A DNA stretch of 64,000 nucleotides from Polytrichum commune (Eukaryota; Streptophyta; Polytrichopsida; Polytrichales; Polytrichaceae), in the NCBI GenBank assembly GCA_950295325.1, contig OX485808.1, positions 18,868,527-18,932,526 of the forward strand, written 5' to 3'. Of the stretch, positions 1 through 64,000 are shown piece by piece (positions within the stretch are counted from its first letter, which is position 1; each line of letters opens with the position of its first letter). The notes beneath the pieces are model-generated. The model made no database searches. It was not told the DNA's origin and worked only from the letters and a program-made list of their open reading frames with translations. The translations under genes were made by a program, and so were the position numbers.

Positions 1-1191
1 AGTGGGGGATCAAGTTGTCACAGATCACATGTACGCAAGGCCGCTGGGTTGGAGTGGGATGTTTATGATGACAACACCCAAAAAGCCAGGGCAGGTTGGG
101 AGAATGTACCACAACCGTGGTCAGTGAAGACTGCAATGCAGTACGTGGGCTTCCTTCACTTTGATCGGTTGTGGCCAAGACCTTGTCACGAGCGACACTG
201 CAAGGCCATTAGTGCGAGTTATATGCAGCTTGATGACGTGGAGGCAAAATGGAGATTCCTAATGATACTTAGAAGTGTCTCCAATTTGGATAGATGGCCC
301 AAGAGTGCAATTCCAAAGTCGGTGGCGTGTATGATGTATGCGGAGCACGTGTTGCGAGTTAGGGTGGATTGGTCAAGTTTGGCTACCCTGCATGGTCAAA
401 AATTTGGGGGTATTGGAATTGCATTCACTAAATGCACAGTTCCAGATATTCCATACACTCCCGTTCCTGAGTGGTTCAGGAGGAATCCTCGACTAGTGGA
501 CGAGCCTGGGGCCCCATTTCCAGAGGGTCGGGAACCAAAAAAACCACGTAATCGTAAACGACCAGCCAATGACGTGGAGATGGCCATCGAGGAGGCGTTT
601 GAGCATATGGATGAGGGCATGGAGGCAAATGTCGAGGTCAACAACCTGATCAATGACGTGGTTAACGAGGTCCTAGACGAGGTAAACCTTGGTGAACATG
701 GAGCGGACCCGACGGAGAGCAGAATGGAGGAATTGCGTAAGCAACATGCGTTGGAAATTCGTGAGTATAAAACGATGATTTTCGAGTTGGAAAATCGAGT
801 TGCAACACTTACGATGGGGGAGGCTAGCAGTTCAAGTAGTACACCAATTAACCTTCAGTCTTTGGAAGCAGAGAGGGACGCAACTTTACAGGAGGCCAAG
901 ATTGCAAAGTCACAAGCTCTGGAGGTATGTATGAAGAATGAAGTAATGCGAGGAAAGATGGAGGCTTTGCAAAAGGAGGTGGTGGACATGCAACAACAAC
1001 TTCAAGTGGTCAATGAAGTGGTTGTTGATCACGAAGCCAAGATTGGCGGACTGGAAGAACAGAATTCAAGGTTGAAGAAATTTCTGTTGGATGCGATTGT
1101 GGAGCGCAAAAATATGAGGACAAGCATATGCTTGCTATGGCCAAGGCTCATCAATTTGAAGCTGATTTTGAAAGCATCCAGAAAGAATTGA
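1..1191 (+). CDS. Coiled-coil protein, N-terminal part of a frame-broken gene (5' end outside window)
   Basis: The reading frame is open from the first base of the window, so the true start lies outside it; there is no ATG near the start. The first 150 or so residues look globular and rich in Trp and aromatic residues. A Lys/Arg/Pro linker follows (PKKPRNRKRP), then an acidic stretch, and then a long heptad-rich coiled coil from about residue 225 to the end (many Glu/Gln/Leu). After about position 1110 this frame runs into a nonsense tail, while the frame opened at 1128 continues the same style of sequence, so the two ORFs are probably one gene broken at the A-run 1108-1112. Function is not recognised. 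The layout (globular domain, linker, coiled coil) resembles accessory or gag-like ORFs of plant mobile elements. The neighbouring hAT transposase is convergent. Confident that it is coding; no functional call. Confidence 0.55.
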   Translation, partial: SGGSSCHRSHVRKAAGLEWDVYDDNTQKARAGWENVPQPWSVKTAMQYVGFLHFDRLWPRPCHERHCKAISASYMQLDDVEAKWRFLMILRSVSNLDRWPKSAIPKSVACMMYAEHVLRVRVDWSSLATLHGQKFGGIGIAFTKCTVPDIPYTPVPEWFRRNPRLVDEPGAPFPEGREPKKPRNRKRPANDVEMAIEEAFEHMDEGMEANVEVNNLINDVVNEVLDEVNLGEHGADPTESRMEELRKQHALEIREYKTMIFELENRVATLTMGEASSSSSTPINLQSLEAERDATLQEAKIAKSQALEVCMKNEVMRGKMEALQKEVVDMQQQLQVVNEVVVDHEAKIGGLEEQNSRLKKFLLDAIVERKNMRTSICLLWPRLINLKLILKASRKN

Positions 1192-2186
1192 ACCGCAATC
1201 AGAGAATGCGGAATATGATGCTCACGTCATGGCCAGAAGATGAGCAGATGTATCATAGTAGGTGGGATAGGGATAATGAGTGGACATTGCCAAGCGGGAG
1301 CATCGATTGGCGTCAAGTGACGGACCCAGATCACCATTGGGATGTGACCCAAGTGCATGAATATCCATTCCGCATGAGGGGTGAGTTGTTATGGCCAAAT
1401 CCACATACAATGGTCTTCGACAGAACCGCATGTGCGATTTGCCAATGTCCATTTGGCCCAGAGGGATGCTATCAAGTTGGATCATGTGGGGCCCAATTCC
1501 ATCCACAATGTCTAATAGGGAATATGATCAAGAAACGCCAATGTCCTCATTGCAGATCACCCTTCCACCCTCGTTTGTACCTCCAATTTGGCCTTCGGGA
1601 TTACATGCCTAACGACTGGGTATTAAAGCCATGGGGCTTTCCCTTCGATCTTCAAGAATTTGATGGGGAGAATGGTTATACAATTGTGCCAAGGTTGAGC
1701 TATGGCACTAGAACAGAGATGGCGACTGGACACGGAATGCACGTCAAATTTTGTATGAAAAGATTTTTGTACCAAACTCTTGAATGGCATTGGGATTCAA
1801 CCAGCAGACAATTAAAGAGAGGCATTCATCCTCCTTGGTACAATGCAGCAGGTCTCGAATCAATATCGGAGCATGATTTGGAAGAAGATGCAGATGACAT
1901 GCCTACGGAACGGGATCCGAGATATGAATTGCAGTTAGAGGTGGGGTACCACAAGAACAGGCTGCAGTTGGCTGCAATTGATGCACTCTTGCATAGAGTT
2001 GCGGATGATGTGGTATTGAGATGGCTAAGTGGTGGGCCTAGACCACGTAATGCCGTTCCATTGTCTCCTGGTAGTCATCCATACCTCACCCGTGGAACAA
2101 CGCGAAGCATGGAAGCGGGGGAATCATCACGAGCACGACGAGGATCTACTTCAGCTAGAATAGACCTCGATTCAAATTCGGATTAG
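1128..2186 (+). CDS. RING-like zinc-finger protein, C-terminal part of the same broken gene
   Basis: This frame overlaps the end of the previous ORF by 64 bp and carries on the coiled coil (residues 1-30). A cysteine/histidine cluster follows at about residues 102-142: CAIC, then C120, H125, C128, and CPHC at 139-142. This spacing is close to a RING or related cross-brace zinc finger, though one ligand of the classical eight is not obvious. If it is a RING, the protein could be an E3 ubiquitin ligase, but that is inference. The region after the finger is rich in Trp and Tyr and ends in a Ser/Arg tail. The ATG at 1128 is probably internal, because codons upstream of it in the same frame already read sensibly. 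The break is either a lost A in the homopolymer at 1108-1112, a programmed shift or a sequencing error. The stop at 2184-2186 is followed by AT-rich DNA. Confidence 0.5.
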   Translation: MLAMAKAHQFEADFESIQKELNRNQRMRNMMLTSWPEDEQMYHSRWDRDNEWTLPSGSIDWRQVTDPDHHWDVTQVHEYPFRMRGELLWPNPHTMVFDRTACAICQCPFGPEGCYQVGSCGAQFHPQCLIGNMIKKRQCPHCRSPFHPRLYLQFGLRDYMPNDWVLKPWGFPFDLQEFDGENGYTIVPRLSYGTRTEMATGHGMHVKFCMKRFLYQTLEWHWDSTSRQLKRGIHPPWYNAAGLESISEHDLEEDADDMPTERDPRYELQLEVGYHKNRLQLAAIDALLHRVADDVVLRWLSGGPRPRNAVPLSPGSHPYLTRGTTRSMEAGESSRARRGSTSARIDLDSNSD

Positions 2187-2885
2187 GCATTTTTGTACCA
2201 TGTTTAGGAAGTTGTATAGGAACGGATGAAGACTTTGGACACAATGAACATATTTCATGTTCAAAGTATATGTAATATAAAGAGGATTTACCGACAAGTT
2301 GTCATTTCTAAGATCGTGTAAAAGATAACATATGGATGCCACATGTTTTAATGTTATTCGAAACTTTTAAAAACTTACTTGAATATTAGTAATTCATATG
2401 ATAGTCTAACCAAAAGTATTATTGACTACATAGTCAATATTGAATACCACGTAAAGATATAATTATATAAAACGGATAGAAAGGTCCTCAAAAAAAGGAT
2501 GTCACCAACGAAGCATGTACAATCGAGCAATAGGGGATTGCAACATTTATAAAAGCATATTCTTTAAGAAGCTCAATAAATAAACATAAAACTCCATTCA
2601 CAGTAAGAATTATACAAAATAGTAATTAATAAAGGCATAACATGTTGTTGGAAATTAATTGCAATGCCAAATTGACAACCATATTGTATTTTTAAAAATT
2701 TTAAAAACATGCAATAAATAATTTTATTACTATAATAAAATGATACAACTTCGAAGGTAACGTTTGCTTTGTGGTCTAAATGTCTTACCGAAGGCCCTAA
2801 GGTTGTAACTTGTATCAATTTTGACGTAAGTAATAAATTATGGGAGTACGTGGGAGCACCGAAATACCACATTTGTGCAAAACCA
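2187..2885. other. AT-rich convergent intergenic spacer
   Basis: Lies between two converging genes. I see only AT-rich sequence, presumably the 3' untranslated regions of both. No repeat unit or terminal inverted repeat was recognised. Confidence 0.4.
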
Positions 2886-5800
2886 TTACGTTCGAATCCG
2901 TACTGTGGGATCATTTGCTTCGACACATCTTGGATCCTCTTCAGACTCGTCTGTGCTACAATCATCATCCGTTTGGGGAGTCGCGCTCCGAAGATGCAAC
3001 TCTCGGTCACGTTGTGAGAAAATTATCTTCTTGGTCGGCCGGGAGCCCTCTGCATCCTGTATGCCATTTTCATCTAGATGTGGTGTACCCTCATCTTCAT
3101 TGTAGTCTTCAGCAGTAAACGGAAGCGATCTTCCATGATACCTCTTTCTAGTACGTTTGACACCTCTCGTAGTTCTCTGACGCCCTCCACCCGTACCACG
3201 ACTTGAGTGCACTTCATCTCTACTTCCATCTATAAAAACATCCCCCGTTGTACTTCCGCCTCCAACTCCAAGGCCACCTGTTCCATTGGATTGACTGTGT
3301 GGAAGTGAAACTGATGCGGATGGAATTTCAATTGGTATGTTCTCAACAACATGTCGACGAACAGATTGACGACGTGGCGCCTCTGTAGTAACATTTCTTG
3401 AAACATTGTGTATAGCAACCAAAGTAGCACCCACCGCAGTTGCACGTAAAACACCCAATCTAGAAGTATTGGCAATACTTCGAGTGAGAGGACGACGTTG
3501 ACCTTGTGCATGTACTTGCACCGTAGAGGTTGATGCAGTTCTTTGAAGAGCACGGAATCGAGTTGTAGGTATTTCAGGAACATTGGGCGTTTGATCTTCT
3601 ATACGATGGTTGGATATGAGGGAGGTGTCCATGGATTCAGAATGTACTCGGGCTGGAAGTGGATCCTGTTGAACGTGCGTTGGCTCATTTGCGGGTAGTA
3701 CATTGTCACCTTCACCAAAAGAAAGAGAATCGCTCCGAGGTTGCAAGGAATCTACTTCAATTCCTACATTCTCACTTGCCCCCATAGCAACATTATGGGC
3801 AGGGCGAAACCCTTGTCCAGTGTGGAGAGTTTCAAAAGGCGGTCCTCCAATAGACCCCTCATGATCGTCATGCATTCCGTCGTTATGTTGGGGGACATCC
3901 GGTTCATCAAAATCAAACACCCCAAGGTTTCCATCACTACCATTGCCATCTTCATCTTCTGAATCATGATTCTCGGAATCGAGGTCATCCAAATTAAAGT
4001 CGATGTCATCAACATTGTTGTCATCATCATTTCCGGCCCTATCATTTGGATCCACGTCATCTTCGTTGTCATCTTCTTCGTCAAGGTCATCGTCAGAATG
4101 GACCTCATTCAATTCGTACCATTGCGCAGGTCTTGGGCCCCTCCGATGTCGAATGAGCCTACTATTGGTATATATGTAGACGAGGTCCTCGGCACGACTA
4201 TGCTTCAAGCGATTGCGACTCTTGTTGTGAACATATGAGTACATGCTCCAATTGCGTTCACATGCGGATGCGGAACATACTTGTGTAAGGATACGTCTTG
4301 CTATTGTTTGGAGGGCTTTAGCTCCACCTCCCATTGCATCCCACCATTCATGGAGAGGTGCGGCATGCACGCTCGGGTCAGTAGAATCAGCAAAAGGCCC
4401 TCGATTTTCAAGGAAATCTTGGTACTGGTGGAGGATTTGGACATAAGTGTCCTCATCTTGAGCAAGCCTGCGAAGAACTCGATTTAGGATTGTCCTCGAA
4501 TTCTCATCCTCATGGAGTGGGGCCCAACCACGTAGAAGCGGATTTAACATCGCTCCAGCCCAATGTAGATCATTCAACATCAACCTCCATCTATTTTGAA
4601 ACGTTAGCATAGCATTTGCAGCAAGCTCAGGGCTTAAGCGAAATGGAGGTTTACTGAATCCACGAATATGGGTTTGTAAATCATGCATGACCCTCCAAGC
4701 CATTCCCATTGCAGGCGCCTTGCCATCAAATACACGAAGAGCTTTAACAACCGGGATCACCATATACAAGAAATTTTCGCACGTGTTCCATAATCCATCA
4801 GAACGTATAAAGCTTCGCACAGCAGAGCCCTTCATGTAAGAGGTGCGAGATCTCCTCCTCATATCATGCATTAGAGTAGGCCAATCCTCATCAACCACCA
4901 TTCTTTCCAAAGCATTGCGTACTTGAAGAAGACGATCTATCATGATGAAGTTCGTTGCAAAACGGGTCTCTACAGGTAGGCGGAGTGAGAGATTTGGTGA
5001 CAACCTCCGGAATATAGCTTGAGAAGCATGATGGTTTTTGATAAAAACACAAATATGGCGCGCCTTTTTTACCAACTTTTTCACCCATTCCTCCTTCCCC
5101 CAATCTTCTAAGAGGAGATCTAGGCAATGCGCAGCACATCCTTGAAAATATAGATCGGGATTTGCTTGAATCAAGTCGCGAGCAGCGGAGGCCATAACTG
5201 GGGCATTGTCGGTGCAAATCTGGACCACATTATGTCGACCAACCTTTTCCACAAATGGTTGAATTTGAGCAGCAACGTATACATGATCCTTGTGATTTCC
5301 CGTGGTATCAATGGTACCCAAGAAAACATCTCCCTTTGTGCCGCATTGGAGAACGTTTAGGAGAGGTCGGTTTTGCACGTTGTCCCATCCATCACAACAT
5401 ATTGTAACACCGTATTTTTCAACGGAATTCCCCATCTTCTCCTTCACTTGCCTATCTAGGTCAACCTTTTTATCAGTTAACAACTTCGTACGGATGGCAT
5501 TGTACGATGGTGGTGTGTAGGCTGGCATTCGATGACGGGCAGTTTCACGCACAGCATGAACAAATGCAAGATGTCTCACAATGTTGAAAGGAATGTTAGC
5601 TTCATAAAAAGCCGTTGCCCATGCTCTATCAAGGAGTTGTTTTGTTGACACATTGAACCCCTCCGTTATGTTGAGTTGACGTAGTTCACGAGGAGGTGTA
5701 CCATATATCACAACATCAGAATGTTGAGTGGATTGGGACATAAGCAAAGGCTCTGTTTCACTAATTACGGAGTCCGCTATAATAGGCTCCAGAGGTACAA

Positions 5801-6083
5801 TATTTGGCACCGGAGAGTCCTCATTTACAATGCCTACATGTAAGGGCACAATGCCTCCGCAATGTTCAAACAAGACCCTAATATGCGGGGGTACCATCCT
5901 ACATGTGGAAACATCACAAGCACCCCCTACAGGAGGTCTATAACCAAGGTGGGCCAACATTCTATTTCCTCGGTAAGATATGACGAACGGGCAAAACCTA
6001 CATTTAACCTGCCTTTGTGATTTACCGGGAACCATCCCCTTATCCTCGTACCAATGATCCCATGCATCATTTCGGCGTGGCAT
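2886..6083 (-). CDS. hAT-superfamily transposase with BED-like finger and acidic tail
   Basis: Predicted cut-and-paste DNA transposase of the hAT superfamily. I start it at the ATG at 6083 (MPRRNDAWDHW). Just upstream, on the minus strand, the sequence reads TATTTGCAG/GT, a good 3' splice site, so a 5'-UTR intron is likely. Domains in order: BED/C2H2-like finger (C28, C31, H45 and a later Cys pair); a DUF659-type catalytic core with CCDGW at about residue 230, TDNAPVM at about 291 and CAAHCLDLLLED at about 316; and the hAT C-terminal dimerisation block at about 578-645 (WWDAMGG, SACERNWS, NRLKHSRAEDLVYIY). A strongly acidic Asp/Glu segment (about 680-750) and a Ser/Arg-rich tail follow, making it longer than many hAT transposases. 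No internal stop or frameshift is visible, so it could be functional. I did not find convincing 8-bp target duplications or terminal inverted repeats around it. Confidence 0.85.
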   Translation of the reverse strand: MPRRNDAWDHWYEDKGMVPGKSQRQVKCRFCPFVISYRGNRMLAHLGYRPPVGGACDVSTCRMVPPHIRVLFEHCGGIVPLHVGIVNEDSPVPNIVPLEPIIADSVISETEPLLMSQSTQHSDVVIYGTPPRELRQLNITEGFNVSTKQLLDRAWATAFYEANIPFNIVRHLAFVHAVRETARHRMPAYTPPSYNAIRTKLLTDKKVDLDRQVKEKMGNSVEKYGVTICCDGWDNVQNRPLLNVLQCGTKGDVFLGTIDTTGNHKDHVYVAAQIQPFVEKVGRHNVVQICTDNAPVMASAARDLIQANPDLYFQGCAAHCLDLLLEDWGKEEWVKKLVKKARHICVFIKNHHASQAIFRRLSPNLSLRLPVETRFATNFIMIDRLLQVRNALERMVVDEDWPTLMHDMRRRSRTSYMKGSAVRSFIRSDGLWNTCENFLYMVIPVVKALRVFDGKAPAMGMAWRVMHDLQTHIRGFSKPPFRLSPELAANAMLTFQNRWRLMLNDLHWAGAMLNPLLRGWAPLHEDENSRTILNRVLRRLAQDEDTYVQILHQYQDFLENRGPFADSTDPSVHAAPLHEWWDAMGGGAKALQTIARRILTQVCSASACERNWSMYSYVHNKSRNRLKHSRAEDLVYIYTNSRLIRHRRGPRPAQWYELNEVHSDDDLDEEDDNEDDVDPNDRAGNDDDNNVDDIDFNLDDLDSENHDSEDEDGNGSDGNLGVFDFDEPDVPQHNDGMHDDHEGSIGGPPFETLHTGQGFRPAHNVAMGASENVGIEVDSLQPRSDSLSFGEGDNVLPANEPTHVQQDPLPARVHSESMDTSLISNHRIEDQTPNVPEIPTTRFRALQRTASTSTVQVHAQGQRRPLTRSIANTSRLGVLRATAVGATLVAIHNVSRNVTTEAPRRQSVRRHVVENIPIEIPSASVSLPHSQSNGTGGLGVGGGSTTGDVFIDGSRDEVHSSRGTGGGRQRTTRGVKRTRKRYHGRSLPFTAEDYNEDEGTPHLDENGIQDAEGSRPTKKIIFSQRDRELHLRSATPQTDDDCSTDESEEDPRCVEANDPTVRIRT

Positions 6084-6283
6084 GACTTCAACAAAACCTG
6101 CAAATACAAACAAGTTAGAGCAAGTAACTTTGATCGCATACTAGGTCCTGTTCAAGAGTGCCACAAGGGCAACCCTAATTCACAGTCACTAGATTGGACA
6201 AAGTATCCTCTGCATTCGGGTCTCACGCATTCAATCCTCACTCCTCAAAGGAGAATCAAAAGACTTGAGACACACTATGTCAG

Positions 6284-6965
6284 TGGAGGCAAAAATGGCA
6301 CCTTGAACCCTCAATTTATAGTATTCGAATCGGACGGGGGAGCGGACGGAAGGGGGGGGGGGAGCGGACAAGGGAGCGGACGGGGGAGCGGACGGACGGG
6401 GGGGGGGGCGGACGGGGGAGGGGGGGGGGCGGACGGGGGAACGGACGGGGGTGGGGCGGACGGAGGGGGGTGGAGCGGACGGGGGAGGGGGGGGGGCGGA
6501 CGGGGGAGGGGGGGGGGGCGGACGGGGGAACGGACGGAACGAACGGACGGAGGCAAAAATGGCACCTTGAACCCTCAATTTATAGTATTCGAATCGGACG
6601 GGGGAGCGGACGGAAAGGGGGGGGGGGAGCGGACAAGGGAGCGGACGGGGGAGCGGACGGAAAGGGGGGGGGGAGCGGACAAGGGAGCGGACGGACGGGG
6701 GGGAGCGGACAAGGGAGCGGACGGACGGGGGGGGGGGGGGGGGCGGACGGGGGGGCAGACGGGGGAACGGACGGGGGTGGGGCGGACGGAGGGGGGTGGA
6801 GCGGACGGGGGAGGGGGGGGGGCGGACGGGAGGGCGGATGGGAGAGGGGGGGAGCGGACGGGGGGGAACGGTGGCGAACGGGGATTGTGAACGGGAGCGG
6901 ACGGGGGGGAACGGGGGCGAACGGGGGTTGGGAACGGAGGCGGACGGGGGGGCGGACGGGCTCTA
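6284..6965. repeat. G-rich low-complexity block, (GGACGGGGG)n-like, strong GC skew
   Basis: About 0.6 kb made almost only of GGACGG/GGAGCGGACGG variants with runs of up to about 20 G on the plus strand. A non-G-rich segment of about 55 bp (GGCAAAAATGGCACCTTGAA...) appears twice, at about 6287 and 6551, so part of the block was duplicated as a unit of about 264 bp. Long ORFs on both strands here (Gly/Asp/Arg-rich or Pro/Ser/Arg-rich) are composition artefacts. Such tracts can form G-quadruplexes and are prone to assembly error. Confidence 0.85.
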
Positions 6966-7084
6966 GTAAATTTTTCCCCACTTTACCTTTACTTTGCTGA
7001 CATGTCATCACACGTGGACATTGTAAATCCTACGTGTCAGAAATGGGTTAATGTAATTACACAAAAAAATCGGTAAAATTCAAG

Positions 7085-7180
7085 TCCGTCAGGATAAAGA
7101 CAGCATCCGGCATAATGTCGTGACGGATACGTGTCGTGACGGCACGACATTATGTCGGGATTACCCTCCGTCACGACACA
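7085..7180. repeat. Inverted-repeat cluster CATAATGTCGTG / CACGACATTATG
   Basis: CATAATGTCGTGACGG near 7110 is followed by a second GTGTCGTGACGG and then CACGACATTATGTCGGG, with CCGTCACGACAC a few bases later. The outer arms are exact reverse complements over 12 bp and could form a hairpin. It lies immediately upstream of the DUF7869 fragment. It may be the junction of an internal deletion or a palindrome of a different sequence class from those upstream of the two full DUF7869 genes. Confidence 0.6.
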
Positions 7181-7186
7181 ATAGAC

Positions 7187-7317
7187 AACCCTGCATATTC
7201 ATAGCATGGAAACCACGGAAAAATCATAGTGGATCAGTGTCCATCCCTCAAAAGTACATAACTTTTGCAAAAGACAACCTTGCTCGGATCGCAGAAGAAG
7301 CAACCCACGTTGAATGA
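7187..7317 (+). pseudogene. C-terminal remnant of a DUF7869-like transposon protein
   Basis: About 43 residues match the extreme C-termini of the two longer copies in this window (17611-20673 and 57446-60547), with shared AWKPRK, IPQK and FAKDNLARIA. The fragment ends at a natural stop (7315-7317), followed about 490 bp later by the same kind of terminal repeat that lies downstream of the full-length copies. The rest of the gene is missing. It therefore marks a third, internally deleted member of the family, in plus orientation. Confidence 0.7.
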
Positions 7318-7810
7318 GAAGTTGGTAGGATTGTGTTAGCATGATTATAGTGTAATATGTAATTCGACGAATATATATTACTCATATGTGTGCTCCTCAA
7401 ACTTGGGGCAAAGTTTGGGTAGAACTTGCAAATGCTATATTGTTTGGGGTTGGATGAATATCCATTTACTATATTTCAATACAGTTGTGAAGTTCATTTT
7501 TTTATTAAGTTTGGGACTAAATTTTCCATTGAAGAAAAATGCATTTATTGCATGTACTTTGTATGTTGCAATGTCTATATTTTATTGACCATGCTAATAA
7601 TAGAAATCATTTTATATGTTTCTTGGGTGAAACTAGTTTGGAGTGCTCTACCCAAAGTGTTTTTGTTGATGAAGTTGGTGTTCAGTGCTCTACCATATGT
7701 GCTTATGTCCACACCCCATAGATTTGGGATATTAGAACATATAATATATTTGAGATTGTTCGCAATATAGTTTCGGAACACGGAATGTTGTTTGATCCAT
7801 ATATTAATTT
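7318..7810. other. 3' flank of DUF7869 remnant, no gene
   Basis: AT-rich DNA between the DUF7869 stop codon and the element end. Short ORFs here are not convincing. By analogy with the other copies this is the subterminal part of the element. Confidence 0.4.
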
Positions 7811-7846
7811 GAGACTAGAGAAAGTCTCAATTTAACGAATATAGTG
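7811..7846 (+). mobile_element. Right terminal repeat of a CACTA-like element (ends ...CGAATATAGTG)
   Basis: The end reads ACGAATATAGTG, the reverse complement of CACTATATTCGT at 17211 and 56571. Just inside is a hairpin, GAGACT...AAAGTCTC, equivalent to the GAGACTTT/AAAGTCTC hairpin at the other two ends. CACTA at the tip is the hallmark of the CACTA (En/Spm) superfamily, but the linked protein is DUF7869-like, so the superfamily call is tentative. Confidence 0.6.
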
Positions 7847-8519
7847 TTATAGTGAGAAATGAGCATTTGGTTGTTAACAACAAGAAAAAAAACCAATATG
7901 TACGCGACCACACACACACACACACACATATATATCATAAATAAATTATCATATTTGTATTGCATGCCCTATGATATCTTGAATATGATTATCATTGACT
8001 TTCATAATATGAACAATTTTGAAAATGTAACAAAACATATTGCAAATGACACTTAATTTTAAAATACGTTAATAATACAATACAAACATTGAGAAAGGAA
8101 AGATAGAGTCAGACACAAAACATGTGTAACTCCAAGGTTTAGCCTAAGTGAAAGTATGTTAAAGAAATGATGCCAATAATGAAACCTTCAATTACAACAG
8201 TTGAACACGTGCTAATAAAAAACTAACCATCATTATAAATTGTTGTGATGGATGTTGAACATGATTCAGCCTCTAACTTTATGAAATCTAAAACCCACCG
8301 ATCATAATGTCTAGGTTTTTTAAGCGTTGAAGGGGAACGTTGAGCAGCAAGAATGGAAGTCATAACCTCAACATAGATAGGGAGGCTTTGCAGGGGTGAT
8401 GAACTTTGTTAAAACACTTGGATCTATAAAAAAAAACGCTAGCATCCGCAACATTGCGGTATCACATTGTTGGCACATGGCAACTTAAATGTTTTAATAA
8501 TGATTGATTACTCCATGCG
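7847..8519. other. AT-rich DNA with a (CA)n microsatellite
   Basis: Contains a CACACA...TATATA microsatellite at about 7909-7936. No gene or element boundary was recognised. Confidence 0.4.
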
Positions 8520-8949
8520 AGTACTGTGGGAGTCCAAATTCGACGGAAATACGGAAATACGGAAATACGGGTTCCATTTCCGTATTTTTTCGTGCTTATC
8601 TGAAAGTAATAGGGTCTTTTAGGTTAAAATTAATTGTACTAGGAAATAGAGTATTCTAACCCCGCCTTGTGCGATAAAACGACTCTAAATAAGTACTATG
8701 ACCGGTCCGTCAAATAGGATGGGCGGACCATGTAATCATGGTCCAAACCATTGGTCCGGACCAAGTAACAGACGCGCCAAGATTACCCAACGGCCCGGAA
8801 TTGGCGGTTATAACGGGTCTTATGACGGTTGGGGGAAAAGAAAGCCGTTGGTAAAAATGTTAGTAAAACCGTTGGTGAGAACCGCCGGAAAACGGTTGGT
8901 AACCGTTTTCCGTTAAACCAAACGGTAACAGGGGAAGGAAGAGGGAGGA

Positions 8950-8965
8950 AGGATATTTAAGGGTC
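8950..8965 (+). promoter_or_regulatory. Candidate TATA box
   Basis: GGATATTTAAGGG lies about 75 bp upstream of the gag-like reading frame, inside the 4.1 kb element, in a GC-rich setting with pyrimidine-rich sequence after it. It is plausible as the core promoter of the element transcript; it is the only TATA-like motif I noted close to the frame. Confidence 0.35.
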
Positions 8966-9027
8966 CCTTCCTTCTCCCTCCCACTTTTTTCTGAAAAAGG
9001 CAACCTGTTGAGAGAACGAGTGGTGAG

Positions 9028-11235
9028 GTGTTAATTCTTTCGAGCCGCCAGCAGTGGGATTGCTGGGACTCTGCACTTTTCAGTCACCGGCAGTGGGCTT
9101 GCCGGGACCCTGTGGCAATTAGACGGAAGGGAAGGAATCCGGAAGAGAGGGAGTTTCAGTGGTTGAGCCGGAAACTGAGAGAAGAGGAAGATGCCGGAAG
9201 CACGGTTCCGCTCAAAGCCCTCATCCCTGCAATTCCGAGGGAGGATAGGGAGCTACAGGAGCTCGCGGAGGATCTCCGGGTTATGGGCTGCGCGGGGTTG
9301 CTAGCCAAACCCTGGAACCTCCGAGCCGAAGATACCCTCCGAGAGTTTAAGTTTGAGAGAGGAAATCAGTGGCTAGGGACAAAGAGGAGAGATCCGGAAC
9401 ACTGGACTCCGGACATTTGGAACAGGGTCTACGGGTTTCCTCGGGGAATTACAGAAGGATGGGCCGGCCGCCGCGACGGCTTGTTCGCCGGAAAATTTAG
9501 AGGGGACGCGGATCCGAAGGACGGCTTCCACCCCGGGAACTGCCGGAACCTGAGAGAGAGGAGGGTGTTGGAATTCCTCCTGCCTATCCTTAACCCGGAC
9601 AAGCCGAAGCGGATTAGCCTTACCATGGCTAACACGTTGTTCGGTGCCATGTCCGGAGTCCGGCCTGTGAACTGGGGGCTAATTATCCAGGAAATAGTGG
9701 GGCGGGCCCTCCCCCATATTGGCCGGAAACCCTCCTTCCTCTCCCCCTTCATTTTGCATCTCTACCAGCATTTCGACTGCATCACGGCCGAGGAGGAGGA
9801 CCTGCTCACAATAGCGGCGGACGAGGTCACCTACAAGCTGCTTCTGGAAGCCGGAGACATCGAGACGGAGACCTCCAGCGACCCTATTCTTCCGGAAGCA
9901 CCTCCCTCGTCACCCGGAAGCCCGCCGCCAACCGTCTCGAGGCCACTCTCTCCTCCTCCCCCTCACCAACATCCGGAAGCCGGACCCAGCCGGGAGACCC
10001 CATGGCGGAATGTGGATCTATCCGCTTGGGACTTTCCGGAGAATTAGTTCAAACGGTTCCAGGAGGGGATGGAGGACCTCAAGACCCAGTATTACCGACT
10101 GGAGCACATCGTCAGGGGGGCGAACCATGCTCTGGACGACTGCGGACCCGGAAACATTCTCCGGGAATTGGCAAAGAGGGCGGACCGGAAGGAGCTGGAG
10201 CAGGCCAAGACGGAGAACGCCCACCTCACCGCACAGGTAGCGGCCATGACTCAGGAGCTGAGTCAGAAGAGCGAGGAGATCCGGAAGTACCATGCGGAGC
10301 AGGCAGTGCTCTTCAGCCGGATCCGGGAACTGGTGGGTCATCCGGCGGAGATCGTGAACAAGGCACATCTCTACGACCGGATGATGGAGTCCGGAGATCC
10401 CGCTTCCGCCAGGCAGACCCTCCCCATCCTCGTGAAGTATTCACGGACGATGAAGGATCTCCTGGCGGAAATCCAGAGGGTGGTCCCGCCAAACGGAACA
10501 CCGCGGAGGGTGCTCTATCCGGGTCCGCCAGGGTCACCAACCGGAACCCTCTACGAGGTGGTTGGTGAAGTAGCCCTGGTTCAGAATCCGCCGTCCTCTG
10601 CAGGACCCCGCCAGCAGGGAGGCGGCTCTCGGCCTGGTAGTTCCGGAGGGGCTCCGGAAAGGGTCCGTTCCCCCCAGGTGAGGCGGAAGAGCACCGGGTC
10701 GGTCCGATCCGGAAGGGGCCAGTCCCCTGTTCCGCGGAACTCGGATAGGTCCCGGACTCCGGATAGGGCTAGGACGCCGATCCGGCACCAGACTTCCGAT
10801 CAGGAGGCAACTCCGAGTAGGGGCAAGGCCCCTATGACCCACGCCTCGCCATCGTCTCCACGGGACTGCCAAATGGTGAGTCCCTTTCCTCCGCCACCCT
10901 CAAGGGCGGCCTCCAACAGGGATCCGCGGACGGCTTCGATCTCGGGCGGACGGAATCCGGAGCAGGGCACCGGAAGCGATCCTTCTCCAGTCCGAAGCAT
11001 CCGGATGGGGACAGCTTCCGGAACCCCAGGGACAGTCTCCGGAACACCAGGGACCGCTACCCCACGGACCGAGAGGGCAGCGGATTCGGAGGACGAGGTT
11101 GCTCCGTCTCCAAACATGAGGAGGATGCTCACGCGGCTGCAGAAGGCATCGCCGACAGGGGGCTCATCCGCCGTCAGCGAGTTAGGGAGTCACTCAAAGG
11201 AGGGATCGGCTCCGAAGAAGCACCGGTCTTCTTAG
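9028..11235 (+). pseudogene. Gag-like/coiled-coil protein split by one in-frame TAG
   Basis: Two ORFs in the same frame, 9028-10047 and 10069-11235, are separated by a single TAG at 10045-10047. The frame has no ATG until 9283, so translation may start there or in an upstream exon. First part: a globular domain containing WTPDIWNRVYGFPRG and the block RISLTMANTLFGAM, then a Pro/Ser-rich linker. Second part: a coiled coil at about 10069-10330 (LEQAKTENAHLTAQ), a short domain ending near YEVVGEVALV, and a long Ser/Pro/Arg-rich basic tail (many SP, TP and RS). This reminds me of gag-like ORFs of plant retroelements, but I recognise no named domain, zinc knuckle or protease. If the TAG is not read through, the product stops before the coiled coil. 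Coding potential is confident; function unknown. Confidence 0.55.
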
Positions 11236-11684
11236 TGAGGAGAGTAGCTAGATTAGTTAGGCAGAATAAAGGTAGGCAGGTAGGGCTTAGGAGTTTTTGA
11301 AAACGAGTAATAAAATTTTCTCTTGGTAATGTCAGTGGAAAACCCGGATCTGGATCCGGGAAATCCGGGAGACCGGGTGTAGTTAGGGTTTTCTTAAGCG
11401 GCGGCCGCTTGGGCCGCCGCCCTCAGTTTAGGGATTTTTGAGCCTCTACTTAAGGCTGAATAAGGAGCTTGAGAAGGGTTCCTTCTCCCTTGTTGTATTT
11501 TGATTACTCCTACTCTAAATAAATGCCTTTGCTTCTCACTCCTTGACTTCTCTTGATTGATGTTTGCGTGAATGATCCGGAGATTGTTAGCGGAAGAAAG
11601 AGAGAGAGCATGGGGGATAGGAGTTCCGGATAGGACATGAGAGAGGAGACCCGGATCAGATCCGGTTATCACCTTGTAGATCCT
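11236..11684 (+). other. 3' non-coding part of the 4.1 kb element with AATAAA-like signal and GC hairpin
   Basis: Contains a GC-rich inverted repeat (GGCGGCCGCTTGGGCCGCCGCC split around TTG, 11399-11422) and, at about 11515-11525, CTAAATAAATG, which could serve as a poly(A) signal. No ORF is convincing. Confidence 0.35.
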
Positions 11685-12160
11685 CTCTGAGTGTAGTGGG
11701 AGGGAAACCTCACTAATCAGGTGGGTTGGGTAACGTCTAGATGGGATAGCCGCTGGGAAGATTGGGTGAGATCCGGACTTACGCCAATCTGATCTTCTGA
11801 AGAGGTCCCACCGTCCTTAGACGGACCTATCTGGATTGGTGGTACGGATCGCCCAGTTAGCTCAGATTGAGTAGAATCCAAGGTAGAGGTAGCCGGACAG
11901 ATCCGTCGGACGGAGAAGGAGAGGTCCGGATCAGTAAGGATTCCGGATTGGAGGCCATCTCCGGGGTGCAGTAGGAAGAGATCCTCATTGTTCCGTGTGT
12001 CTGGGTAACGTCCCGGTGAGACAGCCGTGGGGGAGATTAGGCCAAGGTCCGGAAGGGATCCGGACTTAACTGATCTTCCGAAGAGGTATCATCACTGGTG
12101 GACGGGGCAATCCGGAAAGTGGTACGGGTCACCCACTCATCCCGTCGAGTCAGATCTCCG
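11685..12160. repeat. Diverged tandem duplication, about 275 bp period
   Basis: Two related segments start near 11690 and 11966. Shared landmarks in the same order are GTGTAGTGGGAG/GTGCAGTAGGAAG, GGGTAACGTC, ATAGCCG/ACAGCCG, GATCCGGACTTA, TGATCTTC.GAAGAGGT and GGTACGG.TC.CCCA. The copies differ at many positions, so the duplication is old. Non-coding. Confidence 0.65.
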
Positions 12161-12612
12161 GCCGGAATCCGGACTCCTCTGGTCACTATAGTCCCAAGAA
12201 ACAACCCAGATCTCTCTGTGTGACCTGCCAAGACGGATCTGATCAATCCGGATTGATTGTGAGGGAGGTTCCGGATTGCAACCTTATCAAGGACGTCTTC
12301 ACCGGAAGAAACCACCTATTCTAGAGGGTAGACGTAGAGGGGTGGGTAAGCATTATAATTAGGACCTAGAAATATCATCCGGAAAGGCACACTCCGGAAA
12401 AAGGCTAAGAGTGTCCCCAAAAACCAAAAATCCGGAAACTAGGGTTTCCGGAAATTTGGCTAAGGAAGAGGAAATAAGCAGGTACGGAGAGTTTTAGACC
12501 TCCTACACTTCACAGAATCCCTGGACGATACTAGGGTCATCCGGACAACCCGGATTAGGCACTTAAAACCGCCAATCCGGATATTTTGGTGTTCGCGTGT
12601 TCCCACAAGTAC

Positions 12613-14880
12613 AAAAAATTATGTATAAGAAATATTTCAAAGAAAAATTACAAAACCAACCACATGAAGCATTTAGAGTAGAAAAACAAACAAAACTCAT
12701 TCACAAAATAAATTGATGGCCTTGCGATTATGAATTGGAGAATCATACGAGTCTTCCGAATAGGTGGCTTTGGCAATAGTTGAAGTAGATTGTATGATTA
12801 AGGACTTCAAGATGGAATTAAAAACATTTTTGTCACCTTCCAACTCCAGGTGATACGTCAAAAGTGCAGCAAACATGTATGGAAAGTCCCACCAAAGAGA
12901 TAATACATAATTATTGAAATTATATTGAAAATAAATATCAAGGTAAAAACAAATGGATTTATAAATGTGTATGCAGTGAGATCTGCAACAATGCCTTCGG
13001 GTTTTGACAAAACATTAATCAAAACTTGAAACAACAGCGGATGTTTTTCTTGTGGACTTCTCCAAGGTGTGACACCATCATCTCTCATAAGTTGAAAAAT
13101 AATACCATGAAGTTGTATAAACATCATCATCCAAATCCAAACCATTCTCTAAAAGATCTTTGTCGGTATTCATTTGAAAATGCAAAGGCATGCATTTCGA
13201 TCTGGAAGGTATTGATAAAATGGTGAACAAGCAAGAGCATTGTGCATTTGATTACATACAAAAAAATGAAAAGAAAGTTAAACAAAAAAACCAATCAAAA
13301 TAGAATGTAAACAATTAACAATGATTCATGAAAATAAGGAAAAACGTGAAGGTTACAAATTGGGAGACTAACCGTTTTGTTTGGATTGTAAGGATTGGCT
13401 AACGAAGTGAGTTTACACAAAGTCCAAGGCTCATGAGTAACCTTGAAATTTTAATTGAAAAAAATAAGAAGACGATTATTTTGTCTGTTTGCAACTTTAG
13501 GATAAAATAGCAACAAAACATCATCGTCATGAAACTATTGCATGTGAAATGAAAATAGACTAAGATTTTTTTTCTTAAACTTTGCATTCCAAAAAGATAT
13601 TAAAGAAGAAGGTATTAAAATTCCAAGCACAAAAGTGTCCCTCCGAGATACCTGCAATAACCAAGTCAACTGCTAACATTGTTTTCTGAACACCTTGAAA
13701 ATAGAATGTGCAATTCGCACCAACCTAGGCAACAAAAAACACAACTCATGTAGAGTTAATATTTTGTTAAGAAACAAATGTATAAACACAATTTAATTGA
13801 TAATTCAATATATGGTTTCAAAAAATTGGTAAGAAAAATACCTTTGTAAGAAATGCATTGATATTGTGAGAAGGTCGAGGCCAGGTCTTGGTATAATCTT
13901 TTACATTCAAAATGAGCTCAAATGAATCCTTACGATAATTACATTGTGTAATATAAGGAACTTTAGTTTTTATTCTTAAAGAAAAAAATGGCTCCAAAAC
14001 GGTAGGAAGAATATGATTAGGCTCCAACGGAGTTACAGGTTGGAAGACCTTATGTTTCTTGTCAAAATGTCCACCACTTATGATGTCATTGATTTTTGTT
14101 TATTTAGGGAGAATTTACTTTCCTTTCGTTTCATGGGGTCTGTATATGGTATTTTTTCTTCGACTGTCAGCAAAACAAATATAGGGTGAAGGCGATTATG
14201 TAATTCCAGTTTGGAATGCAAAATTTTATCCACTAGACAATTCAAATACCATCTACATATAGATCGATGGATCTTATCGCAATGTTTGCATATTTTAAGA
14301 ATAAACACGGAATTTTCTTATTGAACATCCTTCAAACTATTAAAAAAAAGATGATAGCTTGTCCAAAGCATTGAAAAAAAGTAAAAAACACCTAAAGTAT
14401 ATATAAGAAAAATAAAAATAATCCAAAATAAAAATAATTATTACAAATAAAAATAAACATTAAACATCAAAAATATAATATAAGGTAGGAACATGTGAAC
14501 AACCCACCTCATAGCTTGAAGTCTAGTAGGTTGCTTATCGAAAGCATTTTTTTTTATAATGTCATCATCAAACATTAACATGTTGAAAAATATTGTTTCC
14601 CAGCAAGTTACCCTCCAAACTCAATATAATCAATAAAAATAAGCAAAAGTTTAGTTGCATTTGGGTCACCTAGATGCTAAAAATCATAGAATCATAAAAC
14701 GCATGAGCTTCTTTAGCCAACTATTGCACAAAAAATGGTGAAATAAGTACAAAATTAATGAAAAAATCTTCATACAAAAACTATACCTAGAATAAATAAA
14801 ATAAACATATGTGCAAAAAAAAATTCATACTTGATTTCAAAATGTTGCATTTTGTAATCAAAGATCAAAAGTCTTATCAG
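12613..14880. other. AT-rich gene-free DNA
   Basis: Short ORFs only, all low in complexity and without recognisable motifs. I see no repeat structure that I can define. Confidence 0.4.
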
Positions 14881-14888
14881 TCATAAGC

Positions 14889-15173
14889 CTCGGGGGGTTC
14901 ACTCCCTCTTATATTTTGCATACACGTTCGGGACCTATTTATTGGGGGGAGGGTTATTTACCTTGCAGAAAAGATTATAAGGTGATGGTATTCTACATGT
15001 AAAAAGCCTGAAAATATTATATGTGATGGTATTTTACATGTAAACATGTTTCACTATTTTAAAATCCCCTATTTTACATGTATATTTTTTACAAAATTTA
15101 TCTATAATGAATATATTGGACGTTATTTTTTATCGTACGTTGTTCTACGATTTTCGCCAGTGAACCCCCCGAG
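14889..15173. mobile_element. hAT-type MITE, 285 bp, 8-bp TSD TCATAAGC
   Basis: The terminal inverted repeats are CTCGGGGGGTTCACT at the left and AGTGAACCCCCCGAG at the right, perfectly complementary over 15 bp. They are flanked by an exact 8-bp duplication, TCATAAGC (14881-14888 and 15174-15181). The size, non-coding interior and 8-bp duplication fit a non-autonomous hAT-derived MITE. The exact duplication suggests recent insertion. Confidence 0.85.
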
Positions 15174-15181
15174 TCATAAGC

Positions 15182-17210
15182 ATCTTTGGGACCTTCAAAG
15201 CCATACAAAATGCATGATTGAAATTTTAAAGATACAAACACCTAACCTTTTGTTGGAGATTTACATTTCATGTCACAAGATGTTGAAATTTTTTCTTGAT
15301 TCATTTAAGGCTTGTGATAACATAAACCATAATGTTGTTTGCCTTGAGCAGAGAATTCCGGATTTAATGAAAGATCTGCAACAAACAATTGCTTCACAAG
15401 ATTAAAATATATTTTGACAAGTTTAGCATCCATTGTAACATTCATATATTCAGTGACACCTTCAGAGGACTGGTCATACTCTAGAGCGAGTTTAAAATAT
15501 TTTTTTGGCCAAATTTCTAGCCTAGGCAGGATCTTGTTGAGAAAAATAAAATATTAACGAAATACAATGATATACTATAACATATGAAGCTTTGAAAAAT
15601 GAAATTATGGTATGAAATTTACATTATACAAATATTCTAGAAAGAAATTTTGCATAAGTATATACCATATTGCAATTGAGAAGAATGATCCATCTATCCA
15701 TAATTATAAAGAACACGGGACGTTAGACAATCTGCATAAGTCCTTAAATTTTAGATTTGCACAACTTATAATTGTTGTTCAAATGATAGGGTTAACGTCT
15801 CCACCTCTTCATCATATAAATACTTGTCTAGCATCTCACTTTCTCCAAATTATAACTTTGCAAAGATAGCCTGATAAGGAGGATACTTCTCCATGGCTCC
15901 ATGAACCTATTCAACACATAGTAGAGATAGCTAGCACCAATTTGAGAGACTTTGGTAATATCCAAAGACTTTACCTGACATGTAAATTAATCGATCTACA
16001 TATTAAAGAACACACAACACTTAGACAATTGTTGTTGTGTGTAATGAGCTTGCAACCTAGTGTAACTAAGCCGACTCATTCCCAACAAGCACAACTTTAT
16101 TTCAATATGCAAGTTTCTAGAAATACACCTATCAAATAGTCTATGATGGTTCTTGATATTGTTGTCCCACTGATGCCCCAAACGCATACTACCGGATTAT
16201 ATCCTATTAGATCAAAGCAATGTAGGACATTGGTAGAATCATCAACACATGGAAGTCATTGCAAACAACAAGTTCTACATGCACATAAGGATACATGTTC
16301 AATGTCACCCAACATTTCTCATCTTCACGTATATGAATGCAAATTACATGAAGCTACATAAGTTGGAAAGCATATGGGACAAGAAAACAACTTTGCCAAA
16401 GAATTCAGGCTTGAACTTGTGAAACTAACAAAATACCAATACTAGAATATAGTTTCCTTAAATCAGCATGGGTGAGCTCTATCCCAATACTGAAAACCAC
16501 AAAATATCATTGCATGTACTAGAAAACACACCCAACAATCAACATTTCAAACAATTTTGAGCTAATATAGTCAAAATGCAAGGAGTTTGCTACTACAATC
16601 AATTTGTTGTTGCTACAATCTACCGCAATCCCAAGATGACTTACATCTCCTTACAAAAACAACCTTTATGATGACTTCAATGAATTCATAATAAAGCTTG
16701 TAAACTCATGTTTTGCACAATTGTTGGAATTTTGCAAGATTTAATGAATTCTATGAATCTCCAAACACTTCGTGCTTCATTTAAGCATGTATTGATGGAC
16801 CATTCTTATCATGGTTTATGAACTCATTGGTATGAGCACATATTTGTAGGAATTCATGTTGTTGTTGTCTTTCCATTAAGTTTGCCTCGTAGACACCAAT
16901 AAAAAAAATGGATTCCTCCAATTAAGCTTAACCCAAGCATTTCGTAAACCATCCATTTTGTAAGCATTTCCAAGAAGTCATGATGGATACATATGTGTTG
17001 TTGATGAACTTCTCTATGCATGCACATGTTGAAGAACTTTTGATGAGCAACAATGGAGCAAGAAAGTGAATTAGTTGGATATAGACTTCTAGACGTGTGC
17101 TTCAATAATCTTGTCAATTATGTTCTTAATAACCTTCACCTTAGTGCTCCATAAAACTACTATTTATCCAAACAAAGGGACTCCCATGTAATCCAAAAAA
17201 TTAGAAGGAA
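15182..17210. other. AT-rich gene-free DNA
   Basis: No convincing gene. Scattered short ORFs lack motifs. It ends at the CACTA-like terminus at 17211. Confidence 0.4.
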
Positions 17211-17250
17211 CACTATATTCGTTAATCGGAGACTTTTGAAAGTCTCAAAA
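17211..17250 (+). mobile_element. Left terminal repeat of CACTA-like element, DUF7869 copy 1
   Basis: CACTATATTCGTTAATCGG is followed by a hairpin GAGACTTT-TG-AAAGTCTC. It matches the end at 56571 for about 40 bp, and the similarity continues loosely (CCCATAGTTT.GGATGC.AATATTGTG), so both are the same end of the same family. It lies 400 bp beyond the 3' end of the DUF7869 gene. I could not find a 2-3 bp target duplication shared with any opposite end in the window. Confidence 0.65.
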
Positions 17251-17610
17251 TTAAATATGCCCATAGTTTGGGATGCCAATATTGTGGGCATATAGAATAT
17301 TGGGAACATCAAGAACATGATTTATAAATTCGCATGCGCAGAATATTATCATTACTAAAAATAAAAAGTCTCAATTACAATGAAAACGTGTAGTCCATGT
17401 AAAAAATAACAATGGACTTTTAAAAACAAATTGTTTTTGTCATTTTAGAGTTTAGGGTGCCCATCCCAAAAGTAAGGGTCTTATAAAGTTGGATGACACA
17501 TCCCAAACATATGCCACAATGGAATGTGACAAGTCTACTAAGTCTATTAAAAACCAAGCTTGCTAAGCTCACATGCCTCTCGCCATTAACTCCCACCTAG
17601 TATGTTATGT

Positions 17611-20600
17611 TTACCCATCTCCATCTTCCGCTTCATATCCATTGTCCGAGTCATTTTCCGCAGCTGCAATACGTGCCAAATTGTCCTTGGCAAAATCTAT
17701 ATGTTTTTGGGGGATGGTCATTGATTCTGTTTTGGAACCTTTGCGCGGCTTCCAAGCACAAAGTATAGTATCCGTGTTTATCCAAACCGGTTTGTACGCT
17801 GAGTCCATTGTCCACTTGAAATTCTTTTTGGTGTCCCAACCTAAATAAGTGCGAAGCACGTTCTGGTCTTTAGTGCTTGGACGGCAATATTCCACCTCAA
17901 TTTGACGAAAGTTGGGGCTAATTCGAACAAAATTGGGTGAAGACAATGCTTTCACCAACCAAATTGGTTTGGGATGCTCCTCATCCCCAGCTCGTACGAG
18001 CACCATATAACCTTCGTGGCAATCAACCCCAACACGAAACGACGGTGCCGGTCGATTGCGGGCAGGGCCAACGTAATGTTCATCCATTGCGAACTCTTCA
18101 CGAACGTCTCCATTGCTGAAAAACATGGTGTCGGACTCGACAACCGTCAAACGACTTTGTGGCCAAAACCCTTGTGTCAAAGTCGTACGGGTGTCGCCAT
18201 CAACTGTCACTAGTGCCGAGCGAATGCGATCCCAATATGAAATCAATGGTTCATGAGTATCTCTAACACGTCTAGTGATGTCCTCCTCACACAACTCCTT
18301 CCAATATTCAATGAATCCGGATATGCCTTTGATGATCTCCGGTCCATTCCTCATGGGGTCGGGTTTACAAGGCTTTGGATCCCTATCCGGGAGCAAACAT
18401 TTCCCATCATTGTCTTGACGCCATACTAGTATACCATCATCCCTTATATAGAATCGGAATTGTTGTGCTTTGGTGTGTCCCACCAAACGGTCCCCTCCTT
18501 TCAACATGTATGGCTTGATGAAGGCCTTAAAATCTGGTACTTCCTCGATCATGTGCGGAATCACCGGCATATGGTCCAAATCCATATACGATTTCATAAG
18601 AAGTGGTATGGTTGGAAAATCTTCCTCATGCAACTTCATGCTCCACCGTCCGAAGGACGCATCAATGTCGTCATGTGTGTGTCCCACCATCAAGAAAGAC
18701 ACAAACACCTCCTTGAAGATACCTTTTGCCACAAGCAAAGACCAAAAACAAAATACGTATCGACATTTGTTGTCCTTTGCGCAATTATCAAGTTGAACGT
18801 GGAGAGTTGGAGGCAAAGGTTTTGCACAAATAGGCTCTCCGGATGCTTCCGGCAATGACAACATACAAACCTCCTTACCCGCAAGCACTGCCTCATAAAG
18901 GGGTGTCGTTCCACACCCATCAAACAATGCACGTGAAGACTGTATCGGCGGTTTCTCTAGATCGCGCAAGAGTTTTGCAAATGAACCCACCGTGTGGTTA
19001 GCATCGCCAGGGTAAAAATCCAAACCATAATGGGCATATTTTACGTCCCCATGGCCGTGGGCAATCATACCTATAAAAAACAAACGATGGGTTAATCTCC
19101 AAAAAAAATGAAGAGACCACTAAAGTAGAACATTTGGAAAAACCACCCAATAAAATAGGATTTAGGGTGAATATAGGTTTGTTATGCCATACAAACCTGT
19201 TACAGATACGGGTAACTTGAAAAGACCATCCGTGGCCTTTATTTTGCGAGCATAACAAGGGCATGCGGTCTTCGAGTGGTCCATTTTATCATGGATAATT
19301 GTTAGAACCTCTGTAGGCCTCATTATGGACAGAGCACGGTTCTTGTAGTAATCTTGACGGTGAGCCTCTTGGTTGTTGACATGTTCAATATATTTTGCCT
19401 GATGCCTGGTATGAGACTCAGTACCTATGGGGTGGGCATCTCGAAGACCTTTGTATTTTTCACGCGTCGTGCACCTCGCGAACTTGTCACCAGGTCTCTT
19501 CAAAATATATTCTGCAAATTGTTGGTTTTTAATGACACTCAACTTGGACAAAGAAATGGGTCCACAACCCGCTATGCGACCCACTTCGTTGATATCCGTT
19601 AATATGTTCTTCCATTTTGTGCCCGTGGGCAACACCATTTGAACAACTTTCTCCCCTGTCGACAATGTCCTCGTCTTGTGGGGCATTGCATCGGCCAATG
19701 GCACTATGATCGTGGAGAGTGTGGCGGAGGCTTGGAGTGTAGACTCCCTAGGTTTCTTTGTGCCCGCATTGTCATGAAATCGAGAGCGACGACCCAATGA
19801 TGAATACTTTCTAAACCTATAAAAGTCAGCCTTGGAGACGGCATGAATGGTATACCATGCGGTACAACACACTTCCACATTCTCGAGGGTCACCACCTTA
19901 TGGCCATGCGCATCAAGGTGCAAATTTCTATGGACCTCGAGTTTCTTTGCTGACCTCATACGAAAATCCGCAAGCCACATCTCCTGACGCAAAGACTTAA
20001 TTTTTTCGCGGGGGAAAAATTGGCAACATCTTTTTGCACAACAGTCCTTGGCGGACACGAGACGGATAGAATCGTCTCCTATTATGCGATCCCGTCGACG
20101 CTCTTTATCATTAGGAGGCGCGCGGCTAGAATCATATCTACGGAGGCCTTTGCGAGGACGAGTGTTGGAAACCAAGGTTGATTGAATTTGCTCATGCCGT
20201 CGCCCATGATCCCACAAGCTTACTTCTTCATGGAGAACCCGACGAAGGGGCCATCGGCGCAATGAAAACCTCCAAGTCACAGGGACCTCAAGCGGAAGCA
20301 AAGAATTCAAGATGCACACCCCAACATCATGGAGACCAAGGGGATTGGCATCAACACATTCACGGGGATCGGAGTTTCTACATATGCCATTTGCCACCGG
20401 GACACCTAGATCATTAAGTAGAACCACATCAAGGCCCACCCATTTCTCCCTACCATATCCTGCACACAAAGGAATGTCATCGTCGTCCACACCGAAATGT
20501 AGAGAACTGTCGTGCACTTGAAAAGAATCATGAGAGGATGTACGCAATGACACACCCTCCACGTTTGTGTCGTCAAAACTACCCGCGGATGAGGATGAAA

Positions 20601-20673
20601 TTTCACATTCACAAACGGAGGACGACATGTCTGTTGACAACTCCAGAGAACTACCATCCACATGCATCGCCAT
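17611..20673 (-). CDS. DUF7869-like protein (predicted transposase), copy 1, two exons
   Basis: Exon 1 is 20673-19197 and exon 2 is 19070-17611, with a 126-bp GT-AG intron (19196-19071) splitting a Gly codon; 978 residues in total. I start at the ATG at 20673 because copy 2 begins at the matching MAM and a TTTTTGTAG splice acceptor lies just upstream, suggesting a 5'-UTR intron. The N-terminal half is Cys/His-rich (DCCAKRCCQ, CPCYARK). The C-terminal half has the conserved core VQLDN at about residue 587 and FLMVGHTHDDIDASFG at about 622, the signature I associate with DUF7869, probably an RNase H-like DDE fold, though the catalytic acids are not proven. Compared with copy 2 it lacks about 23 residues after residue 700 (in frame), and its FARC-TTR has lost the second Cys of a CxxC pair. 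No stop or frameshift is present. It is flanked by a CACTA-like end and, upstream, by a palindrome array. Confidence 0.75.
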
Positions 20674-20887
20674 CCCACCTACAAAAACCAGAGGCACCAG
20701 GAGACCCAAACGTAAACTAAAGAATGACAGCCAACATGGACGACATTCAACGCAGCATGTCAAATCAGTCAAGTTCTAAATACCAACGTCCGTTCGTATA
20801 CGACTGCAATAGTGAATGTGCCTATGTGTGGAAGTCAATAACTTAGAAAGCCTTTCAAAGTGCTATCATATTGATTGCTGATGGAAT

Positions 20888-22081
20888 TTACGAAAGTGCG
20901 TTCGTTAATTACAGACCATCGACCTGCATGAGCAGAACGTACAAGTTTTTTATACGAACGTACGTTCGTATAGCATAGGATGAATGAGTTTGGGTATAAA
21001 GGTTTATAAACGAGGAGTTTTTTCTGGAAACCAGTACAGAACTCGCATGTTGTATTAACGACCAAAATTTGTAAACCACAACTATCCCGAATTTCGAAGA
21101 GTATATCGGGACAAAACAGATAGCATGTTTACGAACGCACGTTCGTAAAACCACAGAAATCACTATCTGCAGGTGTACACCAGGAAATCATAGATGGCGT
21201 ACTTACGAACGCACGTTCGTAAATGAACAACCATTATATTTATAATTGCACATACATAAAAGCGTAGATGCCACATTTACGAACGCACGTTCGTAAATGA
21301 ACCACCATTCGCATTGCAAATGATTGATATACATGTGTCACAACGTCGACTCTGGTATACTTTGGTAGTTACGAACGCACGTTCGTAAACCCAAAACATT
21401 GCGTCTGATCCAACTGTGCTACTGATGGGACCTCATACTTACGAACGCGCGTTCGTAAAACCACAGCAACCCCCATCTGAATGTATAAACTAGGAAATCA
21501 TAGATGGCGTACTTACGAACGCACGTTCGTAAATGAACAACCATTATATTTATAATTGCACATACATAAAAACGTAGATGCCACATTTACGAACGCACGT
21601 TCGTAAATGAACCACCATTCGCATTGCAAATGATTGATATACATGTGTGTCACAACGTCGACTCTGGTATACTTTGGTAGTTACGAACGCACGTTCGTAA
21701 ACCCACAACATTGCGTCTGATCCAACTGTGCTACTGATGGGACCTCATACTTACGAACGCGCGTTCGTAAAACCACAGCAACCCCCATCTGAATGTATAC
21801 ACTTGGAAATCATAGATGGCGTACTTACGAACGCACGTTCGTAAATGAACAACCATTATATTTATAATTGTACATACATAAAAGTGTAGATGCCACATTT
21901 ACGAACGCACGTTCGTAAATGAACCACCATTCGCATTGCAAATGATTGATATACATATGTCACAACGTCGACTCAGGTATACTTTGGTAGTTACGAACGC
22001 ACGTTCGTAAACCCACATCATTCCGTCCGATCCAACTGTGCTAGTGATGGGACCTCATACTTACAAACGCGCGTTCGTAAG
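20888..22081. repeat. Palindrome array (arms TTTACGAACG / CGTTCGTAAA), with three copies of a ~310-bp unit
   Basis: Sites start at 20888, 20951, 21128, 21202, 21276, 21368, 21438, 21512, 21586, 21680, 21750, 21824, 21898, 21990 and 22060. From 21185 on they sit in a tandem repeat of about 310 bp (unit starts near 21185, 21495 and 21806), each unit with four palindromes spaced about 74, 92, 70 and 74 bp. The two central bases are usually CA, sometimes CG. The palindrome arms stay intact while the DNA between them varies. The array is upstream of the DUF7869 ATG and its probable 5'-UTR splice acceptor, so it lies in the promoter or a 5' intron. Confidence 0.9.
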
Positions 22082-22604
22082 TATCCGGTATTTGCGGCGG
22101 TATATGCGGGATATGCTATGTCCTGTACCTGTGAGGAATACGGTTGGCGAACAGGAGGGTGGCTTGAGCGCGCTCCGACGACTCTCTAGAGCGCACACCT
22201 CCCGTCAGCCGCAGAAAAGAGCTCTCCCATGGGGGGAAAAGCTTTAAGTACCTCCCCCCGGTGGTTCAAAATCTCTTGGATGCTCTTTAAAAAGCGGATT
22301 CCCGCCCCCTACCTAGACCTACCAATATGCCATTCCCGCCATGCCATTCCCGCCATGACGAATTATATAAATAGCATTTTGTATGCAACATGTATTGCAT
22401 GCACGCACATTATATTGGAAAAAAATGTAAATCGGTCGCACACCTTAGATGTAACCAAGGTCTGAACCACCAAATCTATATATATATATACATATATATG
22501 TTTCATGATATTTAAATATTATGAATTTTGACATAGAAGATTAAATGATTTGCAACCAAGGTGTGAAGTCCAAGTTAATTAACAATTCGTATCTAATACA
22601 ATAA
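22082..22604. other. Spacer with TATA-like motif, no gene
   Basis: Contains TTATATAAATAGC at about 22350, which looks like a TATA box on the plus strand, and a TATATA microsatellite near 22477. No convincing ORF follows the TATA motif. Confidence 0.3.
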
Positions 22605-22890
22605 TGGTATATTTGGTAATTGGAGTCATTTAGTTGATTTTGAGACTATTTAAGAACGCACTTTAAATTTCAAATATGGACTTGTAATTACAAACTAAAA
22701 CTTCCATACGTATAGTTTCCAAATCGGATACACCTTATATTAGACATAAAGGCATTGAAGGGAACGAAATTATGAAACATAGTTACATGAAAATATTTGC
22801 ACATGAAATGAGAAATAGACCCCAAAGGAAGGGAACATACCGAGAATTAATGGAACTTGAATCAATTCAATGGAAATACCATCCATAACT
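22605..22890 (+). mobile_element. Degenerate left inverted terminal region matching 45950-46231
   Basis: The sequence from TGGTATATTTGGTAATTGGAG onward is the inverted counterpart of the right end at 46231. Shared blocks in order include TTGATTTTGAGACTATTTAAG, GACGCAC/GAACGCAC, TTCAAATA, TAATTAC.AACTAAAACT, TTAGACATAAA.GCAT, GAACGAAA and GAAATGAGAAAT. The outermost CACTA is mutated here to TGGTA. It supports a composite unit running from about 22605 to 46231. Confidence 0.6.
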
Positions 22891-23349
22891 CTTCTTAACC
22901 TTGATATATAAAAGAAACTAAATATAGAAACTAAATTTATATCACTCAATAAGGTGGGAGTGGGACTCATGGACCCATGAACAGAAAATCATTGACGCAT
23001 GAATTAAGGGCCTAAGACATGCAAGTTATAATAATATTAAGTATGGATTGTGTGAACAAATTGTATAATAACTATTAAGTTATTATTTCATCAAAACTCT
23101 TAAGTTTCAAGTTTTATTAATCACATAAACCAAATTTTTGTCTCAATTCAATTAATTTAGAATCTCCAAATGACAATCGGCATGATTCTCAATTATTACG
23201 ATTGATATGAATCAAATAAAGCAATTTCCAATCCATCGAACATCGGTAGATCATTTTGACATGCCCATAGATCACAACATGGCCACATACAAGACTACCA
23301 TGTAAGATACAAAGATGCAGGGATGTAGAGTTTAGGGTTGGTGATAGTG
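22891..23349. other. AT-rich DNA, no gene
   Basis: Nothing recognisable apart from AT-rich sequence leading into the telomere-like run. Confidence 0.35.
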
Positions 23350-23376
23350 TTTAGGGTTTAGGGTTTAGGGTTTAGT
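23348..23376 (+). repeat. Interstitial plant-type telomeric repeat (TTTAGGG)n
   Basis: Three to four consecutive TTTAGGG units sit in single-copy-looking DNA, with isolated units nearby. Too short to be a chromosome end. It supports a plant source. Confidence 0.8.
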
Positions 23377-23750
23377 GTATTCGACCACGTGGCTGCAATG
23401 CACAAGTTCAATCTAAAATGTCCTCAAATGAATGACGATAAACAAAATTCAAGCATGTTTACTAAGTTATTGAAGTTAATGTGATAGACGCATCCATTAC
23501 ATATAGGGTTTACAAATCATGAATTTAATGTGAACTCATTACTTATACATTCAAGTCGTTATAAGTGTTACATATTGTAGAATGTTTCATTCAATTAATA
23601 CTTAAGTTGAATTATATATACTATCGTTTATGCTTTTTTTGTATTAAACCTTAGGGTCCTATTTTTAAAAACAATTAGTGTTAATTCTATAAATGTTCAT
23701 GGTTTAGGGTTTTAGTTGTACAAGTGTTACTTGTACATTTTGGATAGTTG
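23377..23750. other. AT-rich DNA, no gene
   Basis: Nothing recognised. Confidence 0.3.
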
Positions 23751-23809
23751 TTCTTTTTTAAACCCCCCCACCAAAGGCTGATTTTTCACAAAGGTTTTGC
23801 CCGTCCACG

Positions 23810-24040
23810 TCCAAAAACCTTGAATTGAAAGGCAAAAAAAATTGCAACCCGTCCCAAAACCGGTAATTATTTCTAAACCAACCCGTCCATGGAAAGGTTA
23901 AAGAAAAAACAACCCGTCCCAAAACAGGTAATTTCTAAACCAACCCGTCCATGGAAAGGTTAAAGAAAAAACAACCCGTCCCAAAACAGGGAATTTCTAA
24001 ACCAACCCGTCCATGAAAAGGTTAAAGAGAAAAACCAATT
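23810..24040. repeat. Tandem repeat, ~62 bp unit, about 3.5 copies
   Basis: Units contain ACCCGTCCCAAAACAGG, TTTCTAAACC, AACCCGTCCATGGAAAGG and TTAAAGAAAAAAC. Related ACCCGTCCA motifs reappear at about 24895-24965, on the other side of the hAT fragment, so the two stretches may be subterminal repeats of one decayed element. Confidence 0.75.
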
Positions 24041-24404
24041 AATAAAGATAAACCGAAAGATGTTGGCATGTGATTGGTTGCACTTGGAAACAATAGGATC
24101 TTGCTTCAATGCCATCAATACTATGTCTTTTTGCTAATTTCAGCTGCCACCACCAGCATTCCCTCCACGACATTGCCCCCCCCCCAATTTTTTCCATTTG
24201 AGTTTTGAAGCTCTTCCCATCGAGCAGGTATTGAAGCTCTTCCCATTAACAAATATGAGTTAGTTAGGTATCTCTTACACACATTCTTTCTATATCTTTT
24301 GGGCATGAGGGATTATGAGGTTTTGGGTGAAGGATTTGATTTTTTTTTTTTGGAACAAGAACTGGTAGGCTTCGCGGTCGAGGAGATTCAACCTACCTTT
24401 TTTG

Positions 24405-24605
24405 TCATGCACTGCAATATGTGAGAGGGGTTTTCCTAAACAAAACCTAATAAAAAATCATCTACGTACTAGTTTGAAGTTAGAAACTTTAGAAGCTTTG
24501 ATGCACATTTCATGTGCAAATATTCCAGTTGAAAACATAAATTGGAATGCAGTGATGCTTGTTTGGAGAAACATGAAGGATAGGAGAATTCATCCACTTC
24601 TTTGA
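24405..24605 (+). pseudogene. hAT transposase C-terminal fragment
   Basis: About 66 residues starting TAICERGFPKQNLIKNHLR and continuing TLEALMHISC match the conserved hAT C-terminal dimerisation motif (ERGFS..N.IK..LR...TL..LM.IS). No start codon or upstream domains are present. It is from a hAT family different from the copy at 2886-6083. The natural-looking stop suggests the 3' end of the old gene is preserved. Confidence 0.7.
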
Positions 24606-25020
24606 AGGGTAAGTAGGTATTTATTTTAAATTTTTTGATCATATTCATATATAATGATTCTTATTCAATTGCTAAGTGTACCTTCAATTATAATCTTTGA
24701 CATTATGTTAAAAAGGTTCTAAATTTTGTGGTTGATGAATTAATGTATGCAGATGAATCATGCACTTCAATTTGATATTTTGATTGGGTATTAGTGCTTT
24801 GATTGCATTATGCTTATATTCACATGTCATATATGACATAATGATATTTATACCATTTATGTTTTTGAAACAAAAATTATAAAAACATTATTTTTAGAAC
24901 CCATCCAAAATAAATTTGAAATGTCCAAAAACCGGTTCATTTTCTAAGAACCCGTCCACTGGAAATGATTTTTTTTAATGAACATGTCCCTAGACATGTT
25001 AGGGACCTTGTGAAAAACCA
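24606..25020. other. AT-rich DNA ending in ACCCGTCCA repeats
   Basis: No gene. The last 70 bp resemble the 62-bp repeat at 23810-24040. Confidence 0.35.
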
Positions 25021-25165
25021 CCACTGCCCCTACCCCCCTTCATCTACCCATATCTACCCATCCCATCCCATCCCCACCCATCTCCCCTCCCCATCCCCAC
25101 CCATCCCCACCCATCCCCCTCTCCTCATCCCTTCCCATCTCCCATGCTCATCCCTTCCCATCCCA
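25020..25165. repeat. Pyrimidine-rich (CCCATC)n-like low-complexity tract
   Basis: Imperfect CCCATCCC/CCCACCCATCC repeats with almost no G on the plus strand. An ORF across it is a composition artefact. Confidence 0.8.
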
Positions 25166-26042
25166 TCCATGTTAAGCGCGGTCCAGTGGAGGGATGCCAC
25201 ATGGCAGCCGCAGGGAAACCCTAGCGGTGCCGGCTACCTCCCCGCGCCCCTCCTCCTCATTCTCATTCCCAGCAGAGAGAAGAGGAGCGAAGTAGAGCGG
25301 AGCGAAGCTCTGGCGAAATTTAGAATGCTTTAGTTTATGTGTTTTAATTTTTCGCATCTTAGGAGTCGCATATTTCTCTTCAGTTTGGAACGAATCTGAT
25401 TAGAGAGCTTTAGAGTTGTGCGCATCAAGAGTAGAGAGCTTGTGAGCTTGTGAGCTTGTGCAGGTTGCAAGCTTTCTTTTTTTTGTTGTTTTTGTGAGCT
25501 TCATAGTTGCAAGTTCGGAGAAGACAGCTTGCTCGGTGACAGCTTGAAGTTTGTAGGCTTCAGAGTTGCAAGCTGTGTTTTAGTGGTTGTTTTTGTGAGC
25601 TTGATAGTTGCAAGCTTGGAAGAAGGAAGCTTGATGGTTGCAAGATTGCAATTTCAGTGCACATGAGTAGTTGCTAGGGTTTAGGTCTCATTCAATTGCA
25701 TACAAGGAGTGTTCCAAAATTTTCAGCAAGAAGAAACAAGGTCAAGCACATTGCAATGTGAGTGAAGTAATCCTTCTAAACTCGCTTCCCAAACATTCTG
25801 AATTTTTGCATTGTTGAATTCCATGGGTTTTGTTTGTATTGTCAACTTCTTTAGCATGAGATCTGGCATGTTGTGTATGCTTTATGAATTCTGCACTGAT
25901 TTGGTTTGAGTATCCTGGTTCTGATCCAGTGTTGCAGGCACGAACGCAAGCATTCTTCAGAGCTGAAGTGTATACGCATACGCATACGTATACGTATACG
26001 TATAAGTACATGTACGGACAGAACGCTCTCAAGAAGTTCACA
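25166..26042 (+). other. Putative promoter/5' leader of the ParB-like gene
   Basis: Contains GAGCTTGT microrepeats (25436-25460) and related GCTTG motifs, and a CATACG/TATACG run (25975-26005). No convincing ORF. It precedes the palindrome cluster and the first coding exon at 26629, so it may hold the promoter and a non-coding first exon. Confidence 0.3.
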
Positions 26043-26600
26043 TTTACGAACGAGCGTTCGTAAATGTGAACACAACCTGCAAACCAGAGCTGTTGTGACC
26101 CCTCCCAGTCCATATGTTTACGAACGCACGTTCGTAAACACGCAACCCATCCTCTTTTCATGTGTTTACGAACGCGCGTTCGTAAACACCCACCCCTAAA
26201 CCCCTAAATTTTACGAACGCACGTTCGTAAACAAGGAATACATAATAGTCTGAGTATTTACGAACGCACGTTCGTAAGCACATAATCCCTGCCCATACCT
26301 CATTATACGAACGAGCATTCGTAAATGACTGCCTTGTGCCCGTCAAAAGATTTACAAACGTGCGTTCGTAAACACATGTTGAACAAATTGAAGATATAAA
26401 TCAGTATAAGTCACAACAGAACAAAATAATATAAACACATTGGTATTTAAAACACGCAAACATCTAAAGCCAAAAGAACAGCCTCTCAAACAGAACACAT
26501 TTACGAACGTACGTTCGTAAATATCTCAACAACTATTGTTCAAAATATTTGAAAATTGTAGAACTCTGTCTGCTAAATACGAACGCTCGCTCGTAAATAC
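26043..26600. repeat. Palindrome cluster upstream of ParB-like gene, ~47 bp spacing
   Basis: Same palindrome family as at 20888-22081. Site starts are 26043, 26117, 26165, 26210, 26257, 26304, 26351, 26499 and 26575. Five consecutive intervals are 48, 45, 47, 47 and 47 bp, while the DNA between sites is unrelated in sequence. The central two bases vary (AG, CA, CG, TG, TA, CT). The last site lies about 30 bp before a TTTTGCAG splice acceptor, so the cluster is probably in a 5'-UTR intron. Confidence 0.9.
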
Positions 26601-26628
26601 GATCCTGACTACCTATGTTGTTTTGCAG

Positions 26629-29325
26629 ATGGCCATCCCTAACAGAAGCGCGATAGAGATGTTCGGACAGAAGTTGGAGAGTGTCCCAGAGTCAGTGACA
26701 GACGACAATGGGAATGACAATTATGTCCCACAGGAGGACTTCATGAAAGAGTGGACGGCGCTTCTAGAGATGTTAGAGGATGGAACATTCGTTATCCGCT
26801 TCGTCTACCAGCTCAATACCAACGACGATGAACCAGAGCAGTGGGTGCAGATGGCAACATGGGAGATAGATTCCGTGGAGGCACAGGGCAATTACGTAAT
26901 CCTCAACATGAAGTACAACAATGACCACGTCAACGTGTTGCTGGACTACTTGGCATACACCTTCTCCCACAACTACGCGCAGATGCATGTTAAAGAGGAG
27001 GGAAAGCGTTTCGACCTGCCAAAACTCTTCACAAGATATAGCCTAAGTCAACATTGGACAGCAAGGAAATTGACCGCTTTGTGCTTGAACATCTCCAAGA
27101 CCAACAGTGTTGTGTTGGAGGCCAACAAGAAGAAGAAGAGTCCCAAGAAACCAACGCAATCCGGTGTAGGCGGATCTAGAAGTGCTCCGCGGCCTGTTCC
27201 CACTGCGAGCAGATTGACCGAAGGTACGAGCAGACATTCCACTCCTTCGAAGAGAACGAGGGACAACATGGAGAAGTCTGGCGTAACTGAGGGCGCAGAG
27301 GTCAGTTCCCCGCCAGTCATGCCGACTCCTTTGCAGAAAGGAGAGGTACCGGGCGGTGCGAAGGCCACGCGCATCCTTCGAGATTTTAACAGTTACTCGA
27401 AGGACTGCTGGCCAATGGGTCGATTTTTCACATTCAACGTCGACTGCTTCAAATGTGAAAAATCTCCAAACAAGTGGGTAGTGAGGTTACGGGAGACCGG
27501 GGGTGTGAAGTGGCAGTTGAATAACCTCTACAACAACGTCAAGTGGGACATGCAAACAGTTTGTGTGATGCCAAAGGGTTTCACTACCCGTCCCACGGAG
27601 AGGGATTGGCCACGAATCCTCAACGGAGATTTCTGGATCATCGACGGACATCACAGCTTGGAGGCTGCTAAGATCGTTCTGAATGACGACGCCTTCCAAC
27701 ACGAGCTGAAGGGCGACTTGCGCTATTGGAAGTCGTTTGTGGTGTGGTCAGACGACTGGGAGAAGCTCCGCAAAATATCAACGTATTTGAATAGCGGAAA
27801 CAAGACGAAAGCTTTTGAGGCGTCCTGGGCTGCGAATATTGTTGCTGCAAGAGACGTCTGGGTGGCACACGGTAGCCCCCCTAAGGAGAGGGAGAACGCC
27901 AAGAAACCTTCTCCACAGTGGAAGGTAAGTTTATGAACGTGCGTTCGTAAACATCATCTCAATATTTCCTTTCTTGTTTGCATTTTACGAACGTGCGTTC
28001 GTATTTTACTCTTGACTGACATCCATTTTAATATGCAGGCGTTCTGCGACGCTATGGTAGACAAATTCTCCTCCATCGACATGAAGTCTACTTCAACCAA
28101 GTCGGTGCTGGAGTTGAAAGGTGAGCTCAGGCTCATATGCTGTACAACAGACACCTGGGATTTATGGACCCAGTTTTTTGACTCCCACACGTCGGGAGAT
28201 TTAACCAACCCCGACACGGAGGAGAAGTACAATGCCGTTGAGAACTTCGAGTGCCCCCCGCTGCTCAGGGAGTTCTTCAGACCCCTCCAAGGGCTAACAG
28301 AATCGGAGTTGAAGCGATGCGCCGTGCACGCTCTAATGAAAACAGAGGGAAGGAAACTTCCCTATCCAAAAATATTTTTGAAGAGACCCAAGCACAAGCC
28401 CGGGACATACTCCATCAAGGAGTGGTGCGAGCATCGAAAGCTGAAGACAGCAGCAATGAGGGAATTGAGCGCACTGGCACCTCAATACCAAATCTTCGAC
28501 GTCGACGGCGACGTGAAGTGGAATCATTGGAAGGTGTTCAAGCAAGCCTTTAATATTAGAGGCCCCTCAATGCGAAGTCTGGTCAGGGAGCACGCCGCAT
28601 CTTTGAAACTGAAGGGCAACAAACGGACTAAGAAGTCCGAGACGGATGCCCAGGAGGTGGGCCTTTATAAAAAAAATTTGGAGAGGAAGAGGACAGCAAC
28701 ATTCGAAGGAGTGGCGAGGTTTTGCACTGTCACCACAGGCCTAGAGAGGACCACATTCTCTAAGTGGGATGGTAACTTCACCAGGGCGGATGTTAGGGAG
28801 GACCGACGGGGATGCCCATTTGCCCTTATCGATTTCAGGAGCATCCCGGGTGCGTCGAGCCGCGGGACAAAGGACCTGCCATTCTACAACCCATTCATGG
28901 CCAAGTTCATGGAGTACAAATCTCCTGCCATGAGGGAGCCCCACGTTTGGCTATGGATTGTCGAGCACGAGAGGCTGTCGGAAATTCTGGAACTGTACGA
29001 GAAGACCATCAAGTTCGAGTACAGTATTTACCACAGCACCTATGTTCCCGCCAAGACAGAAGGGATCGTTGTAATCAACGAGGCCAGGGGAAACAAGCAG
29101 GTGGGAGCAGTCAGCCTCGTCTTCCTGACCTTCAACCAGCTAAGGGATGGGAGGGTCCCTATCAAGGCTAGCAATGTATTCAAGAAGATATACAACATCC
29201 CGCACCCACCTCCCAAAGATCTATTCCAGGAGACGTTATTTACTGTCATTCCCGCAGTTGAACTCAGGCTGGAATTCTACATATCCATTCTCCAGAGTTT
29301 GACAACCCATGGAGAGACGGTGTAC
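26629..29325 (+). CDS. ParB/Srx-fold-like protein, interrupted by a retrotransposon
   Basis: Exon 1 is 26629-27924 (432 residues) and exon 2 is 28039-29325, joined by a 114-bp GT-AG intron holding two palindromes (27930 and 27984). The ATG directly follows a TTTTGCAG acceptor. Residues about 160-230 form a basic, low-complexity linker. Then WPRILNGDFWIIDGHHSLEAAK (Asp at about 339) matches the ParB/sulfiredoxin-type pattern DGxHRxxAa, the nucleotide-binding signature of the ParB N-terminal fold, with a conserved-looking helical region after it. Exon 2 encodes about 430 further residues (KRPKHKPGTYSIKEW, PHVWLWIVEHERLSEILELY) and ends within VELRLEFYISIL...THGET, where a Ty3/gypsy LTR begins. 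The TAA at 29326-29328 belongs to the LTR edge, not to the gene. Coding exons in the same style resume at about 42265. Function is unknown; DNA binding or nuclease or NTPase activity is inferred from the motif only. Confidence 0.6.
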
Positions 29326-31565
29326 TAATGCACCCCGTGGGTCGTTCCCTTGCAACTTAGCTCAAGAAGACTCACGGTAAGACATCACGTAAATTTATAT
29401 TCGCTTGAGAATTACCGTGCCTCATTAATATGTTCGGTCCTCTAATTAATAATTCCTCTCTTCTCCTTATGATATGAATATATTATTAGAGTGAACACAA
29501 TCTCATTATCTTAAATTCTCATTCTCAATGTAAGGCATCATTGATTATAAGAATCCTTAGATTAGAGAAGGTTTCAAGAGGTGTAACAATATCCTTGATA
29601 GCAATATATTTTCTAATAAGTTATATGTGAGCAATTTAGAGCTCGTAGTACATAACATCAATCACACAATTGTTAATATTACTCTTATAGTGAGGAAGAA
29701 GATCTCATGTTCTTGAGTCTTCCTTTTTAAGCTCAAGTGTTACTACTTATAATATTATAACTTGATATATATATATATAGTAGTTTGAAATTTCATGAAC
29801 ACATCGTTGATTGTTTTGCAATATCACGTTTAACTTCAAAGTGTTTCTTGATGACGATAGTAATTATAACTCTCTTGAGTTTTTCTCAAGAGAGAGAACT
29901 CTTCTCTTCAATAGTTAATCCTTTACTTGTAATGACATCCAACAACTCACAAAGTATCTTAAGAGAATAAGCACTTTTACTACAAAGTGTTTCTTGATGA
30001 CGAGAAGTAAACCTATCTCTCTTGAGTTTTGCTCAAAAGAGAGAGAGAGATCTTCTCTTTAATGAATAATTCTTCAAATTGTAATGACATCCAACAACTC
30101 ACAAAGTATCTTAAAAGAAGTTCAATAACAATTGTAGTAAGTAGATTATCTTATATCAATATTACTTCATTCATATGTATTCAAACTTTGATGTGAATTA
30201 ATGTCTTCATCATTCTTGTCAATCACAAGTTCAACAATCAATATGTAGTATAATATGTATAATACTTATAAGTCAATTATGTAGTTTTCAATAATAAGCT
30301 CCTCCTCTTTTGAAGGAGTTTGTAATCGTTAAGTGGTTTTGCTTTAAACATGCATATAATTCTTCAATCATTCAATCACATGTATATTTATAATTCCCTT
30401 TTGAGGAGTTCAATGATAAGTTCCACTTTAGAGAGTCAATCGTAATTCCGACGTTCAAGTCAAATTGTCGTTACTACTCACAACAACTACTCTCAAAGTT
30501 CCATTGATACTCCAACTCTTCTTGAGCGCTTTGTTCTCACCCTCGCACTAATACTTTGAGTTCTTTCTCAAAGTGCTTACTCTTCTCTCGTTTAATAATC
30601 TCTTGAGTCACAAGTACCAATTGACAACTCGTAGTTCGACTTGAGAAAGAGAGAGAGAAAGGTCACACACATTTGTGGAAAAGATATTGTATTGCAAAAG
30701 AGCTCCGAGAGGAGAGATACAAAGAAACTCAAGTGTTTTTAACACTCAAATTTGTGATAACTTCGTTGTGTAGAAAATGAGGTATAAGTCTCATAATTTG
30801 CTTCCCTTATATAGTCTTTTCTCCCTATCCAAAATCTATACTAAGAGTGGTTGTTAACTTCCACTTCCATAGATACTAGCTATCTTTGATATATGTAGAT
30901 GCCATCTATCCTAAACGGTTATAACCGTTTTACTATTTGAATGTTCAAATTACTAAAATTCTACTATATCCTTGTCGTGGCTACATTGTAGTTCCTTTTG
31001 AGAATGTAATCAAATCTCCACCATTGCTTGATTCCAATGATTTGTATTTAAACATACTAGTAGAATCTACCCTTGGCCTATATGCTCATAATGCATCTTC
31101 ATAATGTATAAGAATCTAAAATTCTTACATAATTCATGCTTCTTCAAAATATTCCATAAACATGTCTCTTCGGATAATCATTTATCCTCAAAATCCTATA
31201 TTCTATCTATCTCCTAAAGGCTTCATAATGCTTTTTCAAAATAGTCCTTTAAAATCTTATACTTCTTTATGCCTCCTAATGCTCAATACTAACTCCTCCA
31301 TGCTAGTATAGTGTCCTCCTACTCAATTCCTAAGTTCTCCTTCATTAAAACGCTGATGGCCCTATACCCGTGGGTAAGGGACCCCATAACCGCGCGTAAG
31401 GTACGTATTTCCATGACAGTGACCCTATTACCGTGGCTGAGAGCTCTTCGGCATTCTTCTTCGGCGTTCTTCTTCGGCATTCTTCCTCTTCATCTCCAGG
31501 GTTGTTTTGATGTTGTTATGCACTCTAACTTGCCTCTTCCTCTCTTATAATGTTGTTGCTTAACA
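29326..31565 (-). repeat. 3' LTR, about 2.24 kb
   Basis: It is the reverse complement of the solo LTR at 52466-54683, including the ends (TGTTAAGCAACAAC at one end, GGGGTGCATCA at the other, the last with one base changed here). On the minus strand it has a TATA box at about 30805-30816 (CTATATAAGGG). A segment of about 160 bp containing CACTTTGTAGTAAAAGTGC and TGAGTTGTTGGATGTCATTA is tandemly duplicated (about 29930-30110). Small ORFs inside are not genes. Confidence 0.9.
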
Positions 31566-31582
31566 TTTTACCCCCTCCCAAG
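31566..31582 (-). promoter_or_regulatory. Polypurine tract of the Ty3/gypsy element
   Basis: On the minus strand a purine run (CTTGGGAGGGGGTAAAA) directly abuts the 3' LTR, where the plus-strand primer of reverse transcription is expected. Confidence 0.7.
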
Positions 31583-31597
31583 AGGAAGATCCTGCCC

Positions 31598-34500
31598 TCA
31601 GGATCGCTTTGGGATTTTCATGCTTCCAGGGTCATATTGAGGGAGGTAGAGCAATGTGCGTGCATGTGGTGTTGATATGATCCTTTGCTCCAGTGTGCGT
31701 TTCCGATCTTCAAGGGCCCTGGTTATGTATCCATTTAGCTGTATTCGGTGAAAGCTTTGCGGAAAAGAGTCAGGGTATTTTCTGACAAGGTCTTGGTGTA
31801 GGTGACTGGCTTGATGTAGAAGTGAAGTGTCCTCTCCTGCTAATGTATCAAGTGCAGATAGGAAGTCGGGAAAGTTGGAATCGGCCATCTGTTGTATCTC
31901 CTTAACTAGGTCTAAGTCATATGGTTCAATCTGAGGCAGTGAGTTCCTGTTTTCTATGTTAGTATAGAACTCTTCATGATGCCTTTGAATGTGGTTAAGG
32001 GCCGAAATGCAAAACCTTGTGAGATAGAAATTTGGGTTTGTGGATGTTATTTCTGCGAGTCCCTTTGGTAAGACCAGATCCTTTAGAACCCACATAAAAA
32101 TTAGCAAATCCCTTGCAGCTGAGTTCGCTTTTGCCCATAATTCCTGAAATTGTTCCTTTGAGAGGTGACTCTTGTTCCAAATGTCGGGAAGGTTGCTCCA
32201 TCTCAAGATCATAGGTTTGAATGCTCTGTAGTACTGAAAAATACTAACTGGGGGTGGCAGATTTTGCATTGTTACTGTAATAGCATTGCCGAGATCTTCA
32301 ATGTTATCAAACCCTAAGAGACGCTCTAATGCGTAAGGATCTGGTATTTCTTCCTCTTGTTCAATCTTGGCTTGAAGTTCATCTCTCTCCGCTATTACCT
32401 GGTATAGTTCCGTTCTGAGAGTCCTAAGTGTGTGATGGATTTTGGTTGTGACTCTGTGTAGCAGTTTTTGTGCCGACATTTGTTCCTCTGTCGCAGGTTG
32501 TTTTTGAATCCATAAATCGAAGGCTTCGATTTTCGCAATTTCCATTACCCTGTCTTGATTTGAACGTGCTTGTGTATCTAATGTGTGAAGCTGTGTGCTG
32601 TAAGAGGCAAAGTCCTGCTGGAATGCTTGCAGGTTCGTTAAAATTTGGTGCCGAATGTCGGTGACAGTGCTGCGGAGTTGTTTTGATTTTTGCTGTAATT
32701 GATGTTCAGCGATGGCGGCTATCCTGGTTTGGTGTTGTCGGTAGTTTTGGATCTGGTCGCGGTGTTCCTGCTCCTGTCGTTGAAGGTTCTCCGCAAGCTG
32801 TTTGATGTTGACGATTTCGGCAGCATGTTGTGTTCGAAGAAGCGTTATCTCCTGGTGGTGTCGGTTCCTTTCAGCAGCTATCTGCTGGTCCATTTCGGTT
32901 GCATGCTGGCTTCGCAGGTTTTCTATTTGGGTTCGAAGTTCCTGATTTTCTCTTTGGCTGGCTGTAGCAATTCGGTGAGTGTGCCCTTCTGCTGCTTCGA
33001 TTTTTGCTTGGAGTTGCTGGTTCTCCTCAGTAAGCTGGTGGATTCGTTCCAGCGCTTTGGTGTAGAGGATTGATTTCTGCTTGTTGTCTTCGTCAATTAG
33101 TCTTTGTCGTTCTTCTGATGCTTTGTATTTGCTTTGTAGGAGACCGAATTCCTGTCTTAACAGGTTGTACTCTGCTTGAGAGGCGTTGTGGTGTGGTAAT
33201 TCGGCGTCGCGATGTAGTGCTGCTACTATCCCTGTTTGGGAATTTGGGGTTTCTTTTTGATTTTTGACTTTGTTAGACTGCTGCGCAGGTGCCGCTACAG
33301 ACTGGCTTCGGAGAGGCTCGGAGTTCGGAGGAGCGTGGTCCGTTACTTCGGCGATTTGCACTGTGTTTTCGGCGATGTTTTTTACTGCGCCTTTGGTTAC
33401 TTGTTGTAGATTCCACCTCTCTTCGGCAGCTGGGTTGTGCAGGCTTTTACTTCGGCGCCGAAGTTCCGTGTCTGTGGCTTGAGGAGTTTCGGCGAACTTG
33501 TTGGGCTCTTCGTTGTAGAGTGTTGATTTTTCTTTAGAGTTTCGGTGGTCGTTGCTGGTTTGATGCCGGCCTTGCTGATCGCCGAAGTTAGTCTGTAGAA
33601 GTTCCAATTTCTGTTCGAGCGGCTGGTTTACTCCTTTAGAGGTTTTGTCGATGCAGCTGATGCGGTCATTGTAACCGATTGCTGGCTCAATGTCGGCTTG
33701 GAGGATTTTTAGTTGAAGTTGGTCGCCTGTCTGAAGAGCTGCGGTGTTTGAAAGAGGCACAGTTGTGGTGTCCCTAAGACGATGTTCCTCTGTTGTACCA
33801 ATGTTTGAGTTCAATTCCCGCATCTCGGAATTTCCTGGGTTGGCCGCTTCTGAATCTGGAACAAATTTCTGTATGTTTTGTATCGCATTCTGATCTGCTT
33901 CGTTAAGTGGTTGCTCATGTTGTACCTTGTTGGATGCTAGTGATGTTTCTGTGATCAAATTCCCGAGGGATTGGGTAGCCTGATTGAGTTGCTGCCAAAT
34001 ACTTCTCAACTGTATTGGGTTGAACTGTAATGTGGTATCGTTTATTGTGCTTAGAAACACATTGTTGGTCGTTGTTGGTTCTATGACTGCACTCAAAGTT
34101 TTTGAAATGTCCCTTTCTTCCTTGAATGAGTCTGGTTTAACATAGGAGGGGTCTCCTAAATCAATAATAATGCTAGGAGTTGGTGTTGGTTTAGCCATGT
34201 CTGGTCCGGCTATGGCCACCAAAATCTGTGGAGGTTCTTTTGTTTTTGATGTTTCCCCTGTGGTGAGTTCCATTGGTTGGGTTTTCCTCTTTTTGGAAAT
34301 TGGTTCCTCTATTAATTCCGAAGGCATAAGAATGCCGGCCTCTATTTCTTGCTGGACTGTAAGCCGTCCTTCACTAATCAGAATCATGGTAAGTGGGGGT
34401 CCCACTAGTGTCCTCAAACTAGTAGTCTTATCCTTGTATAGTGCCTCTTTGAGAGTGATGAGTTCCGTTTTGATGTATGCATAGAACAATGCAGGCCAAT

Positions 34501-34666
34501 CAACTTCTCTTCCATTTAGAGCATCTTGTATGTGTACTACTGCTGTGCATGGTATTGTATTGGCACTGGTTCTTAGTAAAAACAATGAATTGAAAAACTT
34601 GAGAGGTTTTCTTGCCTCAAGAATTGTGCAGTCGTTAATCTTGCATGTTCCAATCTTGGTCTTCAT
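31598..34666 (-). CDS. C-terminal extension of the Ty3/gypsy polyprotein: gag-like/coiled-coil region
   Basis: About 1,020 residues in a frame shifted by one base relative to the upstream ORF. The shift maps to a run of seven T on the minus strand (about 34746-34752): codons upstream of the nominal ATG in this frame already continue the sense of the previous ORF, so the two were one reading frame. The first 120 residues are globular (NGREVDWPALFYAYIKTEL, SLRTLVGPPLTMIL). A low-complexity Thr/Pro/Glu region follows, then a very Gln/Glu/His-rich coiled coil (about residues 490-760), then a helical C-terminal domain. I know no standard pol domain here. It is like extra ORFs reported downstream of integrase in some plant gypsy lineages, but I cannot place it. 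Confidence 0.6.
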   Translation of the reverse strand: MKTKIGTCKINDCTILEARKPLKFFNSLFLLRTSANTIPCTAVVHIQDALNGREVDWPALFYAYIKTELITLKEALYKDKTTSLRTLVGPPLTMILISEGRLTVQQEIEAGILMPSELIEEPISKKRKTQPMELTTGETSKTKEPPQILVAIAGPDMAKPTPTPSIIIDLGDPSYVKPDSFKEERDISKTLSAVIEPTTTNNVFLSTINDTTLQFNPIQLRSIWQQLNQATQSLGNLITETSLASNKVQHEQPLNEADQNAIQNIQKFVPDSEAANPGNSEMRELNSNIGTTEEHRLRDTTTVPLSNTAALQTGDQLQLKILQADIEPAIGYNDRISCIDKTSKGVNQPLEQKLELLQTNFGDQQGRHQTSNDHRNSKEKSTLYNEEPNKFAETPQATDTELRRRSKSLHNPAAEERWNLQQVTKGAVKNIAENTVQIAEVTDHAPPNSEPLRSQSVAAPAQQSNKVKNQKETPNSQTGIVAALHRDAELPHHNASQAEYNLLRQEFGLLQSKYKASEERQRLIDEDNKQKSILYTKALERIHQLTEENQQLQAKIEAAEGHTHRIATASQRENQELRTQIENLRSQHATEMDQQIAAERNRHHQEITLLRTQHAAEIVNIKQLAENLQRQEQEHRDQIQNYRQHQTRIAAIAEHQLQQKSKQLRSTVTDIRHQILTNLQAFQQDFASYSTQLHTLDTQARSNQDRVMEIAKIEAFDLWIQKQPATEEQMSAQKLLHRVTTKIHHTLRTLRTELYQVIAERDELQAKIEQEEEIPDPYALERLLGFDNIEDLGNAITVTMQNLPPPVSIFQYYRAFKPMILRWSNLPDIWNKSHLSKEQFQELWAKANSAARDLLIFMWVLKDLVLPKGLAEITSTNPNFYLTRFCISALNHIQRHHEEFYTNIENRNSLPQIEPYDLDLVKEIQQMADSNFPDFLSALDTLAGEDTSLLHQASHLHQDLVRKYPDSFPQSFHRIQLNGYITRALEDRKRTLEQRIISTPHARTLLYLPQYDPGSMKIPKRS

Positions 34667-37600
34667 TTTCTCCTTGATGTTGGGAAATATGTCTGCTGCA
34701 TGTACCCTTGGTGTCCCTGGCTCCCTCTTGGCGATGAATGTGTTGAGAAAAAAATACTCCCTTCATTGTCTGCCTCCATCCCTTGCTGAAAATCGGAATC
34801 GTGTGTCCATTGAGTCTTGTTTGCATTGTGTCCACATCTAAATTGGTAATCACCTCTTGTATGACACTTGCATTCATAATCTCCCAGGTGACTCTTGTAA
34901 TGAATCGATCTAACCCTATAAGCTGTAAGAAGGTTTCTTCTTCTCTACTCGGCTCGTAATCCAAAGCACCCATATCTGTGCTAAATGTAATATCTGCAAT
35001 GGACCTTGTCATTGCTGCCTTTCCCTTCTCCTTGGCAGTCAAACCCATTGTGACATTACCTAATCCAATCCCCCAAAAGCTAATTGTTTCTATCAACCTC
35101 TCAGCTAAAATTTCTGACTCACTGAAATGAAGGTTGTTTTGCTTCTGATAAGTGCTAAGTAATCTCACAACTCTCTTCAATTCTGTGTAACTGGTATATT
35201 GAAACACTGTCCTCGAATGCCTGGACCAAGCTAAAGACGTCTTCAGTTCAGAGAGACCTTCCTCGAACTCTGCTCCAAACAGCTGTGAAAGAGAACTAAG
35301 ACTTGTGAATCTTCTGAGAGGTAGCCTTGGGAAGTCTGTTGCTAATGTCCTTGGGACAGTCTGATTAATGATGTATTCGGGTAATTCTGTTACGCTTCTT
35401 GATGTTAGCTGGCCGATCCAGCTAGGCCTTTTAACCCTGTAATTTCTGACATGGCATCTTGGTGGCTTTATCATCTTCTTACTTGTGTGTTGACAAGGTG
35501 TAGCTCCTTTATGCCTTCCTGACTTAATGCCTTCTTGTGATACCTCTTTTTGATTTGCAATTCTCTTCATGTGTAAATGGGTGGATATGGGTCCATGAAG
35601 AATATTATCTTGGATCTTTGGAATGACAGTAATTTGATGTATTATAAGTGTAATTTCAGTTCCATTGAAATTTTCTGTACTCTGTGTGGCTTTAAATTGG
35701 ATAGTATGTCTTTGAATGGATGAATGTAGGGGCGTTTTCCATTCTTGCGTAAGATGTCCATTATAGTGTAGTAGTCTAATCACGAATAGTGTATAGATTA
35801 TGCTCCATAAGTGTACCATTTTTCCACATGCGTGGTTTAAACTTCGCGTGGTAGCCAATTTGTAATGTGTATAGTTTGTTACGTCCTCCGCACATGTCAT
35901 GTTATCATAATGATGTTGTGGAATTTGACGTGTGTCTATCCCGTTGCATGCGTATGGTTCGCACCTTTCTTCTTTTGAGAGGTAAGATTTCATAATCACC
36001 TTGGTTGAAATTGATTGATCATGAACCCCATTTGCCAATGGTTGTATGGAATAACATTCCAATAATTTATGGTGAACTTCTTCATAATCCGGGGATGTAA
36101 AAATATTCATCCCGTCTTGGTTAAAAGTGATAACTTGGCTGGGGTTAACCCAGTCATATGGTAAAAACTTCTTCGATCCCCATCGTCCCAATTCTTTTTG
36201 ATGTATGGTCTTGATCTCAATGGTATCGTCATCGTGGATTCTTGTGATGGTGTATGGTCCCACCCATTTTTGTTGTTCAAAAGGTGTCTTGATTTGTATG
36301 TGTGGTAGATATTTGCTCACTACTTTTTGCCCTTTGTAAAATCTGCATGGTTTCCTTGAATGGCTTGATTCTCCCTTGTGGTGGTTGGTATTAATGGATC
36401 CGTTTATACAATTCGTACTTGTATTGTCAAGTGATGAGTTCGCGGCGTCATCCACTTCTAAAACATATGCCTTTGCTTCAAGGGGTTCATGATAAGGTTT
36501 AATCTTACTCATATTCACCCTTCCGAGATTTTCTCCTTGTAATGTGCTTACATCCACGGTATTGTTGTCATAAATTTCTGTAATTTCGTAAGGTCCACTC
36601 CATCGGATTCGGAATTTGCCCGGTCCGGGTTTGTTCATCCTTTGATGCCACAAAATCTTTTGACCCTTGTAAAATTTGGGACTTTTATTTTGTTGTGAAT
36701 TCTCCTTTGCTTGATAAGTGTTGTCGGTCTTTTCCTTGGTGTCATAAGAGGGTTTCTTGCAATGTTTGCACCTCTTGCCTTCTATTAAAGTTTTATCTTG
36801 TCGTCTTTTTCTCATAATTTGAGTGTGCTCGATATTTTCCTCCGCTTCGATACGGGTCAAATCTAAGGTCTTTAATTGTTCCATTCTCCTCTTAAGAACG
36901 GGGTGCCATTCTTGACTCTTTTGTAGATTTTCCTCGTGGTAAATGAATGTCAATGGAAGTAATGCTTCCGTTCCAAATACCAATGAGAATGGTGTATGCT
37001 TGGTGGTGACTTTGTATGCCGTTCTATATGCCCATAGTGCCGCATATAGTTTAGTGTCCCAATCCGTGCGATTGGCGTTTACCATTTTGGTAAGTGTTGT
37101 TTTAATGACTTTGTTGGTGCTCTCCGCTTGGCCATTAGCTTGAGGGTAGTAAGTTGTTGATTTACGATGCAAGACCATAAATGTCTTGGTTAGAATTTGG
37201 ATTGTCTCGTTTAGAAAGTGACTCCCTTGATCACTAACTAGTTCAATCGGACATCCGAATTTGGTGATGATCTCCTCAAATATGAATTTCGCGGTAGATG
37301 CCGCGGTATTATCCTTAAGTGCTCTTGCTTCTACCCATTTGGTAGTGTAATCCGTGGCCGTGATGATGTATCGATTTTTAGTACCCTTGGCGGGAGGATT
37401 GATTGGTCCTATAAAGTCTAATCCCCATCTTTGAAAGACTTCCGTAGGCATGATTGGGTGTAGTGGTTGTGCGGACTTGGAGACTTTTGGTCCCACTATT
37501 TGGCATATGTCGCATTGTTTGCAATACATATACACATCCCTTTTCATAGTAGGCCACCAATAGAGAGCTGTCAATATTTTGTGCAATGTAATATTTGCCG

Positions 37601-39404
37601 CAAAGTGTCCTCCCGCAATGCCTTCATGTGCTTCGGCGATGATCGCCTCGGTAATTGGTCCGGAGACACATCTCCTTTTCATTCCATCGGCTCCTTCCTT
37701 GATTAATTGGTCTCCATTAATTAGTTGAAAATGTCTACTTCTTATCGCTATTTGTTGTCTTTGAGAAGTCGTTGTCGGTGTTGTCAATCTCCCGTGCGAT
37801 AAGTAGTCAATAAATGGTGTTCTCCAATCTTCTTGTTGATCGGTGGTAATTGCTCCGCATTGAATTTTGGTTGTTGCTTTCTTCTTACATTTCGGACATT
37901 CTCCATTGATATAATGTTCCGTATCTTGTGCTATAGTAGGCCACCAATAAGGCCCGTTAAATATTTGTTGAATTGTATCATTCGGGTTGAGATGATAACC
38001 ATTTTGTTCATGCATTCTTTTGATTAGATGCTTGATTGGATCTCCTGCGATACATATTTTCGTTTCTCCGTGGTCTACTTCCTTCCGTAATTCTCCCTCT
38101 TCCATAAAGTAAGTTCCATTCTCTTGTTCAAATGGATGCCGATCTCCGGTTGTTCCTTGAATCAAGTACTCTACTATTGGTGCTCTCCAATCCAGATTGG
38201 TTGATTCATTTTTTCGTGTCGTTGGTCTAGTACCATTTCTTTGTTTGATGAAACTTTGAATATCGCGAGTCATCGTAGGCCACCAATATGGTCCTTGTGT
38301 TGCTTGTTTTATCATTTCTTCACATGTTTGATATTTTTCATGAAGTTCCTTCAAAAATCCTTGTATCCGATTCTCCGAGATGCATTCTTTAGGTATCTCA
38401 TTGGCGACAAATCGTCTCATTAGTTTCCCATTCATGATGGCGAAGAATTGACTTCTATTCGCAATCCGTTCCTTCTCTTCTCCGGTTAAGTCATTGCTCA
38501 TTACCTTTCCGAATAATAAGTATTCGAGGTAAGGTTTTCTCCAATCCGATGGTGACATTTGCTTTAATATAGTCACTTGTTTATCTTTTAGATTCATCTC
38601 TTCTTGCTTCCCATTGAGTTGTAACATGCATTCTTCACATTCATATTCCGCGTGACACTTGATGTCTTCATCAATTGTAGGCCACCAATAAGGACTAAAG
38701 AATATTAATTGCTTAGTCATAGGTAAGGTCAAATGTTTGCCTTTTGCGTTGTGAGTGGCCGCTATGAGTTTTCCTCCTCGACTTCGTGTGACGCATATTC
38801 GCGTATCTCCGTTGGGTAGTAATCTTATCAAGGTTCTTCCGTTGAGAACGAACCGCTTGCATTTGTTTGCCCATCGAAGTTGTTTTTCATTGGTAATATT
38901 TTCTCCATTTACTTGTCCATTTCTTAAGTACTCAAAATAGGGTGTTCTCCAATCCGTCGAGTGGTTTTCTTTCGTAGTTGACTCGTCATCCGATACCGAG
39001 TCTAGTACTAGAGTATCATTTTCTAGTTCATGTATTCGTCCTTCATTTTGTCTATAGCAAACCGGACATTCTTCGCAATAACTTGCTACGTCCCTCTTTC
39101 TTGTTGGCCACCAATAAGGTCCACTTAATATGGTGAGCCAAGTATTTTCGAAGGTTTGATGACGGCCTTCTTGTTCATGCGCTTCCGCGATGATCTCCTC
39201 AATAACTTGTCCTGCTATGCATGTTTTTGATTCTCCACTTGGGCTAATTCGTATTAATTTATCTCCATCCATGACGTAGGGTTCACTCGCTCTTCTTATA
39301 CGTGTTTGTTCTTCTTCCGTTGTCCCTATTATCAACAACTTTCCATACTTGAGATATTCTTTGAACGGTTTTCTCCAATCTTCCGTTGGTTGAATATAGA
39401 CCAT
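34635..39404 (-). CDS. Ty3/gypsy integrase segment with five tandem zinc-binding modules
   Basis: In the same frame as the reverse-transcriptase ORF, separated from it only by a TGA (39410-39408). Five tandem copies of an integrase N-terminal (H2C2-type) module come first, each starting DWR.P...YL..G and ending PYWWPT or LYWWPT followed by a Cys pair. The YWWPT codons lie near 39116, 38679, 38278, 37939 and 37552. The first and last copies keep a clear HH-CC set; the middle ones have lost ligands. The integrase core follows (GLDFIGPI, VSDQGSHF, NGQAE), then two copies of an SH3-like post-integrase module (FYKGQK...GPY.IT.I.D) near 36660 and 36330, a short hydrophobic segment (about 35830) and a long region without known domains. 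The integrase catalytic acids appear intact. The stop at 34635 is caused by the T7-run frameshift. Confidence 0.8.
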   Translation of the reverse strand: MVYIQPTEDWRKPFKEYLKYGKLLIIGTTEEEQTRIRRASEPYVMDGDKLIRISPSGESKTCIAGQVIEEIIAEAHEQEGRHQTFENTWLTILSGPYWWPTRKRDVASYCEECPVCYRQNEGRIHELENDTLVLDSVSDDESTTKENHSTDWRTPYFEYLRNGQVNGENITNEKQLRWANKCKRFVLNGRTLIRLLPNGDTRICVTRSRGGKLIAATHNAKGKHLTLPMTKQLIFFSPYWWPTIDEDIKCHAEYECEECMLQLNGKQEEMNLKDKQVTILKQMSPSDWRKPYLEYLLFGKVMSNDLTGEEKERIANRSQFFAIMNGKLMRRFVANEIPKECISENRIQGFLKELHEKYQTCEEMIKQATQGPYWWPTMTRDIQSFIKQRNGTRPTTRKNESTNLDWRAPIVEYLIQGTTGDRHPFEQENGTYFMEEGELRKEVDHGETKICIAGDPIKHLIKRMHEQNGYHLNPNDTIQQIFNGPYWWPTIAQDTEHYINGECPKCKKKATTKIQCGAITTDQQEDWRTPFIDYLSHGRLTTPTTTSQRQQIAIRSRHFQLINGDQLIKEGADGMKRRCVSGPITEAIIAEAHEGIAGGHFAANITLHKILTALYWWPTMKRDVYMYCKQCDICQIVGPKVSKSAQPLHPIMPTEVFQRWGLDFIGPINPPAKGTKNRYIITATDYTTKWVEARALKDNTAASTAKFIFEEIITKFGCPIELVSDQGSHFLNETIQILTKTFMVLHRKSTTYYPQANGQAESTNKVIKTTLTKMVNANRTDWDTKLYAALWAYRTAYKVTTKHTPFSLVFGTEALLPLTFIYHEENLQKSQEWHPVLKRRMEQLKTLDLTRIEAEENIEHTQIMRKRRQDKTLIEGKRCKHCKKPSYDTKEKTDNTYQAKENSQQNKSPKFYKGQKILWHQRMNKPGPGKFRIRWSGPYEITEIYDNNTVDVSTLQGENLGRVNMSKIKPYHEPLEAKAYVLEVDDAANSSLDNTSTNCINGSINTNHHKGESSHSRKPCRFYKGQKVVSKYLPHIQIKTPFEQQKWVGPYTITRIHDDDTIEIKTIHQKELGRWGSKKFLPYDWVNPSQVITFNQDGMNIFTSPDYEEVHHKLLECYSIQPLANGVHDQSISTKVIMKSYLSKEERCEPYACNGIDTRQIPQHHYDNMTCAEDVTNYTHYKLATTRSLNHACGKMVHLWSIIYTLFVIRLLHYNGHLTQEWKTPLHSSIQRHTIQFKATQSTENFNGTEITLIIHQITVIPKIQDNILHGPISTHLHMKRIANQKEVSQEGIKSGRHKGATPCQHTSKKMIKPPRCHVRNYRVKRPSWIGQLTSRSVTELPEYIINQTVPRTLATDFPRLPLRRFTSLSSLSQLFGAEFEEGLSELKTSLAWSRHSRTVFQYTSYTELKRVVRLLSTYQKQNNLHFSESEILAERLIETISFWGIGLGNVTMGLTAKEKGKAAMTRSIADITFSTDMGALDYEPSREEETFLQLIGLDRFITRVTWEIMNASVIQEVITNLDVDTMQTRLNGHTIPIFSKGWRQTMKGVFFSQHIHRQEGARDTKGTCSRHISQHQGENEDQDWNMQD

Positions 39405-39407
39405 GTA

Positions 39408-42260
39408 TCATTCAAGGCATGGTGTCACATTTTCCTTTCCTTGTTCATTTCCTTCATTTGATTGCTCCCTTTCTTCCATGTAATCATCTTCTTCTTCTAA
39501 TACCTCCATACAAAATAAATTGGCATCCGGTAGTTGATCGTTTACTCCGGTGGGTGGTTCTCCATTATCGATTCTTGAGAGGTGATCCGCCATCACGTGT
39601 CGTCTCCCGGGCATATACACAATCTCAAAATCGTATTCTTGTAGAAGAAGCATCCATCTTGCGATTCTCCCCGAGATTATCGGTCTATTTATCAAATATA
39701 ACAATGCTTGATGATCCACGTAAAACACGAAATGATTCGCCAAAAGGTAGTGTCGGAATTTGTTTACCGAATATACCATTGCTAATGCTTCGCGTTCCGT
39801 TGTACTATAATTTTTCTCCGCTTGATTTAGTAATCGGCTTGCGTAATATATAGGTGAGTCAATATTTCCATTCACCTTTTGCGCTAGTACCGCTCCAATG
39901 GCTATGTTTGATGCATCACAATGGACATGGAATTCCATTGACCAATTTGAAGCCATTAGTATTGGTGTCGTAGTTAGAAGTCTCTTGACTAGTTCAAATG
40001 TTTGTTGGCAATTTGTCGTCCATTCAAATGCTTCATCATTTTTTAGGAGAGCATAAAGAGGTCTCGTAATTTGTGCAAACATCCATATGAATCTCCTATG
40101 GTATGTTACCGAGCCTAAGAATGCTCGTAAACTCTTGACATTTGTTGGTGGTGGTAAGTTTTGTATCACGGAGATCTTTTTGGGATCTATCAAAAATCCC
40201 TCTTTGCAAACCACGTGACCAAGTAATCTCCCCGAGGTCACACAAATCATGCACTTCTCCGGATTAAGACTTAATCCACACTCTCTACATCGTTGAAGAC
40301 AAAGCTTAAGGTGCTTGATATGATCCGCCTTTGTTCCATATATACTAAAATCGTCCAAAAATACTTTCATAAAATCATTTAGAAACTCCGCGAAAATCGT
40401 CATCACTCCCCTTTGAAAAGTAGATGGCGCACTCATAAGTCCAAATGACATCACTCTAGTAGCATAAGTTCCCCACTCCGTAATAAAACAAGTTTTTGGT
40501 TGATCCTCCGGTGCTACCCTTACTTGATTGTAACCACTAAGCCCATCTAGTAGTGACAACATCTCGTGTCCGGCTACCGTTTCGAGAATCTCCTCCGTGA
40601 ATGGTAATGGAAATGGATCGGATTTTGTTGCTCCATTGAGTTTCCGATAATCTACGCATACTCTTAACTTTCCATTTTTCTTTGGTACTATCACTATCGG
40701 TGAAAGCCATTCCGCTCTATCTACCGGGTATATGAATCCGGCCTTTAGTAATTTGTTAATCTCCTCTTTCACCTTCGCCGCATAATTCGGATTCATTCGA
40801 TATCTACTTTGCTTGATCGGCTTGGTATTCGGTTTGAGCTCTATCTTGTGTTCACAAATGTGAGGTGGTATCCCTTTCATATCTTCATACGTCCATGCGA
40901 ATACATCCTTGTAATCCCTTAGTATCTTAATCACTTGGTTTTCATAGGTAGGGTCAAGTTCCTTTCCTATTCGTACCATTTTTGGATCCTCCGTTGTTCC
41001 CAAGTTAATCTCCTTTATCATATCTTCATCTTCAATGGTCCATCCGGCGATTGTCTTTCCTTTCACCGCTTCGGATGCTGGTGTTCGATCGATCGCTTGT
41101 TCTCCTTCCTTCATCTCATAAAAGTGAGGTGGATAGACCGGTTTCTCTCCCATGTCTTCCTTTTGTTTTGGAGTTCCTTCTTTGAGCTTGGGAACTTGTT
41201 TCTCCTTCTTGACAATTGCTTTTGATTTCTTGTTGACGTTTTCCACGTTTTCTCCTTCAATACTTGTCATGACCATATTGCATTCGGTTTCGTATAATTG
41301 CTTTAATCCATCAAGTTCCACATCCGCTATGTAATGTAAACTTGGATAACCTTGATAAACTACTTGTTCCTCTTCATCAGTTAATCCGGCTTCCCAATCA
41401 AATCCTTCGATATTGATTGGTCTTGATGAATCCGGAAGTTTTGGTCTTCGATTAGTACCAATACATACATCTATTCCATTTTGATACAAAATTAGTTGAC
41501 TCTTTCCCCAATCATGCTTGGCACGTGCTTGCTTAAGCCATGGTCGTCCAAGTAGCATCGAGTAACAATTTTCTTGATTCTCCATCTTCATTACCGTCAC
41601 GGTAATCTTAAAGGTCAGTCCTCCAATTGTGATTTTCAAATTTTTGATGATTCCTAGTGGCATTACTTTTCTTTGATCCGCCATCTTGATTGTAAATGGT
41701 GCCACTTCAAGTTGTTTTCCAATTCCTAACTTCTCCATCAAGGTGTCCGTAATAATGTTAACTCCCGATCCTCCATCTAGTAACACATTTGGTATTCGTC
41801 GATTCTTAGTCCATACCGCTATCATCGGCATTTCTTCATCAAAGTCTTCCGTGGCTACGAGATACGTTTGAGGTACTTTCCTCTCATCTCGCCCGTTTGT
41901 GTAAATTGCTTCCATTACTTTTCTTTTGCAATAAGGGGCTATCTCCAAAAGTTGCCCTACCGTTATATTTGCTTGAGTTGAATCTAGTACTTTTCGAATA
42001 ATTTGTCCTACCCTCGATCGGGGTTCTTCTTCCGTCGCTTTTCTCCTAGACGACGTCCGGTACTCCGTTGCAAGATCTTCTGGCTCTAAAAGATCTTCGC
42101 CCGCTTCCCGTTGTATCTTCTTAATCGTATTCGTTACTTGGCGGTGTATCTCCCGCTTCTTCTTCCATTCCGAGTCCTCCGGTGCATCCCGCACCTCCTG
42201 TGACTCATTTTCCTTTCGCCTCATCTTGGGCTCATTCTCATTTTCTGCCGCCATCAAGAC
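39408..42260 (-). CDS. Ty3/gypsy protease, reverse transcriptase and RNase H
   Basis: Reads from the truncation near 42260 to a TGA at 39408-39410; the ORF itself stays open to 42338, but the last part is foreign sequence. Order: Lys/Glu-rich linker; aspartic protease (VLLDGGSGVNIITD); reverse transcriptase with WLSPIVIVPKKNGKLRVCVD, LLDGLSGYNQV and the catalytic FLDDFSIYG; RNase H with HCDASNIAIGAVL and Y..RLLNQAEKNYSTTEREALA. Catalytic residues look intact. Gag is missing. This is a plant Ty3/gypsy pol (Athila/Tat-like by the DGGSGVNI protease, tentatively). The next ORF continues in the same frame after a single TGA. Confidence 0.9.
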   Translation of the reverse strand, partial: VLMAAENENEPKMRRKENESQEVRDAPEDSEWKKKREIHRQVTNTIKKIQREAGEDLLEPEDLATEYRTSSRRKATEEEPRSRVGQIIRKVLDSTQANITVGQLLEIAPYCKRKVMEAIYTNGRDERKVPQTYLVATEDFDEEMPMIAVWTKNRRIPNVLLDGGSGVNIITDTLMEKLGIGKQLEVAPFTIKMADQRKVMPLGIIKNLKITIGGLTFKITVTVMKMENQENCYSMLLGRPWLKQARAKHDWGKSQLILYQNGIDVCIGTNRRPKLPDSSRPINIEGFDWEAGLTDEEEQVVYQGYPSLHYIADVELDGLKQLYETECNMVMTSIEGENVENVNKKSKAIVKKEKQVPKLKEGTPKQKEDMGEKPVYPPHFYEMKEGEQAIDRTPASEAVKGKTIAGWTIEDEDMIKEINLGTTEDPKMVRIGKELDPTYENQVIKILRDYKDVFAWTYEDMKGIPPHICEHKIELKPNTKPIKQSRYRMNPNYAAKVKEEINKLLKAGFIYPVDRAEWLSPIVIVPKKNGKLRVCVDYRKLNGATKSDPFPLPFTEEILETVAGHEMLSLLDGLSGYNQVRVAPEDQPKTCFITEWGTYATRVMSFGLMSAPSTFQRGVMTIFAEFLNDFMKVFLDDFSIYGTKADHIKHLKLCLQRCRECGLSLNPEKCMICVTSGRLLGHVVCKEGFLIDPKKISVIQNLPPPTNVKSLRAFLGSVTYHRRFIWMFAQITRPLYALLKNDEAFEWTTNCQQTFELVKRLLTTTPILMASNWSMEFHVHCDASNIAIGAVLAQKVNGNIDSPIYYASRLLNQAEKNYSTTEREALAMVYSVNKFRHYLLANHFVFYVDHQALLYLINRPIISGRIARWMLLLQEYDFEIVYMPGRRHVMADHLSRIDNGEPPTGVNDQLPDANLFCMEVLEEEDDYMEEREQSNEGNEQGKENVTPCLE

Positions 42261-42262
42261 TG

Positions 42263-43438
42263 CCTTCAGACCCCCATGGGACTCCTGGGGGCTACACCGG
42301 GTCGTCTGCTGGGGCAACCCAAGATGTCGCCCCCGCAAGAGTATCTAGATTGGATCCCTTCGGCACACCTGGGGGATGCTCGACGTCGGGGTCTCCCAGG
42401 ACCTCCTCGGTGCCAAAGATGGAGACACTCGACCTCCTCGACCAACGGTCGCGTCCATCCTTGGACCTCTTCAGGAACACGAGGAGGAGGATGAAAAAGA
42501 CGCCCTACGTGGAGCTGCCGCCAGGGGCAATTATCGATGTGTCCGACGAGGACGAGGGGGACATGGACATCATGTCCGAGCTGGGGGTGGAGTACGACAG
42601 GAACAAGCGGGTGAAGGAGGAATCCCTCACAGTTGCCGAGCTCAACTCCAAGCTGGAGCAGAAGATGAAGGAGGAAATGGCGGCAGCGCAGGAGGAGAGC
42701 GCCAGACAAATGGCGAGGCTGGAGAAGGAGCTCAGGGATTCCGCCGCAAAGACAGACGCCATCTTCGAGATGCTGAGAAGCATGCAGAGCATGCCTGCTC
42801 CGGTGCAACAGCCCTACCCCTATCCCCCTGTAGGACACCCCTCACAGTCCTCTTCGCCAGGAATGTACCAAGCAGGGCCATCCCACCCCCGAGCGCATCC
42901 CACACTGGCTGGAAGTCCCTTTCCACCTGAACTGGCAACAACGGCAGCGCCTTCGCACGATGCGGTCTCTGCGGCGATAAGAGAGGACGAAGATTTACGA
43001 ACGCGCGTTCGTGAATCTTCAGGTGCGGCAGTCCTCACCCCTCCCCCATCAAGGGTAGGAGTGCCCTCAACTGCAGACAGGGTAGTTGCTAGGAGGGGCG
43101 ATGACACTGCGGAACACACTGACATGCTCATTGTGGAGGACACGCAGGGGAGCCCCAATGATGCGGCATGTATCGCGTGCATGGATGTGGAGAGCCCTGA
43201 GCATTGTCAGCATCCTTCTGCGCGGATGGAGGATGTCCGCATGGAGACTCTCGACCTGGGCGGGGACGAAGACGAAGCGGATCTCATCGAACAGACCCAG
43301 GCGTCCCAGGCTGACCATGCACCAGAGGCCATGGAGGCAGAGGCAGCTGCTCCGATGGAGGTTACGAACGCGCGTTCGTTAATCGAAGAGGAGGGAACTG
43401 CTCGGTCCAGCGCCGCTGCCCCTCCCCCCGATGACGAG
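42263..43438 (+). CDS. Coiled-coil exon, probable continuation of the ParB-like gene
   Basis: Open in one frame from the retrotransposon junction to GAC GAG/GTAACT, a good splice donor at 43439. It encodes a Gly/Thr/Pro-rich start with a repeated DP.GTPGG motif, an acidic patch (DEDEGDMD), a strong coiled coil (LNSKLEQKMKEEMAAAQE...), a Tyr/Pro linker and a long acidic low-complexity tail. Two palindromes of the TTTACGAACG family lie inside the coding sequence (42994 and 43361), where they encode residues such as LRTRVRESS and TNARSL. It is assigned to the gene at 26629 because it resumes exactly where the retroelement ends, on the same strand, with the same palindrome family; part of the gene between them is missing. 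Confidence 0.5.
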
Positions 43439-43936
43439 GTAACTCATCTCTGAGAATACCTCTCATTTTACGAACGCGCGTTCGTAACCAACTAACCCCC
43501 TCGTTTGTTATTGGCGCTTCATGTCCGGCGGCATCAGGAGGCCCGCGCGAGCCTTTTCTGCGTGACACCCTAGGCCTGCCAGTTTTGTAGGACAATTTTG
43601 TAGGACACGGAAATTGTGATAGATTATCACGTGAGACATTTGTAAATATTCAACGGATTTAATATATGAGCAGTTTATCTCTGCATCGGATTTTCCCAAT
43701 TTTGTGCATCGTCTATTCAATCCCTGTGTTGTGAATGGTCTGGCGTCTCTATAAACTCTTGTATGCCCCTTCCTCAATCACGAACGCTCGTTCGTAAATG
43801 TGTGCGACCCAGTGTCCACCTCCTTCACGAACGAGCGTTCGTAGATTATGCCTGTAATCTCACTCACTCACGAACGTTCGTAAATGACGCGCGCCGCCAC
43901 CCGCAGCCCTCATTCACGAACGCGCGTTCGGAAGTG
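43361..43936. repeat. Palindrome cluster in the intron before the FCP1-like exon
   Basis: Sites at 43361 (coding), 43467, 43777, 43824, 43867 and 43913. The last four are 47, 43 and 46 bp apart, and the one at 43867 has lost 4 bp at its centre. The intron runs from 43439 to 44053. Spacing matches the cluster upstream of the ParB-like exon. Confidence 0.85.
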
Positions 43937-44053
43937 TGCCTCTGAGCGCATTCGCATTGCACTCTAAACCCTCGCTCCCTCGTCATTCCCTTAATGCAAT
44001 TTTAATTTATTTATTGGACCATATCATTGAACTAGTTAAATTGTTAATCACAG

Positions 44054-44821
44054 GACCCCACGAAGTTAAATCGCAACCCGTCGGCGAGTGGGCCTCAGAC
44101 CCGTCACAAGCCCTTCCTGGTTCTTGACCTTAACGGGGTGTTGTGTCACACCCAACACATCCCCAAGGTCCCCACCCGTTCCTTCCGCCAACCCGACGAG
44201 ATGGACTACGACGGCCAGCTCGACACTCTGATAAACTGCAAGGCCGTCCGCGCCCGTCCAGGCGTGCGGGACTTCCTTCGAGAGGTGCTCGACCTCTTTC
44301 ACGTGGTCGTCTGGAGCTCCATGATCATGGAGAACACGGAGGCCATCGTCGACTTCCTCTTTCGTGGCCTCCCGAGACCATGCCTCGTCCTCGGCCAAGA
44401 TGCGTGCGACGATCTAGTCGACGAGAAGGGGTTTCCCGTGCCCAAGTTCGGCGGTCGAGGAGGGGGACAACAGTTCCTCAAGGTCCTCCGGTCCAGGTTG
44501 TGGCAAGGCATCCCCATTCTCGAGGGGGTCCCCCACGGACATTGGCCTACGCCGGAGAACACCCTCCTCGTCGACGACAGCCCAACGAAGAGCGTCCTCA
44601 ATCCCCCGGGCACCGTCGTCTTCCCCGACACTTGGACCGGCGATAGGAAAGATACCTTTTTGGTCGATAAGCTAGCACCTTATCTTAGAATGCTAGTGCT
44701 CCACCCCGGGAGCATCCCCGATTTTGTTAGGTCCAACCCCATCGGCAACGCCGCGCTTAGTCCCCGCGACAATGTATATAAGAGCATCGTGCGGCTTGCA
44801 AAAATCAATAAATTGATTTGA
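44054..44821 (+). CDS. FCP1/NLI-interacting-factor-like phosphatase domain (HAD fold), divergent
   Basis: The exon begins after TTAATCACAG at 44054 in frame with the GAG end of the previous coding exon, and encodes 255 residues to the stop at 44819-44821. HAD-phosphatase motifs are visible: motif I is FLVLDLNGVLCH (first Asp present, second Asp of the usual DxD replaced by Asn), motif II is VVWSSM, and motif III is NTLLVDDSPTKSV with the Asp pair kept. Asn in motif I would remove the usual general acid/base, so activity is doubtful unless this subfamily works differently. FCP1-like enzymes dephosphorylate Ser/Thr, for example on the RNA polymerase II tail, but the target here is unknown. It is GC-rich compared with its flanks. 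It is either the C-terminal domain of the ParB-like gene or a captured host gene. Confidence 0.7.
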   Translation, partial: DPTKLNRNPSASGPQTRHKPFLVLDLNGVLCHTQHIPKVPTRSFRQPDEMDYDGQLDTLINCKAVRARPGVRDFLREVLDLFHVVVWSSMIMENTEAIVDFLFRGLPRPCLVLGQDACDDLVDEKGFPVPKFGGRGGGQQFLKVLRSRLWQGIPILEGVPHGHWPTPENTLLVDDSPTKSVLNPPGTVVFPDTWTGDRKDTFLVDKLAPYLRMLVLHPGSIPDFVRSNPIGNAALSPRDNVYKSIVRLAKINKLI

Positions 44822-44892
44822 ATTGCCACCGTGTATTTGTTTGTTTCCATGTGGATCACATTTCTAATTCCTTTTTTGGATGCCTTTTGGTC

Positions 44893-44932
44893 GTGTTTGT
44901 TGTTGTTGTTGTTGTTGTTGTTGTTGACAGTT
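44893..44932 (+). repeat. (TTG)n microsatellite
   Basis: About ten TTG units in the 3' region of the FCP1-like exon. Confidence 0.85.
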
Positions 44933-45023
44933 TGCCCCGCCTTGCGACGCCCCCCTCCTCGATGGCCCTTTCATTCCCCGCTCGGCCCCTCCCTCCCCCT
45001 CGCGCGACGCGTCGAACTTCCGA

Positions 45024-45859
45024 ATGCCATCCCTCTACCAATTCTCGGCGGTGGACGCGGCGTCGGCCGTGGATTACTCCCGTGACGTCGGGATCGAAGA
45101 CGGCGTCGTCAATAGTCCTCCCCCCAAACTCCACTTGCGCACGCGCGCACCCTCGCCCTCTCCCCTCTCCAAAGAGAAACGAACTCTCGTTCGTTTGGCT
45201 ACGACGTCAAGGGAGGACGGTGTCCCTCGTCGCGGTCCGAGCCGGCGTCTCCGCATGGAAGCCCCCCCGCAGGAAGCCCTCCCCTCCGCCTCCGCTCCTC
45301 CCCCTGCCAACTCCTCCCACGTCGCTCGTCCCCCTTGCATTGATCCCCCCGTCAACAGCCCGAAAGCCAAGGTGCAATTTCTTTTACTCCCCTACCACAT
45401 TTCCCGCCATTGGTTTACTTGTCTCCCATGTTTACATTCCCTTGTGGCCGCGATGTTTACGAACATACATCCCAAACCGCCGTCGTTTCCCCCACTCCGT
45501 TCAAGCCTTTGATTTAATCCCACTAAATTTGCTTTCTTTCGCAGGTGGCTACTCGCTCGATGGGTGCCCATCCCTCCTCGACGTCGTCCTTGGATAGGCT
45601 GGCACCCAAGGCCACGTCCTCCGATTCCGATCGTTGTTTGGCCGTCCGGCGAACCACGAGACAATCTGTCTCCCAAACGCAATCGTATTCCACTCACCAT
45701 ACCACTTCGTACAATTCGGGAGCGCGTCCGGATAATATTATATGGAAGAACGGCACATATTCCGGGTCCGTCAACAGTAATGGTTATAGCCGCGGGCCGG
45801 AGATTTTTAAGGCCATGGAGGCTGCCAAAAAAAAAAAGATGGCCGCGACAAAAAAATAG
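45024..45859 (+). CDS. Small unknown protein, two exons
   Basis: Exon 1 (45024-45371) starts at ATG and ends at AAG/GTGCAATTT; exon 2 (45545-45859) starts after TCTTTCGCAG. Both junctions are phase 0, giving 220 residues. The first half is Pro/Ser/Arg-rich; the second half has PDNIIWKNGTYSGSVNSNGY and ends in a Lys-rich AAKKKKMAATKK. No known domain. Its GC-rich composition is like that of the FCP1-like exon. It sits between that exon and the element end at 46231. The exon model depends on splice signals only; coding status is uncertain. Confidence 0.4.
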
Positions 45860-45949
45860 TGGGACGGACTCCCTAAACTAAAAATAGGTTCAAGGCTATT
45901 AGATATTATCTATGACTTTAGATTTTATTTCGTGTTCTCCAAGACATTG

Positions 45950-46231
45950 ATGGTTTTTCCATTATCCTTGTATTTCATTCCAATTGAATTCATTCAATTT
46001 CCATTCATCATCCGTATCTTGCCTTCCATTCATGACCATTTCTCATTTCATACGCCAATATTTTCATGTATGCTTCACATTTTCGTTCAATTCCATGCTT
46101 TTATGTCTAATTATTGTTTCCAACCCTATACATTTCCGAGTTTTAGTTCGTAATTACTAGTTCTTATTTGAAATGTGCGTCCTTAAATAGTCTCAAAATC
46201 ATCTAAAAGTCTCTAATTAATGAATATAGTG
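45950..46231 (+). mobile_element. Right inverted terminal region (ends ...GAATATAGTG)
   Basis: The last bases are the reverse complement of CACTATATTC, and about 280 bp inward match the inverted sequence at 22605-22890. The next base outside is the start of the 244-bp palindrome array. No 2-3 bp target duplication is shared with 22605 or 17211, so ends may have decayed or been rearranged. Confidence 0.6.
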
Positions 46232-46234
46232 TTT

Positions 46235-49200
46235 TTGTTCAAAAAAGTGTGTCTCGGTCCCGAGACACCCTAGACAAGGGTAATGAGTGGGCTGACTTCA
46301 GTGTGAAATCAATTGGGTTAGAAGTCGATAAGGTTGTGATTAGGCCTGAATCTGATTTAAGTGTGAAGTGAACTTGGGTTATATGTTGCTTAGGTTGTGA
46401 TTATGCCTGAATCTGATTTAAGTGTGAAGTTGGTAAGGCTCATATAAGGCCTGAAATCAAATCTCTTAATGTTAGCTTTGTTCAAAATAGTGTGTCTCGG
46501 TCCCGAGACACCCTTGAGAAGGGTATTAAGTGGGCTGACTTAAGTGTGAAATCAATTGGGTTAGAAGTCGAAATGGTTGTGATTAGGCATGAATCTGTTT
46601 TAAGTGTGAAGTGAGGTTGGTTTATATGTTGCTTAGGTTGTGATTAGGCTTGAATCTGATTTAAGTGTGAAGTGAGTTTGGGTTGTATGTTAATAAGGTT
46701 GTGATTAGGCCTGAATCTGATTTAAGTGTGAAGTGAGTTTGGGTTATATGTAGCTTAGGTTGTGAGTAGGCCTAAAATCTGATTTAAGTTTGAAGTTGGT
46801 AAAGCTGATATAAGGCCTGAAATCAAATTTTTGAAAGTCACATTTGTTCAAAATAGTGTGTCTCGGTCCCGAGACACCCTTGAGAAGGGTATTAAGTGGG
46901 CTGACTTAAGTGTGAAATCGATTGGGTTAGTAGTCGATAAGGTTGTCAATAGGCCTGAATTTGATTTAAGTGTGAAGTGAGCTTGGGATATATGTTGCTT
47001 AGGTTGTGATTAGGCCTGAATCTGATTTAAGTGTGAATTTGGCAAGGCTCATATAAGGCCTGAAATCAAATCTGTTCATGTTAGCTTTATTCAAAATAGT
47101 GTGTCTCGGTCCCGAGACACCCTTGAGAAGGGTATTAAGTGGGCTGACTTAAGTGTGAAATCAATTGGGTTAGGAGTTGATAAGGTTGTGATGAGGCCTG
47201 AATCTGATATAAGTGTGAAGTGAGTTTTGGTTATATGTAGCTTAGGTTGTGATTAGGCCTGAATCTGATTTAAGTGTGAAGTTGGCAAGGCTCATATAAG
47301 GCCTGAAATCAAATCTTTTAAAGTTAGCTTTGTTCAAAAAAGTGTGTCTTGGTCCCGAGACACCCTTGAGAAGGGTATTAAGTGGGATGACTTAAGTGTG
47401 AAATCAATTGGGTTAGAAGTTGATAAGGTTGTGATGAGGCCTGAATCTGATTTAAGTGTGAAGTGAGCTTAGGTTCTATTTTGCTTACGTTGTGATTAGG
47501 CCTGAATCTGATTTAATTGTGAAGTTGGCAAGGCTCATATAAGGCCTGAAATCAAATCTTTTAAAGTTAGCTTTGTTCAAAAAGGTCTGTCTCGGTCCCG
47601 AGACACCCGAGGCAAGGGTCTTCAGTGGGCTGAATTCAGTGTGAAATCAATTGGTTTAGAAGTTGATAACGTTGTGATGAGGCCTGAATCTGATTTAAGT
47701 GTGAAGATGAGTTTGGGTTATATGTAGCTTAGGTTGTGACTAGGCCTGAATCTGATTTAAGTGTCAAGTTGGTCAAGCTCATATAAGGCCTGAAATCAAA
47801 TCTCTTCATGTTGGCTTTGTTCAAAATAGTATGTCTTGGTCCCGAGACACCCTTGGGAAGGGTATTAAGTGGGCTGATTTAAGTGTGAAATCGATTGGGT
47901 TAGAAGTCGATAAGGTTGTTAATAGGCATGAATCTGATTTAAGTGTGAAGTGAGCTTGGGATATATGTTGCTTAGGTTGTGATTAGGCTTGAATCTGATT
48001 TAAGTGTGAAGTGAGTTTGGGTTATATGTTTCTTAGGTTTTGATTAGGCCTGAAATGTAAATTGTTCAAAATAGTGTGTCTCGGCCCCGAGAGACCCTAG
48101 AGAAGGTCTTAACTGGGTTGAACAATATTTGTAGTCAGTTGGGTTAGGATGTTGGTAAGGTTTTTGTTAGGCCTGAAATCAACCTTAAGTGTGAATTGCA
48201 TTTGAATCTGATGTTGGTAATAATGTGATTAGGCCTAAAATCTGATTTAAGTGTGAAGTTGGTAAATCCGATATAAGGCCTGAAATCAAATTTTTGAAAG
48301 TCACATTTGTTCAAAATAGTGTGTCTCGGTCCCGAGACATCCCTGAGAAGGGTATTAAGTGGGCTGACTTAAGTGTGAAATCGATTGGGTTAGTAGTCGA
48401 TAAGGTTGTGATGAGGCCTGAATTTGATTTAAGTGTGAAGTGAGCTTGGGATATATGTTGCTTAGGTTGTGATTAGGCCTGAATCTGATTTAAGTGTGAA
48501 TTTGGCAAGGGTCATATAAGGCCTGAAATCAAATCTGTTCATGTTAGCTTTATTCAAAATAGTGTGTCTCGGTCCCGAGACACCCTTGAGAAGGGTATTA
48601 AGTGGGCTGACTTAAGTGTGAAATCAATTGGGTTAGGAGTTGATAAGGTTGTGATGATGCCTGAATCTGATATAAGTGTGAAGTGAGTTTTGGTTATATG
48701 TAGCTTAGGTTGTGATTAGGCCTGAATCTGATTTAAGTGTGAAGTTGGCAAGGCTCATATAAGGCCTGAAATCAAATCTTTTAAAGTTAGCTTTGTTCGA
48801 AAAAGTGTGTCTCTGTCCCGAGAAACCCGAGGCAAGGGTCTTCAGTGGGCTGAATTCAGTGTGAAATCAATTGGGTTAGAAGTTGATAACGTTGTGATGA
48901 GGCCTGAATCTGATTTAAGTGTGAAGATGAGTTTGGGTTATATGTAGGTTAGGTTGTGATTAGGCCTGAATTTGATTTAAGTGTCAAGTTGGTGAAGCTC
49001 ATATAAGGCCTGAAATCAAATCTCTTAATGTTAGCTTTGTTCAAAATAGTGTGTCTCGGTCCCGAGACACCCTTGAGAAGGGTATTAAGTGGGGTGACTT
49101 AAGTGTGAAATCGATTGGGTTAGAAGTCGATAAGGTTGTTAATAGGCCTGAATCTGATTTAAGTGTGAAGTGAGCTTGGGATATATGTTGCTTAGGTTGT

Positions 49201-50520
49201 GATTAGGCTTGAATCTGATTTAAGTGAGAAGTGAGTTTGGGTTATATGTTTCTTAGGTTTTGATTTGGCCTGAAATGTAAATTGTTCAAAATAGTGTGTC
49301 TCGGCCATGAGAGACCCTAGAGAAGGTCTGAACTGGGTTGAACAATATTTGTAGTCAGTTGGGTTAGGATGTTGGTAAGGTTTTTGTTAGGCCTGAAATC
49401 AACCTTAAGTGTGAATTGAATTTGAATCTGATGTTGGTAATAATGTGATTAGGCCTAAAATCTGATTTAAGTGTGAAGTTGGTAAATCCGATATAAGGCC
49501 TGAAATCAAATTTTTGAAAGTCACATTTGTTCAAAATAGTGTCTCTCGGTCCCGAGACACCCTAGACAAGGGTATTAAGTGGGATGACTTAAGTGTGAAA
49601 TCAATTGGGTTAGAAGTTGATAAGGTTGTGATGAGGCCTGAATCTGATTTAAGTGTGAAGTGAGCTTAGGTTCTATTTTGCTTACGTTGTGATTAGGCTT
49701 GAATCTGATTTAATTGTGAAGTTGGCAAGGGTCATATAAGGCCTGAAATCAAATCTTTAAAAGTTAGCTTTGTTCAAAAAAGTGTGTCTCGGTCCCGAGA
49801 CACCCGAGGCAAGGGTCTTCAGTGGGCTGAATTCAGCGTGAAATCAATTGGGTTAGAAGTTGCTTAGGTTGTGATTAGGCCTGAATCTGATTTAAGTGTG
49901 AAGTGAGTTTGGGTTATATGTAGCTTAGGTTGTGACTAGGCCTGAATCTGATTTAAGTGTGAAGTTGGTAAGCCTCATATAAGGCCTGAAATCAAATCTC
50001 TTAATGTTAGCTTTATTCAAAATAGTGTGTCTCGGTCCCGAGACACCCTTGAGACGGGTATTAAGTGTGCTGACTTAAGTGTGAAATCAATTGGGTTAGA
50101 AGTCGATAAGATTGTGATTAGGCATAAATCTGATTTAAGTGTGAAGTGAGTTTGGGTTGTATGTTGCATAGGTTGTGTGTAGGCCTGAAATCTGAATTGT
50201 TCAAAATAGTGTGTCTCGGTCCCCAGAGACCCTAGAGAAGGTCTTAACTGGGTTGAACTATGTTTGAAATCAGTTGGGTTAGGATGTTGGTAAGGTTTTT
50301 GTTAGTCCTGAAATCAACCTTAAGTGTGAAGTGAGTTTGAATATGATGTTGGCAATAATGTGATTAGGCCTAAAATCTGATTTAAGTGTGAAGGTGGCAA
50401 CGCTGATATAAGGCCTGAAATCAAATTCTTGAAAGTCACATTTGTTCAAAATAGTGTGTCTCGGTCCCGAGACACCCGAGACAAGGGTGTCTCGTTGGCT
50501 GAATTATGTGTGAAATCAGT
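46235..50520 (+). repeat. Tandem array of ~244-bp monomers with GTGTCTCGG/CCGAGACAC palindromes
   Basis: About 18 monomers. The palindrome (9-bp arms, centre TC) starts near 46249, 46492, 46858, 47101, 47344, 47587, 47831, 48077, 48319, 48564, 48808, 49051, 49297, 49542, 49786, 50030, 50213 and 50457. Each monomer seems built from about four 61-bp subunits sharing TTAAGTGTGAA and AGGCCTGAA. A higher-order period of about 1.22 kb (five monomers) is visible: the variants at 47587, 47831 and 48077 reappear at 48808, 49051 and 49297. The array ends about 300 bp before a TTTTCCGCAG acceptor, so it lies within an intron of the downstream gene. Confidence 0.9.
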
Positions 50521-50827
50521 TGGGTTAGGATGTTGGTAAGGTTTTAGTTAGGCCAGAAATCAACCTTAATTGTGAAGTGAATTTGAATTGGATGTTGGTT
50601 ATAATGTGCTTAGAGTTGAAATCTGAAATTTCATTGTTGGTTAAATGATTATTGGATTGTAATTAGGCCTGAAATCTGATTTGAGTGTGAATTTAGTTTA
50701 TATGCCAAGATGTTGATTACACCAAAACAGATTATTTGACTTTGAGTTTAGTTTGGGTTGGTTGTTGGAAAGGCTGTGATTAGGCCTGACATCAAAATTG
50801 GAAAATTAAGCATTGGATTTTCCGCAG

Positions 50828-53800
50828 AGTTTGGGAGCTACCGATCTTGAAACTTACGTTTCAAATGCTATTGAAGGCATCATGGACCATGATGAGCAGA
50901 ATGTTGGGGAAGAGGTAAGTACTCACGTAGTTACATAATGTGTGAATTAGTTGTACCTTATGCCATGCAGCTTTGTGTCTTAAATACATACCTGTGTTTT
51001 GTAGGTCGAGTGCCCCACCCCCCAGGACTCACCGGCACCGGCTTCACCGGCAGCGACTCAAGCTTCAAGAGAGACTGCAATTGATCTTGACAGTTCTGAT
51101 GAAGGTCAGGATGAGGATGAAGATGGGCTTGGAGATAAGGATACGTTTGACGGGGATGAAGATGAACTTAGATCCCGTCAGAAATTGAATTCCGTGGCCA
51201 TGATCTCTCAATTGAGAGTCAAACTTTTCAGTTCATCGAGGTTCAATATTCCTTTATGTAGAATGCTTGCCATGCCTATGGTGAGGCCAACACTCTCAAC
51301 TGATCTTGATAAATTGGAGCAGGAGTTTGTCCATGGGTATAGAGAGGGCTCCTCAGTTTCTTATGTGACATTAACAGATGAAGAAGGCAAAACACAAGAG
51401 GTGTCTGAAGCTGATAAGGCATCCTGGGGTCCCATTTGGAATTCAAAAAATGAAGAATTCAATTCCTATCTTCAGTCTGTTCCGGAGTTAGCCGGTTTCA
51501 AGGATTTGATGTTCTTTGTATGTGACGGTAACCATAGGCGTAAGGCATGGTTAAATCATATTGAAAGACTTTACAAAATAGATGAGGCCTGGCATTATAT
51601 GGTGGATAGCATCCTACTTGACACAAAAGGCAAAGTTGGGGTTGTTATGCAAGTGATGCATAACATCAACAAGTAAGTTTTGTTAATTAATTTGTATTTC
51701 TTTTTATGTAAAATGCTTCTTGTTATACCATTAATGTCATGTGCTAATCCGCCCTTTTTGATTGATAATTGCAGGCATACTGAAGACTCTCACGTCAAGA
51801 CCAACTTTGTTCACACCCTTTTTAGGATTCAAAAGTATGGTCTTATGCCAATCGAACATTATCAAAACATATTGACTCCATCAGAGATGAAGAGGTGCAA
51901 GAGAACTCAAAATGCCAAAAAAACTTGGTACACATTGAATCTTTAAGTATTCACGAACTTCATCTTCCGGGTATGATCTCTATAATATGTACTGCATTTT
52001 TTTAATCACTAACATATTGTCATTATCTAAAATCAAATGATCACCTAGGTTACAGTATACTTGGATGACTAACTAAGTCTACCCCTGTGCAGCATGAACT
52101 TGGACTTGCTGCAGATGAGGGTGTTTGACAACTTGTGGAGCAATCAGATGTAGAAGTGTCCGCCGCTGAAAAAACAACCGCTATGAAAGTTGCTACAAAG
52201 AAAAGAGCCAAGGCACTTCATAAGAAAATGTCGAAACTAGTTGCTCTGGCAAACCCGGACTTGACGGATGGATGGCTTCGAGAGGTATAAACTCTACTTT
52301 ACAAGCACATTTTTCAATCTTCATGTTCTTTAATGACCCCTGAGATTCTAATAAATAGCTATATGTTTCACAGATTGGACGTCACTATAGTCTTAACTCA
52401 ATTACACCCGAGCTCAATATGGAGAAATTGCAGTTGATCGTTATTGCAAAAGCATCGGCCGCTTCTGTTAAGCAACAACATTATAAGAGAGGAAGAGGCA
52501 AGTTAGAGTGCATAACAACATCAAAACAACCCTGGAGATGAAGAGGAAGAATGCCGAAGAAGAACGCCGAAGAAGAATGCCGAAGAGCTCTCGGCCACGG
52601 TAATAGGGTCACTGTCATGGAAATACGTACCTTACGCGCGGTTATGGGGTCCCTTACCCACGGGTATAGGGCCATCAGCGTTTTAATGAAGGAGAACTTA
52701 GGAATTGAGTAGGAGGACACTATACTAGCATGGAGGAGTTAGTATTGAGCATTAGGAGGCATAAAGAAGTATAAGATTTTAAAGGACTATTTTGAAAAAG
52801 CATTATGAAGCCTTTAGGAGATAGATAGAATATAGGATTTTGAGGATAAATGATTATCCGAAGAGACATGTTTATGGAATATTTTGAAGAAGCATGAATT
52901 ATGTAAGAATTTTAGATTCTTATACATTATGAAGATGCATTATGAGCATATAGGCCAAGGGTAGATTCTACTAGTATGTTTAAATACAAATCATTGGAAT
53001 CAAGCAATGGTGGAGATTTGATTACATTCTCAAAAGGAACTACAATGTAGCCACGACAAGGATATAGTAGAATTTTAGTAATTTGAACATTCAAATAGTA
53101 AAACGGTTATAACCGTTTAGGATAGATGGCATCTACATATATCAAAGATAGCTAGTATCTATGGAAGTGGAAGTTAACAACCACTCTTAGTATAGATTTT
53201 GGATAGGGAGAAAAGACTATATAAGGGAAGCAAATTATGAGACTTATACCTCATTTTCTACACAACGAAGTTATCACAAATTTGAGTGTTAAAAACACTT
53301 GAGTTTCTTTGTATCTCTCCTCTCGGAGCTCTTTTGCAATACAATATCTTTTCCACAAATGTGTGTGACCTTTCTCTCTCTCTTTCTCAAGTCGAACTAC
53401 GAGTTGTCAATTGGTACTTGTGACTCAAGAGATTATTAAACGAGAGAAGAGTAAGCACTTTGAGAAAGAACTCAAAGTATTAGTGCGAGGGTGAGAACAA
53501 AGCGCTCAAGAAGAGTTGGAGTATCAATGGAACTTTGAGAGTAGTTGTTGTGAGTAGTAACGACAATTTGACTTGAACGTCGGAATTACGATTGACTCTC
53601 TAAAGTGGAACTTATCATTGAACTCAAAAGGGAATTATAAATATACATGTGATTGAATAATTGAATAATTATATGCATGTTATGATTTAAGCAAAACAAC
53701 TTAACGATTGCAACTCCTTCAAAAGAGGAGGAGCTTATTATTGAAAACTACATAATTGACTTATAAGTATTATACATATTATACTACATATTGATTGTTG

Positions 53801-54815
53801 AACTTATGATTAACAAGAATGATGAAGACATTAATTCATATAAAAGTTTGAATACATATGAATGAAGTAATATTGATATAAGATAATCTACTTACTACAA
53901 TTGTTATTGAAGCTTCTTACTTTAAGATTCTTTGTGAGTTGTTGGATGTCATTACAATTTGAAGGATTATCTATTCAAGAGAAGATCTCTATCTCTCTTG
54001 AGCAAAACTCAAGAGAAATAGGTTTATCTTCTCGTCATCAAGAAACACTTTGTAGTAAAAGTGCTTATTCTCTTAAGATACTTTGTGAGTTGTTGGATGT
54101 CATTAACAATCAAAGAGGAGTTCTTTCTCTTGAATAAACCTCAAGAAAGTTATAATTATTCTTGTCATTAAAACACTTTGAATGTTAAACGTGACATTGC
54201 AAAACAATCAATGATGTGTTCACAAAATTATAACTACTATATGCATACATGTCAAGTTACAATATTATAAGTAGTAACACTTGAGCTTAAAAAGGAAGAC
54301 TCAAGAATATTAGATCTTCCTCATCATTATAAGATTACTATCATTTGTGTGATTAATGTTTATGAACTACTAACATTAAGGATTCATACAATTTACTGAA
54401 CACTATATTATCAAGGATATTGTTACACCTCTTGAAGCTTTCTTTAAATCTAATGGTTCTTATTATCAATGATGCCTTACATTGAGAGTAAGAATTAAGA
54501 TAATGAGATTGTGTTCACTCCAATAATTATATTCATATCATAAGGAGAAGAGAGGGATTATTAATTAGAGACCGAACATATTAATGAGGCACGGTAGTTC
54601 TCAAGCGAATATAAATTTACGTGATGTCTCACCGTGAGTCTTCTTGAGCTAAATTGTAAGGGAACGACCCACGGGGTGCATCAGCTTCTAAGGTTAAATG
54701 GTTGGAATATTTAAACTCCTCTGCATCTACACGTGAGGCCCGCAAACTGCCCCGTAAGCCCACCAACGAGGAGAAACTGGGTGCATTTCTAGCTAAGGCG
54801 TGCTTTTGGGCCGGA
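50828..54815 (+). pseudogene. Second ParB-fold-like gene, partial, broken by a stop and a solo LTR
   Basis: Exons with good GT-AG borders: 50828-50914; 51005-51672; 51775 to about 51946; 52093-52284; 52374-52465 continued at 54689-54815. Before the ParB-like motif is a Pro/Ala then Asp/Glu-rich stretch. Exon 2 contains LMFFVCDGNHRRKAWLNHIE (Asp at 51524), a clear DGxxR-type ParB/Srx signature, followed by VVMQVMHNINK and, in exon 3, FRIQKYGLMPIEHYQNILT. Exon 4 has an in-frame TGA at 52126, one transition from CGA; exon 3 also meets a stop at 51944 unless it splices earlier. The last visible exon ends at a GTGAGT donor inside the second repeat array. Both outer introns consist of the 244-bp array. 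Only the short DGxxR-type motif is shared with the gene at 26629. Upstream and downstream exons are not in the window. Confidence 0.55.
52466..54683 (+). mobile_element. Solo LTR of the Ty3/gypsy family, 5-bp TSD GCTTC
   Basis: Runs from TGTTAAGCAACAAC to GGGGTGCATCA and is flanked by GCTTC at 52461-52465 and 54684-54688. It is the reverse complement of the LTR at 29326-31565. A TATA box (CTATATAAGG) is at about 53217. It interrupts an exon of the second ParB-like gene; ignoring one TSD copy, the reading frame continues across it. Internal sequence was lost by LTR-LTR recombination. Confidence 0.9.
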
Positions 54816-54839
54816 GTGAGTTAATACTTCCCAATCAAT

Positions 54840-56565
54840 TCGTTTAATTTGTTTGTCTTGAGGCCTGAAAACTGTTTGGGTTATATGTTGCTTAGGTTGT
54901 GATTAGGCCTGAAATCAAATTTCTGCCATTAAGATTTGGTCAACAAGGGTCCTAAGTGGGCTGAACTAAATGTGAAATCAATTGGGATAGATGTTGCTAT
55001 GGTTGTGATTAGGCTTGAATCTGACCTAAGTGTGAACTGAGTTTGGGATATTTTTTGCTTAGCTTGTGATGATGCCCGACAGCTGATTTCAGTGTGAAGT
55101 GAGTGATGGATAGACTTTGGTAAGCTTGTGAATAAGCCTGAATCTGATGTGAGTGTGAAATTTAAGTGTCATGTTGTAAAGGTGTTTAGTAGGCCTGAAA
55201 TCAAATTTATGAGAGTAAGATTTGGTCAATAAGGGGTGTCTCGGTCTTGGACCCTAGACAAGGGTCTTAAGTGGGTTGAAGTAAGTGTGAAATCAATTGG
55301 GTTAGATGTTGCTATGGTTGTGATTAGGCTTGAATTTGTTTTATGTGTCAAGTGAGTTTGGGTTATATGTTGATAAGGTTGTGATTAGGCCTGAAATCTG
55401 ATTTAAGTGTCAAGTGTGTTTGGGTTATATGTTGCTTAGGTTGTGATTAAGCCTGAAATCTGGTTTAAGTGTCAAGTTGTTAAGGCTGCTATAAGGCCTG
55501 AAAACAAATTTTTGAAAGTCACATTTGTTCAAAATAGTGTGTCTCGGTCCCGAGACACCCTACACAAGGGTATTAAGTGGGCTGACTTCGGTGTGAAATC
55601 AATTGGGTTAGAAGATGATAAGGTTGTGATTATGCCTGAATCTGATTTAAGTGTGAAGTGAACTTGGGTTATATGTTGCTTAGGTTGTGATTAGGCCTGA
55701 AATCTGATTTAAGGGTCAAGTGACTTTGGATTATATGTTGCTTAGGTTGTGATTAGGCCTGAAATCTTATTTAAGTTTGAAGTTGTTAAGGCTGATATAA
55801 GGCCTGAAATCAAATTTCTGTAAGTCATCTTTGTTCAAAAAAGTGTCTCGGTCCCGAGACACCCTAGACAAGGGTCTTATGTGGGCTGAATTAAGTGTGA
55901 AGTGATTTCAGATTAGAAGTTGATAAGGTTGTGATTAGGCCCGACTCTGATATAAGTGTAAAGTGAGGTTGGGTTATATGTTGCTTAGGTTGTGTTTAGG
56001 CCTGAAATTTGAATTGTTCAAAATAGTGTGTCTCGGTCCCGAGACACCCTGGACAAGGTCTTAACTGGGTTGAATTATGTGTGAAATCAGTTAGGGTAGG
56101 TTGTTGGTAAGGTATTTGTTATGCCTGAAATCAACCTTAAGTGTGAAGTGAGTTTGAATTGGATGTTGGTAATAATGTCATTAGGCCTGAAATCTGATTT
56201 GAGTGTGAAGTTGGTAAAGCCGATATAAGGCCTGAAATCAATTTTCCCAAAGTTAGGTCTGTTCAAAAAAATGTGTTTCGGTCCCGAGACACTCTAGAGA
56301 AGGGTATTAAGTGGGCTGACTTAAGTGTGAAATCAATTGGGTTCGAAGTTGATAAGGTTGTGATTAGGCCTGAATCTGATTTAAGTGTGATGTGAGTTTG
56401 GGTTATATGTAGCTTAGGTTGTGATTAGGCCTGAAATCTGATTTAAGTTTGAAGTTGTTAAGGCTCATATAAGGCCTGACATCAAATCTCTTAATATTAG
56501 CGTTATTCAAAATAGTGTGTCTCGGTCCCGACACACCCTTGAGAAGGGTATTAAGTGGGATGACT
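54840..56565 (+). repeat. Second block of the 244-bp palindrome array
   Basis: Palindromes near 55234, 55540, 55842, 56028, 56271 and 56517, more diverged at the gene-proximal side. It begins right after a splice donor (54816), so again in an intron. It is cut off at 56570 by the CACTA-like end. Confidence 0.9.
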
Positions 56566-56570
56566 TAAAA

Positions 56571-56612
56571 CACTATATTCGTTAATTGGAGACTTTGGAA
56601 AGTCTCTAAATA
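56571..56612 (+). mobile_element. Left terminal repeat of CACTA-like element, DUF7869 copy 2
   Basis: CACTATATTCGTTAATTGG followed by GAGACTTT-GG-AAAGTCTC. It is inserted into a monomer of the 244-bp array (GGGATGACTTAA just outside). The other end is not in the window, so the element spans at least 7.4 kb. Confidence 0.65.
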
Positions 56613-56997
56613 AATTGGACCCATAGTTTCGGATGCGAATATTGTGAACGTAGGGAACATGGGGAATATGGGGAACAATGGCAACACAATGTTTAGGAGA
56701 TCCATATGTGACTACTATATATAGATATCTAAATATAGTAATTATTTAGTTGATAATCAAAACTACGCCAACACAATATTCCAATGACAAAAATTCACAA
56801 TTATTTTGTATTTTCGATTTTGTAGTGAGCAAAAATAACGAATCTATAAATAGCCATCTGATTTTATATCTATAGACTCTTGGATGTGTATCCCAAACAT
56901 AAAGGTCTTAGCCAATTGTGGGTGAATTGAACGGCACATCCCAAACGCAACAATATTAAAATAATTTGACAGTGGGTACAAGAAATTGCAAATTAGC
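56613..56997. other. Subterminal AT-rich DNA, no gene
   Basis: Starts with CCCATAGTTT.GGATGC.AATATTGTG, shared with the end at 17211. Nothing else recognised. Confidence 0.4.
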
Positions 56998-57345
56998 ATC
57001 TGCAATATAATTATATAGTTTGGACTCCACATCCGTAAAAACAAACATATAAAAAATATTTGATAGCACATGGGAAGTTGGATTCCACATCCGTAAATCA
57101 ATACAATCATGCAATATAATTGTAATCTATAACAACCGTAAAAACAAACATATAAAAAACATTTGATAGCCATGGGAAGTTGGATTCCACATCCGTAAAT
57201 CAATACAATCATGCAATATAATTGTAATCTATAACAACCGTAAAAACAAACATATAAAAAACATTTGATAGCGCATGGGAAGTTGGATTCCACATCCATA
57301 AATCAATACAATCATGCAATATAATTGTAATCCATAACATTGCTA
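56998..57345. repeat. Tandem repeat, ~102 bp unit, about 3.3 copies
   Basis: Unit landmarks: GCAATATAATTGTAATCTAT, AACAACCGTAAAAACAAAC, CATTTGATAGC and GGAAGTTGGATTCCACATCC. Starts near 57003, 57109, 57211 and 57313. It lies between the element end and the DUF7869 stop codon and is not seen in copy 1. Confidence 0.85.
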
Positions 57346-57445
57346 TAAAATGTGTCTAATATACTAGTATTCGACCCCCATGTCATATATTTCATGAAAA
57401 ACCAAGACACATTTCAAATAACTTTGGTCCAAACCTACGTCAATA

Positions 57446-60400
57446 TCACTCTCCATCTTCATCCTCAGCTTCATTTCCATTATCGACATCGTTTTCTGCA
57501 GCAGCAATACGTGCCAAGTTGTCTTTGGCAAAATCTATATGTTTTTGGGGGATGGTCATTGTCTCAGATTTGGAACCTTTGCATGGTTTCCAAGCACAAA
57601 GTATGGTATCTGTGTTTATCCAAATTGGTTCGTATGCTGAGTCCATTGTCCATTTGAAACCTTTTTTTGTGTCCCACCCTAAATATATGCGGAGCACATT
57701 TTGATCTTTGGTGCTTGGACGGCAATATTCCACCTCAATTTGACGAAAATTTGGGCTAGTTGGAACAAAATTTGGTGATGACAATGCTTTTACCAACCAA
57801 ATCGGTTTAGGGTGCTCCTCATCTCCCGGACGTACGAGGATCATATAACCTTCGTAGCAATCAACAGCCACACGAAATGATGGAGCCGAGCGATTACGAG
57901 CTGGGCCAACATAATGGTCGTCCGCAGCGAACTCTTCACGGATGTCCCCATTGTCGAAGAACATGGCCTCAGATTCCACGATTGTCACTCGGCTTTGTGG
58001 CCAAAAACCTTGTGTCAAACATGAATGTGTATCGACATCGGGTGCTAGCAATGCTGAGCGAATGCGATCCCAATACGCAATCAATGGTTCGTGGATATCC
58101 CGAACACGCCTTGTGATGTCTTCCTCGCACAGTTCTTTCCAATACTCGATGAATCTGGATATACCTTTGATAATTTCAAGTCCATTCCTCATGGGGTTGG
58201 GTGTGCAAGGCTTTGGCTCCCCATCAGGTAGCATACATTTGCCCTCTTCGTTTTGGCGCCATACGAGTATCCCTTCCTCTGGACCCCAATTCGGAGAAGT
58301 GCACAAAACTTTGAATTGCATGGCCGGCAGACCATCATCATGCATATAGAATCGGAATTGTTGAGCCTTGGTATGGCCCACTAAGCGGTCACCTCCTTTA
58401 AGAATGAATGGTTTGATAAACGATTTGAAATCGGGCACTTCTTCAATCAAATGCGGGATGACTGGCACATTATCCAAATCCATGTATGATTTCATGAGAA
58501 GAGGAATTGTCGGAAAATCCTCCTCGTGCAACTTCATACTCCAACGTCCAAATGAAGCGTCAATGTCATCATGCGTGTGGCCAACCATCAAAAAAGACAC
58601 AAACACTTCTTTGAAAATGCCCTTGGCTACGAGCAATGACCAAAAACAAAACACGTATCAACATTTGTTGTTTTTGGCACAATTGTCCAGTTGCACGTGT
58701 AGAGTTGGAGGCAAAGGTTTAGCAAGAACGGGTTGTTCAGATGGTTCTTGCAGTGAAGATAGACAAACTTCCTTCCCCTCTAGCACAGCCTCATAAATCG
58801 GTGTTGTTCCACATCCAACAAAAAGAGCACGAGAGGATGATGTTGGCGGACTCTCAAGATCTCGTAGAAGTTTTGCAAAAGACCCTACGGTATGATTGGC
58901 GTCGCCTGGATAGAAATCCAAGCCATAATGTGCATATTTGACGTCCACATGGCCATGTGCGATCATACCTGAATTAACACATACAAATGAGAGGTACATT
59001 CCAAAATCAGCTATGAGAATGAGATTCAATTTTTCCGCAAGCACGCCAAGAAAATGAACAAACACTTACGGACGTGCATCCGTAACTCTTAACGATTAGT
59101 ATGTGGGTGCGCCAAAAAATGTGAAACCCAACGAACCTGTGACAGATATTGGAAGCTTGAAATATCCATCTGTAGCCTTTATTTTCCGCGCATAACACGG
59201 GCACGCAGTCTTCGCATGGTCCATTTTGTCATGAATGATTGTCAAAACCTCATTCGGCCTCATTATCGATAATGCGCGATTCTTGTAGTAGTCTTGACGG
59301 TGTGCCTCCTGGTTGTTGACATGCTCAATGTATTTCCGTTGATGTCTATTGTGCGACTCAGTCCCTATTGGATGTGCATCTCGAAGGCCTTTATATTTCT
59401 CACAAGCAGAACACCTAGCAAACTTATCCCCAGGCCTCTTCGTAATGTACTCTGCAAATTGTTGACTCTTGATCACACTCAATTTTGACAACGAAATCGG
59501 CCCACATCCAGCCTTTTCGCCAACTTCATTAACATCCATAGGTATGTTCTTCCATTTTGTCCCAGTAGGCAAAACCATCTGAACAATCTTTTCCCCCGAC
59601 GGCAAAGTCCGCGTCTTGTGTGGCATCGCATCCGCTAATGGCATAATGATGGTTGATAGTGTTGCAGCCGCTTGGAGTGTTGCCTCCCTGGGCTTTTTTG
59701 TGCCAGAGTTGCCATGGAACCGAGAACGCCGTCCTTGCATCGAGTAGTTCCGGAACCTATAAAAATCTGCCTTTGAAACTGCATGTATAATGTACCATGC
59801 CTTGCAACATACCTCTACATTTTCCAAGGTCACAACCTTACGACCTTCGGCATCAAAGTGCACGTTGCGATGAACTTCAAGTTTCTTTGCAGATCGCATA
59901 CGAAAGTCCGCAAGCCACATCTCTTGTCTCACAGATTTGATTTTGTCACGGGGAAATAGTTGGCAACACCTCTTTGCACAACAATCCTTTGTTGCTACGG
60001 ACCTAATAGATGTGTCTCCCAATGTTTGATCACGATGACGTTGCGTGGGTTCACGAGGCACGCGAACGGAATCATACTTACGCCGACCTTTTCTAGGACG
60101 CATTGTGGCGAACAAAGTCTTTTGTATTTCCTCAAAACGACGGGCATGATTCCACAAGCTGACACCATCATGAAGAACACTTCGCAACGGCCATCGATGA
60201 AGAGAGAATCTCCAACCAGGAGGCACTTCCAATGGATGTTTGGAATTCAAAATGCACACCCCAACATCTTCTTCCCCAAGGGGATTTGCATCAATACAGT
60301 CTATAGGATTTGAGTTCCTACAAACACCATCGGCCACGGGGACGCCACATCCATTGACTAGGACAACATCAAGATCAATCCACTGTTCCCGTGAATAACC

Positions 60401-60547
60401 CTCACATGGTGGAAGGAATTCATCCTCTACATTGGCGACACCAATTGTAGTTTCCTGTTCCACGACATCTTCAAATTCGCTAGCATAGCTTGACGCTTCC
60501 GAAGAGAACTCGAATGCACTATCATTGATGTTGGAATCCATGGCCAC
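57446..60547 (-). pseudogene. DUF7869-like protein, copy 2, with a premature stop
   Basis: Exon 1 is 60547-59137 and exon 2 is 58968-57446, with the same intron position as copy 1. The ATG follows a CTTGTAG acceptor. It has the same features as copy 1: DCCAKRCCQ, a complete CSAC pair followed by HPIG...H..H, CPCYARK, VQLDN and GHTHDDIDASFG. A TGA at 58655-58657 replaces the Arg codon CGA present in copy 1, just after the VQLDN motif, so a full protein cannot be made without readthrough. Everything downstream remains open, which suggests the stop is recent. It retains about 23 residues (LPAMQFKVLC...) that copy 1 lacks. Confidence 0.75.
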
Positions 60548-60685
60548 TACAAGTGATCCAAACGAAGAGTATGTTAAAATATCCCATTCAATAAATGATA
60601 TGGATAGGCCTAACGCTTATTGTCAATGAAACACAATGTGAACAATAATGAATTTCATGGCCTGGAAACAAAGGGTTTAGGGTAT

Positions 60686-61818
60686 ACGAACGCGCGTTCG
60701 TATACCTCCATGTAACAACATTATCAGTGCAAGCACATGCGCATACAAATACATTTATTTGTTCATAGTTTGCGGAAAGGTCCAGACAACGCGCATCCGT
60801 AAATCTCTTCATGATCAAAGAGGTCATTATCATGCGCAAATATTTCCGCAAACTATACAACTTAGGAATACGGACGCGCGTCCGAAAACATCCAAATGTC
60901 AAAAGCCAGTGTTGTCCAAGACACATAGAGGTTTAGGGACCCAAGAGGTCCAGGTGCCACGGACATGTTTACCCAAGCCTGACGACTATGAGTTTGAAGA
61001 GGTTAACATACGCGCTTCCTAGTGTGTTTTATGAATGTCAAAATATTATACTATGAGACATAGGGTGATGTAAGTTTAGGGTTTAGGGATCTTATGCCTC
61101 CATTGACCGTACAGTCTCAACGTAATATTCTACATGGCACAAAACTATGGCACCAGAGGTTTGCAGGTTACGGACGCGCGTCCGTAAACCTATCTGGACC
61201 TCAGTACGAGCACAAAGACAATGCTCAAGGCAACAAAGGAACAAAGCGCCCGGAGGTTTAAGCTTTATGGACGCGCATCCGTAAATTTACAGTCTCGATT
61301 GCATACTCTAAATGGCAAGTGGTAATGATCCCAGTTCAGGTGCAATACCGAACTATGTCACTACAAGGTACGCAGGTTTACAGACGCGCGTCCGTAAACC
61401 TCAACGTACATGAGTACTAGCTCAAGTACAGTTCTCAGAGCAATACATAATCAATTAACCAAGAGGTTTAAGGTTTACGGACGCGCGTTCGTAAATTTAC
61501 AGTCTCGATTGCATACTCTAAAAGGCAAGTGGTAATGATCCCAGTTCAGGTGCAACACCGAACTATGGCACCACAAGGTACGAAGGTTTACGGACGCGCG
61601 TCCGTAGATTTACAGTCTCGATTACATACTCTAAAAGGCAAGTGGTAATGATCCCAGTTCAGGTGCAACACCGAACTATGGCACCACAAGGTACGAAGGT
61701 ATACGGACGCGCGTCCGTAAACCTCAATGTACATGAGTACTAGATCAAGTACAGTTCTCAGAGCAATAGATAATCAATTAACCAAGAGGTTTAAGGTTTA
61801 CGGACGCGCGTCCGTAAA
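60686..61818. repeat. Palindrome array with symmetric G/C variant arms (TTTACGGACG / CGTCCGTAAA)
   Basis: Sites near 60686, 60870, 61167, 61264, 61377, 61474, 61587, 61700 and 61797. Those from 61167 on alternate at 97 and 113 bp (97, 113, 97, 113, 113, 97). Most have GGACG and CGTCC in place of GAACG and CGTTC. The 60686 site keeps the original arms, and 61474 has one arm of each type. Units carry GTCTCGATTGCATACTCTAAA and AGGTGCAA.ACCGAACTATG. Located upstream of DUF7869 copy 2, like the array at copy 1. Confidence 0.9.
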
Positions 61819-63326
61819 CCTCCGTGATTTGCGGCGCCATAATAGGAACCTTACACCAGGAATGATACCTGCCATAAATAATAATCAATCACACTACAAG
61901 GATCCAGAGAGTGCAACCCACATAAAAATTGCCTCCACTAATGGGTTTAGGGCTTGGAATTTAGTGTTTAGGGTATAAAAGGTCCATTGCAATAAGATCT
62001 GTACCTGCACGAAATAAACATCCAGCACACTACAAGGGTCCAAGCAGCGCAACCCACATCTGAGATGCAAAAAGAGTCCCGAAGTGGGGGGGTGTCCCCT
62101 TAAGTACTCATCGTTTTCCCTTGGATCCGTTTTCCAACATAGGATACTCGCCACCAACTACGTCCTATAAATAAAAACCTAACATTACTACATTCCGAGT
62201 GCCAGCCTTACAATGGAATGTGTATTCATAGTGGACAACATGCATAGACCATGAGTCCACATAATGACAAAGCAAAAGGCATCTATGTATTTATGGTGGA
62301 CAACAAAGCAAATTGGCTAATAATATATGAGCATTGAACATTGTTGAGGTGTGGTTTATAATATTGAAGTACCTAATATTGAGAGGTCATTGTAGAATTA
62401 GTAGACAGGACATTATAGTATCGTGTAAAAAATAAACCACAACAACAACAATAGTGCATGGAGTATAAAAATACATGTCATTCAAAATTAAACTAGCATC
62501 CATTTTATTGTTTTGCATACAATGTAATGATATTCACTCCAATATCATGTTATCTCCTCTCATCTTGCATTTAATATCGTAATTACATTGGCCACCACCC
62601 TAACATTTAACCCGTTTAATTTACCCACCTTTACACACCTATACATAATTGTATTAATACGTACACAAACTTTGAGGACATCTAAAGTAGCACATGAAAG
62701 TAGCACATGAAAGTAGCACATCTATTGTCATAGGTACTATGGGTTGCATTAAAATCAATATTGTCAATTTCCTCTCTTAACCTTAGGGCCCCCTTCAATA
62801 CATCAACATTTATTTCAAAAAAACTAATACTAGCCTTCTTCATGTACTATACGTGAGAAAAAAACAATTTTGAGTACCCCATGTACATTATCTATAGCAA
62901 TGACTCAAACAATAGCAATTGTTGTTCAAAGTAACATTATAGAGAGAAGGGGAGGGTAGGGTATCCAAATATTATTAAGGCAAGCAATATTAAGTTGGTG
63001 ACAGAAGGGGGATACTCTCATTAGTTCATACGTGATACCCTAAACCCTAAACCCTAAACCCTATAACCGCCCAACCATAAACAAACACGAGGACATAGTG
63101 CAAGCATGGTTAACTGAATAACTTCCAATACGTGTCAAGTAATTCAAAACTATATGACTACCTTTAAATTTTGTAAAATAAAACCATAAACACTTCAAAA
63201 GTGAAGCAAATTTATGGGTAACCTTGCCTTTCATTATTTTAAATCTTTCTTTGGCTGGGTAAAATCTACCCCTTAGAGGCAAGTACAAGATTTAGACGGG
63301 ACTTGTTATCCTTTCATGTGAGCTAA
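61819..63326. other. AT-rich DNA without a gene; telomere-like run at 63040
   Basis: No convincing ORF. CCCTAAA repeats three times at about 63040-63062. If the CACTA-like element at 56571 is large, this is its interior. Confidence 0.4.
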
Positions 63327-63494
63327 ACATAGCATTATTCAAATCCATAACAATGTTTTGTGGGATTGATAGTATTTTATAAAATATTCCTTGATATTCC
63401 CATATTAAGAGTGAATGTGGGAATATCAAGGAATGTTTTGTGGGATACTATCAATCCCACAAAACAATGTTGTGGATATGAATAATGTTATGAA
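63327..63494. mobile_element. Fold-back (long hairpin) element, ~168 bp
   Basis: The two arms are near-perfect inverted repeats: CATTATTCA.ATCC.....ATGTTTTGTGGGATTGATAGTA on the left and its complement on the right, with a second inverted pair (ATTCCTTGATATTCCCA and its complement) inside. It is a candidate MITE or fold-back transposon, or a hairpin small-RNA source. Target duplications are not clear. Confidence 0.65.
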
Positions 63495-64000
63495 TGGCAA
63501 AATCCACCCTACATTGTTACGATGTCGTTGTTAAATTGTCCAAACATTACATCACATGTATCCATTAATTTTATGTTCTAAACCATATTTTACCATTGGC
63601 AATAGGCCCCTGTACTTTTGATGAAAGGTTTTGAAGATCATATATTGGTATTCTATAATCGAGTACTTAACACAACTCACCACCGAAACAAAACTCCAGT
63701 ATAAACAAGTTGGCTACTACTTATAAGCGATAATACAAGCTCAAGCCTAGGCGTGGATGAATCCCGAATGTTGTGTAATGTACATGAGGGATCTAAATTC
63801 AACAGATACCCATGCGTTTTGTTTTAATACAAGCTTAGACCTATGTGTGGAGGGATTGAATTAATCCGTAAATGTTGTTTAAGATATTATAAGCATATGA
63901 ATTCAACCCATATCTCGATGTTTGGGTTTTGTTAATTGCGTTTGAACTATGCTTAAATTTAAATATCATGCATAATGATACTCGCATCAAAGCATCCAAA
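63495..64000. other. AT-rich DNA, no feature seen
   Basis: Nothing recognised up to the window edge. Confidence 0.3.

Follow-up and report, generated by a model that had tools for sequence, protein, structure and literature searches.

Family-specific palindromes as candidate operators in a group of DUF7869 transposons of Polytrichum commune

Introduction

The VANDAL elements of Arabidopsis carry a short motif that is concentrated in their non-coding regions, including introns and the DNA upstream of their own genes, as set out in the motif-related parts of PMC5735166 and PMC10398659. The same parts of these papers describe multi-gene DNA transposons, tandem motif arrays and motif types that are specific to subfamilies, together with a proposed coevolution of the motif with an element-encoded protein, and in all these respects VANDAL/VANC resembles the elements described here. 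CACTA/En-Spm elements, going by the portions of PMC2613891 that deal with such motifs, share with them family-specific motif arrays, motif divergence between families in one genome and, if the reading proposed below holds, an element-encoded DNA-binding protein. A further likeness is found in the KorB/OB operators of plasmid RK2, where a mobile-element regulator uses operators both near and far from promoters (PMC11790492, in its account of these operators). An open-licence literature search found no report of the DUF7869 element and dyad system presented below.

We analysed a 64,000-base stretch of Polytrichum commune DNA, called here the window, in which an initial annotation had noted a 22-bp palindrome shared by genes that it took to be unrelated. 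We call these genes alpha (DUF7869), beta ('ParB-like') and gamma (NIF/FCP1-like). They are parts of one DNA transposon of ~16.7 kb, as its inverted ends and the similarity to copies B, C7 and C2 show, so that the description as unrelated has to be abandoned. The group is set apart from VANDAL by its DUF7869 protein and its ends: alpha is a DUF7869 protein and not a Mutator-type transposase, the target duplication is 4 bp, and the motif is a dyad of 20-22 bp as against the 9-base YAGTATTAY given for VANDAL where the papers above describe it. The place of VANC would be taken by a DGQH protein as candidate binder. The differences from CACTA/En-Spm are equally clear, since the sites lie in leaders and introns, at 3.7-14.3 kb of an element 16.7 kb long, and not subterminally, the ends are AACACTATATTC (AACACT) and not CACTA, and the duplication is 4-bp and not 3-bp.

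Results

A transposon with three genes

The A-family transposon has inverted ends, AACACTATATTCGTTAAT, and the window holds one transposon copy and the left part of a second:

17209..46233, no strand assigned: transposon copy 1 (A family), split by a Ty3/gypsy element; similarity to copies B, C7 and C2 begins and ends here
17209..17246, plus strand: left terminal inverted repeat of copy 1, AACACTATATTCGTTAATCGGAGACTTTTGAAAGTCTC
46196..46233, minus strand: right terminal inverted repeat of copy 1, reading AACACTATATTCATTAATTAGAGACTTTT on the minus strand
~29325..42242, minus strand: Ty3/gypsy retroelement within copy 1, foreign to the system
56569..64000, no strand assigned: transposon copy 2 (W2 family), running past the window, its left end within a tandem repeat

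The uninterrupted copy B (on C1) measures 16,676 bp. A 4-bp target duplication flanks three of the five A/C5-type copies, namely B (ATGA), C7 (ATGT) and C2 (AGGG), and was not found at the window copy or the C5 copy. Another family, F975, has an element of 11.0 kb with ends AACACCGGTTTCGTTAA, flanked on both sides by TTCC, again a 4-bp duplication. The Sola superfamily also makes 4-bp target duplications and was hence considered. Across the A, W2 and F502 families the terminal repeats are nearly constant, though the dyads differ. In F502 we had considered gamma to be a separate divergent gene, an idea dropped because the right terminal repeat is also inverted there and the copy is therefore rearranged.

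The genes in the window are as follows:

17614..20775, minus strand: gene alpha of copy 1, open frames 17614-19119 and 19165-20775, exon borders approximate
26629..27924, plus strand: gene beta exon 1 of copy 1, with the DGQH motif ('ParB-like')
27925..28038, plus strand: beta intron 1 of copy 1, 114 bp, GT..AG, borders from protein conservation, length identical in copy B
28039..29325, plus strand: gene beta exon 2 of copy 1, interrupted by the Ty3/gypsy element
44048..44818, plus strand: gene or exon gamma of copy 1, NIF/FCP1-like phosphatase domain (Pfam PF03031, E=1.8e-15)
57449..60616, minus strand: DUF7869 gene alpha in copy 2, with open frames 57449-58657, 58661-59065 and 59099-60616

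Alpha is presumed to be the transposase of the element. Its second exon in copy 1 matches Pfam PF25273 (DUF7869) with E=1.6e-39, and the alpha copies of the window score 136 and 85.6 bits against this model, for which the cut-off is 26. The first exon matched nothing in Pfam at E<=0.01, the second matched DUF7869 only, and the PDB held no solved relative of exon 2 at E<0.1; an AlphaFold model of exon 2, built with two more window rows, was unusable (mean pLDDT 31).

The spliced beta frame is open in four of the five copies tested and broken in the C6b copy, which was dropped as support for it. DG-H-S is conserved in all five aligned members. Searches of beta exon 1 against Pfam, PDB, NCBIfam, PADLOC and PHROGs returned nothing firm, as did searches with exon 2, and no ParB match appeared in NCBIfam, in PADLOC or among the Pfam ParB models at E<=10. 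The relation of beta to ParB is weak: of four beta proteins scanned, a single one gave a ParB-like hit, to phrog_1033 over the DGQH region (E=0.029). Neither a CTP-binding motif nor a helix-turn-helix was identified in beta, and the AlphaFold model of beta exon 1 alone was unusable (mean pLDDT 36). Relatives of alpha and beta were also sought in IMG/VR, where none was confirmed. Between A and W2, identity is 42% in beta exon 1 and 86% in alpha exon 2; this greater divergence of beta counts towards the operator reading given below but may be nothing unusual.

The gene arrangement recurs across the genome. Among the 90 beta exons scored out of 1086 first-look candidates, with linkage counted over the matches listed, 48 lie no more than 12 kb from a divergent alpha (200 draws of random placement gave a mean of 0.4 and a largest value of 2) and 56 are followed within 8 kb by a gamma on their own strand. 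The other scorings covered 85 of 1857, 148 of 1265 and 150 of 1491 first-look candidates.

Palindromes in the window and in the genome

The pattern TTTACGAACGNNCGTTCGTAAA matches 39 times in the 64,000 bases at up to three mismatches, compared with a mean of 0.01 and a largest value of 1 in 100 dinucleotide shuffles, so the dozens of copies first reported are real. They lie where they had been placed, upstream of both DUF7869 genes and of the 'ParB-like' exon, in the first intron of the latter and before the NIF/FCP1-like exon:

20887..22081, no strand assigned: alpha leader of copy 1 with 15 palindromes, part of them a 310-bp tandem array
26043..26597, no strand assigned: 9 palindromes upstream of beta (copy 1)
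27930-27951 and 27984-28005, no strand assigned: 2 palindromes in beta intron 1 (copy 1)
42994..43934, no strand assigned: 6 palindromes of copy 1, located in the region of beta exon 3 and ahead of gamma
60683..61818, no strand assigned: alpha leader of copy 2 with 7 palindromes

The last palindrome of the group upstream of beta ends 31 bases 5' of the ATG at 26629, and CAG immediately precedes this ATG. The sites at 42994 and 43361 fall inside an open frame of the low-complexity third-exon region of beta, for which reason their intron status is not certain. The palindromes are also not all alike: the group of copy 2 consists mostly of a symmetric G/G variant, ACGGACG..CGTCCGT (five of seven sites), with one mixed site and one that has the original core. 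An Rfam scan of the window at gathering scores gave 0 matches.

Genome-wide, the exact A/A palindrome (ACGAACG core) occurs 2909 times and its reversed pattern 0 times. A palindrome equally common away from these genes would have spoken against any link to them. The listed places do not show this: of the 86 A/A places listed out of the 2909, all on C1 (100 entries, 14 repeating a place on the opposite strand), 84 are either at most 18 kb inward of a left transposon end or at most 10 kb from a scored exon of alpha, beta or gamma. Of the 50 G/G places listed, 47 have a T-type left end as their nearest one within 21 kb and 0 a C-type end, with none listed for 3.

Sites lie in leaders and introns and avoid conserved exons

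Within the elements, the family dyads occupy the leaders of alpha and beta. Five copies (A, C5, C6b, W2 and F502) also carry their own dyad in beta introns 1 and 2, so that each of the ten introns read, two per copy, holds dyads, which are kept while the remaining intron sequence differs. In F975, over the 20 kb read, dyads were found in the two leaders and none in the beta introns. Conserved exons, defined as tblastn matches (sparse for F975 and F692, and with beta exon 3 not counted), contain none of 190 sites, where 51 would be expected from their length; a few sites fall within the open frame of the beta exon 3 region. Copy B has its first site at 3742 and its last at 14309, with no sites at up to three mismatches in the first 3.7 kb or the last 2.3 kb of its length.

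Each family carries its own dyad, and two dyads have switched in both arms

Other DUF7869 families have different dyads, with arms of 9-10 bp around two central bases, the types being ACGAACG, ACGGACG, TTGGGTCG, CACGGGTG, CACGGGCG and GTGAGGCA. When five dyad consensuses were run against seven elements, each element matched only its own dyad, except for the A/G pair, which differs by one base per arm; with up to three mismatches allowed, the dyads of A and F502 fail to match each other. The central bases had been described as free, and the two-base centre does recur in the other families, but its composition is restricted to A/T in F692 and to CA or TA in F975.

The first one-base switch is represented genome-wide by 2909 A/A and 1147 G/G symmetric sites against 43 mixed ones, and the second by 819 and 208 symmetric sites against 36. 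Read from these counts, both one-base switches changed both arms. W2 retains two A/A-core sites and at least two mixed ones, in a scan showing CG-containing palindromes only. The arrays are partly tandem, with units of 310 bp in A, ~78 bp in F502 and ~60 bp in F975, and because of this, and because copies share descent, site counts overstate the number of independent events. At the beta-side sites of the A type (1-3 mismatches, beyond position 8000, copies A_B, C5 and C6b), only three of 72 departures affect a C or G of the arms, in which every C and G stands in a CpG. In four of nine further DUF7869 loci an array was not found in the 6 kb read; one of the four, L030, has a single site.

Discussion

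We think it probable that the palindromes are DNA operators of an element-encoded dimer, most likely beta, that regulates or de-silences its own element. Dyads that are similar in shape but differ in sequence from family to family, in matching non-coding places, would follow if every family encoded a DNA-binding protein that recognises its own element. In this large group, whose multi-gene transposons share a DUF7869 protein and have a private dyad in each family, the dimer would occupy the arrays in the leaders of alpha and beta and, for several families, those in the beta introns and before gamma as well, and could thereby control transcription of the whole element. We infer both the binding and the identity of beta as the binder, as well as any effect on expression. 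Most plausibly the dimer would protect the occupied regions from silencing, in the manner of VANC at VANDAL elements, and autoregulation would be a close alternative.

The initial annotation had offered two readings, binding sites for a dimeric protein tied to mobile elements and RNA hairpins in introns, and the former seems to fit better, given the linkage of the listed places, the avoidance of conserved exons and the joint switching of the arms. Hairpins in leaders or introns that influence splicing, export or the production of small RNAs would account for dyads in all ten beta introns read, and an RNA stem would likewise show changes in both arms. We nevertheless judge them very unlikely, since the DNA upstream of genes holds many of the sites, a centre of two bases is more in keeping with a dimeric protein than with a loop, and the one-arm intermediates of the first switch, which would form a G-U pair on one strand, number 43 against 4056 symmetric sites. 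Moreover, the unpaired arm positions of the seven elements comprise 143 true mismatches against 34 G-U pairs, counted on one strand and without a shuffled baseline, with the best of overlapping sites retained and sites with more than three mismatches dropped. The dyads could instead bind the transposase, alpha, for an excision complex, like the TNPA sites of CACTA elements, for which family-specific arrays and a coevolving binding protein have been proposed (PMC2613891, in its sections on these sites). Alpha, too, diverges between families. Against this clearly unlikely reading, the sites of copy B are not subterminal, it is not obvious what those in beta introns would contribute to synapsis, and A and F502 differ completely in their dyads but little in their ends.

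The binder could also belong to the host, as a transcription factor or part of its silencing machinery. At least five dyads differ between families and are alike across the slots of one element, which would require a separate host factor for each family, and so we give this reading little credence. Finally, the dyads might be functionless and have spread inside the element through slippage and gene conversion, as arrays that are in part tandem repeats would allow. This seems to us highly improbable, because sites persist in introns that otherwise differ and avoid conserved exons, arm C or G is so seldom affected at the A-type beta-side sites, and different families place unrelated dyads of similar geometry into the same slots.

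Returning to operators of an element-encoded dimer, the family-specific motif arrays in non-coding regions that characterise a VANC-type system are present here, and the best reading by analogy is that the palindrome system is convergent with VANDAL/VANC. KorB is a member of the ParB family, and would be the nearest mechanistic parallel if beta is ParB-like; it differs in being bacterial, and the relation of beta to ParB consists of one motif and one weak match. It is tempting to speculate on a modular self-recognition in which a ParB-like coiled-coil dimer and its ~22-bp operator coevolve, each family of these giant transposons has a private operator in the same slots of its genes, the binder loads and spreads like ParB/KorB and holds the element open against silencing, possibly together with the FCP1-like RNA polymerase II phosphatase of the element, all independently of VANC. 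We regard this extended scheme as rather unlikely. Were its ParB-like part true, a ParB/parS-like system would have become an epigenetic shield of a transposon, having arisen independently of VANC.

If operators they are, these palindromes would add one more example of transposons that label themselves with non-coding motifs of their own, and a testable function is suggested for the nameless genes beside DUF7869. One genome offers a series of operator-protein pairs, with five dyads beside a beta relative (two of the relatives being weak), and two dyad pairs that lie one symmetric base apart would make the evolution of DNA-binding specificity directly testable. Should binding and demethylation hold, orthogonal sequence-specific epigenome tools could follow. 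We also weighed a connection of the system with a second 22-base palindrome, TGTGTCTCGGTCCCGAGACACC, and gave it up, as this palindrome belongs to a 243-bp tandem repeat at 46234-56568, outside both elements.

A transposon carrying palindrome arrays

The palindrome TTTACGAACGNNCGTTCGTAAA described in the initial annotation is genuine: the window holds 39 sites at no more than 3 mismatches against 0.01 expected, and a whole-assembly pattern search returned 2909 exact sites in 408 Mb and none for the reversed pattern, an excess far above chance. Nearly all of the assembly consists of seven contigs, each 42 to 78 Mb long. The genes around it had been taken as unrelated, a view that does not survive exon searches, in which alpha (the DUF7869 gene), beta (a gene with a DGQH motif) and gamma (NIF/FCP1-like) are repeatedly found together as genes of one element. 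A divergent alpha lies within 12 kb of 48 of the 90 scored beta exons (200 random placements: mean 0.4, largest 2), and 56 of the 90 have a same-strand gamma 4.0-6.9 kb downstream.

The ends of this transposon are sharp when the window copy is compared with three others, the left being AACACTATATTCGTTAATCGGAGACTTTTGAAAGTCTC and the right an inverted relative of it. Target duplications of 4 bp flank copies B (ATGA), C7 (ATGT) and C2 (AGGG), and none was found at the ends of the window copy and copy C5. Uninterrupted, copy B measures 16,676 bp, and C5 16,149 bp. Assembly-wide, the pattern of the left end has 358 matches (190 + 168), among them at least one right end that fits it too.

Mobile elements in the window
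17209-46233: transposon copy 1 (family A), broken by a Ty3/gypsy element
29325-42242: Ty3/gypsy insertion; a repeat of 2.2 kb was found at just one of its ends
56569 to beyond the window end: transposon copy 2 (family W2)

Between alpha and beta, at 22608-22877, the final 270 bp of the right end recur in inverted orientation at ~76% identity, as they also do in copy B, which suggests that the element arose by fusion of an alpha module with a beta-gamma module. FCP1/NIF phosphatases usually carry DxDx, where gamma (44048-44818) reads LDLNGVL, so that its catalytic state is uncertain.

Copies of A, W2 and two further members (C5 and C6b) have sites in the alpha and beta leaders, in beta introns 1 and 2 and in the stretch before gamma. 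Both introns are bordered by GT..AG, and splicing them out leaves an open beta frame in four of five copies tested (copy B of A, C5, W2 and F502, a more distant family); in C6b the frame is broken. Conserved exons of seven elements contain 0 of 190 sites against 51 expected from length alone, a count that does not class the low-complexity third-exon region of beta as conserved exon; a few sites lie within the open frame there. In copy B the first site is at 3742 and the last at 14309, and thus the sites are not subterminal. Among the matches listed for the A/A form, in which both arms have the A core (86 places, all on contig C1), 84 are either internal to a left end by at most 18 kb or no more than 10 kb from a scored exon, the other two being C1:2286450 and C1:2485595.

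Dyads change on both arms and between families

In W2, most sites, in every slot, read TTTACGGACG NN CGTCCGTAAA. Exact sites number 2909 A/A, 1147 G/G and 43 mixed genome-wide, and a second pair of dyads (two arms around two central bases) behaves alike, with 819 of CCACGGGTGNNCACCCGTGG, 208 of CCACGGGCGNNCGCCCGTGG and 36 mixed; these are not counts of independent events, since the copies are related by descent and the arrays are in part tandem. Among the 50 G/G places listed, 47 have a left end of T type as the closest one up to 21 kb away and none has one of C type; for the other three no left end is listed in that range. W2 retains two A/A and at least two mixed sites, so the switch is incomplete. 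Of 72 departures at A-type sites on the beta side, only 3 affect a C or G of the arms, moderate evidence for a retained CpG core, since the sites were selected for closeness to consensus and the copies are young.

Dyads are private to families, and the more distant DUF7869 genes have others, all with 9-10 bp arms and two central bases: GTTTGGGTCG NN CGACCCAAAC in F502, CCCACGGGTG NN CACCCGTGGG in F692 and F677, and GGTGAGGCA NN TGCCTCACC in F975, with F588 of the same kind. The central bases are highly variable in A and F502, but F692 has only A/T there and F975 has CA or TA. A cross table of five dyads and seven elements is clean except for the A/G pair. F502 also has its own dyad in beta introns 1 and 2; F692 has one after beta exon 1, in a piece that stops short of an acceptor; and in the F975 sequence read none was found outside the alpha and beta leaders. 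Six-kilobase stretches at nine further DUF7869 loci revealed arrays at five, one of CACGGGCG type and four of types already known here (controls: at most 2 in three window blocks outside elements and five Markov shuffles). The four loci without an array in their 6 kb, of which one (L030) has a lone site, may be relics or have the array further upstream.

Exact matches to the F502 dyad number 9231 assembly-wide. Some arrays among the matches listed, such as C1:477745-477862, have a 32-base step and no DUF7869 match listed nearby, and are possibly non-autonomous elements. The F502 copy at C1:3.96-3.98 Mb is internally rearranged: its right terminal repeat and its gamma run in the opposite orientation from the remainder of the element.

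What may bind the dyads

The element, the layout of its sites and the private dyads of its families are established here; that the dyads are DNA sites bound by a protein we consider probable. Their geometry stays similar while both arms, and several slots of an element at once, change in sequence, as would be expected if a symmetric DNA-binding dimer, coevolving with its own sites, recognised the dyad of each family. RNA hairpins, which the initial annotation had also proposed, fit less well: arm departures give 143 mismatches against 34 G-U pairs, about the expectation for single random changes, and one-arm intermediates are rare. As to the binder, the element ends vary only slightly (A, W2 and F502 have AACACTATATTCGTTAA, F975 has AACACCGGTTTCGTTAA), yet the dyads of A and F502 are wholly different; end and dyad recognition therefore look separate, which points away from alpha. 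Beta is the best candidate, with about an even chance of being the binder, because it accompanies the dyads, diverges with them and has a third-exon region that, judged by eye, resembles a coiled coil. It is present alongside the dyads in the four groups for which enough sequence was read (A/W2, F502, F692 and F975), and A and W2 share 42% identity in beta against 86% in alpha exon 2. The beta relative past the F502 arrays is 35% identical to the window protein, that past the F692 arrays 25% (E=2e-7), and that past the F975 arrays 28% to the F502 protein (E=4e-4). The DGQH motif resembles a ParB/sulfiredoxin/DndB signature, and the sole profile support is a PHROGs ParB model (E=0.029); we thus treat 'ParB-like' as a lead.

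It is tempting to speculate that the dyads and their binder counteract silencing, a role that we regard, by analogy, as possible but somewhat doubtful. In VANDAL elements, VANC21 binds to a short motif whose copies have built up as tandem arrays in non-coding DNA, both within the introns of VANB21 and VANC21 and upstream of VANA21, and the motif type differs among subfamilies (PMC5735166). This closely matches the arrangement here, and VANC binding reportedly removes silent marks (PMC10398659). A close alternative is an operator system for autoregulation, paralleled by KorB of plasmid RK2, which acts from operators both near and far from promoters (PMC11790492). The motifs of CACTA elements also diverge between families (PMC2613891) but are subterminal, unlike these dyads.

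Surroundings of the transposon copies

The stretch that separates copy 1 (right end) from copy 2 (left end), at 46234-56568, is occupied by a tandem repeat of 61/243 bp. It has a palindrome of its own, TGTGTCTCGGTCCCGAGACACC, and is interrupted at about 50.6-54.9 kb by other sequence; copy 2 has its left end within this repeat. The same region contains, at 52466-54684, an inverted, 94% identical copy of the 2.2 kb Ty3/gypsy repeat. A right terminal repeat of this transposon group, ending in GAATATAGTGTT, is present at 7809-7848, and allowing up to 2 mismatches no left partner was found upstream of it within the window. At a distance of 1.7 kb from it is a DUF659 hAT gene (2889-6140), which together with the TTTAGGG-type repeats of the window points to a plant host. 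Short interstitial TTTAGGG-type telomere repeats occur at 23345-23375 and 63037-63068.

Follow-up and report, generated by a model that had tools for sequence, protein, structure and literature searches.

The locus and its transposon setting

The window, that is, the whole stretch of 64,000 nucleotides of Polytrichum commune DNA analysed here, contains two genes with ParB-like motifs (ParB1 and ParB2 below) and several arrays of short palindromes. The half-sites are paired as TTTACGAACG-NN-CGTTCGTAAA (A type) and GTGTCTCGG-NN-CCGAGACAC, and a third palindrome, TTTACGGACG-NN-CGTCCGTAAA (C type), lies upstream of the second transposase-type gene (60867–61797); all three are two-fold, with arms of 9–10 bp and a spacer of 2 bp. 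For mapping, part A was taken as 17209–46233 and part C as starting from 56569, with the GTGTCTCGG arrays and ParB2 between them, and the exon limits of both ParB-like genes were read from splice signals.

17209–17240, plus strand: left inverted end of A, AACACTATATTCGTTAATCGGAGACTTTT, matching the reverse complement of the 46233 end and the left end at 56569
17611–20775, minus strand: DUF7869 (transposase-type) gene of A, open stretches 17611–19119 and 19162–20775; Pfam PF25273, E=1.6e-39 (first stretch)
20779–22081: 16 A-type palindromes upstream of the A DUF7869 gene, most within a 310-bp tandem repeat
26043–26597: 9 dispersed A-type palindromes upstream of ParB1
26629–27924, plus strand: ParB1 exon 1, open for 432 codons, its ATG right behind a CAG acceptor; holds IIDGHHSLEAA
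27925–28038, plus strand: ParB1 intron, GTAAG...CAG, containing two palindromes (27930, 27984)
28039–29328, plus strand: ParB1 exon 2, 429 open codons, stopping at an LTR
29328–42344, minus strand: Ty3/gypsy-type retrotransposon (type by eye) inside A; LTR 29328–31565, ORFs 31598–42344
42125–43453, plus strand: ORF of unassigned function holding two in-frame palindromes; its left part overlaps a retrotransposon ORF
42994–43934: 7 A-type palindromes, two of them in an ORF
44048–44821, plus strand: NIF/FCP1-like phosphatase ORF inside A; Pfam PF03031, E=1.8e-15
46204–46233, minus strand: right inverted end of A, by sequence match to the left end
46249–50475: 18 GTGTCTCGG-NN-CCGAGACAC palindromes in repeats of about 243 bp
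50828–51946, plus strand: ParB2 gene, exons near 50828–50912, 51005–51673 (open, with VCDGNHRRKAW) and from 51775
55236–56536: second GTGTCTCGG array, 5 palindromes and a degenerate one, stopping where transposon C starts
56569–60616, minus strand: transposon C, left end at 56569, DUF7869 gene 57446–60616; Pfam E 4.4e-24
60683–61818: 9 palindromes ahead of the C gene, chiefly of C type, with TATACGAACG at 60683 and a hybrid at 61474

Ends of the form AACACTATATTCRTTAATYRGAGACTTT are found at 17209, 46233 (inverted) and 56569, and the DUF7869 genes of A and C are 82% and 70% identical in their two open stretches. Taking DUF7869 for a transposase is our own reading: Pfam carries it as a domain of unknown function, and a literature search for it found no paper. 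A single intact element running from 17209 to 46233 is doubtful, because a degenerate inner copy of the end lies near 22600 (22617–22875 to 46219–45978, 76.5%) and matching 3-bp flanks, the expected target-site duplication, were not seen around A; A may be two adjoining elements, and that ParB1 and the A DUF7869 gene belong to one element is uncertain. The phosphatase ORF is possibly captured cargo. For the gypsy-type element a second LTR was not found at the right side. The two ParB-like genes each have a copy of one LTR of about 2.2 kb in or beside them. The copy within the later part of the ParB2 gene (52466–54681) is solo and inverted; this and the copy at 29328–31565 are 94.5% alike over 2,253 columns, in opposite orientation.

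The ParB-like proteins

By prediction, ParB1 carries a ParB/sulfiredoxin-fold domain behind a PH-like one. A PH/FERM-like N-terminal domain was a weak match over about residues 12–167 of exon 1, and the ParB/Srx-fold domain, with IIDGHHSLEAA, spans about 267–395. AlphaFold produced a block of pLDDT 64–91 across residues 261–390, and in structural alignment the predicted model matches the ParB/Srx (ParB-CTPase) fold; Foldseek of the model against the PDB returned nothing at E<=0.001 (best 3e-3). The ParB2 exon 51005–51673 has 231 relatives, of which 120 were listed and 29 aligned; on 30 rows AlphaFold gave a poor model (mean pLDDT 60.7), for which Foldseek and VIA-align had no clear match. The ParB-like profile phrog_1033 was matched, below threshold, by 8 of 30 ParB2 rows (best E 0.082); among the ParB1 rows 8 of 37 matched it, the best at E 0.015. 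An earlier note on this DNA had proposed a ParB fold for both proteins; the proposal is borne out, as a prediction, for ParB1, and for ParB2 it finds only the poor model and sub-threshold matches. A profile comparison of the two families was not significant, the sole aligned stretch being the DGxH motif.

The arginine-rich phosphate box of the ParB of bacterial ParABS systems reads GERRxR. In place of its arginines ParB1 and its relatives have GHHS or GQHS, with DGQHS as the family consensus, and the ParB2 family has DGNHRR. Pfam scans of ParB1 exon 1 and the ParB2 exon met no family at E<=1, and hence not DUF1985, the family of the VANC anti-silencing proteins discussed below. Domain and profile searches of the ParB-like proteins found no helix-turn-helix (HTH) parS-binding domain, and profile searches of ParB1 identified no DNA-binding domain; the AlphaFold modelling of ParB1 covered exon 1. 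Against phages, tblastn of the ParB1 exons and the ParB2 exon gave weak matches only (E 1 or more), as did part of ParB1 exon 2 against plasmids, and a search of IMG/VR viral contigs, which may omit the window's own genome, found neither the palindromes nor relatives.

To the eye, ParB1 exon 2 has a motif order like that of N6/N4 methyltransferases (ALIDFRS; HVWLWIVEHERLSEILELYEK; IPHPPPKDLFQ...GETVY), in which DFRS would occupy the place of the catalytic DPPY. No methyltransferase profile matched the exon in Pfam, NCBIfam, PHROGs or PDB sequences, and this reading, a resemblance by eye without profile support, was not adopted and is kept as a lead.

Palindromes in the window

The half-sites TTTACGAACG and GTGTCTCGG each have 35 exact matches in the window, as against 0.14 and 0.26 expected. 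The earlier note's observation of two motif-bearing genes (IIDGHHSLEAA in the open exon 26629–27924, VCDGNHRRKAW in the open exon 51005–51673), each sitting with palindromes of its own, is confirmed. Allowing up to 5 mismatches, the window has 44 palindromes of the TTTACGAACG type and 24 of the GTGTCTCGG type, compared with 0 and a total of 5, respectively, in 10 first-order Markov controls. Ten of the 44 fall in transposon C, and most of these belong to the third type; one, of TTTACGGACG type (59065), lies between the two open stretches of the C DUF7869 gene, and the C set is mixed, its one A-type member (60683) and one hybrid (61474) being a point against a strict match of palindrome to element. 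Part A has 34 A-type sites at up to 4 mismatches (16 + 9 + 2 + 7 in the order of the map), the first palindrome of the ParB1 intron beginning 5 nt past the 5' splice site. Between A and C are 23 GTGTCTCGG-type sites, all in tandem repeats; a 24th match (55242, 5 mismatches) was excluded from the frequency and pairing analyses.

How far are these arrays the product of repeat duplication? Among 19 dispersed A-type copies (the tandem array and two 4-mismatch sites, 20779 and 43863, excluded) the arms carry 1.68 bits per column, a value that in part reflects how the copies were picked, namely by their arms, and the spacer 0.65 bits, while the flanks, at 0.09 and 0.21 bits, compare with 0.14 for random columns. 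The flanks are unrelated, and the dispersed copies are therefore not mere duplicates of one stretch. For the GTGTCTCGG sites, in a 190-bp stretch, the majority base has a frequency of 0.96 in the arms and 0.85 elsewhere, again partly by construction. In the palindromes of the ParB1 family a CG adjoins the spacer on either side. The palindromes at 42994 and 43361 are in frame within their ORF, read as EDLRTRVRESS and EVTNARSLIEEE.

Palindrome types across the lineages of the ParB1 family

Among the 72 ParB1 relatives are many predicted genes that extend beyond the end of the ParB-like exon, so that the start of the intron can be back-read from the protein; the view in the relatives is limited to the ends of this exon, and the ParB1 intron seems special partly because no other region is visible there. 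A recognisable exon end was present in 40, from which 2 that were too short and 1 without a family label were set aside, and 36 of the 72 entered the family alignment. In family I the intron start fits an A/C-type palindrome (up to 3 mismatches in 20) in 14 of 16 scored rows, P0006 and P0007, with 8-residue tails, failing the cut, and the TTTGGGTCG type fits none of the 16 (at least 4 mismatches). Family II, in the alignment 32–34% identical to ParB1, shows the reverse: TTTGGGTCG-NN-CGACCCAAA (G type), a pattern derived from the very tails scored, fits 18 of 21 rows at up to 2 mismatches in 18 (P0146, P0149 and P0157 fail), and the A type fits 0 of 21 (at least 6 mismatches). The outcome that the earlier note had named as refuting it, related genes lacking any palindrome array, did not arise in the ParB1 family by these counts of rows with a readable intron start. 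With shuffled tails, at most 4 of 201 arrangements (the real one included) were as good for the 14 family-I rows and at most 2 for the 18 family-II rows. Of the 14 fitting family-I rows, 11 have the best-fitting palindrome beginning 5 nt past the 5' splice site; of the 18 fitting family-II rows, 13 have it beginning 9–10 nt past that site. The TTTGGGTCG palindrome is back-read in three reading frames (VWVDRPK, LGRSTQT, FGSIDPN), as would not be expected of a shared peptide. Within family II, the codons behind words like VSGDRPK (P0151, P0154, P0156) permit, without forcing, TTTCGGGCG-NN-CGCCCGAAA, and so allow a further palindrome variant.

A word discriminating between palindrome types was found in 28 of the 72 relatives, and the words that separate TTTACGAACG from TTTACGGACG place P0017 and P0182 in the TTTACGGACG type; in P0002, P0009 and P0179 the word stands in an N-terminal extension and not the intron. 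On a tree made from the exon alone (42 rows, 14 of them without a type label; P0179 absent) the 14 rows of type A (counting the window), the 2 of type C and the 12 of type G each occupy one side of a branch, with support of 99/99, 99/97 and 100/100. Palindrome type requires 2 changes, the minimum; shuffled types needed 10.9 on average, and none of 200 shuffles came down to 2. Taken by itself the C group gives a weak signal (in 500 shuffles, 14 did as well), its P0182 being a long branch that fills 32% of columns, and the tree carries a long-branch warning for P0017 and P0182 with family II. That the palindrome differs between protein lineages of the ParB1 family suggests that a protein of the mobile element recognises the element's own copies, with the counterpoint that the signal amounts to two changes in palindromes back-read from protein.

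The private palindromes of the earlier note thus hold for the ParB1 family, by clade, and for ParB2 the pairing is known from one locus: palindrome words (GTGTCTCGG-type read-through and A/C-discriminating) were found in 0 of the 120 ParB2 relatives listed of 231.

A proposed role, and what else the palindromes may be

Our tentative explanation, to which we give slightly less than an even chance, is that ParB1 is an accessory protein of a DNA transposon that binds the palindrome of its own lineage and alters the chromatin or expression of the element; ParB2 is probably such an accessory protein likewise. Each element lineage would keep many copies of its palindrome ahead of its genes; in the ParB1 family there would be copies also inside the ParB-like gene, just past the 5' splice site. 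The ParB-like protein may bind the palindrome as a dimer, since two-fold symmetry about 2 variable spacer bases would suit a DNA-binding protein of that kind, and with CG flanking the spacer the binding could depend on cytosine methylation. The protein would so gather wherever its own element is present, and once bound might alter chromatin state and expression, with anti-silencing and autoregulation like those of VANC in Arabidopsis; the protein would act on its own family and the host be spared. Any use of a nucleotide by ParB1 would have to do without the P-motif arginine, reported as needed for nucleotide binding in this fold (PMC12704722). A stronger version, in which a working ParB-parS-like machine of eukaryotic DNA transposons loads at private palindromes, spreads and keeps copies unsilenced, with protein and palindrome coevolving in at least two families (ParB1 and ParB2), we consider unlikely, the more so for the missing arginine.

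Which protein of the element would be the binder is the main point on which another explanation competes. The sites occur across the element, and for that reason the transposase could be what binds them; the palindromes would then be sites for it or another element protein, the ParB-like protein having some other role. Palindromes lie upstream of both DUF7869 genes too, 16 of A type before that of A and 9 before that of C; the two genes differ and their palindromes differ as well; and TnpA of En/Spm, which binds subterminal repeats, offers a parallel in the CACTA elements. The covariation of palindrome and ParB1 cannot separate the two candidates, because both travel with the element. Placement argues the other way: ParB1 has palindromes in front of it and within its intron, another ORF holds some as well, and all of these are distant from the inverted ends; in most fitting relatives one begins 5–10 nt past the ParB1 splice site, the sole place visible in them. 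We rate transposase sites as a serious competitor, though on the unlikely side.

An improbable alternative is that the palindromes function at the RNA level, folding into hairpins that might, for instance, affect how the ParB1 intron is spliced. The palindrome does adjoin the 5' splice site in relatives, and imperfect GTGTCTCGG pairs on the plus strand are G-U in 5 cases versus A-C in 1; against this, 25 of the 34 A-type sites are upstream of genes, and the pairing test is mixed and weak, imperfect A-type pairs going in reverse (G-U 5, A-C 14) and C-type pairs neither way (3 and 3). Passive repeats that follow the lineage have a similarly small probability: tandem repeats hold many A sites and all the GTGTCTCGG sites, and descent alone can yield two changes on a tree, but the unrelated flanks of the dispersed copies speak against such repeats, as does the recurrence, in three reading frames, of back-read words with matching arms. 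As for a host-borne version of the nuclear protein–site system of the earlier note, a ParB-type fold together with palindromes is what a partition or centromere system might show; the genes, however, are surrounded by transposon parts that have inverted ends and DUF7869 genes, and we abandon that idea as very improbable.

Relation to known systems

ParB1 is best filed, among described proteins, as a variant of the ParB-like transposon proteins of algae. Transposons such as Sola1-1 of Ectocarpus encode ParB-like and DNA-methyltransferase accessory proteins (PMC12477816), so that the novelty claimed for the system in the earlier note has to be given up in part to that report. There, too, a ParB-like gene adjoins a transposase-type gene on the opposite strand, and the ParB-like proteins are proposed to bind and modify their own element (PMC12477816). 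Here also the ParB-like domain is encoded within DNA-transposon sequence, the element boundaries being approximate. The differences are that the ends here have CACTATATT and the parts are DUF7869-type, that the methyltransferase domain of ParB1 is one seen by eye, and that palindromic arrays are present, the main text of PMC12477816 having no word that starts with palindrom. Paired, clade-specific palindromes were not found in print, in a literature searched largely by abstracts and, for PMC12477816 and PMC12704722, in part of the text.

The VANC anti-silencing proteins and the YAGTATTAY arrays of VANDAL transposons are a functional parallel (PMC5735166; PMC10398659). In both cases a transposon-encoded protein goes with a short motif that is private to the element and recurs in its noncoding DNA and introns, and in both protein and motif change together (PMC5735166). 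The VANC motif has nine bases arrayed in one orientation; here the sites are two-fold palindromes and the protein fold is another. The ParB-CTPase fold itself has been surveyed: sulfiredoxin is its commonest eukaryotic form, binding of CTP, ATP or GTP and methyltransferase fusions in phages are described, loss of the conserved P-motif arginine is reported to abolish nucleotide binding, and the text has no word starting with transpos (PMC12704722).

Compared with bacterial ParB-parS (ParABS), ParB1 has the predicted ParB N-terminal fold and palindromic sites near the gene, and differs in its GQHS/GHHS in place of the arginine box, in its dozens of sites, in being transposon-borne and in that no HTH was found. 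Like CACTA/EnSpm elements, those here have ends containing CACTATATT, with AACACTATATTC and two A in front at both A ends and the left C end, and repeats near a transposase-type gene; unlike them, the sole transposase-type family among the nine ORF stretches scanned is DUF7869, and A, which may be two elements, has flanks lacking a matching 3-bp target duplication.

If the preferred reading of ParB1 as an element-specific binder were true, transposons would have solved twice, and independently, the problem of how a transposon protein finds its own copies only: once with VANC in Arabidopsis, and here with a fold of prokaryotic type and simple two-fold sites that are legible in the sequence itself. 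The specificity switch would be approachable by domain swaps among three natural clades, and the ParB-like transposon proteins of algae would gain a concrete DNA target.

Other features of the window

Elsewhere, a large ORF on the minus strand (2886–6140) resembles, by eye, a hAT-type transposase with a BED finger, a G-rich tandem array of CGGACGGGGGAG-type units lies within overlapping ORFs at 6285–6952, and short interstitial TTTAGGG-type repeats, which suit a plant genome, occur at 23345–23375 and 63037–63068.
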